Origin: a virus
Strand: one strand, 5' to 3'
Length of the DNA stretch: 59,687 nucleotides
IMG/VR virus record: IMGVR_UViG_3300033153_007620
Location: 1 to 59,687 of that record
The position numbers were made by a program, and so were the translations under genes. This document shows positions 1 to 59,687 of this stretch, in pieces (the stretch's first letter is position 1; the number at the start of each line of letters is the position of its first letter). The notes beneath the pieces are model-generated. The model saw nothing but the letters and a program-made list of their open reading frames with translations, had not been told where the DNA came from and searched no databases.

Positions 1-757
1 TTAATAGTTCTGTGACCACTTTTGTTTGAATTTCTTCTGTGGGATATGCTGCTCTGCAATTCGGATCTCTTGAAATTGTTTCTGCAAAGGCACGAGCCTT
101 ACCAACATCTCCTAATTTTTCTAAAGCTTCTCTACTTATTGTAGTGTTTACTTTAATTTTCTTTTCTGGCAAAGGGGCATCTTTTGATGTACTCCCCTCT
201 AATGCCTTTAATGCTAAATCTATAGTAGTCTTTTTCCAGTTACTACCCAGAAAAGTTTGAATCACAGATCTTCCTATGGAAAGAGGTTGCCCCTCCTGCG
301 ACAATCCCTTTCCCATTGCCACATTAAATCCTTGTTCTTCATTGAACAAATCTCTACACCAATCATCTAATTTATGGTAATCTATATCTTTTGATTTGAT
401 ATGATCTTCAATAAAGGATTTTGCAGATTCCACAGTCTGGTTTATTACTCGCATATCTCGCCCATCAAACTCAAAATTCTCATCTGCCATTATCCTTAGC
501 ATAGTAATATCTGAAAGATCTTTAACAGGAACATCAATTTCCTCTATTTCTAACTCAGTGATGGCTCTAAGTCTATGGTGTCCGTATGCTAGCTGATATT
601 TGGTGCTGTCATCTGGATCTCGCCTAATTAATATGTTACTCCAGAAGCCCGTTTTATTTATCGATATCTTTAAAACCTCAATTTTGCGTTCATCCATGGG
701 ATAGTTGCTCAAATCTCTAAATGGATTTGAGTTTATGTCTTTTACCTTGACTCTCAT
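1..757 (-). CDS. ParB-like nuclease-domain protein, C-terminus off the window
   Basis: An open frame of 252 codons reads leftward from an ATG at 755-757 to the window edge with no stop. An AGGAGAAT SD lies just upstream. The first 90 residues look like the ParB/Srx fold: an N-terminal strand (MRVKVKDINSNPFR), then 'GFWSNILIRRD' and the diagnostic 'LAYGHHRLRA' segment, which corresponds to the GxxR nucleotide-binding box of ParB/Spo0J. Later residues are charged and helical. In phages, ParB-domain proteins are found as DNA-binding or regulatory factors and as nucleases; a partner ParA is not visible here. It is the last visible gene of a leftward operon with the 47-aa and KH genes. The domain assignment is good; the role is not inferable. 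Confidence 0.75.
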   Translation of the reverse strand, partial: MRVKVKDINSNPFRDLSNYPMDERKIEVLKISINKTGFWSNILIRRDPDDSTKYQLAYGHHRLRAITELEIEEIDVPVKDLSDITMLRIMADENFEFDGRDMRVINQTVESAKSFIEDHIKSKDIDYHKLDDWCRDLFNEEQGFNVAMGKGLSQEGQPLSIGRSVIQTFLGSNWKKTTIDLALKALEGSTSKDAPLPEKKIKVNTTISREALEKLGDVGKARAFAETISRDPNCRAAYPTEEIQTKVVTELL

Positions 758-777
758 TATATATTCTCCTTTTGTTT

Positions 778-921
778 TTAATTATCATTTCTATAATTAC
801 CAGAATACTTAAATATAATATATGCTTTTTGTGTTTCTTCCGAAAAATATCCATATCCAAGATTTTTAAAATTATAATCAAGATGATATTCTTTGCAGAA
901 TTTTTCAAATAATACTTTCAT
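778..921 (-). CDS. 47-aa hypothetical protein
   Basis: A short leftward frame starts at the ATG at 919-921, three bases from the TGA of the upstream KH gene (TGACATG), so it is probably translationally coupled. It encodes MKVLFEKFCKEYHLDYN... and ends in NYRNDN. The sequence is soluble and rich in aromatic residues (YHLDYNFKNLGYGYF), with no recognisable motif. Tight packing between two same-strand genes supports it as real. Function unknown. Confidence 0.55.
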   Translation of the reverse strand: MKVLFEKFCKEYHLDYNFKNLGYGYFSEETQKAYIIFKYSGNYRNDN

Positions 922-922
922 G

Positions 923-1243
923 TCAATACTGACCTCTGCTGTATTGAGTAATATCTAAAGGATACACTAATCCAGCAGCTATGTTTTCTTTGATGTCTAT
1001 TTTGATTCCTAACGATTTGCATATACCATCAATGATACTCCCCCTACTCCCTATAAATAATCCCGGTCGGCACATTGTGATTTCATACTTGAGCACTCCG
1101 ATTGTTCTTATATCAGTTATATTCAGAGTGTTTAAAAGTCTGTATGTAGAGTTTAAAGCCTCATCATATTCCTTAGTCTCTAACTCTAATGAAAGAAAAT
1201 AATTTCCTATATCCATTAAAACTCTTTTCTCTTTATCAGTCAT
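923..1243 (-). CDS. Small KH-domain (RNA-binding) protein
   Basis: A 106-aa protein. The segment at about residues 56-85, 'CRPGLFIGSRGSIIDGICK', resembles the KH core seen in ribosomal protein S3 and other KH proteins (RPG-x-x-IG-x-x-G-x-x-I), with the GxxG nucleic-acid loop (GSRG) intact. The N-terminal half is predicted helical and the tail is short, so this is one KH fold with little else. A strong promoter (1271-1299) and an AAGGAG SD precede it. It is the first gene of the leftward operon. The KH call rests on motif recognition. Single-stranded RNA or DNA binding is the family expectation; the target is unknown. It would be a reasonable candidate to test against the structured leaders found elsewhere in this genome. 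Confidence 0.6.
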   Translation of the reverse strand: MTDKEKRVLMDIGNYFLSLELETKEYDEALNSTYRLLNTLNITDIRTIGVLKYEITMCRPGLFIGSRGSIIDGICKSLGIKIDIKENIAAGLVYPLDITQYSRGQY

Positions 1244-1270
1244 CTTATCTCCTTTTTTATTATATAATTA

Positions 1271-1299
1271 ATAATAACACAGAATGGATGATTTGTCAA
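1271..1299 (-). promoter_or_regulatory. sigma70-type promoter for the KH operon
   Basis: On the minus strand, TTGACA (1294-1299) is followed after exactly 17 bp by TATTAT (1271-1276), with TGT directly before the -10 (extended -10). It lies about 30 bp upstream of the KH start codon. Confidence 0.75.
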
Positions 1300-1400
1300 G
1301 TGTTTATTTCTAAATTATTTTACTATTTTTATTTTAATTTGTTCTGTGTATTTCGATGCGTAAATTTACCCACCGAATTCTATTCTCTCCTTTAATTAGT

Positions 1401-1429
1401 ATTATAGTATAGAATACATGTTATGTCAA
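1401..1429 (-). promoter_or_regulatory. Second leftward promoter, with an SD but no clear gene
   Basis: On the minus strand, TTGACA (1424-1429), 17 bp, TATAAT (1401-1406) is a consensus promoter. It is followed by an AAAGGAGAG SD-like stretch but only a 14-codon GTG frame before the next promoter begins at 1299. It may add transcription to the KH operon or mark a lost leader gene. Confidence 0.6.
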
Positions 1430-1507
1430 GCGAATTCTTTCTTTCCTTATAATATGTGTGTTGAAAACTGGGTATACGTGGTATACTTAAAGTAAGGAGA
1501 AATAAAA

Positions 1508-1822
1508 ATGAATGAAGAAAAAGGTAGAATTTGTTCTAAATGCAATACATGGAAACCGTATGGTGAATTCCATAAAAGAAAAGATTCTAAAACTGGATAC
1601 AGAGCTGATTGCAAAAGTTGTACTAAAATTAAAAAGGCAGAATATTATAATGATAACAAGGACATTATAAAAGAAAGACATTCAGAGTATTATCAGCAAA
1701 ATAAAGATAAACTTAATAATAATGCAATTGAATACTATAAATTGCATAGAGAAGATGTAAGAATGCAGCAGGCTGAATACTACAAAAGTAGAAAGGAGAT
1801 ATATAATGGGAAGGAAGAGTAA
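1508..1822 (+). CDS. Truncated zinc-finger fragment of the HNH family
   Basis: 104 aa with a good SD (AAGGAG). Residues 8-40 form one treble-clef style zinc knuckle (C-S-K-C ... C-K-S-C). The rest is a charged, repetitive helical linker in which 'EYYxxNKD' recurs three times. Both parts match pieces of the next gene, which has several such knuckles and the same style of linker before its nuclease domain. This frame has no nuclease domain and its 3' end overlaps the ATG of the next gene by 17 nt. It looks like a truncated copy or detached N-terminus of an HNH homing endonuclease. It could still bind DNA. No other function is suggested. Confidence 0.7.
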   Translation: MNEEKGRICSKCNTWKPYGEFHKRKDSKTGYRADCKSCTKIKKAEYYNDNKDIIKERHSEYYQQNKDKLNNNAIEYYKLHREDVRMQQAEYYKSRKEIYNGKEE

Positions 1823-3155
1823 AGGGAAAGTAGATGAACATGGGAAAGAATGTACTAAATGTGGGATTTACAAATTATATCCTGAATTTAGTAAACGAAA
1901 ATTAGGTATAAATGGGTACAAAAGTATATGTAAAGTATGCGATAATAAAATCCGCACAGAAAAAAGAAGAGCTAAGGGTATTGAAGCAAAGATAGTACAT
2001 AAACCGGAAGATAAAAAGCGCAAATGTAACTATTGTGGTGAGTACAAATTATATCCTGAATTTGCTAAAAAGAAAGGTGGTGTGAATGGTTATACCAGCA
2101 GATGTAAATTATGCCTAAATAAAATCCAAAATGAAAAAAATAAACAAAATAAAATTGAAACAGAACCAGAATACAAGATAGATGAGGGTGGTAGGGAATG
2201 CGTCATATGTCATGAGTATCAGTTGTGGGATGGTTTTTATAAATCTAAAACTGGCATAAATGGACATGAAAGCCGATGTAAAGTTTGCCTAAAAGAACAA
2301 AGAAGAGCTAAAGGAATTAAAGTAAAACCAGAATATAGAATAGATGAGCACGGAAGAGAGTGTACTTGTTGTGGTAAGTATAGGCTGAAGGAAGTATTTA
2401 GTAAAAAGAAAGACAGTGCGAATGGACATGCAAGTAGGTGTAAAATTTGTGTAGCAGAACAAAAGAAAAAATATAATAAAGAGCACAAAGAAGAGATGTC
2501 TAAAAGTAATAAAAAATATCGTGAAGAACATAAAGAAGAGCTAGCAGAATATAATAAAGAATGGTATAAAGATAATAAAGAACATATAGCAGAATATGGT
2601 AAAACTCGGTATGAAGAAAATAAAGAATACATATTAGAACGACAGAAAAAGTATGAGAAAAAGAATAGAGAAAAAACAAATGAACGCAATAGAGGAAGAT
2701 ATAAAAATGATCCAGAATTTAAATTATCAAGCAATCTTCGTAGTAGAGTAGGTATGGCGTTAAGTGCCCAAAATGCCAAAAAGTTCCACCACACAATGGA
2801 TCTTATAGGATGTAGTCCAGCGTTTTTAATGAGTCATCTCAATGATAATCCTAATGGCTTGAAATTCAAAGATGTTAGTATGCATGGGAATCATAATGAT
2901 CACATCCTTGCTTGTGCAAATTTCAACCTGCATGACACATTAGAACGGTTTATCTGTTTCAACTGGAGAAACCTACAATTATTAAAATCTGGTGATAATG
3001 GTACAAAAGGAACAATATTACCAAATAACGCCAAAGAATTGTATAACGAAATAAAAGACAATGTATTGAAAGACCACCCAGAACTAAAACATTTAAGTAA
3101 ATCATGGGATGTTTGGTGTAATAACATAGGTCAAAAGAAAGATAAGCTAAAATAA
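1806..3155 (+). CDS. HNH-type homing endonuclease with four zinc knuckles
   Basis: 449 aa. Four repeats of about 55 residues (consensus G-[RK]-E-C-x-x-C-G-x-Y-K-L ... C-K-x-C) fill residues 10-215 and should form treble-clef zinc fingers that contact DNA. A charged helical linker with repeated EHKEE/NKEH units follows. The C-terminal 150 residues match the nuclease domain of the genes at 26886, 29991 and 39456: 'GLKFKD', a D-H-I box, and 'FNWRNLQLL'. The catalytic box differs from its relatives: where they read VDHIIPC, this one has an insertion and reads NDHILAC, so activity may be altered. The start overlaps the preceding fragment. It is a free-standing endonuclease lying between regulatory genes. 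Confidence 0.85.
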   Translation: MGRKSKGKVDEHGKECTKCGIYKLYPEFSKRKLGINGYKSICKVCDNKIRTEKRRAKGIEAKIVHKPEDKKRKCNYCGEYKLYPEFAKKKGGVNGYTSRCKLCLNKIQNEKNKQNKIETEPEYKIDEGGRECVICHEYQLWDGFYKSKTGINGHESRCKVCLKEQRRAKGIKVKPEYRIDEHGRECTCCGKYRLKEVFSKKKDSANGHASRCKICVAEQKKKYNKEHKEEMSKSNKKYREEHKEELAEYNKEWYKDNKEHIAEYGKTRYEENKEYILERQKKYEKKNREKTNERNRGRYKNDPEFKLSSNLRSRVGMALSAQNAKKFHHTMDLIGCSPAFLMSHLNDNPNGLKFKDVSMHGNHNDHILACANFNLHDTLERFICFNWRNLQLLKSGDNGTKGTILPNNAKELYNEIKDNVLKDHPELKHLSKSWDVWCNNIGQKKDKLK

Positions 3156-3200
3156 AGGGGTACCAATTAAGACATCCCCTTTTCACATTCTAATGTTATT

Positions 3201-4316
3201 TCAGATTATCTTGCTCTTTTGAATTCTTAAAATTTCCTTTGTGGTTGGAAACAAGTGTATGTTGTGTTTTGTAATGAGATCCTTATTGAAGGCCTCAAAA
3301 ATTTTGTTGCTTTTATTAAAACTTAAGAAACCACTTTTTCTGCTTCCAGCAGTAGTAGTTGCTTCTATAAACGTAAGAAATTCAAATATAAAAGTATTGA
3401 AGTTTGTAATCTTCTCACGATAAATTTTCCGCCATGAATACAACTCATCCAATAACACTTCTCGTTGAATTCTGTACTTTTTATGTGTTCTCAGAATATT
3501 CTTCTGGATTTCCAGCTTCTCATTTGCGGTTGCTTCTCCTGTGACTGACAAAATTTTATAAGCTCGGCGTAAAACAGTTGCGGAAATATTCAGATCCTTT
3601 ATATCATCCATCGTAGTTCTTACTTTTAACACGCCATGTTTATATACATTAAAGTATTCAGAATGTCCACCTTTATACGATGTAAAAAAATTGCTTAATG
3701 ATTTTGGAAGACCACTCTTTGTTTCAGGTTTATAAGCAGGATCGAATTTAAACATATATTGTTCAATAATAGATTCTATCTCAGATAAGGTGAATTTTGT
3801 AGCAGTATCTTTCCATTCAGCTTTATTTCCTGTTAGTAAATCATCTATATAAGAAAGGATCTGAGAAATGGTTTTAGTTTGAATTTCCCCATATGGTTTA
3901 ATAGCGTGAGTTGAAGTCTGTTTAAAAGAATTCCAGTGGTGTATAATTTGTGTTGCTCTAAAGTATTGATCATGGGTGTATTTTGGTTTATACTCTTTAT
4001 CATTTACTACCATAATTCCCTTTTTGGTTAAAAGGTATGAATAGGTATTCTGGCTAAACAGGTCCTTATCTTCTACTTTAGATAGAAACCCATCAGTTAA
4101 TAATTTTTCCAGAGTAGATCTCACATTCCTTCTATTATTAAATAATGCAGGAAATCTTTCATATAGAAATGTGGCAGATGAATGTTCTTTTGTTTTATCT
4201 ATTTCTTTTAATAGGATAAACTCAAGGATACCTATCTTATTTTTCAGTAGTATTTCTTGATTAATTTTGATTGTTATAAATTCAGATGTATTGTCCTTTT
4301 CTGTAGAATATATCAT
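3201..4316 (-). CDS. Winged-helix protein, possible replication protein
   Basis: 371 aa, leftward, with a good SD (AAGGAG). Residues 20-105 read like a winged helix-turn-helix: three helices then a beta hairpin ending in 'SYLLTKKGIMVV'. The remainder is mostly helical and basic, with no Walker motif and no nuclease or primase signature. Together with the next leftward gene, also winged-helix, and the GC-richer non-coding stretch at 5405-5593, the context would fit an initiator or replisome-loading protein. That is inference from position and fold only; a transcriptional regulator is equally possible. The sequence converges on the HNH gene ending at 3155. Confidence 0.6.
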   Translation of the reverse strand: MIYSTEKDNTSEFITIKINQEILLKNKIGILEFILLKEIDKTKEHSSATFLYERFPALFNNRRNVRSTLEKLLTDGFLSKVEDKDLFSQNTYSYLLTKKGIMVVNDKEYKPKYTHDQYFRATQIIHHWNSFKQTSTHAIKPYGEIQTKTISQILSYIDDLLTGNKAEWKDTATKFTLSEIESIIEQYMFKFDPAYKPETKSGLPKSLSNFFTSYKGGHSEYFNVYKHGVLKVRTTMDDIKDLNISATVLRRAYKILSVTGEATANEKLEIQKNILRTHKKYRIQREVLLDELYSWRKIYREKITNFNTFIFEFLTFIEATTTAGSRKSGFLSFNKSNKIFEAFNKDLITKHNIHLFPTTKEILRIQKSKII

Positions 4317-4545
4317 TTCTTTTCTCCTTTGTACAGTATGTACTTCATATATTCAGTTGTATTATATCCTGCTGAATAAAATCTTAGAAAGCTCCGTTGT
4401 TGTTTTTCAGGATTTATCCTGAGGAACCATACTGAGAAACGAATGATATCAACTTGTTTGATTCATGAGTTTCGAATGTATGCTTATTATAGTATTCCTT
4501 ATTAGTACCCTAGAGCCTTTGGGTCTACCATATTTTGTATAGCCA

Positions 4546-4932
4546 TTATTGCCCTTTCACTGGGAAAATATACAGATCTTTAGTCGTATCTGCTATATGA
4601 AAAAATACACGCTTCCTCCCGTCTCCCTGTTCTATAAAACGATCAATTAAACCCAAAGCATCCAGATCTTTCAAATCCTTCTTTAGCATTTTCGTTGTGT
4701 AATGAGTCCCTTTCAATCTTTTCAATATCACTGAATAACTAATCCACTTGTATAATTTTCCTCCCATTGTAAACTTGTCCGAATTCCTATAGAAATTGCT
4801 TATCTGAATAATTATCTTCAATACTAACAATTGTCGCACTTCTATTTTGAATGGGAGTTCTTCTAATTTACTACAAACAAAACCTTCTATGTTTTGTTCA
4901 ATCTGTTGCTCCTGTTTCTTTTTTGCTTGCAT
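4546..4932 (-). CDS. Small winged-helix DNA-binding protein
   Basis: 128 aa, leftward, AAGGAGG SD and its own promoter at 4951-4979. Residues 30-125 fit a winged helix: a helix (QLLVLKIIIQISNFY), 'SYSVILKRLKG', a recognition-like helix (TTKMLKKDLKDLDALGLIDRF), and a wing (QGDGRKRVFFHI). The N-terminus is Gln/Lys rich. The arrangement resembles helix-turn-helix domains of replication initiators and of phage transcription regulators. No partner can be identified. The downstream gap of about 230 nt before the 371-aa gene holds short inverted repeats (for example CAGGAT/ATCCTG) but no gene. Confidence 0.6.
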   Translation of the reverse strand: MQAKKKQEQQIEQNIEGFVCSKLEELPFKIEVRQLLVLKIIIQISNFYRNSDKFTMGGKLYKWISYSVILKRLKGTHYTTKMLKKDLKDLDALGLIDRFIEQGDGRKRVFFHIADTTKDLYIFPVKGQ

Positions 4933-4950
4933 ATTTGCCTCCTTCTACCA

Positions 4951-4979
4951 AGACTAACACAGTATATTAAATGTATCAA
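4951..4979 (-). promoter_or_regulatory. Promoter for the small winged-helix gene
   Basis: On the minus strand, TTGATA (4974-4979), 17 bp, TAGTCT (4951-4956) with TGT immediately before the -10. Same architecture as the other extended -10 promoters of this genome, but with a poorer -10. Confidence 0.55.
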
Positions 4980-4993
4980 GCTTTTTCTTTCAT

Positions 4994-5347
4994 CTAAAAC
5001 TCCCATGCCCATCGCCTTTCATCAAAGTAATAAAACATATACACTAAATTCTGACAATTATTTCCATTGCTTTTATTTGTATAAGCCCATACTAGTGGAA
5101 AATATAAACTATTTGTATTTTCATAAAAAGATGTTCCGAAATTTTCTATTTTCAAAGTTTTATATGTAGAAGACATAACTCCACAGTCATCTTTAAAATC
5201 CTGATCACTTTCCACAGTAAGTTTAGTTCCCTTATTACTTGTACCAATACTAAAGGTTACTTGCTTTCCAATCATATCTGAAATAATACCATTCAGTTCT
5301 TCCCAGTCTGCATTCTCTATAATTCCTTTTACTAATGTTTCATTCAT
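4994..5347 (-). CDS. 117-aa hypothetical protein
   Basis: Leftward frame with an AAGGAG SD and a near-consensus promoter at 5376-5404. The protein is acidic at its N-terminus (ENADWEELNGIISDMIG). It then has alternating strands (QVTFSIGTSNKGTKLTVESDQ ... TYKTLKIENFGTSF) and ends in aromatic residues (YYFDERRWAWEF). No family recognised. The compact alpha/beta make-up, with no Cys or membrane segment, is compatible with a small early regulatory or host-directed protein, but nothing proves this. Confidence 0.65.
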   Translation of the reverse strand: MNETLVKGIIENADWEELNGIISDMIGKQVTFSIGTSNKGTKLTVESDQDFKDDCGVMSSTYKTLKIENFGTSFYENTNSLYFPLVWAYTNKSNGNNCQNLVYMFYYFDERRWAWEF

Positions 5348-5375
5348 TTATATCTCCTTATTTAATATATTAACT

Positions 5376-5404
5376 ACTATAACACACCAGAATTATTTTG
5401 TCAA
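5376..5404 (-). promoter_or_regulatory. Promoter for the 117-aa gene
   Basis: On the minus strand, TTGACA (5399-5404), 17 bp, TATAGT (5376-5381), preceded by TGT (extended -10). Confidence 0.75.
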
Positions 5405-5593
5405 GAGAATTCTATAAAAACATTAGTAAGGGTACCCTACAAATAACCACACCCCCCATAGCATTACCTCTGAAAGTATCACAACGTACCCTACTGAATA
5501 GGGGTATCATATCTTAAGGGACCCCCTATCCTCCCCCATTCCCCACATATTCCCCACATAACCTACTATTCCCACAATCACTAAATAAAAGAC
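5405..5593. other. GC-richer non-coding stretch between divergent promoters
   Basis: About 190 nt without a gene, between the leftward promoter at 5376-5404 and the rightward one at 5594-5622. It holds several related C- or G-rich words: GGGTACCCTAC at about 5419, CGTACCCTACTG at about 5485, TAGGGGTATC just after it, and runs such as GGGACCCCCT and CCCCCATTCCCC. The TACCCTA/TAGGGGTA pair is a near inverted repeat. The composition is unlike its AT-rich surroundings. It could be a replication origin or a multi-site operator; no experiment or comparison backs either here. Confidence 0.35.
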
Positions 5594-5622
5594 TTGACAG
5601 ATTCCTGATATCATGCTATACT
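5594..5622 (+). promoter_or_regulatory. Strong rightward promoter
   Basis: TTGACA (5594-5599), 17 bp, TATACT (5617-5622), with TGC directly before the -10. Drives the helix-turn-helix gene at 5661. Confidence 0.8.
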
Positions 5623-5660
5623 ATATATAATCTCAAATAAAAAACAAAAGGATCTCAACA

Positions 5661-6095
5661 ATGAACGAATATAAGGCAATATACATAGATTTAGAAAAGG
5701 ACAATCTCATTTCTCTACAAGAACTAGCACAAATACTTTCAGTATCCATAAATGAACTAAGGGATATCTGTCGTGAAAAGAACGTAGGAAAGATCACTGC
5801 CGACGGAAATATCTTTATTGACAATAATATCATTGATTTCTTCGATGGGGATTTATATATGTTAAAAATCTATGTTGAACACAAAAATATAGAAGATGAA
5901 GTGCTTGAGTATATAAAGGCACATGACAAGACAACCGTAATAAAAATTGCCAATGATACGAATCTGGGGCGTGAAGTGGTGCAACGTATTTTAGTAGTGC
6001 TTACTTGGAAATATCCAGAGCTGTGGGAGATGTCTATTGGTAAGACCGATTTTCTATTTTATGGGAGTGAAAAATATGTTGACAGTGGAAGCTAA
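5661..6095 (+). CDS. Putative helix-turn-helix regulator
   Basis: 144 aa. Residues 15-60 (LISLQELAQILSVSINEL ... GKITADGNIFIDNNIIDFF) look like an excisionase- or MerR-like helix-turn-helix followed by a wing. Residues 75-125 (EVLEYIKAHDKTTVIKIAN ... REVVQRILVVLTW) look like a second winged helix. Two DNA-binding folds in tandem and a strong dedicated promoter at the head of the rightward transcription unit suggest a phage regulator. It is a candidate to recognise the palindromes of the three modules at 7.9, 8.9 and 9.7 kb, but that is a guess. SD is AAAGGAT, moderate. Confidence 0.6.
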   Translation: MNEYKAIYIDLEKDNLISLQELAQILSVSINELRDICREKNVGKITADGNIFIDNNIIDFFDGDLYMLKIYVEHKNIEDEVLEYIKAHDKTTVIKIANDTNLGREVVQRILVVLTWKYPELWEMSIGKTDFLFYGSEKYVDSGS

Positions 6096-6389
6096 ATTTT
6101 CTTAAAGTATTGCTGACGGCGAGGGAGAAAATAAAAATACCGGAGGGAGCCTCAACACATCATAAATGGTGCTCTCAAAGTATTCAAAAATCCCCCATTT
6201 TTAAAATGGAACGCAATATATTCCTGAATTCGCAAAAATTGTATAGACGTGTTCCCCTCGTTCCCTGCAATAAAATACAGTTAACATTTGTCTTTTCAAC
6301 CTTTACTTTATATTAATCTTATAACTAAAATTAGTCAATAGAAATAAAAAAGAATTCCATTATTCAGGAATTCCTTTTATTTTAATAAA
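6096..6389. terminator. Gap with a probable bidirectional terminator near 6350-6377
   Basis: No convincing gene in this gap. Near its right end an inverted repeat GAATTCC (6353-6359) / GGAATTC (6368-6374) is flanked by A-runs on the left and T-runs on the right. A hairpin in either direction would therefore be followed by a U tract. It sits exactly between the convergent genes ending at 6095 and 6390. A second small inverted repeat, CCATTTT/AAAATGG, lies near 6195-6210. Confidence 0.6.
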
Positions 6390-6653
6390 TTAATTATTTA
6401 TCCCTTTTACATGCTTATAAAAAATAGACATAATCACATAATATATTCTTTTAATCTTTTTATCATCTTCTCTCCATAATAAACGCGTGAGTTCATTCCT
6501 TGTATTCCTAAAAATTTGATTCAATCTTTTAATTTCTTTTTTTTGATTCCTTATTTTAGTGTTAAGTACATTTTTAGAATTAATATATAATTCTATTAAT
6601 TCAATTTTTTCTAATTTATTTAAATTCTCAATAGTCCTATTATCAATATTCAT
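6390..6653 (-). CDS. 87-aa basic coiled-coil-like protein
   Basis: Leftward frame with an AAGGGG SD; that form also precedes the rightward genes of the AT-rich island. The protein is very rich in Lys, Asn, Ile and Arg, with helical heptad character in residues 5-60 (NLNKLEKIELIELYINSK ... KKEIKRLNQIFRNTRNELTRLL). No domain recognised. A plausible promoter, TTGACT (6705-6710), 17 bp, ATTATT (6682-6687) on the minus strand, precedes it. It is the only leftward gene of the island. Confidence 0.6.
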   Translation of the reverse strand: MNIDNRTIENLNKLEKIELIELYINSKNVLNTKIRNQKKEIKRLNQIFRNTRNELTRLLWREDDKKIKRIYYVIMSIFYKHVKGINN

Positions 6654-6755
6654 AATTTCCCCTTTTAATATAATATACCTTAATAATAATCATTTTATAG
6701 TAATAGTCAAGATATATATTAATTTATATGTCTTTTTTATTTTTTGTTTATTTGC

Positions 6756-6794
6756 TTGACAATATTTAAAAAAGGAATTAACTTTCTATTATAT
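6756..6794 (+). promoter_or_regulatory. Probable promoter at the start of the AT-rich island
   Basis: TTGACA at 6756-6761, followed by AT-rich DNA. At 17 bp spacing the -10 would be TAACTT (6779-6784); TATTAT further down (6787-6792) is better but too far. The leader then reads TATATTAAATTAAGGGG, shared with the genes at 7283 and 7645. Confidence 0.45.
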
Positions 6795-6814
6795 TAAATT
6801 AAGGGGAAAATTTT

Positions 6815-7234
6815 ATGTTACAATTATTACAATTGGATTATCAGAGCACTATAAATTGTATTAAAAATGAAATTCAATCAGATATAACAAAATTATGTGA
6901 TCAAACCGGAATGTCATTTTTTGCAGGCATGGGATATTATGGGATCATTACTGGAATCAGGTATCCACATCAAAATGATTGTTTATCTTTAGATTATAAT
7001 AATCTCAAAAATTTGGATTTTAAGAGTTATTTATTAGATAAAAATATTTTTCATTCTGAAGAAATTTTAATCAGAAATAAAAAATTAAAATATTTATATA
7101 AAAATTGGTTACCATTTTTAAAATTAGTGAATGAAATTCAAACTGAAATAAATCAGCCGTTTTTAATATCATTGATAGAAAATGATTATAGAAATCAAAA
7201 TATTTTAGTTGAGGATTTTTATATTAGAGATTGA
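6815..7234 (+). CDS. 139-aa hypothetical protein
   Basis: Good SD (AAGGGG). The protein begins with a helix containing LQLLQLDYQSTINCIKNEI and has a central Gly/aromatic segment 'GMSFFAGMGYYGIITGIRYP', then long charged helices. No signal peptide and no recognised family. Codon use is extremely AT-biased (AAA, ATA, AAT, TTA dominate), as throughout 6.4-11.9 kb. The TGA stop overlaps the -35 of the promoter for the next gene. Confidence 0.65.
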   Translation: MLQLLQLDYQSTINCIKNEIQSDITKLCDQTGMSFFAGMGYYGIITGIRYPHQNDCLSLDYNNLKNLDFKSYLLDKNIFHSEEILIRNKKLKYLYKNWLPFLKLVNEIQTEINQPFLISLIENDYRNQNILVEDFYIRD

Positions 7235-7260
7235 CATTATTTTAATAATAATGATAATAT
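7231..7260 (+). promoter_or_regulatory. Promoter overlapping the stop codon of the 139-aa gene
   Basis: TTGACA (7231-7236) overlaps the TGA stop at 7232-7234. An 18 bp spacer of pure A/T plus one G leads to TAATAT, then AAATTAAGGGG as SD leader for the gene at 7283. Confidence 0.6.
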
Positions 7261-7282
7261 AAATTAAGGGGATAAAAAAAAT

Positions 7283-7618
7283 ATGAAAAAAATTAGATTG
7301 CAGGGAAAAACAGAAATTAGAAATAGATTGATAAAAAATTATAAATTCAGCATTACCGATCAACTAAATACTTTAGCTATTTATAATGATGGTGCATTTT
7401 ATTTTTATCAGAATTCGGAGTGTATAAGATCACAAATTTTGAGCAGCAGTGTAAGAAATATTTTAAATTCATTAGTTGCTATAGATTATGGACAAGGAAA
7501 TTTAAAATCATTTAATAAAAATATTACTAAAATGTTTAATGAGATTGACACGTTTTTAAATAGTGACTATGATGAAAATATATATTATTCAATTTATCAA
7601 TTGATTGATAGTATGTAA
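7283..7618 (+). CDS. 111-aa hypothetical protein
   Basis: Starts ATGAAAAAAATT behind the SD AAGGGG. The basic N-terminus (KKIRLQGKTEIRNRLIKNYK) is followed by strands 'NTLAIYNDGAFYFYQNSECIR' and helical repeats. No recognised family. It probably shares a transcript with the next gene, 26 nt downstream, which carries the same ATTAAATTAAGGGG leader. Confidence 0.6.
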   Translation: MKKIRLQGKTEIRNRLIKNYKFSITDQLNTLAIYNDGAFYFYQNSECIRSQILSSSVRNILNSLVAIDYGQGNLKSFNKNITKMFNEIDTFLNSDYDENIYYSIYQLIDSM

Positions 7619-7644
7619 ACTATATTAAATTAAGGGGGATAAAA

Positions 7645-7920
7645 ATGAGAGTGAAAAATATGCTGAGTGATGCAGGAAATAGAATTGCAAATCAATTTAT
7701 TATTATGGATGATGAAAATAAAATTGTTTATTTTCAAAGTTATAATATTATTATTGTAAAAAGAGATGATAAAACCGGACAAATTACACTCGACACTGAA
7801 AAATGGGATTATTCAGCAACTACCGGGAAATATAGAAATTTGTTTTTAAATGAAACAATAGCCGAAACAAGAAAAAAAATAAAAACAGGTTTATATAAAT
7901 TAGAAAATTTAAATAAGTAG
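7645..7920 (+). CDS. Conserved phage/plasmid small protein (DUF8033-like)
   Basis: 91 aa, SD AAGGGGG. The whole length resembles a small family seen in phages and plasmids of low-GC bacteria. The features are an N-terminal 'N(R/K)IANQFII', then 'FQSYNIIIVKRDD', a central aromatic 'WDYSATTGKYRNLFL', and a C-terminal 'ETIAETRKKIKTGLYKLENLN'. I believe this is the family called DUF8033, but I cannot verify the number. Function unknown. It is the only gene of the island that I recognise as a member of a known family. Confidence 0.6.
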   Translation: MRVKNMLSDAGNRIANQFIIMDDENKIVYFQSYNIIIVKRDDKTGQITLDTEKWDYSATTGKYRNLFLNETIAETRKKIKTGLYKLENLNK

Positions 7921-7994
7921 TTGACTTATAGGATACACTATATTAATATCTATAGTGTATCTATATAAATTAATTATTTTATGGAGTGGTAAAA
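7921..7994 (+). promoter_or_regulatory. Operator-promoter-leader module, copy 1
   Basis: TTGACT (7921-7926), 17 bp, TAATAT (7944-7949). A perfect 11-bp inverted repeat GATACACTATA (7932-7942) / TATAGTGTATC (7951-7961) brackets the -10, as expected for an operator. The leader then reads TATATAAATTAATTATTTT and GGAGTGG (SD, 7983-7989) before ATG at 7995. The module recurs at 8851 and 9690. Confidence 0.8.
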
Positions 7995-8615
7995 ATGGAA
8001 AAAAAGAAAACAGATTTTAACAGTAATGTAAATCAAAACATTAAACAGAAATTCGTAGGACAGCATATTTATTGTAATGTGAGTATGATGTTACAGGAAT
8101 TACAGGAATTGAATCAATTAGATTCTGAGAGGGGGGTAAACATTTTTGATCATGTTACTCCGTACGGAATTTTTGAAGATGCTGAAATTGATGAAACGGA
8201 AGTTAACGAAAAAATTGACGAAATTCAGGATAAAATTTCAGAGCTTGAAGAGATCGCAGATTATTACGGAGACAAATCACTGGAATTCTGTTCTGAAGAT
8301 GCAGGAAACAATTATGATATATTGGAGGAAAAAGGAAACAATTTAATTTTAAAATTGGAAGATAAAATTACAGAATTAGAAGAAATGGAATTTGACCAAT
8401 ATCCTGAAATTTTAGAATATTATACAGTTAGTGATTTTTTAGCTAATAAATTAAAAGAAAATAATCATATAATAATAGATGTTTATTACTGTAAAATATG
8501 GGGACGTGGAACCAGTGGGCAGGCTATTTTATTAGATAATGTTATTTCAGAAATTTGTAATGATATGCAAATTCTTGAGGGTCAATCTTATTCATGGGCA
8601 AAAAAGGAGGATTGA
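7995..8615 (+). CDS. 206-aa acidic coiled-coil protein
   Basis: The ATG at 7995 is chosen over an in-frame GTG at 7986, because that GTG is part of the SD (GGAGTGG) shared by all three modules. The central region (residues 50-135) is a long acidic coiled coil (ETEVNEKIDEIQDKISELEEI ... KLEDKITELEEM). The C-terminal part 'YCKIWGRGTSGQAILLDNVISEI' and 'ILEGQSYSW' looks like a compact domain that I recall from other phage and plasmid proteins without a known function. Strongly negative charge. Under control of operator module 1. Confidence 0.65.
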   Translation: MEKKKTDFNSNVNQNIKQKFVGQHIYCNVSMMLQELQELNQLDSERGVNIFDHVTPYGIFEDAEIDETEVNEKIDEIQDKISELEEIADYYGDKSLEFCSEDAGNNYDILEEKGNNLILKLEDKITELEEMEFDQYPEILEYYTVSDFLANKLKENNHIIIDVYYCKIWGRGTSGQAILLDNVISEICNDMQILEGQSYSWAKKED

Positions 8616-8617
8616 AT

Positions 8618-8761
8618 TTGATATATATTTTAGTTTTTATTATTGTCTATGCTCCATATTTTATTATTAATCGTATTGTAAAAATACACGATAGTAAAAT
8701 AAATAGTATAGAGTCACGAATTCAAAATATTAGTAATGCTATGAAAAATAAAGGAGAATAG
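8618..8761 (+). CDS. 47-aa single-pass membrane protein (TTG start)
   Basis: TTG start eight bases after AGGAGG, three bases beyond the stop of the acidic gene. Residues 2-20 (IYILVFIIVYAPYFIINRI) form one transmembrane helix. A basic, then mixed, helical tail (VKIHDSKINSIESRIQNIS) follows. The topology suggests an inner-membrane micropeptide. Function unknown. Confidence 0.6.
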   Translation: MIYILVFIIVYAPYFIINRIVKIHDSKINSIESRIQNISNAMKNKGE

Positions 8762-8764
8762 AAA

Positions 8765-8854
8765 ATGAGTAAAAAAAATTATAATAAACAGAATAGAAAA
8801 TTAAAACGAGATTTAAAACAGGGAAACTATAATAAAAAAATTAAAAATAGTTGA
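8765..8854 (+). CDS. 29-aa highly basic peptide
   Basis: ATG at 8765 behind AAAGGAGAATAG. The peptide is almost entirely Lys, Asn, Arg, Gln and Tyr. The TGA stop sits inside the TTGACT -35 of operator module 2. The strong SD and tight spacing make translation plausible; nothing more can be said. Confidence 0.4.
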   Translation: MSKKNYNKQNRKLKRDLKQGNYNKKIKNS

Positions 8855-8924
8855 CTTATACGATACACTAATATATTATTGTTAGTGTATCTATATAAAT
8901 TAATTATTTTATGGAGTGGTAAAA
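8851..8924 (+). promoter_or_regulatory. Operator-promoter-leader module, copy 2
   Basis: TTGACT (8851-8856), 17 bp, TATTAT (8874-8879). Inverted repeat GATACACTAA (8862-8871) / TTAGTGTATC (8882-8891) brackets the -10. The downstream leader from CTATATAAATTAATTATTTT to the GGAGTGG SD is identical to copy 1, while the sequence between the operator arms differs. Confidence 0.8.
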
Positions 8925-9686
8925 ATGGAATATATAGAATTTAGTAAGAGATTAAAAACAGAAATGAAAAATTGCAAGATTAACGGCTATGCAAATATTA
9001 AAAAAACAGCTCAGTATTTGCATGTTATCCTAGAAAATGCAAAATATAGTAGTAATTTGTCGGGAAGTTGTACATTTTCTGAAAATGTAAAATTGTATAA
9101 AAAACATCATTTTGCTGGCATTGACGATTGTAAAAATATAATAACCGAAATTCTTAAAATTGATTATAATGTATATAAGGATTATGATAAAATAATAAAT
9201 CTTTTAAATATATCTGACAGTGAAATTTCTGACTTGTGGTATTTATGGATTAAAAACAGTCAAAGATATATAAATGATGTTTTAAGAGGATATTGTACAG
9301 AGGATAAAAAAGAAATGGAAATTCTTAAAACAATAGAAAAAAAATCGATTGGCTTTTACGGTCGATCAGGCGGTTATATTGGTTTTAATTCTGAATATAA
9401 ATTTGACGACATAGAATATATTATTGATTTAATAGAAAATAATGAGATAAACGAGGAATTTGACTACAGTACACTACAATCTGATATTGTTACAAATTTT
9501 GAAATTATCGCAGGATATAAATTGATACTGGAAGATATAAAAGTTATTGTTGAAAATTCTTCATTTTTAGATGAATTAAAATACAGATATACTATTGAAA
9601 TAGAGAATAATAAAGCAATCCAGAAAATCATTATAAATGAATGCAAGCAGCAGGAATTTAGTTTTGAACCGGAAATTAATTTTTAA
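8925..9686 (+). CDS. 253-aa hypothetical protein
   Basis: Start ATG at 8925 behind GGAGTGG; the in-frame GTG at 8916 lies within the SD. Mostly helical, with Lys/Asn/Ile bias. A Gly-rich loop 'SIGFYGRSGGYIGFNSEYKFDD' sits near residues 145-165. No Cys pairs, membrane helices or catalytic signature recognised. Transcribed from operator module 2 and probably co-regulated with its module-sharing neighbours. Confidence 0.65.
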   Translation: MEYIEFSKRLKTEMKNCKINGYANIKKTAQYLHVILENAKYSSNLSGSCTFSENVKLYKKHHFAGIDDCKNIITEILKIDYNVYKDYDKIINLLNISDSEISDLWYLWIKNSQRYINDVLRGYCTEDKKEMEILKTIEKKSIGFYGRSGGYIGFNSEYKFDDIEYIIDLIENNEINEEFDYSTLQSDIVTNFEIIAGYKLILEDIKVIVENSSFLDELKYRYTIEIENNKAIQKIIINECKQQEFSFEPEINF

Positions 9687-9689
9687 TAG

Positions 9690-9760
9690 TTGACTTATTG
9701 ACTACATTAGTAATATTATTAGTGTAATTATATAATTAATTATTTTATGGAGTGGTAAAA
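9690..9760 (+). promoter_or_regulatory. Operator-promoter-leader module, copy 3 (degenerate)
   Basis: TTGACT (9690-9695) followed after 18 bp by TATTAT (9714-9719). The operator arms are TACATTA (9703-9709) and TAGTGTA (9720-9726), one mismatch from the palindrome of copies 1 and 2. The leader TTAATTATTTTATGGAGTGG is conserved up to the ATG at 9761. Confidence 0.7.
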
Positions 9761-10420
9761 ATGACAGACAGAATTGAGGATTATGAAAAACAGGAATTTA
9801 CCGGAGTTGATGTAAGTTTGGAAATTTCGCTTTTTGAGTATGGGTTGATATGGGGTAAAAATAAAGAATGCGCTGAAGATGAGTTCCTTTTTATTCACGG
9901 AATTGCTATAGATGATGGTTGCAATTATATTGATTTTGATAGTGGTTATTTAAATAAAGAAGACTTTGCAACCGGATTTTATTTTGACGACGATAATATA
10001 AAAGATATAGAAGATTTTACTGGAATGTCAAAAAATGAATTAATTGATAATTTCCCTTATTCAGTATCGGATATTGTAGGTTATCACGGCGCGGTTAACG
10101 TGTTCGGTTGCAATGCATACGGCGGTTACAAAATTTATAATGATGATCTTATAATGGACAAATTAGCAAATTCTTTACCTTCTGGCAGTGGCATAAACTC
10201 TGACTGGTATATATGGACAGAAAACAATATAATTAGTGCTGAAAATGATTTTTATCAGCCTGAATTTGATTATGTAAAGTTTATTGTTAAAATAGATATA
10301 GATAATATTAATGATTTTATAATAGAATTTGATAGTGAAGCGGAAATTCTTGCAGTAGATAATTGCAGTGGTTATTTAAACGATACAATTGCAGCAAGTT
10401 TAAAAGAAATCGAATTTTAA
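9761..10420 (+). CDS. 219-aa strongly acidic protein
   Basis: Start ATG at 9761 behind GGAGTGG. Asp and Glu dominate (FYFDDDNIKDIEDFTG, KIDIDNINDFIIEFDSEAEI), with a central Gly/aromatic segment 'VGYHGAVNVFGCNAYGGYKIY'. Strong net negative charge is common among phage proteins that mimic DNA or bind basic host proteins, but that is only an analogy. No family recognised. Third gene controlled by the shared operator module. Confidence 0.65.
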   Translation: MTDRIEDYEKQEFTGVDVSLEISLFEYGLIWGKNKECAEDEFLFIHGIAIDDGCNYIDFDSGYLNKEDFATGFYFDDDNIKDIEDFTGMSKNELIDNFPYSVSDIVGYHGAVNVFGCNAYGGYKIYNDDLIMDKLANSLPSGSGINSDWYIWTENNIISAENDFYQPEFDYVKFIVKIDIDNINDFIIEFDSEAEILAVDNCSGYLNDTIAASLKEIEF

Positions 10421-10436
10421 AAGGAGAAAATTAAAC

Positions 10437-10529
10437 ATGGACAACATTTATTTAATATTCAACTTGGATTATGATTATGAAATGTCAGAAATTGAAGAAC
10501 AAGAGATTTTAACAGAATTCGGATATTAA
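10437..10529 (+). CDS. 30-aa acidic peptide
   Basis: ATG at 10437 behind AAAGGAGAAAA, encoding MDNIYLIFNLDYDYEMSEIE and ten more residues. Acidic, no motif. The SD is among the best in this region, which supports translation. Confidence 0.45.
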   Translation: MDNIYLIFNLDYDYEMSEIEEQEILTEFGY

Positions 10530-10561
10530 TTATTTTATGGAGAGGATAAAATGTTTTATCC
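10530..10561 (+). promoter_or_regulatory. Leader remnant with a perfect 18-bp palindrome
   Basis: The segment TTAATTATTTTATGGAG repeats the end of the three modules but is followed by GGATAAAA (10544-10551), TG, TTTTATCC (10554-10561), a perfect 18-bp palindrome. The ATG inside it opens only a six-codon frame. This may be a fourth, gutted copy of the module, now serving as an operator or a terminator-like hairpin. Confidence 0.5.
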
Positions 10562-10587
10562 TTTCTGTTGAATTAAATTAATATTTA

Positions 10588-10615
10588 TTGTAAAAATTAA
10601 AAACCGTGTTATACT
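10588..10615 (+). promoter_or_regulatory. Extended -10 promoter
   Basis: TTGTAA (10588-10593), 16 bp, TATACT (10610-10615), with TGT directly before the -10. Precedes the gene at 10646 by 30 nt. Confidence 0.55.
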
Positions 10616-10645
10616 AATAGGTATAAGTTTAAAAAGAGGTATCAA

Positions 10646-10885
10646 ATGTCAGATACAAAAAAAGAAATCGCTTGCCAACATGGAGCATTAAAACGACTGA
10701 GTAATAATAATTCGGATATAGCACTAAAATTTGTTTTATGGCACGATTCGATAATTGCTAAAATATTCAGGAATTTAATAAATGAATTTGAGAATAAATA
10801 TAATTGCTGTCCTACAGTTGATCAATTGATCTGGTTAACATCGGAAATATTGAAAACTGATATTAGTAAAATAAAATTTGATTAA
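10646..10885 (+). CDS. 79-aa hypothetical protein
   Basis: SD AAGAGGT. A small, mainly helical protein (NSDIALKFVLWHDSIIAKIFRNLINEFENKYNCCPTVDQLIWLTSEIL) with three Cys but no pairing motif. Ends ten bases before the next gene, with which it is probably co-transcribed. No family recognised. Confidence 0.55.
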   Translation: MSDTKKEIACQHGALKRLSNNNSDIALKFVLWHDSIIAKIFRNLINEFENKYNCCPTVDQLIWLTSEILKTDISKIKFD

Positions 10886-10894
10886 GGGGATAAA

Positions 10895-11239
10895 ATGAGA
10901 AAAGGAATGGTGGAATTAACAGATAGATATCATAAATATATTGACAGTTGGTATGATGAAGACAAGCATAAATTTCGTCAGATTTTAATTACAGACTATG
11001 AATTATCCTCAGATGCTATTGTCATATTTATGAGGATTTATGAACATAGTAGACCGTTAATTCTCTTCGGTTCTGTATTTAATAATTCCAATAATACAAA
11101 TTTCATCATAAAAGAAAATAGATTAAAATATGCTAAAGAATTAATGAAATATAAATTTATAGAGAAAATTATTAAAATAAAAGATTATTATGCAGTTGAC
11201 TCATACAATGAATATGCTAAAGTTACAATATATCTATAA
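10895..11239 (+). CDS. 114-aa hypothetical protein
   Basis: SD AAGGGG close to the ATG. Alpha/beta composition with 'YHKYIDSWYDEDKHKFRQILITDY' and 'AIVIFMRIYEHSRPLILFGSVF'. No recognised motif. Same extreme AT codon bias as the rest of the island. Confidence 0.55.
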   Translation: MRKGMVELTDRYHKYIDSWYDEDKHKFRQILITDYELSSDAIVIFMRIYEHSRPLILFGSVFNNSNNTNFIIKENRLKYAKELMKYKFIEKIIKIKDYYAVDSYNEYAKVTIYL

Positions 11240-11252
11240 AATAAGAAAGGAT

Positions 11253-11345
11253 ATGATAATAAAATTAACAGAATTATATAATAATGACCTACTAAATGAT
11301 GTTGTAACTAACTTTGATTCTGTATATTCAGATTATTTTGAATAA
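11253..11345 (+). CDS. 30-aa acidic peptide
   Basis: ATG at 11253 behind AAGAAAGG, encoding MIIKLTELYNNDLLNDVVTN and ten more residues ending DYFE. Plausible small gene; no motif. Confidence 0.4.
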   Translation: MIIKLTELYNNDLLNDVVTNFDSVYSDYFE

Positions 11346-11361
11346 ATAAAATAAATTAAAA

Positions 11362-11517
11362 ATATTTCTAGTTGCATTACCAGTTTTTAGAAACTCAAAA
11401 GGATTTAATCATAAAACAATACTCGTATCTGCTAAAAGTAGGCTAGATGCAATAAATTTAGTTTATCATCTCAGATCTAACGATAACATCGGAGAAATAA
11501 AAGAAGTATTTTATTAA
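11362..11517 (+). pseudogene. Open frame without a start codon, probable gene remnant
   Basis: A frame of about 51 codons reads 'IFLVALPVFRNSKGFNHKTI' then 'LVSAKSRLDAINLVYHLRSN' and ends 'GEIKEVFY' at a TAA. It looks protein-like. In-frame codons back to the preceding stop (11347-11349) offer no ATG, GTG or TTG, and no SD is present. Only an ATA at 11362 could serve as start. Most likely a 5'-truncated or mutated small gene, or one read with a rare start. Confidence 0.5.
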
Positions 11518-11535
11518 AACAAAAAGGCGGGTAAT

Positions 11536-11688
11536 ATGAAATCTGAATATAATAAAATTAACAGAACATTGCAGAATTTAAAAACTGCAAATAGAATTTG
11601 CATTATGAATAATAAAGATAATTTTACAATTGATTTACTAGAAACAAAAATTAAACAGTATGAAAAATTATTAAAAGCAGTGAAATAA
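11536..11688 (+). CDS. 50-aa basic helical protein
   Basis: ATG at 11536 behind GGCGGG. It encodes two basic helices (NKINRTLQNLKTANRICIMN and FTIDLLETKIKQYEKLLKAV). No recognised motif. Confidence 0.5.
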   Translation: MKSEYNKINRTLQNLKTANRICIMNNKDNFTIDLLETKIKQYEKLLKAVK

Positions 11689-11700
11689 TAAAAATATATC

Positions 11701-11729
11701 TTGACTCTTTTTAAAATAATGATTATCTT
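11701..11729 (+). promoter_or_regulatory. Promoter for the 62-aa gene
   Basis: TTGACT (11701-11706), 17 bp, TATCTT (11724-11729), followed by a TAGGAG SD. The TTGACT form of the -35 is the one used in the operator modules. Confidence 0.6.
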
Positions 11730-11748
11730 GTCTATAGGAGTTAAAAAC

Positions 11749-11937
11749 ATGGAAACAAAAAAACGGATTTTATTTACTATCTTAAGACAAGATAATTTAA
11801 CTAATGTACAATATGAGCGTGCTATTAATATGTTAATGACAATTGACAGTAAATTGGCGCAACAGGAAATTGATAGACAGTATATAATTCATGCTGCTAG
11901 CCTTGGAATTACTCCAGATCTTAAAAAGGTTGGATGA
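11749..11937 (+). CDS. 62-aa helical protein
   Basis: ATG at 11749 is chosen because the upstream in-frame TTG (11701) is the -35 of the promoter and a TAGGAG SD lies in front of 11749. Helical and mixed-charge (TKKRILFTILRQDNLTNVQY ... LMTIDSKLAQQEIDRQYIIHAA). Last gene of the AT-rich island. No family recognised. Confidence 0.55.
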   Translation: METKKRILFTILRQDNLTNVQYERAINMLMTIDSKLAQQEIDRQYIIHAASLGITPDLKKVG

Positions 11938-12694
11938 AATGAAACTACCACTATATAAATACAATCTAATACAGAGCTAATAAACAGCAAATGATAAATA
12001 AGATAATCCTCCACTAATAATATACTATATGAACATAGTTTCATATGTGCATTGTTTCATAGGTCTAGATGTACGTTTCAAGTGTACACAATAAAGATAA
12101 TAAAATAGTGTGTATAATAATACGTAGATAAGCTATAGTATATTATATTAATGTTAGTATAGTTATATAGGAAGTAAAGTTATTGTATAGGCTATAATAA
12201 AAGAGAATTAGAAAAGAATGTAATAGAGAGAACAAAGTTGTTAGTAGTGTAAATGCATAGCAGATAAGAAGATAGATAATAATATGGGAAAATAGGCAGA
12301 TGTTACGGAGATAAGGAAGGCTGGAATTTGTATTCAAATGCAATTGATTGACTAATTGTTTTATATTTATTATCTTACATATGACTAATAAGTGCAAAAT
12401 TGCAATAAATGCATTGATAAGAATTCATAAACACTTCAAATTATATTAGCCGGATAACCTGCTATAAGAGTATATCCCACTAGTACAGGGGGTGGAGTTG
12501 CTTAGGTCGGAAGAGCCTATATGACCTTCTTGTATTCAAGTACGCTCTATTTTGAAAGTCGTGCTATAATTAACTAATAGGGACTTGATATCACACACTA
12601 TAAACAGACCCCCTCTTTGTTATATAGCAAAATTAAGTCTACTCAAATTTTTTTAGAAAATAAATATCTAATAATCCACTATAAGGAGTTTCAT
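11938..12694. other. Long non-coding stretch, possible structured RNA near 12450-12540
   Basis: No supported gene in about 750 nt. The left two thirds are AT-rich with short inverted repeats: ATATGAA/TTCATAT near 12027, and TGTAC/GTACA near 12070. From about 12450 the sequence becomes GC-richer. It holds AGGTC/GACCT arms, GGAAGA/TCTTC-like arms that would cross them, and a TTCAAGTAC tRNA-like box. No complete tRNA cloverleaf could be built. This part could be a small RNA or decayed mobile element. TGCTATAAT at 12562-12570 is an extended -10 likely to serve the next gene; its -35 is poor. Confidence 0.4.
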
Positions 12695-13564
12695 GTGATT
12701 AAACGAAAAACAAAAGAGCAATTTAAAAATGAATTTATTAAAAATGCCAGAATTAAATACGGAGATCAATATACTTTTGATAAAGTAAATTATATTAATT
12801 CCCGTACTCCAGTCATTATTACTTGCAAAGATCATGGGGATTTTAAAAGAAAACCCAGTTTGTTTCTTAACGGAAGAACTTGCTCAAAATGTAATGCAGA
12901 CAATACTCTTAATGGAACAGATAAAGAATCCAGAGTAAGATCCTACATAAATAAAGGTAAAAACAAATATGAGGATCAGTATGATTACTCTAAAATAGAA
13001 GAAGATTTTATTGATCGAAATAGCGAGGTGAAAATCATCTGCAAAGACCATGGAGAGTTCACTGTTAAAATGTTGTATCATTTAAGTAACGAAGGAACTT
13101 CTGGATGCAAGGATTGTGGGCATTGGGATTTATCAGCAAAGATCAATAGCAGGTATACTGAAGAACGATTCTCAAATGAGATTAAAGAAATGGGTTTGTA
13201 TGATGTAGTTCTTTCCTCCTTTACTGGTTTAAAGAGTACATGCAAGCTCCTCTGCCCTATTCATGGGGAGTTTGAGCGTATTGCTAGAACTATGTTGCAA
13301 GGAGGTAAATGTCCCGATTGTGATAAAGAAGCAAAAAGAAAAAGAATGAGCAGAACTAAAGAGCAATTTATTGTAGAATCTAAAGGATTATATGACGATC
13401 TTTTTTCTTATGATAAGCTGGAATATAAAAATGATAAAACTGAAGTGGAATTATATTGTAATAAACATTCTAAATATTTTTTTGTTACACCTCATTTCCA
13501 TTTGAATGAATATAGTTACAGTGGATGCAGAGAATGTGATTCTGAACTTAGTAAAGAAAAATAA
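12695..13564 (+). CDS. Zinc-repeat (DUF723-type) protein lacking a nuclease domain
   Basis: GTG start at 12695 behind AAGGAG, giving 289 aa. Four imperfect repeats of about 65 residues follow the pattern '[YF]x[DE]x[FY]xYxKxxY', 'VxIxCKDHGxF' and 'xxCxxC'. This is the DUF723-style DNA-binding repeat often fused to HNH nucleases in phages, and the one used in the genes at 18274 and 23494. Unlike those, the frame ends in the middle of the pattern with no C-terminal HNH. It may be a C-terminally truncated homing endonuclease or a DNA-binding protein in its own right. Confidence 0.75.
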   Translation: MIKRKTKEQFKNEFIKNARIKYGDQYTFDKVNYINSRTPVIITCKDHGDFKRKPSLFLNGRTCSKCNADNTLNGTDKESRVRSYINKGKNKYEDQYDYSKIEEDFIDRNSEVKIICKDHGEFTVKMLYHLSNEGTSGCKDCGHWDLSAKINSRYTEERFSNEIKEMGLYDVVLSSFTGLKSTCKLLCPIHGEFERIARTMLQGGKCPDCDKEAKRKRMSRTKEQFIVESKGLYDDLFSYDKLEYKNDKTEVELYCNKHSKYFFVTPHFHLNEYSYSGCRECDSELSKEK

Positions 13565-13577
13565 TTTGTTACGTTCT

Positions 13578-13594
13578 CCCTATAGGGCTTTTTT
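13578..13594 (+). terminator. Weak terminator after the zinc-repeat gene
   Basis: CCC-TATA-GGG followed by C and six T residues, 14 bp after the stop codon. The stem is only three base pairs, so efficiency is doubtful. Confidence 0.3.
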
Positions 13595-13684
13595 AAGTTT
13601 TTATTAGTAGTTTTTTGCTCTTATTCGTTTTAATGGGTCTAGAGACATAATTTCGTTTTTCTCCCTATAAAGTAATATATTATC

Positions 13685-13713
13685 TTGACAATAGTATCCA
13701 TCTGTGTTATAGT
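13685..13713 (+). promoter_or_regulatory. Promoter for the 13.7-15.4 kb small-gene operon
   Basis: TTGACA (13685-13690), 17 bp, TATAGT (13708-13713) with TGT before the -10. Confidence 0.7.
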
Positions 13714-13730
13714 TTAATTATGGAGGAAAC

Positions 13731-13793
13731 ATGTTTGAAATTAGTTTGATTGCTTTAATGATTATTGGGTTGATGTTAGTAGAATTTTATTAG
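13731..13793 (+). CDS. 20-aa membrane micropeptide
   Basis: ATG at 13731 behind GGAGG, encoding MFEISLIALMIIGLMLVEFY. It is a single hydrophobic helix. First frame after a consensus promoter with an excellent SD, so translation is likely; it may be a leader peptide or a small membrane effector. Confidence 0.45.
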   Translation: MFEISLIALMIIGLMLVEFY

Positions 13794-13806
13794 AATAGGA
13801 GGACAT

Positions 13807-13890
13807 ATGAAAACGAAAGATGAAGAGATTGAAGAGTTGAAAAACAAATTAAAGTTCTCGAAAAAGGAGAATCAAAATGAATCAGATTGA
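13807..13890 (+). CDS. 27-aa charged peptide
   Basis: ATG at 13807 behind AGGAGG, encoding MKTKDEEIEELKNKLKFSKK and seven more residues. It overlaps the start of the next gene by 14 nt, which suggests translational coupling. Helical and highly charged. Confidence 0.45.
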   Translation: MKTKDEEIEELKNKLKFSKKENQNESD

Positions 13891-14383
13891 AGAAAAATGC
13901 TGCATGTATATAGATATAATCAATGCAATGGGAAAAGATTCTTTGTTGGAGCCAGATAGAGCTAAACTACATAGTGAAATATGTGATCTTGTAGGTATAC
14001 CACACAATACAACTAAACATATAACAGGTGATCTCATGGGTGTTTCGGGTAGGCAATTGTATTCTTCGTTATTGCACTTAAAAGAAGAGCTTAAAAAGAA
14101 AAGCAAAGATGACATAATAAAATCAGAGCTTCATACATATAGAGAGATATGGGGATCATCAACTAGGTATACAAAAGAGGCATCAGTAAAAATATACAAT
14201 AAGTTGATTTCTATAAAAACTAGCTGTGATGAAGCCCATCAATTCTATATTGAAATGTCTCTTGTGGAATTAGAGATGAGGCATAAATTGGTTTTTGGGA
14301 ATGAGATAGTTCGTGATGTTATTTTACTCGATAATAAAACAATTGGAGCCTTCAATAAACTCAAGGGAGAATTAAATGAATAA
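13877..14383 (+). CDS. 168-aa hypothetical protein
   Basis: SD AAAAGGAG lies inside the preceding small frame. Predominantly helical and charged (LLHLKEELKKKSKDDIIKSELHTYREIWG; MSLVELEMRHKLVFGNEIV). No Walker, helix-turn-helix or metal-binding motif recognised. It overlaps the next gene by 8 nt. Part of a compact early-type operon. Confidence 0.6.
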   Translation: MNQIEEKCCMYIDIINAMGKDSLLEPDRAKLHSEICDLVGIPHNTTKHITGDLMGVSGRQLYSSLLHLKEELKKKSKDDIIKSELHTYREIWGSSTRYTKEASVKIYNKLISIKTSCDEAHQFYIEMSLVELEMRHKLVFGNEIVRDVILLDNKTIGAFNKLKGELNE

Positions 14384-14909
14384 ATGTGAAAACCCAAAAT
14401 GTGATAATGGTATGATATTGGGTGCATACCCATATCCTTGCCCAGACTGCAACGGAGCAGGCATACAGCCGGAACCAACTATTAAGAAATCCTTAACAGT
14501 TGAAAAATCAATTGATGAGGAGATAAGAGCGGCGTTTGAAAAGGATTTAGTTTTATCTGTAGAAACGGAAAGCTTATATTCGATGAATAATAATTATGAA
14601 CAAAATTGGGATAGTTTTGATTTGTTAGAAAAAAATACAGTTCCGATGAAAGACCTCGTTCATTCTATCGTGTATGATTTTAATGAAGCAGCCCAAAAAT
14701 ATCAGAAAGAAATCGTAACACTCAACCATAAAATAGTTCTTCACAAATCAAGAGAGACACATTTACTTGAGAAGATTGAAAAAATGAAATGCTGCGGGAA
14801 TTGTGATCAAGAAAATTTACAATCAGACTGTTTAATTTCAGAGACAGATATAAGGCAACATAAGTATATTTGCGACAACTGGAAGCCAAAGGACAACACA
14901 CAAACATGA
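14376..14909 (+). CDS. 177-aa protein with N- and C-terminal cysteine motifs
   Basis: Residues 4-30 (CENPKCDNG ... PCPDCNGAG) form a zinc knuckle reminiscent of the DnaJ central zinc domain (CxxCxGxG). The C-terminus (KCCGNCDQ ... SDC ... YICDNWKP) carries the C-x2-C ... C ... C-x-x-W tail common in small phage proteins. Between them is a coiled-coil stretch. Probably a zinc-binding protein; partner unknown. It overlaps the preceding gene by 8 nt. Confidence 0.6.
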   Translation: MNKCENPKCDNGMILGAYPYPCPDCNGAGIQPEPTIKKSLTVEKSIDEEIRAAFEKDLVLSVETESLYSMNNNYEQNWDSFDLLEKNTVPMKDLVHSIVYDFNEAAQKYQKEIVTLNHKIVLHKSRETHLLEKIEKMKCCGNCDQENLQSDCLISETDIRQHKYICDNWKPKDNTQT

Positions 14910-15039
14910 TTCATTCACTTGCTATGGTGTCTACAATCAATCCACACACAAAAGTAATAGAATGGTTGATCAGAATAGAAAACGTGCAGTGGTGAAACGA
15001 TACAGAGCAAATAAGGGATATAGGAGAATAGAGAAATGA
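14906..15039 (+). other. Short overlapping frames between two genes
   Basis: A 29-codon frame (14906-14995) overlaps the previous stop as ATGA. A 25-codon, very basic frame (14962-15039, ...KRAVVKRYRANKGYRRIEK) overlaps the next start as ATGA. Neither has a clear SD. Either could be a real coupled peptide; evidence is weak. Confidence 0.25.
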
Positions 15040-15227
15040 GTAGCATGGAAGAAATATCTAAAAGAAAGTTAAAAATGACAGAAAAGCCTATTGAATGGAA
15101 TAAAGATTATCTTGAATGGTGTGAAATAATGAACCAGAAAATAAATGTTAGAGATCAGATTATATTTATGGCAGGGTATACGTTTGCATTGATAGATATA
15201 CGTGATGAACCAGAGGAATCAATATGA
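15036..15227 (+). CDS. 63-aa hypothetical protein
   Basis: SD AGGAGA. Basic N-terminus (EEISKRKLKMTEKPIEWNKDYLEW), then 'RDQIIFMAGYTFALIDIRDEPEESI'. The stop overlaps the ATG of the next gene (ATGA). No family recognised. Confidence 0.55.
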   Translation: MSSMEEISKRKLKMTEKPIEWNKDYLEWCEIMNQKINVRDQIIFMAGYTFALIDIRDEPEESI

Positions 15228-15457
15228 CAGAACAAAATGCAGTAGCGATAATGAATAATCTCCTGTTCACCATGGAAAATACTTTGAAGTACAGAGAAGA
15301 TAAGGGGGAGTCGGTGGATGTAAGTGAGTGGATGATACCGGAGGCTATGAGGATTGTACTTGATATAGCTATGGGTAAGGGTGATAACAGCGTGTTAAAT
15401 GCTGTACTGAGGCAGGGCAAGGGGGCAGAAATAAAAAAGTACTGTAAGAGATCCTAG
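15224..15457 (+). CDS. 77-aa hypothetical protein
   Basis: Coupled to the preceding gene by a 4-nt ATGA overlap. Helical (TEQNAVAIMNNLLFTMENTLKYRED; WMIPEAMRIVLDIAMGKG), ending in a basic tail. Codon use is less AT-biased than upstream. No family recognised. Confidence 0.55.
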   Translation: MTEQNAVAIMNNLLFTMENTLKYREDKGESVDVSEWMIPEAMRIVLDIAMGKGDNSVLNAVLRQGKGAEIKKYCKRS

Positions 15458-15791
15458 TAGAATGGAAGGTAACTTTCAAGATCGGATTCTCAGAGCTGAC
15501 GCATTTTTTCAAAGTATTGACTATTTGTTGACCATGACTTAAGATTAGTCAATAGGGAGAATAATTTAATGAAAGTGGTGCCATGTTACAAGGCTACAGA
15601 ACAGGTATACAGCAGGATTTGTTCATGAGAAAGTTTATAAATGGTTAGAAGAATTAAATGAATGTAGTTAATGTTTAATAAAATAGACAAATGTAGGGTA
15701 TAATGACTAATATATCCTACATTATAGCCATACTTAAGGGACTATGATTAATATATTACTCATTAAGTTATAAGATTAAAAGGAGAAACAT
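15458..15791. promoter_or_regulatory. Regulatory gap with two 8-bp dyads
   Basis: No supported gene in this gap. ATTGACTA (15516-15523) / TAGTCAAT (15546-15553) form a perfect 8-bp inverted repeat overlapping TTGACT and TTGACC -35-like words. AATGTAGG (15690-15697) / CCTACATT (15716-15723) bracket a TATAAT (15699-15704), an operator-like layout resembling that of the AT-island modules but with a different sequence. Between them two short frames in different phases spell 'MKVVPCYKATEQVYS' and 'AGFVHEKVYKWLEELNECS', possibly one broken small gene. Confidence 0.45.
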
Positions 15792-16058
15792 ATGTTTAAT
15801 AAATACAAAGCAAGAATAAAAGAATTAGAAGCAAGAATACAGGGAATGAGTGAAATAATTACTGATTTTGAACGAAATGTTTTTAAAGTGACTATGGATG
15901 AGTATTGTTCTATCATTACAAACAATTCTGATGGTAGTAATAAAGGAGGATCATCAATTGAAATTATGATTGGTGAAGTAACAAACATAATTGAAGAGGA
16001 TGCATTTGCAGGAAAGAAAATTGAATTCAGATTAAAGCACCCAAGGACTTACAGGTAA
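15792..16058 (+). CDS. 88-aa coiled-coil protein
   Basis: SD AAAAGGAG. Residues 3-30 are a coiled coil (KYKARIKELEARIQGMSEIITDFER). The C-terminal half is beta-rich (SSIEIMIGEVTNIIEEDAFAGKKIEFRLKHP). No recognised family. Confidence 0.55.
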   Translation: MFNKYKARIKELEARIQGMSEIITDFERNVFKVTMDEYCSIITNNSDGSNKGGSSIEIMIGEVTNIIEEDAFAGKKIEFRLKHPRTYR

Positions 16059-16087
16059 ATATTAGTGATTCAAATGGAGAAAAGCAA

Positions 16088-16279
16088 ATGGAAAATTCTG
16101 TGATAATTAATACAAAGTATAATGAGAATATAATTGAAATAACATCCAAAGGAACAGGGATTTTTGAAGATCACTTTGATAAAATGTTGAGGGAAATAAT
16201 AGATTTAAAAAGGAAGTCTATAAGAAAAGCTTTAATTGATTTGGGATGGGCACCTCCTGAAGAAAATGCCAAGGAATAA
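16088..16279 (+). CDS. 63-aa hypothetical protein
   Basis: SD GGAG. Strands 'SVIINTKYNENIIEITSKGTG' followed by a helix 'DHFDKMLREIIDLKRKSIRKALIDLGW'. It ends two bases before the methyltransferase start, so the two are likely translated together. Function unknown. Confidence 0.5.
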   Translation: MENSVIINTKYNENIIEITSKGTGIFEDHFDKMLREIIDLKRKSIRKALIDLGWAPPEENAKE

Positions 16280-16281
16280 AT

Positions 16282-17021
16282 ATGATATCCTGTGAAGATA
16301 ACATACTGGTTATGCACAAAATAGAAGATTCTTCCTTAGATTTCATCTACTCTGATATTCTTTATGGTACAGGAAGAGATTTCAGAGAATATACAGATAT
16401 TAAAGCAGAAATTAATACAGTATCAGAATTTTATCGTCCTAGATTTGAAGAAATGCATAGAGTATTAAAGGATACTGGAAGCATTGTTCTGCAAATGGAT
16501 AAACGAATTAATCATTGGATAAGGATATTATTAGATGAAATATTTGGGTATAATAATTTTAGGAATGAAATAACATGGTGTTATAGTGGTGGTGGAGTAA
16601 GTAAGAAAAAATACAGTTGCAAAAGTGATGTTCTAATTTGGTATAGTAAATCTTCTTCATATTATTTTTGTCCTCAGTTTATTCCTTATACTGGCAAACA
16701 GAAAGCACATCCTTATTCCAAAAATAGAGAGGAAAAAGTGCTAGGGGAAAACATCTGGAAGATTGGTGGAATGATATTAATAGTTTTGGAGGATCAACCA
16801 ATCACCCAGAAAGAAGGGAATGGGGATATCCAACACAAAAACCAGAAGCTTTAATGCAGAGAGTAGTAGATACTTGGACTAAAGAAAACGATCTGGTAGG
16901 AGATTTCTTTATGGGAAGCGGAAGTTTTCTTTCTGTAGCCCATAAAAATAATAGAAAGATCGTAGGATGTGATATTTCTAAAACAGCTTATGAAATGACT
17001 GTAAAAAGACTAGGAGAATAA
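16282..17021 (+). pseudogene. DNA amino-methyltransferase, beta class, split by a -1 frameshift
   Basis: Frame 1 (16282 to about 16745) carries the N-terminal catalytic motif IV as 'IYSDILYGTG' (usual form [DNS]PPY; here D-I-L-Y), then 'RVLKDTGSIVLQMD' and the DNA-recognition part 'NEITWCYSGGG'. It then loses sense and stops at 16854. Frame 3 picks up exactly there with 'GKHLEDWWNDINSFGGS', 'GYPTQKPEALMQRVV' and the C-terminal SAM motif I 'GDFFMGSGSFLSVAHKNNRKIVGCDIS', ending at 17021. Order IV-target-I is the beta class. The break lies at GGGGAAAAC (16744-16752), where one base is missing. No canonical slippery heptamer is present, so a mutation or an assembly error is more likely than recoding. 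Confidence 0.85.
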
Positions 17022-17022
17022 A

Positions 17023-17235
17023 ATGAGTGATTTGGTAATAATAATAATAATAATTTATATTAGTGGTATTTTAATTTGGGCAACTTTATCAGCTCTCTTC
17101 GAAGATGGGGAAACGGATATTACAAGTGCAGCATTATCTCCTCTATGGCCTTTTATTTTGCCCATTGCCATACTAGCAATGATCATTTTTATACCAGTCA
17201 TAATTGTGGAGAAATATAGAGGGAGAATAAAATGA
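17023..17235 (+). CDS. 70-aa two-helix membrane protein
   Basis: Starts one base after the methyltransferase stop, SD AGGAG. Two hydrophobic helices (LVIIIIIIYISGILIWATL; LWPFILPIAILAMIIFIPVIIV) flank an acidic loop (FEDGETD), with a basic C-terminus. Could be a small effector, or a holin-like or superinfection-immunity protein; nothing discriminates. It overlaps the next gene by 4 nt. Confidence 0.6.
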   Translation: MSDLVIIIIIIYISGILIWATLSALFEDGETDITSAALSPLWPFILPIAILAMIIFIPVIIVEKYRGRIK

Positions 17236-17450
17236 AAACACATGAATATAAAGTAACCGTACTTCATTGGGATTCTGATGACACCAAACACTATCAGGAT
17301 GTCACTTGTATAAATAAGTGTAAGATAGTTAATTGGGATGTATGGGCAAAAAAGTATGTTGAAGATAATAATTTGGCAGGTGTAGTTATTATAAATATCC
17401 AATATTTAGGAATGAGAGCGAGGATAATCAAGGAAAAAGACTGGAAATAA
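17232..17450 (+). CDS. 72-aa hypothetical protein
   Basis: ATGA coupling to the membrane protein. A small beta-rich protein (HEYKVTVLHWDSDDTKHYQDV; GVVIINIQYLGMRARIIKE). No recognised family. Confidence 0.5.
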   Translation: MKTHEYKVTVLHWDSDDTKHYQDVTCINKCKIVNWDVWAKKYVEDNNLAGVVIINIQYLGMRARIIKEKDWK

Positions 17451-17479
17451 TCCATAAATATCCCCATAATCCCATCTGT

Positions 17480-17508
17480 GTGACTATATACGAAATGTAT
17501 GGTATAAT
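17480..17508 (+). promoter_or_regulatory. Promoter for the packaging/head operon
   Basis: GTGACT (17480-17485), 17 bp, TATAAT (17503-17508). Weak -35, consensus -10. First promoter in front of the structural gene series. Confidence 0.6.
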
Positions 17509-17534
17509 AATATTATACGTTAAAGGAGAAACAC

Positions 17535-18272
17535 ATGGAAACAGAATTAACTGCCAACGAGAAGAAATCTGCTGGTGTTCAGGCGAGATGGGATAGAGAT
17601 AAACAAATAGAAGGTAGATTGGATAAAAATGATGATCGGGATAGGATGTCAAAAAAATTCAATTATACATGTTTTGACAAACTCCACTTATTTGAAAAAC
17701 AGAAACAATTTATTGTTGTTTTTATGGATGCCCCTCATTTTGGGAGAAAAGAGAATATACAAAAGGCATACCGAGAAGTGTATAATCCTTCTACCGATAA
17801 TAGTTGCCGATCAAATTCTTCTGCAATGTTGGCAAAATCTAAAATCAAAGAGGGGATACTGGCTTACCAGAAGTATAGTCTGTTGAATCACAAGATCGAG
17901 GTAACATCGGAATCTATTGAGAACCTAAGAAGGATGGCAAATTATTCTGTAACTACTTTTTATCGTAGTAATGGCGATCCTAAAGGACTGGATGAGATCG
18001 ATGCGGAGTGGTTAATTTGCATTGACTCTATTGAAGTTGATTATAAAGTAGGAAAGGATTTTGAGAAACGAATTCCTAAATATAAATTGTGTGACAGAAA
18101 AAAGGCAATGGATTCATTGCAAAAACTATTGGGTGTGAGTCAGGAGATGGAGAAGATCGAAGTATCGGTTCCAACTGGTGGGAAGAATATTATTGATAGT
18201 GTTGGAGAGAATAATAGTCAGCCAAGGATAGTATTGAATATGTCTGTTGGGAACCCTTTTAAGGAGGAATAA
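17535..18272 (+). CDS. terS: Terminase small subunit
   Basis: 245 aa, SD AAAGGAG. After a charged N-terminus, residues 50-115 fit the Terminase_2/TerS DNA-binding domain: 'EKQKQFIVVFMDAPHFGRKENIQKAY' followed by 'SSAMLAKSKIKEGI', i.e. the 'Q..F...Y......N...A' pattern. The C-terminal half (CDRKKAMDSLQKLLGV) is the usual helical oligomerisation and portal/TerL contact region. TerS recognises the packaging site and feeds DNA to TerL. An HNH gene inserted directly downstream separates it from TerL. Confidence 0.8.
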   Translation: METELTANEKKSAGVQARWDRDKQIEGRLDKNDDRDRMSKKFNYTCFDKLHLFEKQKQFIVVFMDAPHFGRKENIQKAYREVYNPSTDNSCRSNSSAMLAKSKIKEGILAYQKYSLLNHKIEVTSESIENLRRMANYSVTTFYRSNGDPKGLDEIDAEWLICIDSIEVDYKVGKDFEKRIPKYKLCDRKKAMDSLQKLLGVSQEMEKIEVSVPTGGKNIIDSVGENNSQPRIVLNMSVGNPFKEE

Positions 18273-18273
18273 T

Positions 18274-19638
18274 GTGGGAAAAAAATTAACGACAGATATA
18301 TGCATTCAACGAGCAAAAGCAATACATGGGGATGCATACAGATATGATAAGGTGGAATATTTAGGCAAAGATAAAAATATTTTGATATATTGCAATACCC
18401 ATAAGGAATATTTTTTACAAACACCTCATAATCATTGGGCAGGAAAGGGCTGTTCTAAATGTGGGCGAGAAAAACTTTCTAAAAAACTATCCTCTAATAC
18501 AGCAGAATTTATTGAAAAAGCTAAAATAATTCATGGGGAGATATACTCATATTCAAAAACAGAATATAAAAATAATAATATAAAATTAGAAATATATTGT
18601 AATATTCACAAGGAACATTTTTCACAAACACCAGCATCACATCTTAATGGAAATGGATGTCCAAAATGTGGTTTTGAAAAAATAAGATCAGATAAGCTAC
18701 TTAGTCAAGAAGAATTCATGATTAAAGCTAAAACTTTAAATGGAAGTTCTTTAGATTACACAAATACCATATATAAAAATATGATAACTCCAATCGAAGT
18801 ACATTGCCCTACACATGGTATTTTTTCACAGTTGCCTTTAAATCACCTTAGACGTAAAGGCTGTCCTTTATGTAATATAGAAGCTAAACATTTTGATAGT
18901 AGAAATAATACTGAAAGTTTTATAGGAGTATCTTCGGAAATACATAATAACAAGTATGATTACTCTTTAACAAATTATGAGTTTTCAAATAAAAAAGTTA
19001 AAATCATCTGCCCTATACATGGGATGTTTGAACAGACCCCCACAGACCATTTGGCTGGAAAAGGTTGTAAAAAATGCGGATTTGAAAAAGTATGGGATAG
19101 CAGAGGAAGAACTACTACAGAAGAGTTTATTGCAAAGGCAAAAAAAGTCCATAAGAATACTTATGACTATTCCGTATCAAAGTATGTAAAAAGTAATCAC
19201 AAGATTAAAATTATATGTAGAAAGCATGGTTTATTTGAGCAGACACCAAATAAACATCTTTGTGGTAGTGGTTGTCCAGAGTGCGCTAGAGAAAATAGAT
19301 CTGGAAAAAATAGCCCACGATATAAAGATGGTAAATCTGATATTCGACGTAAAGAGAGAAAAACACCAGAAAATGAAAAATGGGCAAAAGATGTGAAAAA
19401 ACAAAAAACATCTTGTGATTGTTGTGAGGATGTCTTTGACAAAATTACTATATCTCACGCACATCATTTAAATTCGTGGGCAGATTATCCAAAAGAAAGA
19501 TATGATTTGAATAATGGCGTAGCAATATGTGGTGTTTGTCATTGGGAATTTCACGGAAAGTATGGACATGGAGAAAATACAATGGGACAGTATTATCAAT
19601 TCAAACAGATAAAACAAATGGAGAATATCTATGGCTAA
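18274..19638 (+). CDS. HNH homing endonuclease with DUF723-type repeats, between terS and terL
   Basis: GTG start at 18274, directly after AAGGAGGAATAAT; 454 aa. Five zinc repeats of about 65 residues ('HGDxYxYxKxxY', 'ixCxxHGxFxQTPxxHLxGxGCxxC') fill residues 5-350. A C-terminal HNH domain follows, with 'CDCCEDVF', 'SHAHHLNSW' and 'LNNGVAICGVCHWEFHGKYGHG'. The HH, N and H of the His-Me finger are visible. The 3' end overlaps the TerL start by 8 nt, so it is wedged between the two terminase genes and immediately precedes the TerL intron. It could mobilise that intron in trans (inference). Confidence 0.9.
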   Translation: MGKKLTTDICIQRAKAIHGDAYRYDKVEYLGKDKNILIYCNTHKEYFLQTPHNHWAGKGCSKCGREKLSKKLSSNTAEFIEKAKIIHGEIYSYSKTEYKNNNIKLEIYCNIHKEHFSQTPASHLNGNGCPKCGFEKIRSDKLLSQEEFMIKAKTLNGSSLDYTNTIYKNMITPIEVHCPTHGIFSQLPLNHLRRKGCPLCNIEAKHFDSRNNTESFIGVSSEIHNNKYDYSLTNYEFSNKKVKIICPIHGMFEQTPTDHLAGKGCKKCGFEKVWDSRGRTTTEEFIAKAKKVHKNTYDYSVSKYVKSNHKIKIICRKHGLFEQTPNKHLCGSGCPECARENRSGKNSPRYKDGKSDIRRKERKTPENEKWAKDVKKQKTSCDCCEDVFDKITISHAHHLNSWADYPKERYDLNNGVAICGVCHWEFHGKYGHGENTMGQYYQFKQIKQMENIYG

Positions 19639-21543
19639 AAAAGATATGGCAAAAATAAATAATAATAAACCAGTAAAATTTGAGTTTAATTTATCAAAGA
19701 AACAATATTTTGCTTATTCTGTAGATGCAAATGAGATATTTTTCGGTGGTTGATTTCGGGCTACCTTTCACAGTAATGTGTCAAAATAAAAACCCTTTAA
19801 CTGCTGGAACATCCTTATAGGACAATCAGCATCCAAGCCTCTTTTAGAGGAAGGTTCAGAGATAGTCATTGTGACGTACACTACAAACTACTGGTAGTGG
19901 AAACGGGGAAACGGGGGTCTCCCATTTTGGGATGAAGATATGATCCAAACTTCTATGGTAACATAGAGCAGTTCGTAATAGAACGGGTAAGAATTGGTGC
20001 TTCTTATTGAATATAATTATCGAAAGGTAGTGGAAAAAGTCATCTTATTAGATATGCTTCTATCCTATACAGTTTAGCTGTACCGGGATTACAGACATAT
20101 CTCTTCAGAAGAACATCAAAGCAGGTACGGAGCAACCATTTATTTGGGTCCACTGGCTACATGAATGTATTGAAACCATTCATAGATGCTGGAAAAGTGG
20201 ATATAAATCAATCAGATAATAGAATTGATTTTTTCCATAAAGATGCTGAAGGAAATAGTTTACCAACAAGTTCAATATTTCTATGCCATTGTCAACATGA
20301 ATCTGATGTTGAGGTTTATCGTGGTTGTGAGATCCATTTCTTAATAATGGATGAATTGACACATTTTACATCTTATCAGTATAAAACATTGAGAAGTTGT
20401 GTGAGATTAGGTTTACAAATAGATTATAAAAAAGCACAAGAGATTTTGACTTTTTATGATAGTGAGGGATCAGTAACTGGAAAAGCCAATGCAGGTTTTT
20501 TTCCAAAAATTCTATGTGCTTCAAACCCCGGAAATGTTGGGCATCAGTGGGTAAAATCAACTTGGATTGATCCCATCCCTCCTAATGTGGTAGTTCAGAT
20601 GGAAGACTCGGAAGGAGGCGGCCGCAGGATTTTCATACCAGCCCTTTTAGAAGACAACGTTCATCTCTTACATATTGACCCCTCTTACAAAGCTAAACTA
20701 ATAGGAGTAGGAGGAGACGCTGCAAAAGCAATGTTGGACGGAAATTGGGAAATAGCTTCCGGGAGTGCAATTGCGGATGTCTGGGATAAAAGGTACAATG
20801 TAATAGCTCCATTTGATATACCCCATGACTGGACAATAGACAGAGGATTTGACTGGGGATCAGCTAAGCCATTTGCCGTAGTATATTTTGCTGAAGCAAC
20901 AGGCACATCAGCAACACTCCATAATGGAAAAACATTCACTCCTGTAGAAGGAACTGTTTTTGCTATTGGAGAAATATATGGGAATGATCCAAAAGATTCT
21001 GACCCAGATACAGGTTGTAAAGCATCGGCTAGAGAAATTGGGGCAAAAATAAAACAATATGAGGGATCTGTGGAATGGGGGCATAGAGTTGTATCAGGAC
21101 CGGGAGATGGTCAGATCTTTGAAGATAACAGATCTGGTACAGATGAATGTATAAATGATAATCTTCTAAAAGGTTATAATTCTTATGAAATAGAAGGGGG
21201 ACATGCATCTTATATTAATCAGTATACGGAAGAATTATTTACAAGAGCAGATAAATCGCCCGGATCTCGTAAGAAAGGATTAGAACTTTTACGTTCTTAT
21301 TTACTGGATGCCCATGAGAAAGTAGATTCAAAAACAGGAGATAGTATGCCCCCAGAAGAAGCAGGTATGATTTTTTTCACGAATTGTAAGAATGCTATTA
21401 GAACACTTCCCACTATCCCACGAAGTGAACGTGACCCAGAAGATGTAAACTCAGAAAGTCCAGATCACATTTATGATGTTCTTCGTTACCGTTTAGCAGC
21501 GAGCAGACCAAAATTCCAAAGACTAACCCTATTAGGGCTATAA
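19631..21543 (+). CDS. terL: Terminase large subunit, interrupted by a group I intron
   Basis: Exon 1 is 19631-19750 (40 codons, SD GGAG, ending ...DANEIFFGG). A TGA follows immediately. Exon 2 is 20023-21543 and resumes in frame with KGSGKSHLIRYASIL. Joining them gives 546 aa with a perfect Walker A, GGKGSGKS. Further motifs: Walker B 'HFLIMDE', coupling motif 'ASNPGN', and nuclease-domain aspartates in 'DRGFDWGSAKPFAVVY' and 'PDHIYDVLRY'. It is the ATP-driven packaging motor and headful/site nuclease. Without splicing only a 40-aa peptide, or an internal start at 20161 lacking the P-loop, could be made. Confidence 0.9.
19751..20022 (+). ncRNA. Group I intron in terL, ORF-less
   Basis: 272 nt. 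P1: exon end GGTGGT pairs with the internal guide GCTACC (19760-19765), giving the expected U-G pair at the 5' splice site. P4: TGCTG (19802-19806) / CAGCA (19827-19831). P5: TCCT (19812-19815) / AGGA (19819-19822). P6: CCTC (19838-19841) / GAGG (19847-19850). R- and S-like elements: GTTCAGAGATAGTC and GAAGATATGATCC. P8-like hairpin: ACTACTGGTAGT. P9: TCTATG-GTAA-CATAGA (19952-19967). P9.2: TAAGAA (19988-19993) / TTCTTA (20001-20006). Last base is G (20022). No coding capacity. Confidence 0.88.
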
Positions 21544-21558
21544 AAAGAGGTAAAATAT

Positions 21559-23373
21559 ATGGCATTTGAAAATTTATTAAGTTCTCCATTAACACAAATT
21601 AAGGAGAAAGGACAGATACTCAATTTTTCTGTTAACAATCCACATCCAGAATATTTGGAATGGACACCAATATGGAAAAAGTGTAGAGATGCAAGAGCAG
21701 GTCAACGGGCAATAAAAGCTGCTGGAACTACATATCTTCAGAAAATGAATGGGCAGGAACCACATGAGTATGAAAATTATAAAGAAAGAGCACAGTGGTA
21801 TGGGGCGACAGGAAGAACTGTAGAAAGTTATTTGGGTATGATATACAGGAAAGAGCCTCATATTGTAATCAAGGAAAGCAAAGGTTCTACAGAAGTTGTA
21901 GATAAAACTCTTCTTGATAAAGATGTTTACTATGATGTTTCATCTTCTAAAGGAAAATCTTTTAATTCTTTCTCTCGTGATATTATAGAAGATGTTATTG
22001 TAGTCAATAGAGTGGGAGTGTTAATTGATTATCCTTCGGTAGACATCAATATACTGGAAAGCATGAATCTACTAGATGCAGAAACCACAAATTATAAACC
22101 ACTACTTTCAATGTATAAAGCAGAAAGCATCATAAATTGGCATTATGAATATATTAATAATATCCCTGTTCCTGTGATGTTTGTTTTAAAAGAAGAAATT
22201 TATGATACATCATCTATGGATTCCATATCTCCTACTAAAGTAGATTCCTATAGAATATTATTTTTAGAACCTTATTATACTGAAAATGGGCAATTGAAAG
22301 GACGCTATAAGGAGATGACTTTCAGGGAAACTACTATTGAAGAACATGGTAAAAAGATACTGGTTTCTTCAGCAGATAGTATAGGATACCCTTTAAGAAA
22401 TGGGGAATATATTGATCATATTCCATTTAGTATTATGACAGATAAAGGGATAGATTTTGATGCTATAAATGATAGTATGATTTATGATTTGGCTGAAACT
22501 AATATTGGGCATTATCGTAATAGTGCTGATATGGAAAATGAATATCACATAGTTGGTTGTAAGACGGCAATATTCCCCGGATGGGATAAAAAGGTTCATG
22601 GGAATCCCAGATTGGGAGGGGCCTTGGCCTGTTCAAAAGGGTGTGAACCATATATGCTAGAAGCGAGTTCTGATAGTGGTATCTCTACAGAGATGCAGAA
22701 TAAAGAACTGCGGATGAGTGTTTTGGGGGCTGAAAGGATTAGTCAGAAAGGAAGGTATACCCCCAGTACAGCTACGGCACAGCTCAATACAGCAAGTGAG
22801 GCCTCAACACTTACCACAGCCAGTATTTTTGCAAGTGAGGCATTTTCAAAGATATTAACAGAACAATTACAATGGGATAAAGATGAAGAATATGTGGTTG
22901 AAGTAACATTAAATCAGGATTACTATAATCTTGAGATGACTGGAAGTCAGGTTTTAGAATGGATGGATGCTTATCAACGTGGGGGGATTAGTTCGCAGGT
23001 TTTCTACTCAAATTTGGAAAAGGGCGAGATTTTTCCAGTTGAGTGGGATTACCAAAAGGAACAGGATGCTATTGAAGCAGATGAGGAAAGGAGAAACAAC
23101 CTATCTGATGAAAAGTTTATTGCTTTATCGGAAAGAATATTAGAGCTTGAAGAGAAAGGTGTAAATGCCACAATTTCTACCACATCGACGGGTAATACAC
23201 TAACTTCAGTTTCTACCGCGAGTGGCGGTGCAGGACAATCTACTAGTGCAGATATAAGCTCTGGAGGACTTGCTTCGGGACAGACACGAAACAATGAAAC
23301 TCAAAACAAGGGAGGATCTGCGACTGAGGATAAAGTAGTAGCGGATGAAAAAAATGTTGCGGGAGATAAATAA
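21559..23373 (+). CDS. Portal protein (DUF4055-like)
   Basis: 604 aa, SD AAAGAGG. The N-terminal 110 residues match the DUF4055 portal family: 'YLEWTPIWKKCRDARAGQRA', 'AAGTTYLQKMNGQ', 'YKERAQWYGATGRTVESYLG' and 'IYRKEP'. The middle contains the wing/stem region and the C-terminal crown is Ser/Thr/Gly rich (residues 535-604). Portal forms the dodecameric DNA gate at the head vertex and docks TerL. It follows terL by 15 nt, the standard order. Confidence 0.85.
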   Translation: MAFENLLSSPLTQIKEKGQILNFSVNNPHPEYLEWTPIWKKCRDARAGQRAIKAAGTTYLQKMNGQEPHEYENYKERAQWYGATGRTVESYLGMIYRKEPHIVIKESKGSTEVVDKTLLDKDVYYDVSSSKGKSFNSFSRDIIEDVIVVNRVGVLIDYPSVDINILESMNLLDAETTNYKPLLSMYKAESIINWHYEYINNIPVPVMFVLKEEIYDTSSMDSISPTKVDSYRILFLEPYYTENGQLKGRYKEMTFRETTIEEHGKKILVSSADSIGYPLRNGEYIDHIPFSIMTDKGIDFDAINDSMIYDLAETNIGHYRNSADMENEYHIVGCKTAIFPGWDKKVHGNPRLGGALACSKGCEPYMLEASSDSGISTEMQNKELRMSVLGAERISQKGRYTPSTATAQLNTASEASTLTTASIFASEAFSKILTEQLQWDKDEEYVVEVTLNQDYYNLEMTGSQVLEWMDAYQRGGISSQVFYSNLEKGEIFPVEWDYQKEQDAIEADEERRNNLSDEKFIALSERILELEEKGVNATISTTSTGNTLTSVSTASGGAGQSTSADISSGGLASGQTRNNETQNKGGSATEDKVVADEKNVAGDK

Positions 23374-23381
23374 AAAAGTAC

Positions 23382-23493
23382 TTGACAAATAATGGATATA
23401 GTTTTTCATACTTATAGTATGAAAAATTAATAACTGTCTTTTTCTCGATCGAGACTGACAGTGAAAATTGTCAGGAGAGGGAGACAGATTATT
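23382..23493 (+). promoter_or_regulatory. Promoter and SD-sequestering leader, copy 1
   Basis: TTGACA at 23382-23387 follows the shared word AAAAAAGTAC; the -10 is poor (CATACT at 23407-23412). The leader folds as CTGTCTTTTTCTC (23434-23446) against GAGAGGGAGACAG (23475-23487), 13 pairs with three G-U. The SD (GGAGAGGG) lies inside the stem. An inner hairpin CTGACA (23455-23460) / TGTCAG (23469-23474) stacks next to it. A CTCGATCGAG palindrome gives an alternative pairing of the 5' arm. Related leaders are at 29927, 39393 and 43293. Confidence 0.75.
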
Positions 23494-24455
23494 ATGAGTA
23501 AAAAATTATCACAAGAAGAATGGGTTGAAAAAGCATACAAAATGCACGGAGATAAGTATGGCTATTCTAAATCTATATATAAAGGAAATAAAATTCCAGT
23601 AGATATTTATTGTAAGATCCATAAAAAATATTTTACACAAACTCCTAAAAACCATATGAGAGGACAAGGCTGTCCTGATTGTGGGAGGGAAAGTTCCATA
23701 CAAGCTGTAAGGTACACACAAGAGAAATTTTTTAAAAAATGTATAAAAATTCATGGAGATAAGTATGACTACTCTACATCTATTTATTTAGGGTCTGAAC
23801 AAGAAGTAGAGATTTTCTGTAAAAAGCATAATTTGTATTTTACACAAAAAGCTTCTGCGCATTTAAGAGGACATGGATGCCCCACATGCTCCAAGAATAA
23901 GAAATCGAATAATAATGAGTTTATTACAAAATCCATGCAAATCCATGCAAATATATACAATTATTGTTTAGTAAATTATATTAATAATAAAACAAAAGTT
24001 AAGATTATTTGTAATAAACATGGAATTTTTGCAATTAGCCCGGATCACCATTTGCGTGGGAATGGTGGCAAAGGAAGAGGATGTCCCACATGTTCCAAAG
24101 AGAATATAAGTAATAGAATTACTGGCAAAACAAATCCAAATTATAAACATGGAAGAACTAAATATTGCAGCAATGAAAGAAATACCCCTGAGAATTACCA
24201 ATGGATGAAAGCAATTAAAAAAGATAAGATTTGCTGTGATTGTTGTGATGTAGTTTTTCTAAAGAAATGAAAAGTGTAGCACATCATTTAAATTCTTGGA
24301 TGGATAATATGGATCAAAGGTATAACTTGAATAATGGGGTTTGTATTTGTGAAAAATGTCATGCTAAATTCCATAATGGCTATGGTTGGGGACATAATTC
24401 AAAACAACAATATGAAAATTTTAAAGAGAGGGAATATCATGACAACAAGCAATGA
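23494..24455 (+). pseudogene. HNH homing endonuclease with DUF723-type repeats, frameshifted
   Basis: ATG at 23494 lies directly behind the leader SD. Three zinc repeats ('HGDKYxYSxSIY', 'CPxC') precede 'KTNPNYKHGRTKYC' and 'CCDCCDVVF'. The frame then stops at 24270 (LKK*). The HNH half continues in the -1 frame as 'SKEMKSVAHHLNSWMDNMDQ', 'NNGVCICEKCHAKFH' and 'GYGWGHNSKQQYENFKE' to 24455. Alignment with the intact relative at 18274 places one missing T in the T-run near 24254. An A-AAG word nearby could allow slippage, but a deletion or assembly error is simpler. It sits between portal and the MuF-like gene. Confidence 0.85.
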
Positions 24456-25530
24456 GCAGTTATCTGATTTATCAATCACTAATCAAATCTTAATAGAAAG
24501 ATTTAAGAACTCGGTCAGTTCTTCTATGCTTATATTTTTCAGAAATATGGAAAAAAAGGTCCAGAAAGAAATAAAAGCCCACTATGACGAAGATCGTTTA
24601 ATAATTACAGAAAAAAATGTACTTAAAAGAAAACTCAATGAAATACAGGAAATTGAACTCAACAAAATCCATACACAAATAATGAGAGATGTCCATAAGT
24701 TTTTAGGGTCACAAGCACATATCTACGAAAATCAGTTAAAAGAAGTGCTATCAGAAGTCTCTGATTTTATCAAAGTGAAAAGAATTGATGATAAAACATT
24801 AAAAAAGATTTATGACAAAGAACCAATTACTTTTGATAAGGGGAAATATTACACATTAAACACTCTATGGTCGACCTTCTTCCTGAGTGTAAGAACTACT
24901 CTAAATCAAAATACGGAGAGTGCCTATAAATTAAAGAAGACCACTAGAGAATACACATCTGATCTGAATAAAGGGTATAAGATTAACGAAAATTCATTAG
25001 CAACTATCATTGCTGTATACATACAGCAAGCCTCACAGGTGGCTTCCAAGTCTGTTAATAAAGTGAATGAAAATTTCGTTCGGGGATATATGTGGCTATC
25101 GACACTTGATTCTAGGACCTCCCCTATATGCATAGACTATTCCGGAAAAGTGTACTATCATGAATTTCCTGAGAGATCTACACTACCATATGAAGCGTAT
25201 CCGCCGATTCATTTTTTCTGCCGTTCGACTACATCGCCAATCGTAAAAAGCTATAGAGAATTAGGTATTCCAGCAAGCGAGCTAACTGAAGCACAAAAAG
25301 CCTTGATTCCAAATAGTACTCCTGTTGATACGACATACAGCCAGTGGTTTGAGCGTCAACCAAATTCTATTAAAAAAGAAGTTCTTGGTTCTGTAAGATG
25401 GAATGTTTATCAGAATAATAATTTAGATGTGATGTCATTTTATAGCAGAGATGGTAGGAAATTGACTCTTAAACAATTGCAGGACAAAAATGTTACAATA
25501 AGCAAAGAGTATATGCGATACATTAATTAA
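24439..25530 (+). CDS. Head morphogenesis protein (Mu gpF / SPP1 gp7-like)
   Basis: ATG at 24439 behind GAGAGGG is chosen over far-upstream in-frame Met codons, which overlap the HNH gene; 363 aa. Long N-terminal helices lead to the C-terminal minor-head domain: 'YMWLSTLDSRTSPICIDYSGKVYY', then 'YEAYPPIHFFCRSTTSPI'. The paired Cys and the PP-x-H-x-x-CR signature is diagnostic of Phage_Mu_F/SPP1_gp7. Such proteins are few-copy head components that bind portal and act in assembly or DNA delivery. Position right after portal fits. Confidence 0.85.
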   Translation: MTTSNEQLSDLSITNQILIERFKNSVSSSMLIFFRNMEKKVQKEIKAHYDEDRLIITEKNVLKRKLNEIQEIELNKIHTQIMRDVHKFLGSQAHIYENQLKEVLSEVSDFIKVKRIDDKTLKKIYDKEPITFDKGKYYTLNTLWSTFFLSVRTTLNQNTESAYKLKKTTREYTSDLNKGYKINENSLATIIAVYIQQASQVASKSVNKVNENFVRGYMWLSTLDSRTSPICIDYSGKVYYHEFPERSTLPYEAYPPIHFFCRSTTSPIVKSYRELGIPASELTEAQKALIPNSTPVDTTYSQWFERQPNSIKKEVLGSVRWNVYQNNNLDVMSFYSRDGRKLTLKQLQDKNVTISKEYMRYIN

Positions 25531-25539
25531 GGAGAAAAG

Positions 25540-26826
25540 ATGACAAATACAGAATGGCTGTTAGAAAAATGCCCATCACCAATGGATAGTGCTGATCTGA
25601 TAAATTTATATGATGAGCTATGTGAGTATCAGGGATCTCATATGTCTTCTGAATCATTTAAACGGCTTTGTAGGAAAACAGCACAAGAATATAGAGACAA
25701 TGCAGAAATATCAACAGAAACAGATAATTTAAAAGATACAGAAGTATTATTAGATAAATTGAATGAGACAGATAATAAATTAGAGTTATCTTTGAAGAGC
25801 TATAAGATTCAGGATGTAGAGGCCGCCGCTAAAATAGCTGGGATAGATTTGAGCAAGTGGAGGTGTATTAGGAAGAAAGTTAAAGCAACACAGAACGCGT
25901 CTAATCCTTATTTTATCGTTGAAGGTTCTTTTGCCCCTAAAGAAGAAGATGAGATCACGCCTGAAAAATACGCCGAAAGATTCAAAGATTTGGTGGAAGA
26001 TTATGAACCTCCGGTTCCACCACTCCTAAAGACAAAAATAGACCCTAAAAACAGAATGGCTGAGATTTGCATCATGGACTTTCACTACGGACAGTTAAGT
26101 TGGGATGAAGAAACTAGAGATGATAACTATAATATTGAGATAGCTTCTAAATTGTTGGATGGCACAATTGATCATTTTATTCAAGAAACAGAAGGAAAGA
26201 TTGACAGATATGTACTTCCAATCGGAAATGACTTTTTTAATTGCAATACGAAAGCCAATACAACATTTGGAGGAACACCACAAGATGAAGATGGGCATTT
26301 CAAACATACTCATCTTACAGCAGAAGCACTCTGGGTAAAGCAAATAGATAAATTAAATACTGTTGCAGATGTAGAGGTTGTCTTAATTTCTGGCAATCAC
26401 GATGAGGAAAGACTCTGGTATCTTGGGCAGTTTTTATTTGCTTGGTATAGAAATAATTCATCTGTGATTATAGATAATTCTCCTCCACAGAGAAAATATA
26501 TTAGATATGGTAGAAATCTTTTAGGCTTTACACACGGAAATAAAGAAATCCGAAACTCTCTGCCTTTATTGATGGCACAGGAAATGCCTATAGATTTCTC
26601 TGAAACTAAATTTCGAGAATGGAATATTGGACACCTACATAGCTATTCTGAAAAGAATACAAGACTTGTTAAAGAAACTCATGGGATTAGGGAAATTGTA
26701 TTACCTTCGTTAGTACCTTTGGACTCATGGCACTCTGGTAAAGGATATATGCATTTGAATGAGGCTATGTGTTTTATATGGGATAAAGAGAAAGGAAAGG
26801 TGATGACACATTATTTCCATCCATAA
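25540..26826 (+). CDS. Calcineurin-like metallophosphoesterase
   Basis: 428 aa, SD AAGGAG. The N-terminal 150 residues are helical and may bind nucleic acid (DVEAAAKIAGIDLSKWRCIRKKV). The C-terminal domain has the metallophosphoesterase motifs in order: 'IMDFHYGQ' (D-x-H), 'GNDFFN', 'ISGNHDEER', 'GFTHGNKE' and 'GHLHSY'. Every metal ligand position appears filled. Family members hydrolyse phosphomonoesters or phosphodiesters, often in nucleic acid. Its place among head genes is seen in other phages; it may act on DNA during packaging, on host cyclic nucleotides, or as a virion protein. Substrate not deducible. Confidence 0.85.
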   Translation: MTNTEWLLEKCPSPMDSADLINLYDELCEYQGSHMSSESFKRLCRKTAQEYRDNAEISTETDNLKDTEVLLDKLNETDNKLELSLKSYKIQDVEAAAKIAGIDLSKWRCIRKKVKATQNASNPYFIVEGSFAPKEEDEITPEKYAERFKDLVEDYEPPVPPLLKTKIDPKNRMAEICIMDFHYGQLSWDEETRDDNYNIEIASKLLDGTIDHFIQETEGKIDRYVLPIGNDFFNCNTKANTTFGGTPQDEDGHFKHTHLTAEALWVKQIDKLNTVADVEVVLISGNHDEERLWYLGQFLFAWYRNNSSVIIDNSPPQRKYIRYGRNLLGFTHGNKEIRNSLPLLMAQEMPIDFSETKFREWNIGHLHSYSEKNTRLVKETHGIREIVLPSLVPLDSWHSGKGYMHLNEAMCFIWDKEKGKVMTHYFHP

Positions 26827-26839
26827 AATAAAAAAGTAC

Positions 26840-26868
26840 TTGACAAATTCTCCTATATGGATTATTGT
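26840..26868 (+). promoter_or_regulatory. Promoter of the shared AAAAAGTACTTGACA type
   Basis: TTGACA (26840-26845), 17 bp, TATTGT (26863-26868), preceded by AAAAAAGTAC like those at 23382 and 42747. It starts 14 nt after the phosphoesterase stop and gives the HNH gene its own transcript. Confidence 0.6.
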
Positions 26869-26885
26869 TGTTATCAGGAGGAAAT

Positions 26886-27671
26886 ATGAAAACTTTTGAG
26901 AAGAATATGAAAGAAATATTAGGAGATGATATTTATTTTAGTAAAAATAAAACAGAAAGGAAAATAGCATTAAATAAAGTGGGATATAAACTATGCCATA
27001 CCTGTGAAACAATTAAAAAGTTAGACGAATTTGGAAAAGGCAAATATACGTGGGATGGAAAAAATCATGCTTGCCTTTCTTGTATGATAAAGAAGCGCAC
27101 AACGTATAAGAAGACACTTACGCCTGAGCAGTTAGAGAATCAGAAAAAATATACAAGAAATTATCAAAAAAGTTGGAGAGCTAATTTAAAAAAGAATGAT
27201 ATTGAAAAATTCAGAGAACTAAATAGGAAAAAGAAAGCACAGTTCAAAAAGAATCACCCAGAAAAATTTAGAGAAATGATGAAACTTCAGGCTAGGAGAA
27301 GACGTTCTCACAATGCCCATAGCCGAATACGACATACATTAGCTGCAAGGATGGTATCCGCTTTACAAAGACAAGATACATCTAAAAAAAGTAGCACATT
27401 TGATCTTATAGGAGAAACACCTGCGTTTCTAGTAAATTATCTCAACACAATTGCATCCAACGGACTAAAATATGGAGATAAAAATGTACAAGTAGATCAC
27501 ATAATTCCATGTGCATTTTTTGATCTAACAAGTGAATTAGAACAAAGAATATGTTTTAACTATAGAAATTTACAATTACTTTTAGCAAATGATAATAGGA
27601 TAAAGAGTGACACTCTGCCATATAATTTAGATGAATTATATAATGAAATAGAAGGACATCATCAACGATGA
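26886..27671 (+). CDS. HNH-type homing endonuclease, single zinc knuckle
   Basis: ATG at 26886 behind AGGAGG; 261 aa. One treble-clef knuckle (CHTCETIKKLDEF ... CLSC, residues 38-68) is followed by a very basic helical linker. The nuclease domain shares all hallmarks with the genes at 29991 and 39456: 'FDLIGETPAFLVNYLN', 'ASNGLKYGDKNVQVDHIIPC', 'ICFNYRNLQLL', 'DN'. It is a free-standing endonuclease between the phosphoesterase and a second, broken HNH gene. A strong terminator follows it. Confidence 0.88.
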   Translation: MKTFEKNMKEILGDDIYFSKNKTERKIALNKVGYKLCHTCETIKKLDEFGKGKYTWDGKNHACLSCMIKKRTTYKKTLTPEQLENQKKYTRNYQKSWRANLKKNDIEKFRELNRKKKAQFKKNHPEKFREMMKLQARRRRSHNAHSRIRHTLAARMVSALQRQDTSKKSSTFDLIGETPAFLVNYLNTIASNGLKYGDKNVQVDHIIPCAFFDLTSELEQRICFNYRNLQLLLANDNRIKSDTLPYNLDELYNEIEGHHQR

Positions 27672-27683
27672 GGCATCACAGAG

Positions 27684-27737
27684 GCTGTATAGGTTGGTTA
27701 CTTTTGCGAGAGGTTAACCTATACAGCTTATTTTTAT
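27684..27737 (+). terminator. Strong intrinsic terminator
   Basis: GCTGTATAGGTT (27684-27695) / AACCTATACAGC (27716-27727), a perfect 12-bp stem with a 20-nt loop, followed by TTATTTTTAT. Confidence 0.85.
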
Positions 27738-27739
27738 GC

Positions 27740-27768
27740 TTGACAAACTTTTCTACTTATGTTATATT
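27740..27768 (+). promoter_or_regulatory. Promoter after the terminator
   Basis: TTGACA (27740-27745), 17 bp, TATATT (27763-27768) with TGT before the -10. Restarts transcription for the accessory genes ahead of the scaffold. Confidence 0.7.
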
Positions 27769-27786
27769 GTATGGAGTATACTAATG

Positions 27787-27870
27787 CAGGTAGGAGGATT
27801 TTATGAGTAGTTACAATGAGAAATTAAAACAGGTAGGAGGATTATGAGTAGTTACAATGAGAAATTAAAA
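27787..27870 (+). repeat. Tandem duplication of an SD-plus-start segment
   Basis: Two adjacent copies (27787-27829 and 27830-27870) of a unit that holds CAGGTAGGAGGAT and ATGAGTAGTTACAATGAG. They are identical except that copy 1 has two extra T. Copy 1 encodes a 14-codon frame whose TGA overlaps the ATG of copy 2. Confidence 0.9.
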
Positions 27871-28182
27871 CACCCTTTGTGACAGAAGAAGAGGCTAGAA
27901 ATATTTCGTAGAGATAAATTTGCATGCACCGTATGTGGTAATACTGAGAGTACTTTACATGCCCATCATAAGGAGTATATGGTAGGGAAGGAGCCTTGGG
28001 AACATCCAAATGATATGATTACAACGTTGTGCGAATATTGCCATAAATTGGAACACAATATTACTACAAACATTGGCAATAAAAAGCAGAGCAAAGACAT
28101 TAGATGGCAGAAAGCAAAATTAATTCTACTTGAATACCACAATTTTAAATGGAGAACTATACTTAAAGCAAGATTAAATTAA
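27844..28182 (+). pseudogene. HNH endonuclease with an in-frame TGA
   Basis: From the ATG at 27844 the frame reads MSSYNEKLKHPL, then TGA (27880-27882), then QKKRLEIFRRDKFACTVCGN with 'HAHHKEYMVGKEPWEHP', 'MITTLCEYCHKLEH' and a basic C-terminus to 28182. The HNH motif (HH ... N ... H) is complete. Relatives usually read 'LKxPxWQKKRLEI', so the TGA replaces a Trp codon (TGG). TGA acts as a normal stop in many genes here, so this is a nonsense mutation rather than an alternative code. The start region is duplicated. Confidence 0.8.
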
Positions 28183-28194
28183 AGAGAGGAACAA

Positions 28195-28587
28195 TTGACA
28201 GAAACAGAAAACCAAGAATTAGACTATCTGCTTGGAGAATACGAAGAGAAAATGTTTGATATTGCTACAAGGTACGCAGACTATGAAGGAGTGTGTGTTT
28301 GTGGTGATGAGACTGACCCACATTTTCGATACACACTGCACCCAGATGTAATGAGTTTATGTTTGTACGCTTTGAGGAAGGAAGATTTTGATTCATTTGA
28401 GATATTACTGTTACTAAATGATATTATGATTAGTAGCGAGCTGGAAGACAATGAGGAAGAACATACTGACAGTAGAATTGATGAGTTAACTGAAATTAAT
28501 ATGGAGCATTACCGCAATAACACTGATTGGAAGAATCCACTTCATGTGGAGAAATTATTAAAAAGAAATTCAAAAAGAGGAAGATGA
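28195..28587 (+). CDS. 130-aa acidic protein (TTG start)
   Basis: TTG start behind AGAGAGGAAC. Strongly acidic and helical (ENQELDYLLGEYEEKMFDIA; SSELEDNEEEHTDSRIDELTEI), with 'VCVCGDETDPHFRYTLHPDVM' in the middle. No recognised family. The 3' end overlaps the next gene by 4 nt (ATGA). Confidence 0.55.
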   Translation: MTETENQELDYLLGEYEEKMFDIATRYADYEGVCVCGDETDPHFRYTLHPDVMSLCLYALRKEDFDSFEILLLLNDIMISSELEDNEEEHTDSRIDELTEINMEHYRNNTDWKNPLHVEKLLKRNSKRGR

Positions 28588-29120
28588 AAATGAAAGAAGA
28601 AAGAGTTTTTAAACCAGAGATGTGGAAGGAAGGTATATTAGAACATATAACAAAGACACCGGGGGTATTACGTTATGGCACTAAAGTTGGAAAATTAAGA
28701 AAAGCAAATAAAGTTATCATTGCCAACGAAGTACTCATAGATACTCTGGAAAGAATAATAGCGGTACAAGACATACCACTTGTATTTGAAGAAAAATGTA
28801 GAGTTATAGCTCATAAGATGGTAGTCTCATTCAGAGATCACATTCACCGTTCATTGAGAATAAATACGTATGTATTTAAATATAAATTCAAATATAAATT
28901 TAAATATATGTATGAAATAAACAGCGTAACTATAGCACAAATAGCAGATAATGAATTTGCTATGGAAGTTCACTATGATTTTGCGATGAAAAGAAAGAGA
29001 TCTTTCCTTGGTCTTTTTAATACAAGTATAGAAGAAAAGTTGCAGAAAATAGATGAAATTCCTGATACCACTAAACGCAGGGATAAATTAAAGAAGTACA
29101 TGGATAAGTACGCAGTTTAG
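28584..29120 (+). CDS. 178-aa protein with a scaffold-like C-terminal motif
   Basis: ATG at 28584 is chosen because it overlaps the previous stop and follows AAAAGAGG. The central region holds a periodic 'YVFKYKFKYKFKYMYEI' stretch from a near-tandem DNA repeat (28868-28910). The last 24 residues, ending 'IDEIPDTTKRRDKLKKYM' plus DKYAV, match the end of the next protein and of the scaffolding protein at 31494. Function unknown; capsid association is proposed from the shared tail. Confidence 0.6.
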   Translation: MKMKEERVFKPEMWKEGILEHITKTPGVLRYGTKVGKLRKANKVIIANEVLIDTLERIIAVQDIPLVFEEKCRVIAHKMVVSFRDHIHRSLRINTYVFKYKFKYKFKYMYEINSVTIAQIADNEFAMEVHYDFAMKRKRSFLGLFNTSIEEKLQKIDEIPDTTKRRDKLKKYMDKYAV

Positions 29121-29144
29121 ATATAATAAGTAAAGGAAGTACAG

Positions 29145-29912
29145 ATGAGAAAAGTGACATTAGAAGAATTTAAAAGTTGGAATCCTACAGAAGAATTATT
29201 AGAATTTTTTATTATAAATAATTTTGATAATTTTGATTTTGATATGATTGACAACATTGGAATGGATGATGGATGGTATATTAGAGATTTGAGTGAATTG
29301 TCTAAAGTAAAAAGAAAGTTTGATGTTCATGGAAAAATAATTAGAGAGGAATACCCAGATATGGTATTTTTGAATCATTATGATAAACATGGATACATAA
29401 TAGAGGAATTGGTTGCTACAAACAGATATCGTATTTTTGAGTATGATGACAAAGGCTCCTGCCGAGTTACATATCCAGAAGGATATATGATTGTCAAAGA
29501 TTTATCAGAAATTTTTAGGAATAATGGGTATACTCGTTATCCTATGAAAGCTCATGTTGATACAAATAGAGTTTATGAATATGATTCTACAGGTAATATA
29601 ATAAAATCTATTTACTTGCCAAAATGCACCATTACTGAATATAAAATTGAATACAATAATGGCACTATTTCTTCTATAAAAAAAGTACATAGTGGAAAAA
29701 GTATAGATTTAAACGATATAGATGAAATAAAAGAAAATACCTTACGAGAGCTTATTCTAGCAACATATAATTATAGATGCGATGAAGAGAAAGATAGGAT
29801 TTCCAAAATACAAAAAGAGGATCTACAGAAGATCAATAATATCGAAGATACTGTTGTACGCAGGGAGGAACTAAAGAAATATATGAACGAACACGCCTGT
29901 TCAGAATACTGA
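29145..29912 (+). CDS. 255-aa repeat protein with a scaffold-like C-terminal motif
   Basis: SD AAAGGAAG. The middle 120 residues hold imperfect YD- or MORN-like strand repeats: 'KFDVHGKIIREEYP', 'HYDKHGYIIEELV', 'EYDDKGSCRVTYPEG', 'EYDSTGNIIKSIYLP'. The C-terminus, 'INNIEDTVVRREELKKYM' plus NEHACSEY, shares the I-x2-I-x-D-x3-RR-x2-L-x-KYM motif with the preceding protein and the scaffold, partly at DNA level. The N-terminus has an NFDNFDFD acidic repeat. Likely a head-associated accessory protein; role unproven. Confidence 0.6.
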   Translation: MRKVTLEEFKSWNPTEELLEFFIINNFDNFDFDMIDNIGMDDGWYIRDLSELSKVKRKFDVHGKIIREEYPDMVFLNHYDKHGYIIEELVATNRYRIFEYDDKGSCRVTYPEGYMIVKDLSEIFRNNGYTRYPMKAHVDTNRVYEYDSTGNIIKSIYLPKCTITEYKIEYNNGTISSIKKVHSGKSIDLNDIDEIKENTLRELILATYNYRCDEEKDRISKIQKEDLQKINNIEDTVVRREELKKYMNEHACSEY

Positions 29913-29926
29913 GTAAATGGATAAAC

Positions 29927-29990
29927 AATAACTTTCTTTCTCTTATGCTAGAACGATGGTTATGTACTATTAGGAGAAAGAAAGGTTATT
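29927..29990 (+). promoter_or_regulatory. SD-sequestering leader, copy 2
   Basis: AATAACTTTCTTTCTC (29927-29942) pairs with GAGAAAGAAAGGTTATT (29974-29990): 16 pairs and one bulged G, ending at the base before the ATG. The SD (AGGAG, 29972-29976) is partly inside the stem. Unlike the other three leaders it lacks the CTGAYA inner hairpin and has no adjacent promoter. Confidence 0.7.
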
Positions 29991-31160
29991 ATGGGAAAGA
30001 GTAAATGGAAGATAGACGAGTATGGAAGACAGTGTACTAAATGTGGAGAATATAAATTATGGGAAGAATTTGGTAAAAGTAAAAGAGGAGTACAGGGATA
30101 TAAATGCCAATGTAAATCTTGTAGAAACCAAAAAAGTGCAAAAAAACGAAGGGATATAGGTATTAAAATAAGTACCAAATGGAAAATAGATGAGCATGGC
30201 AGGGAATGTGCTTGTTGTAAGAAATATAAATCGTGGGATAACTTTACTAAATCAAAATCAAGGAGAACTGGTTATTCTAGTACATGTAGAGTTTGTAATA
30301 ATAAAATTCAAATGAGGAAAAGAAGAAATACTGGAGTTCAAATAAGGCATGTATATAAAATAGATGATAAAGGTAGAGAATGTACTGTTTGTGGTGTTTA
30401 TAAGTTATACGATGAGTTTTCTCCAAGTAAAAAGGGTATGTATGGATACCAAAGCAAATGCAGATTCTGTGTAAATAAAATGGGAATACAACAAAGAAGA
30501 GTGGAAGGGATTATAGCAAGACCAAAATACTATATGGATACTAACGGTAGATACTGTAGTAAATGTAAACAATACAAAGTATGGAAAAATTTTAATAAAG
30601 ATAATAAAGATAATAAAGGTATAAATGAATATGGGAGTATATGTAAATCATGTAAAGCAAAAAGAAGTGCACAATATCATAAACAAAATAAAGAAATTAT
30701 AGCAAAGAAAGGAGCCAAATGGCGTAGAGAAAATAAAGAACACATAAAAGAACGTCAGAAGATTAGACTTCAAAATGACCCAGAGTATAAACTGACAAGA
30801 AAGCTTCGTAGTAGAGTACGTAGTGCTATAAAAGCTCAAAACACTAAAAAGTCCGGTCACACAATGAAGCTCATTGGTTGCTCTCCAAAATTCCTTATTA
30901 ACCATTTTAATACTGCAGCTTCTAATGGTTTAAAATTTGGAAACAAAGACATAGAAGTGGATCACATCATTCCCTGTATATCATTTAATTTATCTGATGA
31001 ATTAGAACAATACATTTGTTTTAACTGGAGAAATCAGCAATTACTAACAGCGTTTGATAATCGGTCTAAACATGATACACCTCCTGATAATGTCGAAGAA
31101 TTATATAATGACATAAAAGAGCATGTCTTAAAAGACAATCCTCATTTAATTATAAATTAA
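29991..31160 (+). CDS. HNH-type homing endonuclease with four zinc knuckles
   Basis: 389 aa. Four knuckle repeats ('GRxCxxCxxYKxWxxF', 'CKxC') occupy residues 5-225; a basic linker with 'QNKEII' and 'ENKEHIKE' follows. The nuclease domain has 'TMKLIGCSPKFLINHFN', 'ASNGLKFGNKDIEVDHIIPC', 'ICFNWRNQQLL', 'DN'. All expected residues of this subfamily are present. Translation start is masked by the leader stem. It separates the accessory head genes from the scaffold gene. Confidence 0.9.
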   Translation: MGKSKWKIDEYGRQCTKCGEYKLWEEFGKSKRGVQGYKCQCKSCRNQKSAKKRRDIGIKISTKWKIDEHGRECACCKKYKSWDNFTKSKSRRTGYSSTCRVCNNKIQMRKRRNTGVQIRHVYKIDDKGRECTVCGVYKLYDEFSPSKKGMYGYQSKCRFCVNKMGIQQRRVEGIIARPKYYMDTNGRYCSKCKQYKVWKNFNKDNKDNKGINEYGSICKSCKAKRSAQYHKQNKEIIAKKGAKWRRENKEHIKERQKIRLQNDPEYKLTRKLRSRVRSAIKAQNTKKSGHTMKLIGCSPKFLINHFNTAASNGLKFGNKDIEVDHIIPCISFNLSDELEQYICFNWRNQQLLTAFDNRSKHDTPPDNVEELYNDIKEHVLKDNPHLIIN

Positions 31161-31167
31161 AATCGCG

Positions 31168-31210
31168 CTCACACCTCTGAATCTACGTTCAAGTGTGAGT
31201 CTTCTATTTA
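31168..31210 (+). terminator. Probable terminator after the HNH gene
   Basis: CTCACAC (31168-31174) / GTGTGAG (31193-31199), with a short interrupted T-rich tail (TCTTCTATTT). Moderate. Confidence 0.5.
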
Positions 31211-31317
31211 AAAATTTATTTAAAAACTCCCCCACCCCGACATTCAATCACAATGTAGGGATTTTCCTATTCAAATCCTCCTCTCTAAGTACTCTATATC
31301 GTTTCTTATAAATCCGT

Positions 31318-31346
31318 GTGAACATATACGATATCCATGCTATACT
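31318..31346 (+). promoter_or_regulatory. Promoter for scaffold and coat genes, within a 333-nt gap
   Basis: GTGAAC (31318-31323), 17 bp, TATACT (31341-31346) with TGC before the -10. The -35 is weak, as at 17480. The gap 31161-31493 holds no gene; the transcript would have a long leader of about 140 nt in which I see no clear fold. Confidence 0.55.
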
Positions 31347-31493
31347 ATTAATAGGTTAAAGAAAAAAACAATTATTTTCAGTAGAAATTTTGTTCCTTTA
31401 ACTATCAATTCTCAAATTCAGCAGTAGCTGGAAAATATAAAAACAATTTTTAATTCTCTTATTATTTATGAGAGACAAAATTTACAGGAGTAA

Positions 31494-32288
31494 ATGATGG
31501 GTTATTTTGATGAAGTAGTGATGCCCTCTTTGAAAGAAGGTAGTGATGTAGGTGTCCTTAAGACAGGATTTGATGAGTATGTGTCAAAACAAAATGAGGA
31601 GTTTTCAAAAGGGTTGCGGGAAAATCGTGACACGATCTTGGATGAGAAGAAAACTTTAGCAGGACAGTATAAAGATGTTCAGGAGAAGTATGCTTTCCTA
31701 GATGGAAAGGAATTCAATGCCGAAGCATACAATAAGTTAAACTCTGATTTAGAATCTTATCAGGCAAGTGCCAACAAAAATGAGGAAGAATTCAGACAGC
31801 AGTTAACAGATCAGTATGAGAAAGGTAAGAAATCTTATGAAGAAACTATTACCCCTACAATTAATTCCCTTAACCTTAAATTAGAAGAATCTAATAATCT
31901 GAGGGATGATTACCAGACTAAGTATAAAAATTACTTAAAAGACAGTGCGCTTAGACAGTCTCTTGCCAGAATAGGTGCTGAACCAGATGAGTTCTGGTTT
32001 GAAGGTTTTAAACAATCAGCAAAAGTTGATTATGATGAAGCTGGAGGCATTAAAGGTATTTCCATTAAACATGATGGAGGATACATTCCCCGTGAAGATT
32101 GGGAAAAGATTTTTCCAACAACTGATCGTGGAAAGAAAATGATCAAAACTTTGATCAACACTGGGATGGGAGCAACTGGAAGTGGAACTGGAAAAGGTGG
32201 AGCAACTACACTCGAAGACATAAATAGTATTGAAGATGCTACTGCACGAAGAGCTGCATTAGCTAAATACATGGAAGGTAAAAGTTAA
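31494..32288 (+). CDS. Capsid scaffolding protein
   Basis: 264 aa, SD CAGGAG; a second ATG follows directly. Residues 30-155 are a long coiled coil (QNEEFSKGLRENRDTILDEKK ... EEEFRQQLTDQYEKGKKSYEE). Then comes a short folded part 'DSALRQSLARIGAEPDEFWFEGF', a Gly/Thr linker, and the C-terminal 'INSIEDATARRAALAKYM'. Length, coiled coil, low complexity and placement right before the coat gene fit scaffolds. In P22-like phages the C-terminal helix-turn-helix of the scaffold binds coat; the tail motif here probably has that role. Confidence 0.75.
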   Translation: MMGYFDEVVMPSLKEGSDVGVLKTGFDEYVSKQNEEFSKGLRENRDTILDEKKTLAGQYKDVQEKYAFLDGKEFNAEAYNKLNSDLESYQASANKNEEEFRQQLTDQYEKGKKSYEETITPTINSLNLKLEESNNLRDDYQTKYKNYLKDSALRQSLARIGAEPDEFWFEGFKQSAKVDYDEAGGIKGISIKHDGGYIPREDWEKIFPTTDRGKKMIKTLINTGMGATGSGTGKGGATTLEDINSIEDATARRAALAKYMEGKS

Positions 32289-32335
32289 TAACTTTTATTA
32301 TAATAATTCAAACAAACAACGAAGGAGGCCATTAT

Positions 32336-33175
32336 ATGGCAATCGACAATTTTAAACCGACCATTTGGTCAGATCTTATTTTTATGGAGTATGATAAATC
32401 TCTTGTATTTGCTCCTCTTATGAATCGTGATTATGAAGGCGAAATTCAGGGTGGTGGAGATAAAGTAAAAATCAATGAGATCGGAGATGTGACAACTAAT
32501 ACTTATTCTGGTACTGTTAACTATGAAGATCCCAAAGATGCTTCTAAATTTCTTCTTATAGACCAGCAGAAATATGCTGCTGTAACTGTAGAAGATATTG
32601 ATCAGGCACAGGCAAAACCTAAAGTTATGGGAAAAATTGCAAATAGAATCGGATTTTCTCTTGCAGAAGATATGGATACCTATCTTGCAACTCTAGCTGA
32701 TGAAGCTGGACTTACGACTGATTTAGGTACCACAGGTACTCCTCTTTCTGTAACATCAGGGACAGTAACTAATGTTCTTTCTCAGGTTGCACAACAGATG
32801 GATGAAGCAAATAACCCACAGGGTGGCAGAATAGCTGTCGTTCCTCCTTGGTTTGGGCAGAAACTTACTTTGGCAAAAATCACAAAAGACACCAATAACA
32901 GTGAAACACTGACTACTGGTTATATTGGGACTTATTATGGCTTTGACATTTACCAGAGTAATAACATTTCTCATAGTGGGACAACTTGGTATAAACCTAT
33001 GTTCTTCCTTAGAAATGATTCTATTGCATTTGCTGAACAGCTTATGAAAACAGAAGCCATGAGATCTGAAACTGCTTTTGCAGATAGACTTAGAAGCTTG
33101 GCTGTATATGGAGCCAAAGTAACAAGACCTAATTCTCTTGCAGTTGTAGTATGTGCTGCTGGAGCAGAATCTTAA
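32336..33175 (+). CDS. Major capsid protein (P22 coat-like, HK97 fold)
   Basis: 279 aa, SD AAGGAGG, the best in the region. N-terminal 'MAIDNFKPTIWSDLIFMEYDKSLVFAPLMNRDYEGEIQ' split across two helices is typical of the P22-type coat family, as are 'GDKVKINEIGDVTTNTYSG' and 'LLIDQQKYAAVTVEDIDQAQA'. The C-terminal 'RSETAFADRLRSLAVYGAKV' matches the last strand and helix of the A-domain. Directly follows the scaffold. Confidence 0.88.
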   Translation: MAIDNFKPTIWSDLIFMEYDKSLVFAPLMNRDYEGEIQGGGDKVKINEIGDVTTNTYSGTVNYEDPKDASKFLLIDQQKYAAVTVEDIDQAQAKPKVMGKIANRIGFSLAEDMDTYLATLADEAGLTTDLGTTGTPLSVTSGTVTNVLSQVAQQMDEANNPQGGRIAVVPPWFGQKLTLAKITKDTNNSETLTTGYIGTYYGFDIYQSNNISHSGTTWYKPMFFLRNDSIAFAEQLMKTEAMRSETAFADRLRSLAVYGAKVTRPNSLAVVVCAAGAES

Positions 33176-33190
33176 TAAAAGGATTTATTA

Positions 33191-33412
33191 ATGGCAAAAG
33201 CTAAGAAAGAATCTACAGCAGAAAATAAACCTGCTGTAGAGGTTAAAGAAAAGAAGATTGAACCAAAAGTGGAGAAAGTTATTAAACCAGAAGTTCAGGA
33301 AAAGGTGGAAGAGCCTAAACTTAAAAAAGAAAAGTCTCCTTGTGATGACTGTTCTATAGTATTTGATAGTGCTCCTTGTAAAAGTTGTGTTATCTACAAA
33401 CGAAAAAAATAA
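33191..33412 (+). CDS. 73-aa Lys/Glu-rich protein with a Cys cluster
   Basis: SD AAAGGAT. Residues 1-45 are almost only Lys, Glu, Val and Pro. The C-terminus has C-x2-C ... C-x2-C (CDDC ... CKSC) that could bind zinc. Placed between coat and a putative decoration protein. Role unknown. Confidence 0.55.
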   Translation: MAKAKKESTAENKPAVEVKEKKIEPKVEKVIKPEVQEKVEEPKLKKEKSPCDDCSIVFDSAPCKSCVIYKRKK

Positions 33413-33426
33413 ATGGAGGTCTTTAA

Positions 33427-33789
33427 ATGGCTAGAAGTGCAGTAACCGTTGTAGATGTATTAAAATACAATACAGCGTATGATATTACCCCCGATGCAAT
33501 CGATCTTGCAAATGATCACGAAATTGATATTTCCAATATCAAAGATGATCTTTTCATGGTTATGATTGAAAATACCAGTACTGAGGTAGGTACAGCAACA
33601 TTTATTGCTAGTCCTTTTAATTCTGAAAGTGGACAGGGCGATCTTGAAGTTGCTATTGGTAATAGTGAGATTAAAGTCATTACTCTTGAATCTGCAAGAT
33701 TTAAAGGTTCTGATGGATTACTACTGATTGACATGGCATCTGCAGCGTCTTTAACTGGTAGAATTTTCGCATCTGAACTACCTAAGTAA
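33427..33789 (+). CDS. Putative capsid decoration protein
   Basis: 120 aa, SD GGAGG. Compact beta-rich protein ('LFMVMIENTSTEVGTATFIA', 'SEIKVITLESARFKGSDGLLLIDM', 'LTGRIFASELPK') without Cys. Size, fold class and position two genes after coat match small head-decoration or cement proteins of many siphoviruses. I see no signature that proves it. Confidence 0.55.
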   Translation: MARSAVTVVDVLKYNTAYDITPDAIDLANDHEIDISNIKDDLFMVMIENTSTEVGTATFIASPFNSESGQGDLEVAIGNSEIKVITLESARFKGSDGLLLIDMASAASLTGRIFASELPK

Positions 33790-33799
33790 AGGAATAAAA

Positions 33800-34405
33800 A
33801 TGGATAAAAGTGTAGTCATTCTTGGAACTGGCATGACACTTTCTAAATTTGATAAAAGCGAACACAACAGCTCTGAAATATGGGCTGTTGGTTCTGCTTT
33901 TGAATTATTAAAGAATAAGGACATTAGTATTAATAAATATTTCTGTCTGCATAAGAATGAAAAATTAGACTACGGAGATATCATCGACCAAAATAATTAC
34001 CCATTACAATCGATTATTTCAAAATTCAATAGTAGGTTCTTTACAAACTCCATATCTTATATGATAGCATTTGCATTATATAATGATTTCAAAAAGATAT
34101 CATTATATGGCGTAGATATGGATTCTGAAAGTGAATACGCATTTGAGCGTTCTAGTGTAATGTATTGGGTAGGATTTGCAAAAGGATTGTCTACAGAAGT
34201 TTCAATAGCCTCTGATATTGACAATCCTATTTTTTTATATGGATTTGAGGATTATAGTATCTTATTGAAGAGACTTAAAGATAGAATGGATTATTCTTTA
34301 GAAATGGCAAAAGCCTATAAAGAAATTAAAGATGAAAAAAGAGCCGATCAATTTTTAGGTCAATACAACAACAATAAATATTGGCTTAGAGAATTGAGGG
34401 GGTAA
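33800..34405 (+). CDS. Rossmann-like protein in the head cluster
   Basis: 201 aa, SD AAAGGA. The N-terminus 'KSVVILGTGMTLSKFD' is a beta-strand/Gly-loop/helix typical of a Rossmann-type nucleotide or sugar-nucleotide site. 'ISLYGVDMDSESEYAFERSSVMYWVGFAKGLS' resembles a conserved segment in uncharacterised phage proteins (YG-x-DM ... EY ... R ... YW-x-G-x-A). A metabolic fold among virion genes is unusual. It could be a glycosyltransferase-like enzyme or a structural relic. Function not assigned. Confidence 0.5.
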   Translation: MDKSVVILGTGMTLSKFDKSEHNSSEIWAVGSAFELLKNKDISINKYFCLHKNEKLDYGDIIDQNNYPLQSIISKFNSRFFTNSISYMIAFALYNDFKKISLYGVDMDSESEYAFERSSVMYWVGFAKGLSTEVSIASDIDNPIFLYGFEDYSILLKRLKDRMDYSLEMAKAYKEIKDEKRADQFLGQYNNNKYWLRELRG

Positions 34406-34406
34406 T

Positions 34407-35192
34407 ATGGCAGAAACAAATAAAACTACAAATAATATTAATAAACTATTAAATTTATTGCTTGGAACACCAAGTGCTTCTACATCATATATAAATAAAT
34501 TTGGAGAACAAGTAGATGTAGATACTGCTGATACGGCAGGAGCATTAACACAAGTTATATGGCCTATAAAAAGAACAGTGCAGGATTACCCATTTATTGA
34601 TTCCCCCATAGCTTTGACTATACAGTCAGATAGTGCTAATGATACAGAATTAGGGACAGGAGCAAGGACAGTAGAGGTATTTTACCATGATCTTAATGGG
34701 GAATCTCAAATGGTCATTTTGACTTTGTTAGGAGCCACACCTATGCCATTGCCAACAAATTCTTATGGTGTATTTCGTATAAAAGTAAAAACATCAGGGA
34801 CATCAGAAACAAATGAAGGTACCATTACTGTTGTCAATGGTGGCACCACATATGCATTGGTATTAGTAGGAGAAGGGCAAACACAAATGGCTGTTCAGAG
34901 AGTACCAAATAACATAGTTTCTGCTACTGTGAAATATGCTAGAGTAACCTATGCCAGAACTGGAAATAACAACTTAGCTAGTTTACGATTAAAAGTGCGT
35001 ACAGCAAATGGCACAAAATTAACTAAACTAAATGTCAATCTTGTATCAACTGGTTTGACTGATTTTGAAAGAGTTTATGAAATTGGTGGAATTACGTTAG
35101 AAGCAGGGGATTGGGTATACTGGGAATGCACAAGCGTTTCTGCAAATGATACTCCCATAGCAGGATATTTTGATATTATAGAAAATGTATAG
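34407..35192 (+). CDS. Beta-rich putative virion protein
   Basis: 261 aa, SD GAGGGGG, one base after the preceding stop. Begins MAETNKTTNNINKLLNLLLG, very close to the start of the next protein (MSETYKTTNNIETLTTAL). The body is a string of strands (ARTVEVFYHDLNGESQMVILTL; VSATVKYARVTYAR) as in fibre or decoration proteins. The shared N-terminal peptide suggests both dock to the same capsid site. No family recognised. Confidence 0.55.
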   Translation: MAETNKTTNNINKLLNLLLGTPSASTSYINKFGEQVDVDTADTAGALTQVIWPIKRTVQDYPFIDSPIALTIQSDSANDTELGTGARTVEVFYHDLNGESQMVILTLLGATPMPLPTNSYGVFRIKVKTSGTSETNEGTITVVNGGTTYALVLVGEGQTQMAVQRVPNNIVSATVKYARVTYARTGNNNLASLRLKVRTANGTKLTKLNVNLVSTGLTDFERVYEIGGITLEAGDWVYWECTSVSANDTPIAGYFDIIENV

Positions 35193-35201
35193 GGGGATGT
35201 T

Positions 35202-35519
35202 ATGTCAGAAACATATAAAACTACAAATAACATTGAAACACTAACAACAGCATTATCGTCCACCCAATATGCTTTACATAGTGTAATTACAGATTCCGAT
35301 TCTTTTCCTTATAGTACAATAGGAGATGAGATTATAGGAATTTCTATTTCAAATAATACATCTGCTGTTATTAGTATTGTTATTACAGATATAAATGATG
35401 CAGCTATAACTATTCCCATTTCTGGAAATAAGAATTTTGAATCTACAGTTACCGAGTTAAAAAGTATAAATACAAGTGCCACATCTAGTTTTAGTATAGC
35501 ATTGCTTGGGAGGATCTAA
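35202..35519 (+). CDS. 105-aa beta-rich putative virion protein
   Basis: SD AGGGGG. The N-terminal 14 residues parallel those of the previous gene (SETYKTTNNIETL versus AETNKTTNNINKL). The rest is a small beta domain (IIGISISNNTSAVISIVITD; KNFESTVTELKSINTSATSS). Looks like a partial duplicate of the upstream gene with a different body. Probable virion surface protein; not proven. Confidence 0.5.
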   Translation: MSETYKTTNNIETLTTALSSTQYALHSVITDSDSFPYSTIGDEIIGISISNNTSAVISIVITDINDAAITIPISGNKNFESTVTELKSINTSATSSFSIALLGRI

Positions 35520-35520
35520 T

Positions 35521-37536
35521 ATGGGGTATACAGGCAATGGTACCGATGTCGGAACAATGATAAGATCATCCTCAACAGGGTGGCTTTCAGGTGGAGATAT
35601 ATCTGTAAATAGTGGTGATAACACTTTAATAGATTTAACAGCATTAGTAGGTGTGAAAGTAGATTCAACAACCGTTCCCACAATACCTACTGAAATACCA
35701 ATAATTAAAGATGCAGTGGTGGGATACGATTTAACCACACATGCTCCTGCTGGAGAATTAATTGTAATTTTTTTATCAGTAGATGAAAACGGAGATATTA
35801 AAGAAGATCTTGATCCTCCAGATGCCATACGGCGTAGAGATAGGATAATAATTGGATTAGTTGCTAGAGATGATGCTGATGTGATTGTTGTCCCGGTAGA
35901 TACTGCGTCAAATTTTATTCACAATCCAGTATCACAATTGCAGGATTTTCTTGAAACATGGGGTGGATTTTCAATTTCAGGAAATAAAGTTTCTGCTTAT
36001 TCTAATGATTTACGAATTAAAAAGGAAGCAGGATATTATTTTAAGAATGGTTCAAATGTTAAAAATAATCCAAAAAATCCACATGTAGTACCAGCAGATG
36101 TGAGAGATCCGATATCTTTATTTAACTACAAATTATCTGATGGTACAGATATAACACTAACGGCTACTCAGATAGATCCTGATATATGGGATGATGGCAC
36201 AGATACACCTGCAACAGTACCTGATGGGAAGTTTACGGTACAATTAATAACACAATTCGCCGAAGGAGTTGTAGAAGTATTCCCCGGCACAAAAGTATAT
36301 CATTTGTTATCAGAAGCTAAAGCAGCCTTACCTGCAATAGATCCCGATGTACAAAAAGCTGCAGATTCAGTAGCATCAATAAATCTTGAATTTCTAATAG
36401 TTAAAAAAGGAGCTACAAACCTAAACGATGAAACACAGGCAGAATTTTTCAGCCTATCAAAACGTGGGGCATTGGGTGGAATTGGATTTCAAAATCTTAA
36501 CTCTTCTGGTTTAGTATTTGATCCGGGGTTAACCGATCACGGAGATGGTTCAGTGTCAGTAGGGGCTGGTATTGTGAATCTCTACCAAACAGCAGATTTT
36601 ACAGATGATTTGAAGCAGTTCTCAATTAATGAATTTCTAAGACAAACAGGAACACATACAGGAACAGATGATCAGGCAGTACTAACCGACTCCACAGCCG
36701 ATTTTCCTGATCTTGTAAATATGACTATCTATAACACAACAGATGGGAGTTCTGGTTTAATAACCGCAATTACAGCAACTACAATTACAGCAACATTATC
36801 TGGTGGTACAGATAATGATTGGGATACAAATGATGCTTATACAGTCAAATTAACTGATTTAGATACAAATTATATTGTGGCAGATTATAATGGTGGAACA
36901 CCTCATTTTAGAAATACTCTAAATGTATTGGAAATAAATGAAAGTAATGTAGTACCTGCATATACAATTTATAGAGATGGTAATGCATTGCATACATTAA
37001 CGTGGGGACAAGTTGGTACAGGATTAGTTAATAAGCTTCATGCCAGAGTAGTATTTACAGATCGATTTGGGCATCAAACAGGATTGGCTTTAGGAGAAAC
37101 AGGAACACGAACTATTACAACCACATCTGGAATAGTTTGGGTTGGTGGCACAAAGACCAGTGTACTCGGTGCGAACTCAAGCACAGATATTACAGAATTC
37201 TGGTATAATGTTTCAGGGGTTTATACTAAATCTCTTGTTACTACATATAATAATACCAACTATGATGATGGTACAGATTTACAAGATTTACTGCCCAATA
37301 GATTTGCAGTGAATTTCGTTTATCAGGGAATAGAAACTGATGATGAGCATTTATATTACGTACTAGGTGGCGATGATTTTACAATAACAGAAGCAGTAGC
37401 ATCACAACCACCGGAAATTTTACCAGAAGTAATTAGAAGCCATGCAATGTTGGTAGGAAGAATTATAGTAGAAAACGGAGTTGATTTATCTGAGCAAATT
37501 AATCCCCCACTGGCATACAAAACAAAACAATTTTAA
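35521..37536 (+). CDS. 671-aa putative head fibre / structural protein
   Basis: ATG at 35521 behind GGGAGG, overlapping the end of the previous gene closely. Long, Thr/Asp/Gly-rich, beta-dominated. N-terminal 'NGTDVGTMIRSSSTGWLSGGDISVNSGDN', middle 'LETWGGFSISGNKVSAYSNDLRIKKEAGYYFKNG', and an Ig-like stretch near residues 470-560. No catalytic motif. Its location between coat-associated and lysis-like genes, and its length, suggest a capsid-attached fibre or a baseplate-type protein expressed with the head. Assignment is tentative. Confidence 0.5.
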   Translation: MGYTGNGTDVGTMIRSSSTGWLSGGDISVNSGDNTLIDLTALVGVKVDSTTVPTIPTEIPIIKDAVVGYDLTTHAPAGELIVIFLSVDENGDIKEDLDPPDAIRRRDRIIIGLVARDDADVIVVPVDTASNFIHNPVSQLQDFLETWGGFSISGNKVSAYSNDLRIKKEAGYYFKNGSNVKNNPKNPHVVPADVRDPISLFNYKLSDGTDITLTATQIDPDIWDDGTDTPATVPDGKFTVQLITQFAEGVVEVFPGTKVYHLLSEAKAALPAIDPDVQKAADSVASINLEFLIVKKGATNLNDETQAEFFSLSKRGALGGIGFQNLNSSGLVFDPGLTDHGDGSVSVGAGIVNLYQTADFTDDLKQFSINEFLRQTGTHTGTDDQAVLTDSTADFPDLVNMTIYNTTDGSSGLITAITATTITATLSGGTDNDWDTNDAYTVKLTDLDTNYIVADYNGGTPHFRNTLNVLEINESNVVPAYTIYRDGNALHTLTWGQVGTGLVNKLHARVVFTDRFGHQTGLALGETGTRTITTTSGIVWVGGTKTSVLGANSSTDITEFWYNVSGVYTKSLVTTYNNTNYDDGTDLQDLLPNRFAVNFVYQGIETDDEHLYYVLGGDDFTITEAVASQPPEILPEVIRSHAMLVGRIIVENGVDLSEQINPPLAYKTKQF

Positions 37537-37551
37537 ATATAGGAGTTATAA

Positions 37552-37758
37552 ATGGGTTATAAATGTATAAACTGTAATAGAATATTTGCAGTTAAGGGGC
37601 AACTATCAAATTGCAAATGTGGAAAAGGACTATTGAATTTTGAACAGGAAACTGTCAAAAAAGAAGTGGAAAAATTAGTATCTCAGGTGGATGCTGTTGC
37701 AAAAGCAAAGAAAAAAGAGAGTAAGAAAAAGCATGATATTGAAGAGAATGACATTTGA
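37552..37758 (+). CDS. 68-aa zinc-ribbon protein
   Basis: SD TAGGAG. N-terminal rubredoxin-like knuckle 'YKCINCNRIF ... NCKCGKGL' (C-x2-C ... C-x-C), followed by a charged Lys/Glu helix with 'KAKKKESKKKHD'. Small zinc-binding protein; role unknown. Confidence 0.55.
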   Translation: MGYKCINCNRIFAVKGQLSNCKCGKGLLNFEQETVKKEVEKLVSQVDAVAKAKKKESKKKHDIEENDI

Positions 37759-37777
37759 GATATAAAAGGAATGATAT

Positions 37778-37975
37778 ATGCCAATTTTTAGTATACATTT
37801 AACTGAAAAGTTAGATAAGAAAGAAACAGAAGAAATGTATAATGCTGTTGCAAAAGTAATAGCATTACACCAGAACTGCCCTACTTCAGCAGTAAGTGGA
37901 TTTATTGTCCCATTGGAATTATCCAATATAGGACAGGGAAATAAAACATGGCGGGAGATTTTAGATGAAACATAA
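37778..37975 (+). CDS. Tautomerase-superfamily-like small protein
   Basis: 65 aa, SD AAAGGA. After Met removal Pro would be the N-terminus. The layout 'PIFSIHLTEKLDKKETEEMYNAVAKVIALHQNCPTS' with 'AVSGFIVPLELSNIGQGNKTW' follows that of 4-oxalocrotonate tautomerase (about 62 aa; PIxxI, long helix, xAPxxxVxVxI, N-x-G-x-GG). Pro-1 is kept, but the catalytic Arg residues of bacterial 4-OT are not visible at their expected places. Enzymatic function is therefore uncertain; a structural trimer/hexamer module is possible. It overlaps the next gene by 11 nt. Confidence 0.45.
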   Translation: MPIFSIHLTEKLDKKETEEMYNAVAKVIALHQNCPTSAVSGFIVPLELSNIGQGNKTWREILDET

Positions 37976-38996
37976 AATTCAAAGAAAATATGCGATACCC
38001 ATTGCTGGGCTAGTTTTAATATCTGTTGCTATAGCATTCACTTTTTTAAGTTCCTTTCAGATGCGAGTATTCGATAATCAGGTTATTAAATCTGGAATAG
38101 AAAAGAATATGGAGATAGAGTATGTCAGAGCAGCACAATTTCAATTAATCTCAGCAGAATTGGACCATGCTCTTGATGGTGCCGGTATTCTTGGACGTAT
38201 TCAAATTGCTAAAATTGAAAAAGAGATTTTAGCATTAGACAACTTAGCTTTTCATCTTGAAACTTTTAATAATGATGGAAATAAGATTGCCAAAATATTA
38301 GATAAATACACAAGGGGGATTTTTTATGGGAAACCCTCAGATGCTAATGATCCCTTTATAATGATAGTAAATATAAATAAAGAAGCTATTATTGCAACAG
38401 ACACATCTGAGAATTGTGCAGTTTTCAATGAAGATGGAACACCACAAAGAACCCGTACTTTAGATGAAGAGTATCCTATGCATGCAAATGTTCTTCTTGC
38501 GGAAACAGCTTTTCCTAGAATTGTAATGAATGATGCATGGACGTTAAAAACACCTATATTTTTTCAATTCTTAGGGGATACTCCTTTACTTTTAGAATCT
38601 TTTGATCTTGAGGGACTACGAACAAACTTCCTGTTGAATGAAGGACGTTGGGATATCACTTTTAAAAATTTGGAATTTCTTGTACCAACTTACTTGCATG
38701 GAGATAAAGATGTTTTAGGAGTTCAAAGGGTCACAAATAGAGGATATTTAAATGATGATATAAAAATTATTATCTATGTTGTAGCTTTTAAATTCTTTGA
38801 TTATATTGAAGAAGATCCACGGATAATTGAATACTTAGCGAAATATGATTTCAGAGTTACAGAGATTGAAAATTATCATATTGCCGAAGTTGAACTATTA
38901 GAAGCTAATATAATTACTTATAAGCTTGCAAGTGTATTGCTGAATTTTATTATTGGACTAGCTATGCTATCACTCTATGTAATCTTAAAGGAGTGA
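37965..38996 (+). CDS. Two-helix membrane protein with a large central domain
   Basis: 343 aa. Residues 10-30 (AIPIAGLVLISVAIAFTFLSS) and 322-340 (VLLNFIIGLAMLSLYVIL) are transmembrane helices with basic residues at the N-terminal cytoplasmic side. The roughly 290 residues between them should lie outside the inner membrane. They are alpha then beta, with PAS/Cache-like character ('PFIMIVNINKEAIIATDTSENCAVFNEDGT'). Such topology is typical of sensors and is uncommon in phages. It precedes a holin-like gene by 4 nt, so it may act in lysis control or superinfection exclusion. Inference only. Confidence 0.55.
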   Translation: MKHKIQRKYAIPIAGLVLISVAIAFTFLSSFQMRVFDNQVIKSGIEKNMEIEYVRAAQFQLISAELDHALDGAGILGRIQIAKIEKEILALDNLAFHLETFNNDGNKIAKILDKYTRGIFYGKPSDANDPFIMIVNINKEAIIATDTSENCAVFNEDGTPQRTRTLDEEYPMHANVLLAETAFPRIVMNDAWTLKTPIFFQFLGDTPLLLESFDLEGLRTNFLLNEGRWDITFKNLEFLVPTYLHGDKDVLGVQRVTNRGYLNDDIKIIIYVVAFKFFDYIEEDPRIIEYLAKYDFRVTEIENYHIAEVELLEANIITYKLASVLLNFIIGLAMLSLYVILKE

Positions 38997-39000
38997 TGAT

Positions 39001-39336
39001 ATGTGGTATGATATAGCACAGACTTTTGTGCTGGCGTTTTTTGGTACGGTGGCTAGATTTTTGATGCACCGCAAATTATTTACTGGGGATTTAGTAGCCT
39101 TCCCCATTTTGATAACATTATTAATGCTTTTATTTTCTACAAAATTAGAAGGTTTTAATAGAGAAACAATGTGGGGTATTTCTGGAATTGCTGGATTTAC
39201 ACTTCCAACTTTTAAAAATTGGTTGGGTAATACAACTATAGCAAAATTGATTCATGCATATTTCACCGGAGCTAAAAGTGGAGCAGATAGTATGCTTGAA
39301 AAACTTGGTGAAGAATTAGAAAAGAATGAGGATTAA
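39001..39336 (+). CDS. Holin-like protein
   Basis: 111 aa, SD GGAG. Three hydrophobic segments (about residues 5-21, 29-47, 57-72: 'TFVLAFFGTVARFLM', 'LVAFPILITLLMLLFS', 'MWGISGIAGFTLPTF') and a charged C-terminal tail (EKLGEELEKNED) are holin traits. Size fits. No endolysin gene is recognised in the window, so the lysis assignment rests on topology and on its pairing with the previous membrane protein. Confidence 0.55.
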   Translation: MWYDIAQTFVLAFFGTVARFLMHRKLFTGDLVAFPILITLLMLLFSTKLEGFNRETMWGISGIAGFTLPTFKNWLGNTTIAKLIHAYFTGAKSGADSMLEKLGEELEKNED

Positions 39337-39339
39337 TAC

Positions 39340-39455
39340 TTGACAGATTTAGTATTCCATGCTATAATGATAGTATGAGTAAATAAAAATAACTTTCTTT
39401 CTCTCGATCGAGACTGGTAGTTATAAAAATTATCAGGAGAGAAAGGAAGATTATT
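39340..39455 (+). promoter_or_regulatory. Promoter and SD-sequestering leader, copy 3
   Basis: TTGACA (39340-39345), 17 bp, TATAAT (39363-39368) with TGC before it. Leader stem: CTTTCTTTCTCTC (39393-39405) against GAGAGAAAGGAAG (39437-39449), 13 pairs with one G-U, burying the GGAGAG SD. Inner hairpin CTGGTA (39414-39419) / TATCAG (39431-39436) and a CTCGATCGAG palindrome as in copy 1. Confidence 0.8.
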
Positions 39456-40595
39456 ATGAAAAAAAGTGAATGTTTAATAACAGAAGAAGGAAGGGAATGC
39501 ACTTGTTGTGGTGTATTTAAAAAATGGGAAGGATACCATAAAGATAAAACTAGTTCAACTGGACATGGTACACAATGTAAAGTTTGTAAAAATAAAAAAG
39601 ATGCCAAACGAAGAAGATCTCAAGGAATGAATATAAGATCAGAATATGAAGTAGACGAGCACGGTAGAGAATGTACTTGTTGTGGAGAATATAAGTTATA
39701 TGCTGAATTTTATAAAGATAAAAATGGCATTAATAGCTATGACAGTAGATGTAAACTATGTACTAATACAATAAATACAGAAAAAAGAAGATTGGCAGGA
39801 ATGAAACCCCTATCTGAATCAAAGATTGATGATGATGGCAGAGAATGTTCTGAGTGTGGCATTTATAAATTATGGAAAGGTTTCAACAAACAGACAACAG
39901 GCATAAATGGACATAGTAATAATTGTAGAGTATGTGCAGCAAAAAGGCATTCAGAATGGTATAAAAAGAGTACAAAGAATAAAAAGAGTCGAAGGGATAT
40001 AGCACAGGAGAAATATTCAATAGATGAATATGGGCGCAAATGTACTGAATGTGGTGTGTATAAGTTCTGGGAAAATTTCTATGCTCAGAAAACTGGCATT
40101 CATGAGCATACTGCTAAATGTAAATCTAAAAAAACAAAAAGACACAAGAAATACCAAGAAGAACATAGAGAAGAGGCAAATAAACGTGATAGAGATAGAC
40201 GTAAAAATGACCCAGAATACCGATTAAAGGATATACTTCGTAGAAGATTACATGACGCTCTTACTTCTCAAAATGCTAAAAAATTTGACCATACAATGGA
40301 TCTCATAGGCTGTACTCCCAAGTTTCTTCTTAACCACCTGAACACAGTTGCTTCTAATGGATTGAAATTCGAAGATAAAGAAATTCAAGTAGATCATATT
40401 ATTCCGTGTGCAGCATTTAATTTACAAGACGAATTAGAGCAGCTTGTTTGTTTTAATTGGAGAAATTGCCAACTATTAACGGCAACAGATAATAGTTCTA
40501 AAAATGATAAATTGCCCATTAACGCCGAAGAATTACGTAATGAAATAAAAGAGGAAGTATTAAAAGAACGCCCACATTTAGCAAATACTGTATAA
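39456..40595 (+). CDS. HNH-type homing endonuclease with four zinc knuckles
   Basis: 379 aa. Four knuckles ('GRECTCCGxxKxWxxx', 'CKxC'; the last has lost its final Cys pair: 'AKCKSKKTKR') fill residues 10-225. The nuclease domain has 'TMDLIGCTPKFLLNHLN', 'ASNGLKFEDKEIQVDHIIPC', 'VCFNWRNCQLL', 'DN'. Closest relatives in the window are the genes at 29991 and 1806. It stands between the holin-like gene and the first neck gene, with its own promoter and masked SD. Confidence 0.9.
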   Translation: MKKSECLITEEGRECTCCGVFKKWEGYHKDKTSSTGHGTQCKVCKNKKDAKRRRSQGMNIRSEYEVDEHGRECTCCGEYKLYAEFYKDKNGINSYDSRCKLCTNTINTEKRRLAGMKPLSESKIDDDGRECSECGIYKLWKGFNKQTTGINGHSNNCRVCAAKRHSEWYKKSTKNKKSRRDIAQEKYSIDEYGRKCTECGVYKFWENFYAQKTGIHEHTAKCKSKKTKRHKKYQEEHREEANKRDRDRRKNDPEYRLKDILRRRLHDALTSQNAKKFDHTMDLIGCTPKFLLNHLNTVASNGLKFEDKEIQVDHIIPCAAFNLQDELEQLVCFNWRNCQLLTATDNSSKNDKLPINAEELRNEIKEEVLKERPHLANTV

Positions 40596-40628
40596 CTTAA
40601 TGGACAATAAATGTCCGAAGGAAAGGAA

Positions 40629-41177
40629 ATGACTATTACATTTGTTGTAGAAGATGGCACAGGATTAAGCGATGCCACTTCTTACTGTACTGTAGACGAG
40701 TTTAAACAATATTGGTTTAATAAAAATTATGACTATAACAATCTTACTGAAGATCAAATTAAACGTCTTTTAAATGATGTGACTGCCTATATTGATAATA
40801 GTTACAGAAATGGTTTCCCCGGAAAAAGGGATACCACTACACAAAGCTTGGAATGGGGACGAGAAGATGCTTATTATTTGGATGGATTTACTATTGATGA
40901 TGGAACTGTCCCTCCTGAAATAAAATCGGCAGTTAATGAAATGTCGTATCTTGTTACCCAAGGAAATGATCCAGAAGCTATTATTAGTAAGTCTGGTAAA
41001 ATATTAAAAGAGGCTTCTCAGGTAGATGTTATAAAGGAAAGTTTTACATATGAGGAAGGTTCTCCTATGTCACAGGATATTTATACATCAGTTGATAATA
41101 TTTTGAGTAGAATCACAGGAGGCGTCAAAGATGCCTACGTTATTAAAGTAATCAGGGTCGGAGGTGAATCCGCCTAA
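40629..41177 (+). CDS. Head-tail connector (DnaT-like / gp6-type adaptor)
   Basis: ATG at 40629 is chosen because AAGGAAAGG precedes it; an in-frame ATG at 40611 has no SD. 182 aa. 'SYCTVDEFKQYW', 'LTEDQIKRLLNDVTAYIDNSYRNGFPG', 'SLEWGREDAYYLDG' and 'VPPEIKSAVNEMSYL' match the phage 'putative DnaT-like' family. That family has the gp6/gp15 adaptor fold that binds below the portal. First of the neck genes. Confidence 0.75.
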   Translation: MTITFVVEDGTGLSDATSYCTVDEFKQYWFNKNYDYNNLTEDQIKRLLNDVTAYIDNSYRNGFPGKRDTTTQSLEWGREDAYYLDGFTIDDGTVPPEIKSAVNEMSYLVTQGNDPEAIISKSGKILKEASQVDVIKESFTYEEGSPMSQDIYTSVDNILSRITGGVKDAYVIKVIRVGGESA

Positions 41178-41191
41178 CAAGGGGAGAATAA

Positions 41192-41587
41192 ATGGCAACA
41201 ATTTTTTTGGCGAATTCGGAAATATATGTCGTTGCAAGTAATATGGATCAGGCGGTGGAAAAATACTATGAAAATAAATCCACATATCCAACTACAATGA
41301 TAACATTTAAAGGTCCAGATTATACACTAACAGAATCAACGGTAGCAGCAATCACACCTGTGGTGTTACCAGCAGGAGCAGTTACGGCAGGATGTACTGT
41401 AATTCCAGATACAGTGGCATACATTAAAGAGGGGGATCAAATAACTCTTACAGCAACAGGAGCTGGAGCATATCCTACCTTCGTTAATTGGACAGACTCT
41501 GAAAGTGCAGTACTATCTACTGATAACCCTTACACTTATACCGCAACAGCATCTGATATTACAATCAATGGTAACTTTTCCGCATAA
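41192..41587 (+). CDS. Beta-sandwich protein with an InlB-repeat-like domain
   Basis: 131 aa, SD AGGGGAG. The N-terminus (ATIFLANSEIYVVASNMDQAVEKYY) resembles a small phage structural module. Residues 75-131 ('EGDQITLTATGAGAYPTFVNW', 'YTYTATASDITINGNFSA') match the divergent InlB B-repeat/bacterial-repeat pattern. Likely a virion surface decoration. It overlaps the next start by one base. Confidence 0.55.
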   Translation: MATIFLANSEIYVVASNMDQAVEKYYENKSTYPTTMITFKGPDYTLTESTVAAITPVVLPAGAVTAGCTVIPDTVAYIKEGDQITLTATGAGAYPTFVNWTDSESAVLSTDNPYTYTATASDITINGNFSA

Positions 41588-41769
41588 TGGATATTGAAGA
41601 ACTTACAAACTTGGTTAAAGAGCAAATGGAAAACAGGAATTATGAAGAAAGTATAGAATTCCTCAAGGCTGTGGGAGTTATTGATGAAGATGGTTGTTTG
41701 TCGGAGAACTTTTATTCACGAGAGGTTATTGAAGAATATAACAAAGAGGTAATTAATGGCAAAGTATAA
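41587..41769 (+). CDS. 60-aa acidic protein
   Basis: The ATG overlaps the preceding stop (TAATG). Acidic helical protein (DIEELTNLVKEQMENRNYEESIEFLKAVGVIDEDG). Overlaps the next gene by 14 nt, so it is translated as part of the neck cassette. Function unknown. Confidence 0.5.
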   Translation: MDIEELTNLVKEQMENRNYEESIEFLKAVGVIDEDGCLSENFYSREVIEEYNKEVINGKV

Positions 41770-42163
41770 TTATGATCCAATAACTGCTAAGGCTTTAGAA
41801 CTCGTGAATAAATATGGTACGGATATATATTTGTTGAAAGATAGTAGTTTATTATGGAAAAAGAAATATGATAGGGTGTTATTGAAAGAGTATTGGGAGA
41901 ACACAGATACTACGGAGATAGTTTTTGTTCAGCCGGAGATGGAAGAATATCTGGGAGATGGTGTATTAACGAAGTTTAAGCAGGAAGAGATTGATGGGAA
42001 ATTAATTAAGAAGACTGATACATTGATTATTGCTACTAAAATTCCAGAGCCGGAGCTAGGTGATAAAATAAGAATAGGAAGTACGGAGTACAAGTACATC
42101 AATCATGAATCTGTAATGCCTAATAATGTAGTTATCATATATAAGGTGCAGGTACGAATTTAA
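41756..42163 (+). CDS. Putative head-closure (neck) protein
   Basis: 135 aa. SD is AAAGAGG inside the previous frame. Compact beta-rich protein with 'YDPITAKALELVNKYGTDIYLLK' at the start and 'PEPELGDKIRIGSTEYKYINHESVMPNNVVIIYKVQVRI' at the end. That C-terminal pattern is typical of head-tail joining/stopper proteins (SPP1 gp16, HK97 gp7-like). Position between adaptor and tail-completion genes supports it. Confidence 0.6.
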   Translation: MAKYNYDPITAKALELVNKYGTDIYLLKDSSLLWKKKYDRVLLKEYWENTDTTEIVFVQPEMEEYLGDGVLTKFKQEEIDGKLIKKTDTLIIATKIPEPELGDKIRIGSTEYKYINHESVMPNNVVIIYKVQVRI

Positions 42164-42171
42164 AAAAGTGC

Positions 42172-42200
42172 TTGACAGATTTAGCGAATGGGTGTATAAT
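42172..42200 (+). promoter_or_regulatory. Promoter for the tail-completion gene
   Basis: TTGACA (42172-42177), 17 bp, TATAAT (42195-42200), a full consensus preceded by AAAAAAGTGC. Confidence 0.8.
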
Positions 42201-42212
42201 AAGAGGTAAGGG

Positions 42213-42722
42213 ATGGGAAACTCTAAGAAGTTTATTGCTGATATCGAAAAATTTGGGGAAGCGGTAGAAGCGAGTTCCGAATTAGTTAAGAGAGAAGTGG
42301 CACGTAATTTATTTACCAAGATTATAGATAGAACACCTATTTGGTTCCTCCATGAAGATCCCGGAGGTACGAAAGGAGCATGGAGACCGTCAAATGGCAG
42401 ACCAATAACAGCATTCATTAATCGAAAAGATCCTAGCGGTGAGGCAGTAAAAAAGATAATGGAACAAGTTATTGCACGATCCAAAGCTGGAAAATCTATA
42501 TATCTAACCAATGCTTCCAAACACATATTTGTTTTAGAGGACGGGAAATTTCCGATTGGTGGGAAAGGTTCTTGGAATAGTATTACTCAGCAATTTGAAA
42601 AAAGATCTGAAGGTGGATATTCAACTCAATTAAAAGGTGCAGGAATGGTTAAGATCAGCTTATCCGAATTCGAAGAAATTGTAGCCAGAGCTGTGAGAAA
42701 ATACCGAGTGAAAATATATTAA
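42213..42722 (+). CDS. HK97 gp10-like tail-completion protein
   Basis: 169 aa, SD GAGGTAAGGG, unusually close to the promoter (a 5' leader of only about 5 nt is expected). 'ELVKREVARNLFTKIIDRTPIW' followed by 'GTKGAWRPSNGRP' and, near the C-terminus, 'LEDGKFPIGGKG' is the HK97-gp10_like pattern (helix, G-x-x-K-x-x-W, then a strand). These proteins complete the neck/tail interface. Confidence 0.75.
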   Translation: MGNSKKFIADIEKFGEAVEASSELVKREVARNLFTKIIDRTPIWFLHEDPGGTKGAWRPSNGRPITAFINRKDPSGEAVKKIMEQVIARSKAGKSIYLTNASKHIFVLEDGKFPIGGKGSWNSITQQFEKRSEGGYSTQLKGAGMVKISLSEFEEIVARAVRKYRVKIY

Positions 42723-42746
42723 AGATAAAATAAAATAAAAAAGTAC

Positions 42747-42775
42747 TTGACAAATAACGGATTCCGTGTTATACT
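42747..42775 (+). promoter_or_regulatory. Promoter for the tail-terminator gene
   Basis: TTGACA (42747-42752), 17 bp, TATACT (42770-42775) with TGT before it; preceded by AAAAAAGTAC. Confidence 0.75.
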
Positions 42776-42794
42776 TATAGGAGTGAAATAAAAA

Positions 42795-43229
42795 ATGATT
42801 GAACTTGACATCAAAAGCGGGCTTATGGAACAATTAAATTCTTTCATTCAAGCCTACCCGATAGAAATAAAAGATACAGGCATTTCATACGATCCTGATG
42901 TGAGCACTCCATTTTTAGAAGTTTCTGTACTTTATGGCGAACCGAATCAAGTCACGTTCGGCAGTATAGCCCAGAATAGGTATAATGGTATCCTGCAAAT
43001 AGATATCAATATTCCATCAGGACAGGGGGAAGGTAAGCTCAAAGAAATACTGAGAGCTATTGAGCCATTTTTTCGCAGAGGAATTTCAATAACACACACT
43101 ACAGATTTATCTGAGCAAGTGGTTATACGAGTACTGAAAACTTATTTGAGTGATAACATCTATGAAAGTAAGCCAAACATGTATGCTAGGATTTTAAATA
43201 TACAGTGGAGATGTGATTTGGATAATTAA
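42795..43229 (+). CDS. Tail terminator-like protein (DUF4128-type)
   Basis: 144 aa, SD AGGAGTG. 'KSGLMEQLNSFIQAYPIEI', 'PFLEVSVLYGEPNQVTFGS', 'YNGILQIDINIPSGQGEGKL' and 'IEPFFRRGISI' fit the DUF4128/tail terminator (lambda gpU, HK97 gp10 neighbour) pattern. Forms the ring that ends tail-tube growth. Followed by an HNH gene and then the tail tube gene. Confidence 0.7.
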   Translation: MIELDIKSGLMEQLNSFIQAYPIEIKDTGISYDPDVSTPFLEVSVLYGEPNQVTFGSIAQNRYNGILQIDINIPSGQGEGKLKEILRAIEPFFRRGISITHTTDLSEQVVIRVLKTYLSDNIYESKPNMYARILNIQWRCDLDN

Positions 43230-43236
43230 AAAGTGC

Positions 43237-43356
43237 TTGACAGATTTAGGAAAGTGTGTTATACTTACAGTATGAAAAAATTAAATTAATAACTGTCTTC
43301 TTCTTCGTACGAAGCTGATAGTTGTAAAATTATCAGGAAGAGGGAGACAGTGTTTT
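43237..43356 (+). promoter_or_regulatory. Promoter and SD-sequestering leader, copy 4
   Basis: TTGACA (43237-43242), 17 bp, TATACT (43260-43265). Leader stem: CTGTCTTCTTCTTC (43293-43306) against GAAGAGGGAGACAG (43337-43350), 14 pairs with two G-U, burying the GGAAGAGG SD. Inner hairpin CTGATA (43315-43320) / TATCAG (43331-43336). The palindrome is TTCGTACGAA here, where copies 1 and 3 have CTCGATCGAG: it changes in both arms. Confidence 0.82.
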
Positions 43357-44286
43357 ATGCCAAAGAAGTTAACGTATGAGTTTGTAAAGGGGATGTTTGA
43401 GGAAGGTGGATGTGAACTTGTTTCAACGGAGTATGTAAATGATGATACCAGATTACAATACATGTGTTCATGTGGAAATCTTGAGATACAAAAAATTACA
43501 TATGCAAGTTTCCGAAAAGGACGTAGATGTAAGAAATGTGGTACAGAAAGAAGAGCTTCCCTCAGACGCCATTCTTACGCTTTTATACAATCTGAATTTG
43601 AGAAAGCAGGATGTAAATTACTCTCATCAGAATATATGAATAAAGATACAATCTTAAAGTACATGTGTTCATGCGGTAATTCAGAAGTACAGAAGATTAC
43701 TTATGGGGCGTTCCGAATAGGACACCGCTGTAAAAAATGTGGTATTGAAAAAATTGCTTCTTCCAGACGATTATCCTATGATTATGTTAAATCAGAATTT
43801 GAAAAAGCTGGATGCAAATTACTTTCAACAGAATACATAAATAATAGACAATATCTGAAATATTATTGTTCGTGTGGAAATCCTAAAATACAAAAGATTG
43901 TTTATAGTGCTTTTCAAAAGGGACATCGTTGCAACAAATGTGGCATCGAAAAACGTCAAGGTGAAAATAGCCACAATTGGAGTTATACTTTAACACAAGA
44001 GGAAAGGGAAACAGGTCGCAATTATCCTGAATACAAGCAATGGATAAAAGATATCTATAAACGTGATCATTACGCTTGTCAAAAATGTGGGAGCAAAAAA
44101 AGTGGGAATCTAAATGCTCATCATATTGCTGGTTATACTCAAAATAAAGATCTAAGGATAGAACTTTCAAATGGTGTAACATTATGTAAAGATTGCCACA
44201 AAGAGTTCCATAAAAAATATTCTTATACTAAGTCCACTCCAGCAGATTTTCAAGAGTTTATGCAGGAAAAGAAAGTTCCTAACTAG
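43357..44286 (+). CDS. HNH endonuclease with three SCG-type zinc repeats
   Basis: 309 aa. Three repeats of about 64 residues ('FEKAGCKLLSxEYxN', 'LKYxCSCGNxxxQKI', 'RCxKCGxEK') are a different DNA-binding module from those at 1806 and 18274. The C-terminal canonical HNH has 'DHYACQKCGSKKSGNLNAHH' and 'ELSNGVTLCKDCHKEFHKKY', with HH, N and H plus two zinc CxxC pairs. 'HNWSYTLTQEERETGRNYPEY' links the parts. A free-standing homing enzyme between tail-terminator and tail-tube genes. Confidence 0.9.
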   Translation: MPKKLTYEFVKGMFEEGGCELVSTEYVNDDTRLQYMCSCGNLEIQKITYASFRKGRRCKKCGTERRASLRRHSYAFIQSEFEKAGCKLLSSEYMNKDTILKYMCSCGNSEVQKITYGAFRIGHRCKKCGIEKIASSRRLSYDYVKSEFEKAGCKLLSTEYINNRQYLKYYCSCGNPKIQKIVYSAFQKGHRCNKCGIEKRQGENSHNWSYTLTQEERETGRNYPEYKQWIKDIYKRDHYACQKCGSKKSGNLNAHHIAGYTQNKDLRIELSNGVTLCKDCHKEFHKKYSYTKSTPADFQEFMQEKKVPN

Positions 44287-44417
44287 AGTTATTAGTATGC
44301 AAGCCAAATCTGACATAAACAATTAAATCACAAATCATAGTGCATCATTTCAGGAGAAATTATCCACTAATTATTATAAACAAAGAGACTCACAATAGAT
44401 GAGAAAAGGAGATAAGA

Positions 44418-45854
44418 ATGGCTAATGGATCAGAACGTAAAATAGTGTATAGTATTGAGGATTCACCGGGAGAATTAAACAGCCCAAACCTCTGCAAAAC
44501 ATTGAGGACGGTTACTGGGAGTGGTATATCTAATGATCGTACTGCGATCACAAGTAACGAGATAAGAGATGACAGACAAATAATCTTCAGCAAATTGGGT
44601 AATACGGCTCCAGCATTGACTGTGCCATTTGAATTTTCCTATGATAGCTATGATGATTTAATTGCATGTGCTATGGGGAATGTATGGACAGGAGGAATGA
44701 CAGCAACAATCAACATGGACATGTCAACAGGTGGTGTTATAACAAGAAATGATGGAGGATCATGGTTAGTTGATGGTTATACAGTTGGAACTTTTGTGAC
44801 TATTGAAGGTCTTGTTGTGACCGCTGAAGATGGGTCCTACGAGGTTACTGTCGTAACGGCAAATGATTTAACTGTGCAGGAAATACCTGCTGCTGGTGCA
44901 GCCACATTTACAGCCGAAGTTGGTGGTGACATCACTTTCACAGCCGGAGCTTATGGTGAGAAAATTATCACAAGTGTCTCAGATACAGTGACCGTTGTAG
45001 CTTCTACAAAGACAATAACTCTAGCCGGAACCCTCACTTGGGATGTCAATATTGAAGTCGGAGATCGATTGTATTTTAACGATTTCGTTAATGCCGGAAA
45101 CAATGGTTGGAAAGAAGTAACTGGCAGAAGTGGTTTAGCATTGACCTTCGCAAATGATACACTTGTGGATGAAGTTATCAATAGTGCTTCCAGTCTTACG
45201 TTTTCAACTGCTGCTGGAATTATTACAGTAGGCACTGATCTCAAAACACTCTTCATAGAAGAGCAGTTCACAGATGCAACTGAGTTTGTGTATATACAGG
45301 GTGCAAAAGTTGATTCATTCAATCTATCCATGCAGCCGGAGGCGATTCTGACTGGAGATTTTGGGATCCAAGGTCAGAAGTATTCAGGATATTCAGGAGC
45401 AACATCTTCCGATAGTGTAGAAGCTTCAAATATAAATACTGCATTTGACAGTTTTACCGGATTTATGGATCTTGGAGGAATTGCTACCTGTGTCGTATCA
45501 GGATTCGACTTTTCCCTTGCGAATGGACTCAGCCGAGACTACGCTCTACTTGAGCAGGACGCTTGTAGAATTGGAGAAGGGAGATCCACTACAACTGCCA
45601 GCCTCTCTGGTTTCTTTATCGATTCTACGGTTGTTGATCTGTACGACAATGAAACATATTTTAAAGGTGTATTAAACTTTCAGGATGTAGACGGTAATGG
45701 GTATACTTTCGTTTTTCCAAGAATCAAACTTAATAGTCATTCCTTAGATATTCCTGAGAACAGCATTACTTTTTCAGCAGGCGCTGACATTTTGGGTGGT
45801 TCAACCGATGGACTTACTAATGTAGCAATACACAGAATTCCAGTGATAAGTTAG
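44418..45854 (+). CDS. Major tail tube protein
   Basis: 478 aa, SD AAAGGAG. 'RKIVYSIEDSPGELNSPNLCKTLRTVTGSGISNDR' and 'GNTAPALTVPFEFSYDSYDDLIACAMG' are typical of the tail-tube family with long insertions. An Ig-like insertion lies at residues 95-185. The C-terminal 'TASLSGFFIDSTVVDLYDNE' and 'LNSHSLDIPENSITFSAGAD' complete the tube fold. Longer than lambda gpV because of the insertion. The preceding gap (44287-44417) contains no gene. Confidence 0.82.
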   Translation: MANGSERKIVYSIEDSPGELNSPNLCKTLRTVTGSGISNDRTAITSNEIRDDRQIIFSKLGNTAPALTVPFEFSYDSYDDLIACAMGNVWTGGMTATINMDMSTGGVITRNDGGSWLVDGYTVGTFVTIEGLVVTAEDGSYEVTVVTANDLTVQEIPAAGAATFTAEVGGDITFTAGAYGEKIITSVSDTVTVVASTKTITLAGTLTWDVNIEVGDRLYFNDFVNAGNNGWKEVTGRSGLALTFANDTLVDEVINSASSLTFSTAAGIITVGTDLKTLFIEEQFTDATEFVYIQGAKVDSFNLSMQPEAILTGDFGIQGQKYSGYSGATSSDSVEASNINTAFDSFTGFMDLGGIATCVVSGFDFSLANGLSRDYALLEQDACRIGEGRSTTTASLSGFFIDSTVVDLYDNETYFKGVLNFQDVDGNGYTFVFPRIKLNSHSLDIPENSITFSAGADILGGSTDGLTNVAIHRIPVIS

Positions 45855-45910
45855 AATTTAAATTAGTTATTAAGTCAGGTGCACACTGGCTTCTTAATAT
45901 TCTCTTGTGT

Positions 45911-45941
45911 GCAGTGGTGGTTTAGGGCACCACTGCTTTTT
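45911..45941 (+). terminator. Strong intrinsic terminator after the tail tube gene
   Basis: GCAGTGGTG (45911-45919) / CACCACTGC (45928-45936), 9 bp, 8-nt loop, followed by TTTTT. Confidence 0.85.
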
Positions 45942-45976
45942 ATTGCAAGAGAAAACAAAAACATAAGAGGAAATTT

Positions 45977-46570
45977 ATGAATAAAGAATTAATTGAAGAA
46001 TGGAAAGATATTGAGGGATACGAAGGAAAATACCAAATAAGTAATTATGGATATGTTAAATCCCTTGCACAAGGCAATCCAAAAAAAGTACAAGATAGGA
46101 TTTTAAAATTTGGGAAAAATCACAAAGGCTATTTACGTGCAGTACTATATCAAAATGGAAAACGTAAATACATTGCTGTCCATAAATTAGTAGCACAAAC
46201 ATTCTTATTCGATTATGATTCTGCAAAGCAAATAGATCATAAAGATTTGAATAGATTAAATAATCGAGTAGGTAATTTGAGAATGTGTACACAGGGACAA
46301 AATCAAGGAAATTCACCTAAAATAACTAAGAAATGTTCTTCTATATTTAAAGGGGTTCGTTGGAGAAAAGACAATCGGAAGTGGAGTACACACATCACTT
46401 ATGATCACAAGACTTATGTATTAGGTTGTTTTACCACGCAAATAAAAGCAGCTAAAGCCTATGATAGAAAGGCTATTGAATTATTTGGGGAGTTTGTCTA
46501 CACTAATGAGAAAAATGGATTATACCAACAATATTATATATTGCTAGAAGAAGGAAAGATTGGAGCATAG
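45977..46570 (+). CDS. NUMOD4-HNH-AP2 homing endonuclease
   Basis: 197 aa, SD AGAGG. NUMOD4 at residues 5-40 ('EEWKDIEGYEGKYQISNYGYVKSL'). HNH_3 core: 'VHKLVAQTFL', 'QIDHKDLNRLNNRVGNLRMCT', with H-x-H/D and N visible. C-terminal AP2 DNA-binding domain: 'FKGVRWRKDNRKWSTHI' and 'GCFTTQIKAAKAYDRKAIELFGE'. Lies between tail tube and tail chaperone genes. In the gap to the next gene there is a small hairpin (ATCAGC/GCTGAT near 46648). Confidence 0.92.
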   Translation: MNKELIEEWKDIEGYEGKYQISNYGYVKSLAQGNPKKVQDRILKFGKNHKGYLRAVLYQNGKRKYIAVHKLVAQTFLFDYDSAKQIDHKDLNRLNNRVGNLRMCTQGQNQGNSPKITKKCSSIFKGVRWRKDNRKWSTHITYDHKTYVLGCFTTQIKAAKAYDRKAIELFGEFVYTNEKNGLYQQYYILLEEGKIGA

Positions 46571-46690
46571 ATAAGATATGACTAAAAAGTAAGAGAACTG
46601 CTACTTACATGTTCTATCTATTTAAGAAAATTATAAAAGTAAATAATCAGCTTCGCTGATAAAAATAAAAAACATATGGGAGTATGAAAA

Positions 46691-47086
46691 ATGGATTTAA
46701 TGAAAATGTCGACAAAAGAGATGGCTGAAAAAGGTGTATGGCTTAGTATTTTAGATGTTAATGGTGATACAATGATTGACGAGAAGTCAGGAGAACCAGC
46801 TGCATTTTTAATAGCTGGTACAAATTCTAAAGTGTTTAAAGTACAGCAGAAAGCAACTGGCGATGCGTCACGCAAGAAAAAGAACGGACTATCCACAGCA
46901 GAATCACTACAGCATAATATGAAAATGGTTGCAACATGTGTCTTAGATTGGAAACATATTGAATGGAACAAAGAACCAATCAAATGCACACAGGAAAATG
47001 TACTGATGGTACTTTCCGAAGCTGAACCAGTATATAATCAGGTTCAGGCATTCATACAGGATGCATCAAATTTTTTAGCGAACTGA
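46691..47086 (+). CDS. Tail assembly chaperone, short product (gpG-like)
   Basis: 131 aa, SD GGGAG, standard position before the tape measure gene. 'MSTKEMAEKGVWLSILDVNG' and 'TAESLQHNMKMVATCVLDWKHIEW' with 'ENVLMVLSEAEPVYNQVQAFIQDASNFL' is the typical N-terminal chaperone domain. The stop (TGA, 47084-47086) lies 7 nt after a slippery run that allows a -1 shift into the T frame. Confidence 0.8.
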   Translation: MDLMKMSTKEMAEKGVWLSILDVNGDTMIDEKSGEPAAFLIAGTNSKVFKVQQKATGDASRKKKNGLSTAESLQHNMKMVATCVLDWKHIEWNKEPIKCTQENVLMVLSEAEPVYNQVQAFIQDASNFLAN

Positions 47087-47469
47087 CTGACCTCCTTGTT
47101 GAGGCAGTCGAAGTCGTATTACGTTTAGACTCTAAAAACGATAAAGGAATTTCTCTTCGGCAGGAATTAGGGCAGGTATGGTCAAGTCTAGGTGTTAAAC
47201 CTAAAGAGCTTGAAGAACCTGCGGTTCCCATTGCAGGGGAGTTCCTATTTACAGTATTTTGGGAATTATGGAAAAGAGAAGATGGAGTATCTTGGGCATC
47301 TCTTTACTACTATCAATTGATATATAATATTGAGTTTAGTGGTGAAGAACTCTCTATTTTAAAAATGATGAGTAATCATGCTCAAATGTGGATGCACAAC
47401 AAAGAGAAAAAGAAAACACAACCAAGTGCTCAAAAAGGGAAATCAAGACACGTTCCACGAAGAAGGTAG
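46691..47469 (+). CDS. Tail assembly chaperone, -1 frameshift fusion (gpGT-like)
   Basis: The frame overlapping the stop of the short chaperone, 47078-47469, has no start codon at its head. It encodes 'DLLVEAVEVVLRLDSKNDKG', 'GEFLFTVFWELWKREDGVSW' and a basic tail (KKTQPSAQKGKSRHVPRRR). It is the T part of a G-GT pair, made by ribosomes slipping -1 at 47068-47077. The fusion would be about 259 aa. As in lambda, GT and G coat the tape measure protein during tube assembly. Confidence 0.85.
47068..47109 (+). promoter_or_regulatory. Programmed -1 frameshift signal
   Basis: In the zero frame, TCA AAT TTT TTA GCG contains two overlapping canonical heptamers, A-AAT-TTT (47068-47074) and T-TTT-TTA (47071-47077). 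Seven bases later a hairpin begins: GACTG (47085-47089), a bulged A, CCTC (47091-47094), loop, GAGG (47101-47104), CAGTC (47105-47109). Distance and stem are as expected for stimulation. Confidence 0.88.
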
Positions 47470-47475
47470 GTGAAT

Positions 47476-50400
47476 ATGGCAGATTTAGCAAAACTAACGG
47501 TCGAGGTTACAGACAAAGGCGTTTTAATTACTGCCAAGTCATTACGCAAATTAACTACAGAAGCAACAGGTGCCGGAACAGCTACAGATAAGTTAAATGC
47601 AAAAAATAAGAATTTAAATAAGACTCTGAAAGATAGTAAGAGAAGTTTATTAGATCAGTCATCTGCTTTTAAAATCGTGGGACGTGATATGTCTCGATAT
47701 TTTACAATACCATTGTTGGCAGCAGCAGGAGCCAGTTTAAAATTTGGAAATGATTTTTATTCTGGATTGGCAGGTATTGAAACCCTGATACCGGATACTG
47801 CTGGAAGGATAGATGATCTGGGAGAAGCAATTAAAGATACTGCTGTTGAATCTGGAAAGAGTTTTTCGGATTTGACTGATGGTATGTATCAGGTGATATC
47901 GGCTTTTCAGGATAGTGAAGATACTATTGCACGTTATAATACAGTTGTTAAGGCTGCTGTCGCAGGTAATGCAAGTACAAGGAGTTCCTTAGAATTGTTA
48001 TCTGCTGTTACAAAAGGTTATGATGATACAACAGCTTCAGCTGTAGATAGGGTTGCGGATTTAGCATTTGAAACAATAAGATTGGGGCAGACAACATTTC
48101 CAGAACTAGCTGCCTCAATACAGAAAGTAACAAGTTTATCTTCTGAATTAGGTGTGAGTCAGGAAGAATTGTTTTCAGTGTTCGCTACACTGACAGGTGT
48201 GACAGGAGATGCTGCCGAAGTATCTACACAGTATAGAGCTATACTAGCATCATTGATGCGTCCCACTGCAACTCTGGCAAAATTGTATAAGGAATTAGGA
48301 GTTGAATCAGGTAAAGGAGCTGTAGAGCAATTTGGGTTTGGACAGACAATATCTCTTATAGTAGAGACGGCGAAAAAATCAGATATACCATTGCAATCTT
48401 TTATTAGAAGGATCAACGGTATTGTAGGTGCACAGGCATTAGCAGGTGCACAGGCAGATACTTTCATTGCAAAGCTGGAAGAAATAGAAGATGCAGCCGG
48501 AGCAGCAGATAAAGCATTACATGCTGTTACTGATGGGGTTAATAGATTTGGACATGATATTAAAAAAGCCAGAGGAAATTTGGCAAATGTTGGTGTGGAG
48601 ATATATGATGTAATCATACCTGCCCTTACCTCATTAGTTACAAGGATAGCAGACGTTGGACAGAAGTTTCTTGATGCAGATAGTATGACACAACAATGGT
48701 TGATAAGAATGCTTGGAGTAGTGGCAGCAACAGGACCTGTTCTGATAGCCGTTGGTTCTTTCTTGCGTTTAGTACAATTATTAAGTGTAGTAGGAATATC
48801 AGTTCAAGTAGCATTGGCAGGACTTATTGCTATATTTGCTGCCTTAGCCATAGCTGTTGCTCTATATTCTAAGCATGTTGTTGAAGCTAGAGAAGAACAA
48901 GAGGCTTTAAATGAAGGATTACAGCAATTAGCTCAAGATGCCAATTCAAGAGCCACTTCTTTGAGTACTTTATCAAAAGAATATAAAGGAATGACAGATC
49001 AACAGGAAGTAAACAGACATTTGAATGAAGAGCTTATTCGCTTATACCCAGAATTAGATGGATTGATAGATACACACATCACTAAAGTTGGTGAGTTAGA
49101 AAGTATTTTAGCAATGGCTGAAGCAAGGGAAGCATTAAAAGCAGCTCCCAATATATATGCCACACAAATAGCAGATGCAAAAGAATTTGCGGACACTATA
49201 AAATATGCAGAAGATAAGTTGGCAGAATTTAGAGCACAGAAAAAAGAACTTGTTGGTGGTTTAGATGAGGGGGAAGAGCTTACAGGATTAGCTCTTTCGA
49301 AGTTTCAAGATGCAGAAGCAGCGTTAGTTAAATTTGGGGCTTTACGTAAGGAAGCTGAGGAAGGTATTGTGGCTATCGCTGAAACAGCAGACTTAACAGC
49401 CCATGCTACAGGAATAGATGCTTATTTTACTAAGTATGGGGTAGGATTCCGTCTGTTAGCGGATATGGCTGGTGATACATCGGATGAAATAAATAAAGAA
49501 TTAGCAGAAGCACCTATCTTAAGTGATGCCTCTAAAAATAAAGGATTAAAGACTTGGGAAGAATGGTTTGAAGCTATAACTGATGTTGCAATTGAAAGAT
49601 TTTCTGATTTGGAAACTATTGCTGATGATGCAGGGAATACCCTTATACAAGCTATAGCAGGAACAGGAAAAGGGAAATTAGCAGGAGAAGCTTTCATGTC
49701 TGATTTGCAAGGAGCCATTGAAGATAAAAAAATGTTAGCTGATATAACAGGTATCACATTTGATATGGAAGGTGAGCTGGGAAGTATGTCTGGAGTTATA
49801 GAATCTGCGATATTAAGATTAATGGCAATCAAAAAAGAAGCTATAGCAAGTGGGAAAGCTTTTGAATGGATGGATAATAGTATTACAATATTAACAGATG
49901 GGCTAATAGATACTGAGGAAAAATTTAAAGATATTCAAAAGATAAACTTTCTAAAAACCATTAGAGATGAAATTGACGCCTTAGATGATTATAATATAGC
50001 ATTAGGACAACCAACAAACTCATTTGACATGTTGGGAGATAAAGTCAAAATATACCAAGATGCTGTAAGAGATTCAATAGAACTTACAGGAGAAGATTCT
50101 GAGACTACAAAAGGATTGGTAGAAGATTTAGCTAGATTAGGAAATGCTTATGCACAAACTGCTGTAGAACAGAAAAAATTAGCAGATACAAAAAGCCCAT
50201 TTGAACAAGCTAAAGAAGACATAGTGGATGTATCTGAACTTATACGAGAGGATCTATTTGATGCTTTTAGAGAGCTTGGAGATATTACAGATGGACTTGC
50301 ATTAGTCCTTGCTGATATAACTATTGCAATAGCAAATATGGCAGGACAGCAAGCATTAGCAGGAATAGAGAGTTTTGGAAATGCACTAGCTATGGGAGCA

Positions 50401-51018
50401 GATGCAGGAGAAACATTCAGGTCTGTATTAGCAGAGATGGCTATGAGTATACTTGAAATACTTCCTATGTTATTTATACAAGCAGGACTTCAATTAATTG
50501 GTCAGGGACAAACAGCCGTAGGACTTGGATTGATAGCAGCAGGATTAAGTTCCTCCTTTATATTGGGAATCACCAAAGGTGTTCTTCAATCTGAAGAAGA
50601 AAATGCAACAGCTAATGCTAATGGAAATGCTTTTAGTGGGGGAAATATTGTTGAATTTGCCAAAGGTGGAAGCTTCACGAACTCCATTGTTGACACACCT
50701 ACAATGTTTCAGTTCGGAGGTGCGTTGGGAAAACTAGGAGTTATGGGCGAAAAGTCGGCGGAAGCCATACTTCCTTTGTCCAGAACATCTTCGGGGGAAT
50801 TAGGTGTAAAAACAACTGGCAGTGGAGGCTCTAATGTAGTTGTAAATATCATTAACAATTCAAATGCACAAGTTGAAACCTCAGAAAAAGAAACTCCCGA
50901 TGGTAAAGAAATAGAAGTTGTAATTAGTACTGTAGTAAAACAAGGACTAGCAAATGGCAATTATGACGATCAGATGAGTTCAAGGTACGGAACAAATGTC
51001 AAAGGTATTGCTAGTTAA
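47476..51018 (+). CDS. Tape measure protein
   Basis: 1180 aa. ATG at 47476 is used (AAGG nine bases upstream) rather than the GTG at 47470. The N-terminal 400 residues are TP901-type tape measure core (FGNDFYSGLAGIETLIPDTAG ... ELAASIQKVTSLSSELGVSQEELFS ... LMRPTATLAKLYKELG). Hydrophobic segments lie at about 405-465 and 960-1040. The C-terminus (FAKGGSFTNSIVDTPTMFQFGGALG, MGEKSAEAILPLSRTSSGELGV) is the lambda gpH-like end processed or bound by the tail tip. Sets tail length; the hydrophobic parts act during DNA injection. Confidence 0.9.
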   Translation: MADLAKLTVEVTDKGVLITAKSLRKLTTEATGAGTATDKLNAKNKNLNKTLKDSKRSLLDQSSAFKIVGRDMSRYFTIPLLAAAGASLKFGNDFYSGLAGIETLIPDTAGRIDDLGEAIKDTAVESGKSFSDLTDGMYQVISAFQDSEDTIARYNTVVKAAVAGNASTRSSLELLSAVTKGYDDTTASAVDRVADLAFETIRLGQTTFPELAASIQKVTSLSSELGVSQEELFSVFATLTGVTGDAAEVSTQYRAILASLMRPTATLAKLYKELGVESGKGAVEQFGFGQTISLIVETAKKSDIPLQSFIRRINGIVGAQALAGAQADTFIAKLEEIEDAAGAADKALHAVTDGVNRFGHDIKKARGNLANVGVEIYDVIIPALTSLVTRIADVGQKFLDADSMTQQWLIRMLGVVAATGPVLIAVGSFLRLVQLLSVVGISVQVALAGLIAIFAALAIAVALYSKHVVEAREEQEALNEGLQQLAQDANSRATSLSTLSKEYKGMTDQQEVNRHLNEELIRLYPELDGLIDTHITKVGELESILAMAEAREALKAAPNIYATQIADAKEFADTIKYAEDKLAEFRAQKKELVGGLDEGEELTGLALSKFQDAEAALVKFGALRKEAEEGIVAIAETADLTAHATGIDAYFTKYGVGFRLLADMAGDTSDEINKELAEAPILSDASKNKGLKTWEEWFEAITDVAIERFSDLETIADDAGNTLIQAIAGTGKGKLAGEAFMSDLQGAIEDKKMLADITGITFDMEGELGSMSGVIESAILRLMAIKKEAIASGKAFEWMDNSITILTDGLIDTEEKFKDIQKINFLKTIRDEIDALDDYNIALGQPTNSFDMLGDKVKIYQDAVRDSIELTGEDSETTKGLVEDLARLGNAYAQTAVEQKKLADTKSPFEQAKEDIVDVSELIREDLFDAFRELGDITDGLALVLADITIAIANMAGQQALAGIESFGNALAMGADAGETFRSVLAEMAMSILEILPMLFIQAGLQLIGQGQTAVGLGLIAAGLSSSFILGITKGVLQSEEENATANANGNAFSGGNIVEFAKGGSFTNSIVDTPTMFQFGGALGKLGVMGEKSAEAILPLSRTSSGELGVKTTGSGGSNVVVNIINNSNAQVETSEKETPDGKEIEVVISTVVKQGLANGNYDDQMSSRYGTNVKGIAS

Positions 51019-51026
51019 AGAAATAG

Positions 51027-51054
51027 ATAGAGCATAAGTTACATTATGCTCTAT
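51027..51054 (+). terminator. Hairpin after the tape measure gene
   Basis: ATAGAGCATAA (51027-51037) / TTATGCTCTAT (51044-51054), a perfect 11-bp stem with 6-nt loop; the tail ATTTAAAA is a poor U tract, so it may be a weak terminator or an RNA-stabilising hairpin. Confidence 0.55.
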
Positions 51055-51082
51055 ATTTAAAACAAATAAAAAGGAAAGAGCT

Positions 51083-51808
51083 TTGGGATTTACTAAAGAA
51101 GATAAGATAGAAAGGGATGAGTTATTTAGCAGAGGTTTAAAAAAATGCAGTAAATGTAATAGGATAAAACAAACATCTGAGTTTCATAAAAGTAATAAAG
51201 AGTTTAATAATCTACGTTCCGTATGTAAAGAATGTAGAAGCACACACATTCATATTCCAATAATTGATTTGCCTAATGAGATATGGAAAGATATTAGAGG
51301 GTACAAAGGATTATATCAAATTAGTAATATGGGTAGAATCAAAAATCTTAATTATCAGAGAAGTGGAAAAGAACAATTAATGAAATTAAGAATGGATAAA
51401 AAGAATTATTTATATATTAATTTGTATAGAGAGAATAATGATATAGTTCGGTCTTTTCAAGTCCATAGATTAGTACTTATAACATTTGTTGGGAATTGTC
51501 CAGAGAATTTTGAGTGTGATCATCTTGATAGAAATCCATCCAATAATAAATTAGAAAATCTTAAATGGAAAACAAAAATAGATAACCTTAAAAATATGGG
51601 AGCACATAAAGATAGTACTAGTAAATTTAAAGGTGTGTGTTGGGATACATCCAGAAAGAAATGGTTAACTACTATAAGTATTGCTAAGAAACAATACCAT
51701 TTAGGTAGATTTAATAATGAAATAAGAGCGGCAAAAGCATACGATGCAATCGCTAAAGAAAATGGATTTACAACCAATAAAATGTTAGGATTACTAAAAG
51801 GAGTTTAA
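51083..51808 (+). CDS. Zinc knuckle-NUMOD4-HNH-AP2-like homing endonuclease (TTG start)
   Basis: 241 aa, TTG start behind AAGGAAAGAGC. N-terminal knuckle 'CSKCNRIKQTSEFHKSN ... CKEC', then NUMOD4 'EIWKDIRGYKGLYQISNMGRIKNL'. The HNH_3 region is 'VHRLVLITFVGN', 'ECDHLDRNPSNNKLENLKW'. The AP2-like C-terminus is 'FKGVCWDTSRKKWLTTISI', 'GRFNNEIRAAKAYDAIAKEN'. It combines the knuckle of the 1806-type genes with the domains of the gene at 45977. Lies between tape measure and distal tail gene. Confidence 0.9.
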   Translation: MGFTKEDKIERDELFSRGLKKCSKCNRIKQTSEFHKSNKEFNNLRSVCKECRSTHIHIPIIDLPNEIWKDIRGYKGLYQISNMGRIKNLNYQRSGKEQLMKLRMDKKNYLYINLYRENNDIVRSFQVHRLVLITFVGNCPENFECDHLDRNPSNNKLENLKWKTKIDNLKNMGAHKDSTSKFKGVCWDTSRKKWLTTISIAKKQYHLGRFNNEIRAAKAYDAIAKENGFTTNKMLGLLKGV

Positions 51809-51809
51809 A

Positions 51810-52193
51810 ATGGCAACATCTATAGATTGGACCTCGACACTTCCGCAGGCTTATGAGAAAGGAAGCTTCTCTTCCAATTTACAAGGAAACATTCTGCGTA
51901 CGGATATGGATGCAGGGCTGTCAAAAGTCAGAAGATTATATACCGCCGTCGCAGATGATTATACTGGAAATATGGTTTTTACAGGAACACAGAAAATTAC
52001 TTTTGAAGCTTTTTTTAAATCTTCTTTAGGCTACGGAATTAACACTTTCAACTTCCCCTGCCCCTTCGATTCGGGAGCAACTACAGTTGAAGTACGTTTC
52101 AAGATCGATACAAAATCTTCCCCATATACAGTCTCCCCTCATGGAGAGACACAGGATTGGGTAATAAATCTTAATTTAGAGGTAGTGCCATAA
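51810..52193 (+). CDS. Minor tail protein (lambda gpM-like position)
   Basis: 127 aa, SD AAAGGAG inside the HNH gene end, one base after its stop. 'IDWTSTLPQAYEKGSFSSNLQGNILRTDMDAGLSKVRRLYTA' and 'FNFPCPFDSGATTVEVRFKI' match a family of short distal-tail proteins encoded after the tape measure gene. Overlaps the next start by one base. Likely part of the tail tip. Confidence 0.7.
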   Translation: MATSIDWTSTLPQAYEKGSFSSNLQGNILRTDMDAGLSKVRRLYTAVADDYTGNMVFTGTQKITFEAFFKSSLGYGINTFNFPCPFDSGATTVEVRFKIDTKSSPYTVSPHGETQDWVINLNLEVVP

Positions 52194-52669
52194 TGAGTAG
52201 AGATGTAAGCAGCGCTGCAAGAACGGCAATCAATGCTCCACAGACATCAGAAGTATTTTTAGTAATACTGGAAATAACACATGATGGTCTCCCTGCTCCA
52301 ATTAGAGTAGTCAATAATAATGAGGCAATAGTACATGATGGTGATACTTATTTAGCCACAGCATTTAGGTTTACAATTCCTTCTCAGGAAGATGGTAAAA
52401 TAACAAATAGCAGACTTATTATAGATAATGTGGATCGTGTAATTGTTGAGGCTATAAGATCTATACATACTCCTCCTAATGTATCAGCCAGTGTAATTTT
52501 AGCAAGTAATTCTGATATAATTGAAGCAGGACCATGGGAGTTTAAACTAAGAAATACTACATATAATAGGTCTACAGTTTCAGGTGAATTGGTATTTGAA
52601 AGTTATATGCGAGACAATTGTGGTACTATTAAATATAAAAATACAAGCTTTCCGGGATTATTTGGATGA
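52193..52669 (+). CDS. DUF1833 minor tail protein (lambda gpL-like)
   Basis: 158 aa. 'TSEVFLVILEITHDGLPAPIRVVNN', 'DTYLATAFRFTIPSQEDGKITNSRLIIDNVDR' and 'FKLRNTTYNRSTVSGELVFESYM' fit DUF1833. In lambda-type tails the gpL equivalent carries an iron-sulfur domain at the C-terminus; here only one Cys remains (RDNCGTIKY), so that domain is absent. Overlaps gpK-like gene by 4 nt. Confidence 0.75.
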   Translation: MSRDVSSAARTAINAPQTSEVFLVILEITHDGLPAPIRVVNNNEAIVHDGDTYLATAFRFTIPSQEDGKITNSRLIIDNVDRVIVEAIRSIHTPPNVSASVILASNSDIIEAGPWEFKLRNTTYNRSTVSGELVFESYMRDNCGTIKYKNTSFPGLFG

Positions 52670-53064
52670 GCATTGATATTAGTAAATATATTGGAATACC
52701 TTATAAAAGCAAAGGATATACTCTTGAAGGGGCAGATTGCTATGGCTTAGTCTGGTTATTTTTAAAAACAGAAATGGAAATAATATTACCAAAATTTGAA
52801 GCATATGATCCATATGAAGATAAGCAGGAAGTAGCTAGACAGATGAACTTAAATATTCCCTTACTACTAGGCGAAGAAACCAATCTTCCTGAATTTGGAG
52901 ATATAGTTTTATTTAAATTTGGGGGTATTTCAAGTCATCTTGGTATTTACATGGGGAGCAATAAAGTACTTCATATTTTAAGAGGAACAAATTCTACGTG
53001 TGAATCATACATTCGTGGGAGATTAAAAGGAAGATTAGATGGAATCTACAGACTCAAAAAATAA
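52666..53064 (+). CDS. NlpC/P60 tail-tip peptidase (lambda gpK-like)
   Basis: 132 aa. ATGA overlap with the preceding gene. 'YKSKGYTLEGADCYGLVWLF' carries the catalytic Cys and 'FGGISSHLGIYMGSNKVLHI' the catalytic His of the NlpC/P60 fold. It lacks the N-terminal JAB/MPN domain of lambda gpK, like many short homologues. Expected to cut cell-wall peptide during entry or to act in tail maturation. Confidence 0.82.
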   Translation: MSIDISKYIGIPYKSKGYTLEGADCYGLVWLFLKTEMEIILPKFEAYDPYEDKQEVARQMNLNIPLLLGEETNLPEFGDIVLFKFGGISSHLGIYMGSNKVLHILRGTNSTCESYIRGRLKGRLDGIYRLKK

Positions 53065-56000
53065 CATAAAATTAAGTATAGTACCAAATCCTTTTAAAGT
53101 AAAAAGGACTGATTTAGATGTAGAAAGGAAATCATTTAGAAATTTATTTGAAGAGCATGCCAACACTTTTTTACCTATTGAACATGCTCTTATTATAGAT
53201 AAAGATATTAAAATAGAATTTAAAGATTATGATAATTTACCAGAATCAGAACATGTAATTATTAGAATGCTTCCTGCCGGAGGTTTATCCCCAACTGAAG
53301 AAATTGGAGCTGGGATGAAAGTAGGTGGGATTGCTTTACATGTATTAGGACTTCTCTTTTTTATTCTTACTGCCGGTACTGGAATAGCTATTAGTATGGC
53401 ACTGATGGGGACAGGTGTAGCAATGTTTCTTTCTGGTGTAGCAATATTTAATTCAGGCGTTCCAGATCTGGCAGATAGGGAACAAACAAAACAACTGCCT
53501 TCCATTCATGGTGCTTCAAATCAAACTAGAATTGATAGCATGGTTCCTATATTATTAGGTAAACATTTATTGACTCCAGATAATGCAGCAATCCCATATA
53601 CTGTTATCAGTAATAATGATATGATTTTACGGCAATTATTTTGTGCAGGTTATAATGATGTTGTAATTGATGAAAGTACAATTAAGTTAGGAAATACTCT
53701 TATCGATACACTGGATGATCCACACGGAGATGCTGTATATGATATCCAAAGAGACAGCACTTCCCCTCTATATTATCCTGAAAGAATTGTAGAAACTCAA
53801 ATAGGTGCAGAAATAAAATGGGAAGAAGGAGGAGCATCACCAGAGGACATAATACGTACAACCAGTACCAATACTAATAAAATCAAAATCGCAATAAGTT
53901 GTCCCAGAGGGGTAGTTAAATACGATGATTCTGGAAATGCTAAAGAACACACTGTTGCTTTTATAGCATTTTGGAAAGGACATGATGAACCTGATGCTGC
54001 ATACCAGCGTTTTGATTTAGGTGTTATTACGGGTACTAGTTCTGAAACAATTAGAAAATCATATATTAAAACTGTAGACAATATAACTCCAGCAGGAACG
54101 GAGTGGAATGCAGATAGACAATATGATATAAAATTACGGAGAGTATTCTATAATAGTACTTCTACTAAAATAGTTGATAAAATGTATTGGGATAACCTTC
54201 AATCATACACAGGTATTTTTGATGATGTCAATCCCCCTAATACACGCCCTATACTTGAAGGCATACAGGCAGAATTAACAACAATATCTATAAATGTCAG
54301 AGCAAGTAAAAACTTAACTGGGATTGTTAATAATTTAAACTTTGTAGCACAATTGCATACAAAAAAATATAGCGGATCAGGAACAGGACCAACACAATGG
54401 ACAACTGTAGGAGCAACTTCAAATCCAGCATCAATGTTTTTATATGTGTTACAAAATTCACATATAAATCCTCATGCAGATAAGGTTACAGACGCTAAGA
54501 TTACAGACGCTAAGATTGATTGGGAAGCATTAGAGACATGGTATACATTTTGTGACGATGTAGAACACCAATTTGAATGTAATGCTGTATTGAATGCCAA
54601 CATAACAATGGAATCTATGTTGAACAGTATAGTATCTACGGGCAGAGCTACGTGGTTAACTATTGATGATTTATATACAATTGTCATTGACACATATAAA
54701 GATAATCCTGTACAGATGTTTACACCACGTAATAGTTGGGGATTCTCAGGATCAAAATTATTTGCAGATAACCCTACTATGTTGAGAATGCAATTTATTG
54801 ATGCAGATACAGGATATACCCCAGCAGAAAGACCTGTATACTATGATGATATCACACCTGATGATTCTATCAGTCAGTCTGCCACATTATTTGGTGTGAC
54901 AGACGCTACACATGCCGGAAAAATTGGTAAATACATGCTGGCTGTGAATAGATTACGTCCAGAAGTATATACCTTTAATGTTGATATAGAAAATATTGTA
55001 TGTACAAAGGGAGATAGGGTTCTATTTTCCCACGATGCTGCTTTGTTGGGTTTGTATTATGGGCGTGTACGGGAAATTACCACAGATGCAGGGGATACTA
55101 CTGGGTTTATTTCAGATGAATATCTTAATTATGAAAGTGGGAAAACTTATTCTGTCAGAATAAGAAAAGAAGATGGAACTATAATAGATGAGCCTATTGT
55201 AAATCAAGTAGCATTTACAGAAGATGTTGAGTTCATGAACCCTATAACAGGAGAAGATGTAATTCAATCTTCTGATTTATTTGTATATGGGGAAACAGGG
55301 GAAGAAACACTTGACGTAATAATTGCAGCTATATCCCCTAAAGATGACTTATCTGCTACTCTAACTTGTATAGAATATAATGAGGATATATACACCGCAG
55401 GTGCTATCATTCCAGATTATGATCCTTTAATCAGTATTGGGGCAGAAGGTGCACAGGAAGTTAATTTTGACACACTGTATGATCCTGAACAGGATATTAT
55501 AGATCTAGGTGCTCAACGTGCTATCGATTCCGGTAATATAGAAAGAGCTGGCTTGGCTTTATTAGCAAGTAGACCAGATGCTTTTAGTACAAATAATAAT
55601 GCATCAGAACTTTGTATAGTAGATGACGGACGTATAGTATATGTGGGTAGAGATGATTCTTTATTGTATAAGACAAGAAAAACAGATACATTTGCAGGAG
55701 AAGTGATATCTACAGTAGTAGCAAGTAACCCATATCCTGCCGGAGCAGATGTCTTAAATAATTCCAGAGTTCTTTATGTTAATTTAAATGATAATAGGAT
55801 ATATTTAAAAGATATTACTGACACTGCCACAGGAGCAGCTGTTACAGCAACAGCAGGATATAAGCCTACATATATAGGAGATGATGAATTTCTTTATTTG
55901 AATGAATCAGGATATCTTTACAGGGGGTTAATAACAGATTCCTTAGATGGAACAGCAGTTACTACATTCCCTATTAATGACTATGATGTCATAAGTGGGA

Positions 56001-58780
56001 TTGAAATTGTTTATGCTAACATAGCTGATGGGAGTAAATTATATGTAAAGGACAGCACAGATGATAGTGTAGGAACAAAGATTGGAGACACCCCAGCACA
56101 TAGTATTACTTATTCTGCTCTTGATGATGTTGTTTATTACATTAATTATCTGGATGATTTTAATGTATATATAAAAAATGTTACAGATATTGCAGATGAT
56201 GGTGATCCAGTATACCCAACAGCATCTTCAGCATTCTCGGATAACAGTGGTAATGTAGTTTATATTTCATTATTAGATGATAGTAATATCTACAGTGGAT
56301 TGGGAAGATTAGCTCTCGAAAATGGGTATTTGGAAGCTTCTCCATCAGAATTACTTATTAGTGGAGATCTTACTCTTAATAGCAAAAAAATCACTAACGT
56401 AACATCTGAGGCAATTGATCAACTTGCAAAAGGAGATAAGGTTTATCATAGTAAAATACCCTTAGATGCTTCTATAATATTCAGAGGAACCAATTATCTG
56501 GTAATGGACGCACCTGCGACAGACAGTGAAATAGGTGCTGCTATACAAGTAGTTGGAACGAGAGTTATATTGGATGCTGATAGAGTTATAATTGATGGTA
56601 CAATAGTCGCTAATTTATTAGAAGCAGGTGCTATTAATTCTAAAGAAAGAACAACATTAGATACATTTAAAACAGAAATAGATTTAGATGATGGGACATA
56701 TATATTTAGAAGAGACAATGGGACATATGTTTTAGATTTCGATGCTGATAGGACAGGATCAGAATTAAAGATTAATGGTACTATTTTCTTAGAAGATGGA
56801 AGTCTTGGTATAGATGGGACAGGTGTTCCTACAGCTACAGGCTTGGATAATTATTATGATAGTGTTAATCCTGCTAGTATACCCACAACACCAACACTTG
56901 ACGCAGAAGGATTCTTTAAAAGCATTAAGCTTACATGGAATGTACAAAGTGATTTACAATGGCTGAAGCATTTTGAATTGCAGGTGTCCGATGATGAAGT
57001 TGATTGGTATTCTCTGCAACTTGATGGTTCTGATTGGAAAGACACACTGGATGCTCATACAATTGTATTGGAGCATCATTTCAAGCATGATGATATACCA
57101 TTAGAAGCAGGTGCTATTGGGACAACATTATTTTATAGAGTTAGAAGGAGAGCGCAAAATGATAACATTAGTTCTTATTCTACCACAGCAAGTTCTGCTA
57201 CAACAGGAATGGGGACAGCAGATATAGTAGCAGATGCTATTACTAATGCAAAAGTAGCTATTAATGCTATAGACACACTTGAGATAGCTGATAATGCTAT
57301 AACAGCAGACAAGATTATAAGCAATGCGGTACTCACACAAAAACTATCTGTTGTTGCACGTGATTATGTTAATAATATCACTACATCAGGAGTGTTAGAT
57401 AGTTGGGGAAATATAGATGAGGAAGGTGCAGGTACTCCTGTTAATCTTTCTTTATATGCAGATGGAACACAAGGAGATGTACTTAGATTAACAAATAATG
57501 GGAATGCTGGTTTACGAAGCCAATCATTTAAGATTAACCATAATAAGATTTATAAAACTACAATAATGGTGAAAAAATCTAGTACAGATGGTTTAATTTA
57601 TTTTGGGTTATCGTCATTCACCACAGAAACAGGGGGACTTGACAGTACTGGTGATGCTCAAGGAACGGAGACTATAAAGAGATATGATGCCACAACTAGA
57701 GCATTTATTACATCATCTGTAAATGGGTATTTTACATCAGGTTTTGATTCTACTACTTGGATAGAAGTAACTTCGTACATTGTAGGAGCAAACAGAGATG
57801 TTAATGATTGTCCTCAAGCATCTGCTACTACAGATTATATACTGCAATTAGTGAATACTACTACAGATATAGCATTACGAATTTTGAATTGGGGGAATAC
57901 ATCCAGTCAAACACTTGATATTGCTTCACCTGCGGTGACAGAATCAGGAGCAGGACAGATTGTGGCAGAGAATATTGTAGCAGAAACAATTACAGCAAAT
58001 AAGATAGCAACAGGAACTATAACTGGAAATGAAATAGAAGCTGGTGCTATTACAGCCACAGAGATAGATGTTGCAGATTTATTTGCAGAATCTATTACAT
58101 TAAATAGTGGTGGGTATATTCAAGGTGATTATGTTGCTGGTACATCAGGATTTAGAATAAGCAGCGATGGAACTGCGGAACTTAACGAAGGTACATTCAG
58201 AGGAAAGCTTCTAGTAGAAACTACAAGTGAAACATATAATAATGTAGTAATTGAGGATGGTGCAATAAGTTTTACTGAAGGTACAACATTTGGAGGAACT
58301 GCAACAAATAAAATTTATTCTTCTGGTACATTATTTGGGGGAAGTATTATTTTAGAACTTCCTTTTCGTAGGTTATTTTTTATAGATTCCGCATTAGTAG
58401 CGCAGTTTACTCCCGAGGATGATGAAGTTTGGGATATGGGAACAACCTCAAAAAGATGGAAGGATATTTATTGTAGAGACTTGTATGCAAGTACTAATGT
58501 GACAGTTGGAAATAATCTTTATATGACATCTCGCATATACCCAACAACTTCACCTGCTGATGTGGTATATTCTAGAGATTCTGGAGTGTACCAAACAGTT
58601 CCAAGAGGAGTGTATGTATGCTCAAGACTAACCACTAATGGTGATCATATAAATTGGGAACAAGCAGGATCTGGAGTTTGGAATTCAGTAGAAAGTGGTT
58701 GTCTTTTGTCTAATGGATCAAATTTAAGATTTAAACAAACTAGTGGTGGGACAAGAATAATAAATTTAATTAGATATTAG
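53039..58780 (+). CDS. Tail-tip host-specificity protein J-like, with propeller-like repeats
   Basis: 1913 aa; overlaps the peptidase gene by 26 nt, SD GGAAG inside it. Residues about 80-140 are the hydrophobic helix pair typical of J proteins (GIALHVLGLLFFILTAGTG). Residues 150-840 form the hub domains ('GASNQTRIDSMVPILLGKHL', 'WYTFCDDVEHQFECNAVLN'). Residues 855-1090 hold six repeats of about 40 residues with pattern 'hxYhnxxDxxhYhKDhTDxxxG', probably a beta-propeller. A fibronectin III-like domain lies near 1285-1390. The C-terminal part has the 'ITANKIATGTITGNEI' type J segment and a terminal receptor-binding-like domain. Binds the host receptor. Confidence 0.85.
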   Translation: MESTDSKNNIKLSIVPNPFKVKRTDLDVERKSFRNLFEEHANTFLPIEHALIIDKDIKIEFKDYDNLPESEHVIIRMLPAGGLSPTEEIGAGMKVGGIALHVLGLLFFILTAGTGIAISMALMGTGVAMFLSGVAIFNSGVPDLADREQTKQLPSIHGASNQTRIDSMVPILLGKHLLTPDNAAIPYTVISNNDMILRQLFCAGYNDVVIDESTIKLGNTLIDTLDDPHGDAVYDIQRDSTSPLYYPERIVETQIGAEIKWEEGGASPEDIIRTTSTNTNKIKIAISCPRGVVKYDDSGNAKEHTVAFIAFWKGHDEPDAAYQRFDLGVITGTSSETIRKSYIKTVDNITPAGTEWNADRQYDIKLRRVFYNSTSTKIVDKMYWDNLQSYTGIFDDVNPPNTRPILEGIQAELTTISINVRASKNLTGIVNNLNFVAQLHTKKYSGSGTGPTQWTTVGATSNPASMFLYVLQNSHINPHADKVTDAKITDAKIDWEALETWYTFCDDVEHQFECNAVLNANITMESMLNSIVSTGRATWLTIDDLYTIVIDTYKDNPVQMFTPRNSWGFSGSKLFADNPTMLRMQFIDADTGYTPAERPVYYDDITPDDSISQSATLFGVTDATHAGKIGKYMLAVNRLRPEVYTFNVDIENIVCTKGDRVLFSHDAALLGLYYGRVREITTDAGDTTGFISDEYLNYESGKTYSVRIRKEDGTIIDEPIVNQVAFTEDVEFMNPITGEDVIQSSDLFVYGETGEETLDVIIAAISPKDDLSATLTCIEYNEDIYTAGAIIPDYDPLISIGAEGAQEVNFDTLYDPEQDIIDLGAQRAIDSGNIERAGLALLASRPDAFSTNNNASELCIVDDGRIVYVGRDDSLLYKTRKTDTFAGEVISTVVASNPYPAGADVLNNSRVLYVNLNDNRIYLKDITDTATGAAVTATAGYKPTYIGDDEFLYLNESGYLYRGLITDSLDGTAVTTFPINDYDVISGIEIVYANIADGSKLYVKDSTDDSVGTKIGDTPAHSITYSALDDVVYYINYLDDFNVYIKNVTDIADDGDPVYPTASSAFSDNSGNVVYISLLDDSNIYSGLGRLALENGYLEASPSELLISGDLTLNSKKITNVTSEAIDQLAKGDKVYHSKIPLDASIIFRGTNYLVMDAPATDSEIGAAIQVVGTRVILDADRVIIDGTIVANLLEAGAINSKERTTLDTFKTEIDLDDGTYIFRRDNGTYVLDFDADRTGSELKINGTIFLEDGSLGIDGTGVPTATGLDNYYDSVNPASIPTTPTLDAEGFFKSIKLTWNVQSDLQWLKHFELQVSDDEVDWYSLQLDGSDWKDTLDAHTIVLEHHFKHDDIPLEAGAIGTTLFYRVRRRAQNDNISSYSTTASSATTGMGTADIVADAITNAKVAINAIDTLEIADNAITADKIISNAVLTQKLSVVARDYVNNITTSGVLDSWGNIDEEGAGTPVNLSLYADGTQGDVLRLTNNGNAGLRSQSFKINHNKIYKTTIMVKKSSTDGLIYFGLSSFTTETGGLDSTGDAQGTETIKRYDATTRAFITSSVNGYFTSGFDSTTWIEVTSYIVGANRDVNDCPQASATTDYILQLVNTTTDIALRILNWGNTSSQTLDIASPAVTESGAGQIVAENIVAETITANKIATGTITGNEIEAGAITATEIDVADLFAESITLNSGGYIQGDYVAGTSGFRISSDGTAELNEGTFRGKLLVETTSETYNNVVIEDGAISFTEGTTFGGTATNKIYSSGTLFGGSIILELPFRRLFFIDSALVAQFTPEDDEVWDMGTTSKRWKDIYCRDLYASTNVTVGNNLYMTSRIYPTTSPADVVYSRDSGVYQTVPRGVYVCSRLTTNGDHINWEQAGSGVWNSVESGCLLSNGSNLRFKQTSGGTRIINLIRY

Positions 58781-58789
58781 GGAGATAGT

Positions 58790-59161
58790 ATGGGTTTGAG
58801 TAATGAAGAATGTAGTTTAGAAACTACAATGGAATGTTTATCGAATAATGGGGTTAATATTGATTATGCAAACGTATTCAGATGGGATATGGATAAAACT
58901 GGGGGAATTACAGCAGATATATTTAAATATGGTACAAAAGAAAATAGAAATAATAATCCAGATGAGCATTTGCCTGCTATAGGTATTGGTTTTACACTAC
59001 CTCCCGAAGTACGTAAAGAGATTTGGGATAAAATAGGAACTATTCTTTACCCTTATATAGAATACCATATTAATTGTCAAAAATTAATTGCAGATAAAGT
59101 TCCAGATCTAGAATTGGAATTATTAAAATTACATGAAAAATTAGGCACCATTACTGGATAA
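58790..59161 (+). CDS. 123-aa protein after gene J
   Basis: SD GGGAG. Helical, mildly acidic ('GLSNEECSLETTMECLSNNGVN', 'FTLPPEVRKEIWDKIGTILYPYIEYHINCQKLIADK'). No recognised family. Position suggests a tail-fibre assembly or small tail-tip protein. The hairpin downstream closes the unit. Confidence 0.5.
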   Translation: MGLSNEECSLETTMECLSNNGVNIDYANVFRWDMDKTGGITADIFKYGTKENRNNNPDEHLPAIGIGFTLPPEVRKEIWDKIGTILYPYIEYHINCQKLIADKVPDLELELLKLHEKLGTITG

Positions 59162-59170
59162 TAATATACG

Positions 59171-59200
59171 TCCCAGAAGACAATAATTCTTCTTCTGGGA
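59171..59200 (+). terminator. Hairpin between the last two genes
   Basis: TCCCAGAAGA (59171-59180) / TCTTCTGGGA (59191-59200), a perfect 10-bp stem with a 10-nt loop. There is no U tract (TATAAAAGG follows), so it may reduce rather than stop transcription. Confidence 0.5.
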
Positions 59201-59217
59201 TATAAAAGGAGAAATAA

Positions 59218-59687
59218 ATGAGTGATATGATATTGCCAAATAAGCATTATATTTCCATTGACACAACGTCATCAGATCAGGTTTCAGCATTGGATGCTAT
59301 AATTGGAAAACAATACATGGTTAAAAACATAGGTACAGGAGGGAATATTCTTACTGTGACATATGGTACAAAATCACAGATCTTAGCAGATGATGTTTTG
59401 TTGCAGTTTTTGTATGATGGAAGTGATTGGGCTATGAGTGATGTAACAACAGATATAATAATAAATAAAACTATCCCATCAGCAGGAGCACGTGCCATCC
59501 CTAAAGATATTACGCAGGCTTATACTAATTTAGCACAAGATCCTACAGATTTAACTACAGCGAATTGGAGCCTATCTGGTGCTACGGTTTCTGATTCTGG
59601 TGATATAATTAATGGTCAAAAATTATGGAAGTTAGAATATAATGGTAGTTCTGTAGCGAATATAGCTTGTAAGCCATTTACACCACC
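59218..59687 (+). CDS. Putative tail fibre or receptor-binding protein, N-terminal part
   Basis: ATG at 59218 behind AAAAGGAG; the frame stays open to the window edge (156 codons). 'LPNKHYISIDTTSSDQVSALDAIIGKQYMVKNIGTGGNILTVTYG' is a beta-rich N-terminal module. 'QDPTDLTTANWSLSGATVSDSGDIINGQKLWKLEYNGSS' resembles the start of a carbohydrate-binding-like jelly-roll domain. Placement after J supports a fibre-type role. C-terminus missing. Confidence 0.6.
   Translation, partial: MSDMILPNKHYISIDTTSSDQVSALDAIIGKQYMVKNIGTGGNILTVTYGTKSQILADDVLLQFLYDGSDWAMSDVTTDIIINKTIPSAGARAIPKDITQAYTNLAQDPTDLTTANWSLSGATVSDSGDIINGQKLWKLEYNGSSVANIACKPFTP

Follow-up and report, generated by a model that had tools for sequence, protein, structure and literature searches.

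The dose of a homing nuclease has to be low, and to our knowledge each of the known homing nuclease genes of phage T4 has a separate RNA hairpin of its own. In homing endonuclease genes of T4-like phages (I-TevI, I-TevII, I-TevIII, segB, and mobE of Aeh1) the Shine-Dalgarno sequence (SD) lies in a stable RNA hairpin (PMC2988022, PMC3014915), and the position of the T4 late promoter leaves the 5' arm out of late transcripts (PMC2988022). In the leader of the MS2 maturation gene and in metastable mRNAs of the hok/Sok type, a small hairpin in the SD-complementary strand competes with the helix that closes the SD (PMC6733600). The Endo VII motif is used for homing in F-CphI (PMC6083498). A leader of the kind reported here, shared between nuclease genes, was not found described in the open-licence literature searched.

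The stretch of DNA analysed here ("the window") comprises the 59,687 bases of a linear IMG/VR virus record with 33% G+C, which matches to Pfam and PHROG (portal DUF4055, major head protein, terminase) identify as a tailed-phage type. The closest capsids in bacterial genomes are 29-38% identical and come from mixed phyla, and a host was not found. Analysis of open reading frames (ORFs) and Pfam matches reveals at least eleven genes or fragments of HNH-type or related nucleases, four of which, all on the plus strand, possess the leader (here termed leaders a to d). Leader a precedes a frameshifted HNH gene of the DUF723/DUF4379 type (23494..24270, Pfam DUF4379), whose HNH finger sits in the next reading frame (ORF 24267-24455); the identical break is also found in L006, a near-identical phage, and given the frameshift this putatively locked gene may be dead. 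Leaders b and c precede Endo VII-type nuclease genes with knuckle repeats (29991..31160 and 39456..40595), which are 50% identical to each other, and leader d precedes a classical HNH gene with SCG repeats (43357..44286, Pfam HNH). PHROG 1035 ("endonuclease VII") is matched by 39456 (E 1e-30), by 29991 and by the gene at position 7990 of L033, a relative described below; the latter and the gene at 1571 of the L060 locus belong to the same Endo VII-type group (E 2e-31 against 39456). Of the HNH PHROGs, 23494 matches 681 and 559 and 43357 matches 559, and 43357 resembles 18274 (E 3e-17), which is a relative of 23494 (47% identity). Direct protein comparison found no similarity between 39456 and 23494, and the match between 39456 and 43357 is insignificant (E 0.011). 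Judged from their sequences, the leader-bearing genes thus are two nuclease lineages, Endo VII-type and classical HNH, without significant similarity. The earlier note had spoken of HNH genes of three architectures; the leader is indeed shared, but since 29991 and 39456 form one family, the four genes represent three architectures in two nuclease lineages. Some near relatives have no leader, e.g. the gene at 1806, 49% identical to 39456 (fold z-score +0.07), and the one at 18274 (z +1.3). What looked like a remnant of the leader ahead of the 26886 nuclease gene turned out to be a mere resemblance (z -0.7).

The leader is about 70 nt long and contains the SD, and in all six copies with a gene it ends at the start codon. 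It consists of a long stem that holds the SD (P1), an inner hairpin (P3), and a 12-nt palindrome (P2), the 5' half of which is the top of the P1 arm. In leader a the anti-SD 5' arm of P1, CTGTCTTTTTCTC, spans 23434..23446 (all 13 bases paired by RNAfold), the exact palindrome TCTCGATCGAGA, capable of an alternative hairpin, spans 23443..23454, P3 (CTGACAGT/ATTGTCAG) spans 23455..23474, and the SD-containing 3' arm of P1, GAGAGGGAGACAG, spans 23475..23487. Leader c comprises the 5' arm CTTTCTTTCTCTC (39393..39405), again the palindrome TCTCGATCGAGA (39402..39413), P3 CTGGTAGTT/AATTATCAG (39414..39436) and the 3' arm with the SD (39437..39449); in leader d the corresponding parts are CTGTCTTCTTCTTC (43293..43306), CTTCGTACGAAG (43303..43314), CTGATAGTT/AATTATCAG (43315..43336) and the 3' arm with the SD (43337..43350). 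The P1 arms were assigned from the predicted fold, for the 3' arms together with the scan for SD burial, P3 from the predicted fold and the covariation alignment, and P2 from the palindrome and the alternative fold. Leader b (29927..29990, scoring 59-67 bits with the covariance models) has P1 arms at 29927-29942 and 29974-29990 and a weak inner hairpin; its P2 is degenerate, i.e. the palindrome is absent and three of the four pairs of that hairpin are kept. The minimum-energy folds have -20 to -32 kcal/mol and contain all outer stems at the positions read from the DNA in the earlier note; the inner hairpins and palindromes of the three copies that it named are present as well, except that the palindrome comprises 12 nt and not 10. 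Its term "three-stem" is apt in the sense that the top of P1 and P2 are mutually exclusive stems. P2 is present in five of the six intact leaders, is Watson-Crick paired throughout, and has a 4-nt palindromic core (GATC, GTAC, GCGC or TGCA) in six of seven copies. That the core should be a palindrome is left unexplained by the exclusive pairing of P1 and P2.

The predicted folds bury the SD to an unusual degree. Their z-scores are -6.4, -4.4, -4.1 and -6.3 for leaders a to d, with none of 200 dinucleotide shuffles as stable in each case, and range from -4.1 to -6.4 across the six intact copies. When 69 start regions of the window were ranked by the unpaired probability of the SD region (with the values for a few non-leader starts being approximate), the four leader genes took ranks 1 to 4, with means of 0.05-0.08, the next start having 0.26. 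In the computed structures the SD of these mobile nuclease genes is thus inside a stable RNA stem. An RNA thermometer was rejected, as heating to as much as 70 C leaves no more than 33% of the SD region unpaired, and so was an intrinsic terminator or attenuator, as there is no U run 3' of the stem, which is followed by ATTATTATG, GTTATTATG or similar and then by the start of the gene. P1 and P3 are predicted to form a near-continuous helix of about 21 pairs, which would suit a site where RNase III or another enzyme processes a polycistronic mRNA and so sets its stability, with translation control being secondary; homing-nuclease transcripts of T4-like phages are known to be processed (PMC2988022). 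We regard this explanation as very unlikely, since it gives no account of why the SD strand is one of the arms in every copy.

SD-hiding leaders homologous to those of the window were also found elsewhere. The four window copies are 71-78% identical as DNA, which makes them homologous, and one leader used as a query finds the other three. A scan with a 19-nt pattern identified the leader of 23494 in L006, behind a different promoter stretch. Relatives of the capsid led to L033, a 168-kb record with a 76% identical capsid, where a leader (leader e) occupies 7927-7992 in front of a further nuclease gene. A covariance model (R1) built from these five leaders was then searched against the whole 168-kb record, and retrieved a copy that was not used in building it, at 72234-72306 (L060, leader f; E 6.7e-6, 34 bits). 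Its sequence is altered almost throughout, and it again runs up to a nuclease start codon. Chance matches of R1 in bacterial genomes reach up to 35 bits, with E <0.01 in about one per forty genomes, and a score of 34 bits alone is good, not overwhelming, for a 168-kb record; L060 is convincing because it sits at the start of a nuclease gene and its elements follow in the identical order. A further copy, in L159 (capsid 71% identical; leader g), is inverted, lying on the minus strand between metallophosphatase-like and scaffold genes (E 0.026 over 1 Mb); the 3' arm of its P1 is truncated, the order of elements is unchanged, and no nuclease gene follows. All copies come from one phage lineage (the window, L006, the L033 record and L159). 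A broader pattern matched 16 contigs, with the leader in L006 and the L033 record only; the match in L005 lies within an unrelated reading frame in GC-rich DNA and is due to chance. Searches of about 590 Bacillota genomes with R1 and a second model, R2, revealed no leader copies: R1 gave five weak matches in 196 genomes of the class of a Clostridia MAG and R2 gave eight in 398 Bacillota genomes, and those inspected were terminators or unrelated hairpins, none of them at a nuclease gene. R1 likewise detected no leader in about 115 nuclease-gene loci of other viruses, comprising phage regions as well as about 25 relatives of 39456 and 83 loci of relatives of 23494 and 43357 in IMG/VR. When two leaders were compared with annotated phages by BLAST, only partial matches at chance level resulted, and CRISPR spacers of L033 had no match among the sequences compared.

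The alignment of seven copies reveals standard pairs in 97.0% of the pair cells, and 11 of the 21 pairs have changed on both sides with pairing kept. The covariation score is 0.512, compared with 0.279 for shuffled alignments (none of 500 as high) and at most 0.188 with slid partners; the alignment was fitted to the model and the relatedness of the copies inflates the shuffle test, whereas the slid control keeps that relatedness. The earlier note had held that a lack of covariation, or of copies outside this phage, would speak against its proposal; compensatory changes and copies outside the phage were both found. Among the non-Watson-Crick pairs of P1 and P3 there are 21 G.U versus 3 A.C, an excess which points to the RNA of the sense strand as the selected form, and the covariance-model scores are 59-88 bits for the sense strand and no more than 22 bits for the other. 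Taken together, these comparisons point to conservation of the leader structure as sense-strand RNA. They also bear on the possibility that the palindrome is recognised as duplex or single-stranded DNA (e.g. an insertion site, a nuclease operator or a small mobile repeat), with SD burial as a by-product. The strictly Watson-Crick P2 and its palindromic core, which an RNA tetraloop does not need, the inverted copy in L159 without a nuclease gene, and the action of Endo VII on DNA junctions (PMC6083498) would fit such an element. The strand signature argues for RNA of one strand, the sequence of the palindrome is not conserved as that of a protein operator would be, and the leader ends at the start codon in each of the six copies followed by a gene; we therefore consider a DNA-level role quite unlikely.

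Comparison of the window with the L033 record, in which the gene order is the same, reveals reciprocal patterns of occupancy. Where the window holds 39456 and 43357, the L033 record has only empty gaps of 13 and 21 nt. Conversely, where the L033 record carries L060, flanked by the homologues of 41756 and 42213, the window is empty save for a promoter-like stretch, and the site before the scaffold gene is the sole one occupied in both. The occupied and empty sites suggest that leader and nuclease gene travel as a unit from one intergenic site, and from one phage, to another. The earlier note had left undecided whether the leader moved with the nuclease genes or was selected independently; homologous leader DNA and reciprocal occupancy favour the former. 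Promoter-like sequences precede leaders a (TTGACA-19-CATACT, 23382..23412; 17-nt spacing and TATACT in L006), c (TTGACA-17-TATAAT, 39340..39368) and d (TTGACA-17-TATACT, 43237..43265), the latter two identified by a promoter scan; no recognisable promoter was found at 29991, L033 or L060. Promoters of the AAAAAAGTxCTTGACA type recur between genes with or without nuclease genes, and the promoter is hence no constant component of the mobile unit.

The position of these promoters is relevant to a mechanism like that of T4 proper, in which the hairpin would block long early transcripts only, and an unrecognised late promoter inside the leader would give a shorter mRNA without the 5' arm. This has an exact precedent in I-TevI, I-TevII, I-TevIII, segB and mobE (PMC2988022, PMC3014915), and the inner loop of leader c is AT-rich (TATAAA). 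However, the sole recognisable promoters, in a scan of the sigmaA type only, precede the entire leader in a, c and d and none was seen inside, and the inner loop shrinks to GAAA in e, with no motif common to the copies; an internal late promoter is accordingly improbable in our view.

A translational lock of the kind we favour would need to be opened, and the exclusive pairings suggest how. The top four bases of the anti-SD arm are predicted to pair either with the SD strand or with the 3' strand of P2, and the arm top, the P2 3' strand and the strand after P3 co-vary: TCTC/GAGA/GAGA in 23494, 39456 and L033, CTTC/GAAG/GAAG in 43357 and L159, and CCTT/AAGG/AAAG in L060, with 29991 being degenerate. 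Four Watson-Crick pairs at P2 are expected by chance in about 0.5% of cases each. A rival hairpin formed with the anti-SD arm suggests a switch, as judged from these modelled pairings. The fold with P2 costs 4.6 (a), 5.3 (c), 6.3 (d), 5.3 (e) and 1.1 (f) kcal/mol. In predicted folds of nascent prefixes P2 is populated (0.8-0.9 in a and f) and is displaced once the SD strand emerges, which is what one would expect of a delayed-folding timer as in the MS2 maturation gene (PMC6733600), where P2 would trap the top of the anti-SD arm on nascent RNA and thus leave ribosomes a short window for loading before P1 closes. On its own, however, P2 is weak (4 base pairs, -0.9 to -2.3 kcal/mol), so that quick opening is expected, and at several prefix lengths it makes up only a minor share of the predicted folds in c, d and e; we deem such a timer unlikely, if somewhat less so than the readings dismissed above.

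Our preferred reading, which we consider probable, is that the leader acts in cis to lock translation and that mobile nuclease genes carry it with them as a module. The 5' pyrimidine arm of P1 would pair in the mRNA with the purine strand that holds the SD, coaxially with P3, so that ribosomes would hardly start on the nuclease gene despite strong sigmaA-like promoters or a location in a late operon; the benefit would be a low dose of nuclease. The computations bear out the homology of the leaders, the conservation of their structure, the sense-strand signature, the burial of the SD, and the occupied and empty sites; we infer repression in vivo, the route of opening and the benefit. With -20 to -32 kcal/mol, the folded stem could conceivably silence the gene completely. 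The intact ORFs of 29991, 39456 and 43357 imply that some translation must occur, and thus that a release step is needed. All four window leaders are preceded by a candidate ORF of 3-5 codons that ends 0-6 nt before the P1 arm: ATGAAAAATTAA in a (23419..23430, stop 3 nt before the arm, about 14% by chance), ATGGATAAACAATAA in b (29917..29931, stop directly before the arm), ATGAGTAAATAA in c (39375..39386) and ATGAAAAAATTAAATTAA in d (43272..43289). In L033 it is the stop codon of the upstream gene that lies 3 nt before the arm, and in a, c, d and L006 the predicted transcription start, 7 nt after the -10 element, coincides with the ATG of the candidate ORF. Such an ORF is absent in f and reduced to a start-stop in g; it is expected in 7-17% of shuffles, and three of the four window ORFs are related by descent. 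We hypothesise that a ribosome terminating at the tiny ORF, or at the stop of the upstream gene, would sit over the lower portion of the arm and P2 would let the top of the arm pair with the adjacent SD mimic and hold it there, thus leaving the SD free; P2 would then be part of the open state. The full proposal is more tentative, and we would call it possible but doubtful. It envisages a mobile RNA switch made of one homologous three-stem leader that has moved with nuclease genes and become linked to two or more unrelated lineages of them; the switch would open when a ribosome completes translation of the tiny upstream ORF, or of the upstream gene, with the palindrome hairpin keeping the remainder of the anti-SD arm occupied. 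The KH protein suggested in the earlier note as a trans factor found no backing: the ORF (923-1243) has no Pfam match, and nothing ties it to the leader.

If the lock exists, the brake itself would be a transferable part of the selfish element, with nuclease genes swappable behind it, and may let such genes spread without over-production. The mobile switch, if true, would amount to a portable module for the expression of selfish genes and not a feature of a single gene, and its competing pairings would form a small natural switch in which compensatory mutations are easy to define.

Among the described systems, the structured RNAs of HEARO and IscB (omega-RNA) resemble the leader in that they lie beside an HNH nuclease gene, but a scan of the whole window found no Rfam family at gathering score, and the leader, with its length of only about 70 nt, ends at a start codon and contains an SD. 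The likeness to Endo VII-type (DHHRN) homing endonucleases such as F-CphI runs through PHROG 1035 in 39456, 29991 and L033; the abstract describing F-CphI mentions no such leader (PMC6083498). With the MS2 maturation-gene leader and the hok/Sok-type mRNAs our leader shares the competition for the anti-SD strand, a likeness drawn from predicted folds, while the type of phage and the gene are different. The parallel drawn already in the earlier note is with the hairpins of T4-like phages, and it holds insofar as the SD of a mobile nuclease gene is, by prediction, taken up by a stable hairpin. It extends less clearly to the promoter: T4 makes an alternative late transcript without the 5' arm (PMC2988022), whereas here the promoters recognised in a scan of the sigmaA type lie upstream of the whole leader. 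Moreover, several genes from two nuclease lineages share one homologous leader here, and a conserved palindrome is predicted to form a rival hairpin. The principle of hiding the SD is thus already known from T4-like phages, and what differs here is the shared homologous leader, the exclusive pairing predicted for P2, and the position of the recognisable promoters.

The nuclease gene at 23494 is broken by a frameshift (window 24255-24455): its ORF ends at 24270, while the HNH finger is carried on in a second ORF (24267-24455), with the stop and start codons overlapping as ATGA. A near-identical phage that carries the leader of this gene (L006) has the identical frameshift in its counterpart of the nuclease gene, and therefore the break is not a sequencing error of a single assembly.

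Analysis of the surroundings of the leader in a related phage (168-kb record L033, capsid 76% identical) reveals a TnpB/Cas12f-like gene (5938-7281) followed by an array (7485-7780) in which a 32-nt repeat (GTCACATCTTACATAGGTGTGTGGATTGAAAC) occurs five times without a mismatch and a sixth time in part. The spacers of the array are 29-34 nt long, and it stands directly 5' of the leader (7927-7992). The spacers found no match among the sequences compared. Directly 5' of the second leader of this record (L060), a candidate tRNA gene with a CAT anticodon was read by eye at about 1405-1492 of L060. In another related phage (L159, capsid 71% identical) the leader copy on the minus strand (2110-2190) is inverted, truncated, devoid of a nuclease gene and fused into a promoter, of which TTGACA is kept and the -10 element is lost. 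In the window, TCTCCTATATGGATTATTGTTGTTATCAGGAGG, which follows TTGACAAAT upstream of the nuclease gene at 26886, resembles a truncated leader; the folding of this stretch (26827-26890) is not significant.

Two ORFs of the window, 28587-29120 and 29145-29912, have C-terminal tails similar to that of the scaffold-like protein whose gene ends at 32288 (tail sequences IPDTTKRRDKLKKYMDK, IEDTVVRREELKKYMNE, IEDATARRAALAKYMEG); they may be scaffold-derived procapsid targeting tails.

The phage of the window has another family of shared leaders, namely near-identical 5' regions repeated at 7915-8000, 8845-8930, 9690-9763 and 10524-10553, which comprise a promoter-like part and AATTAATTATTTTATGGAGTGGTAAAAATG and precede consecutive, unrelated-looking genes. 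In a bacterial genome (L062, 1499-1555) the SD of a rubrerythrin-like gene is buried by a perfect inverted repeat, which shares with the phage leader the principle of SD burial, but not homology.
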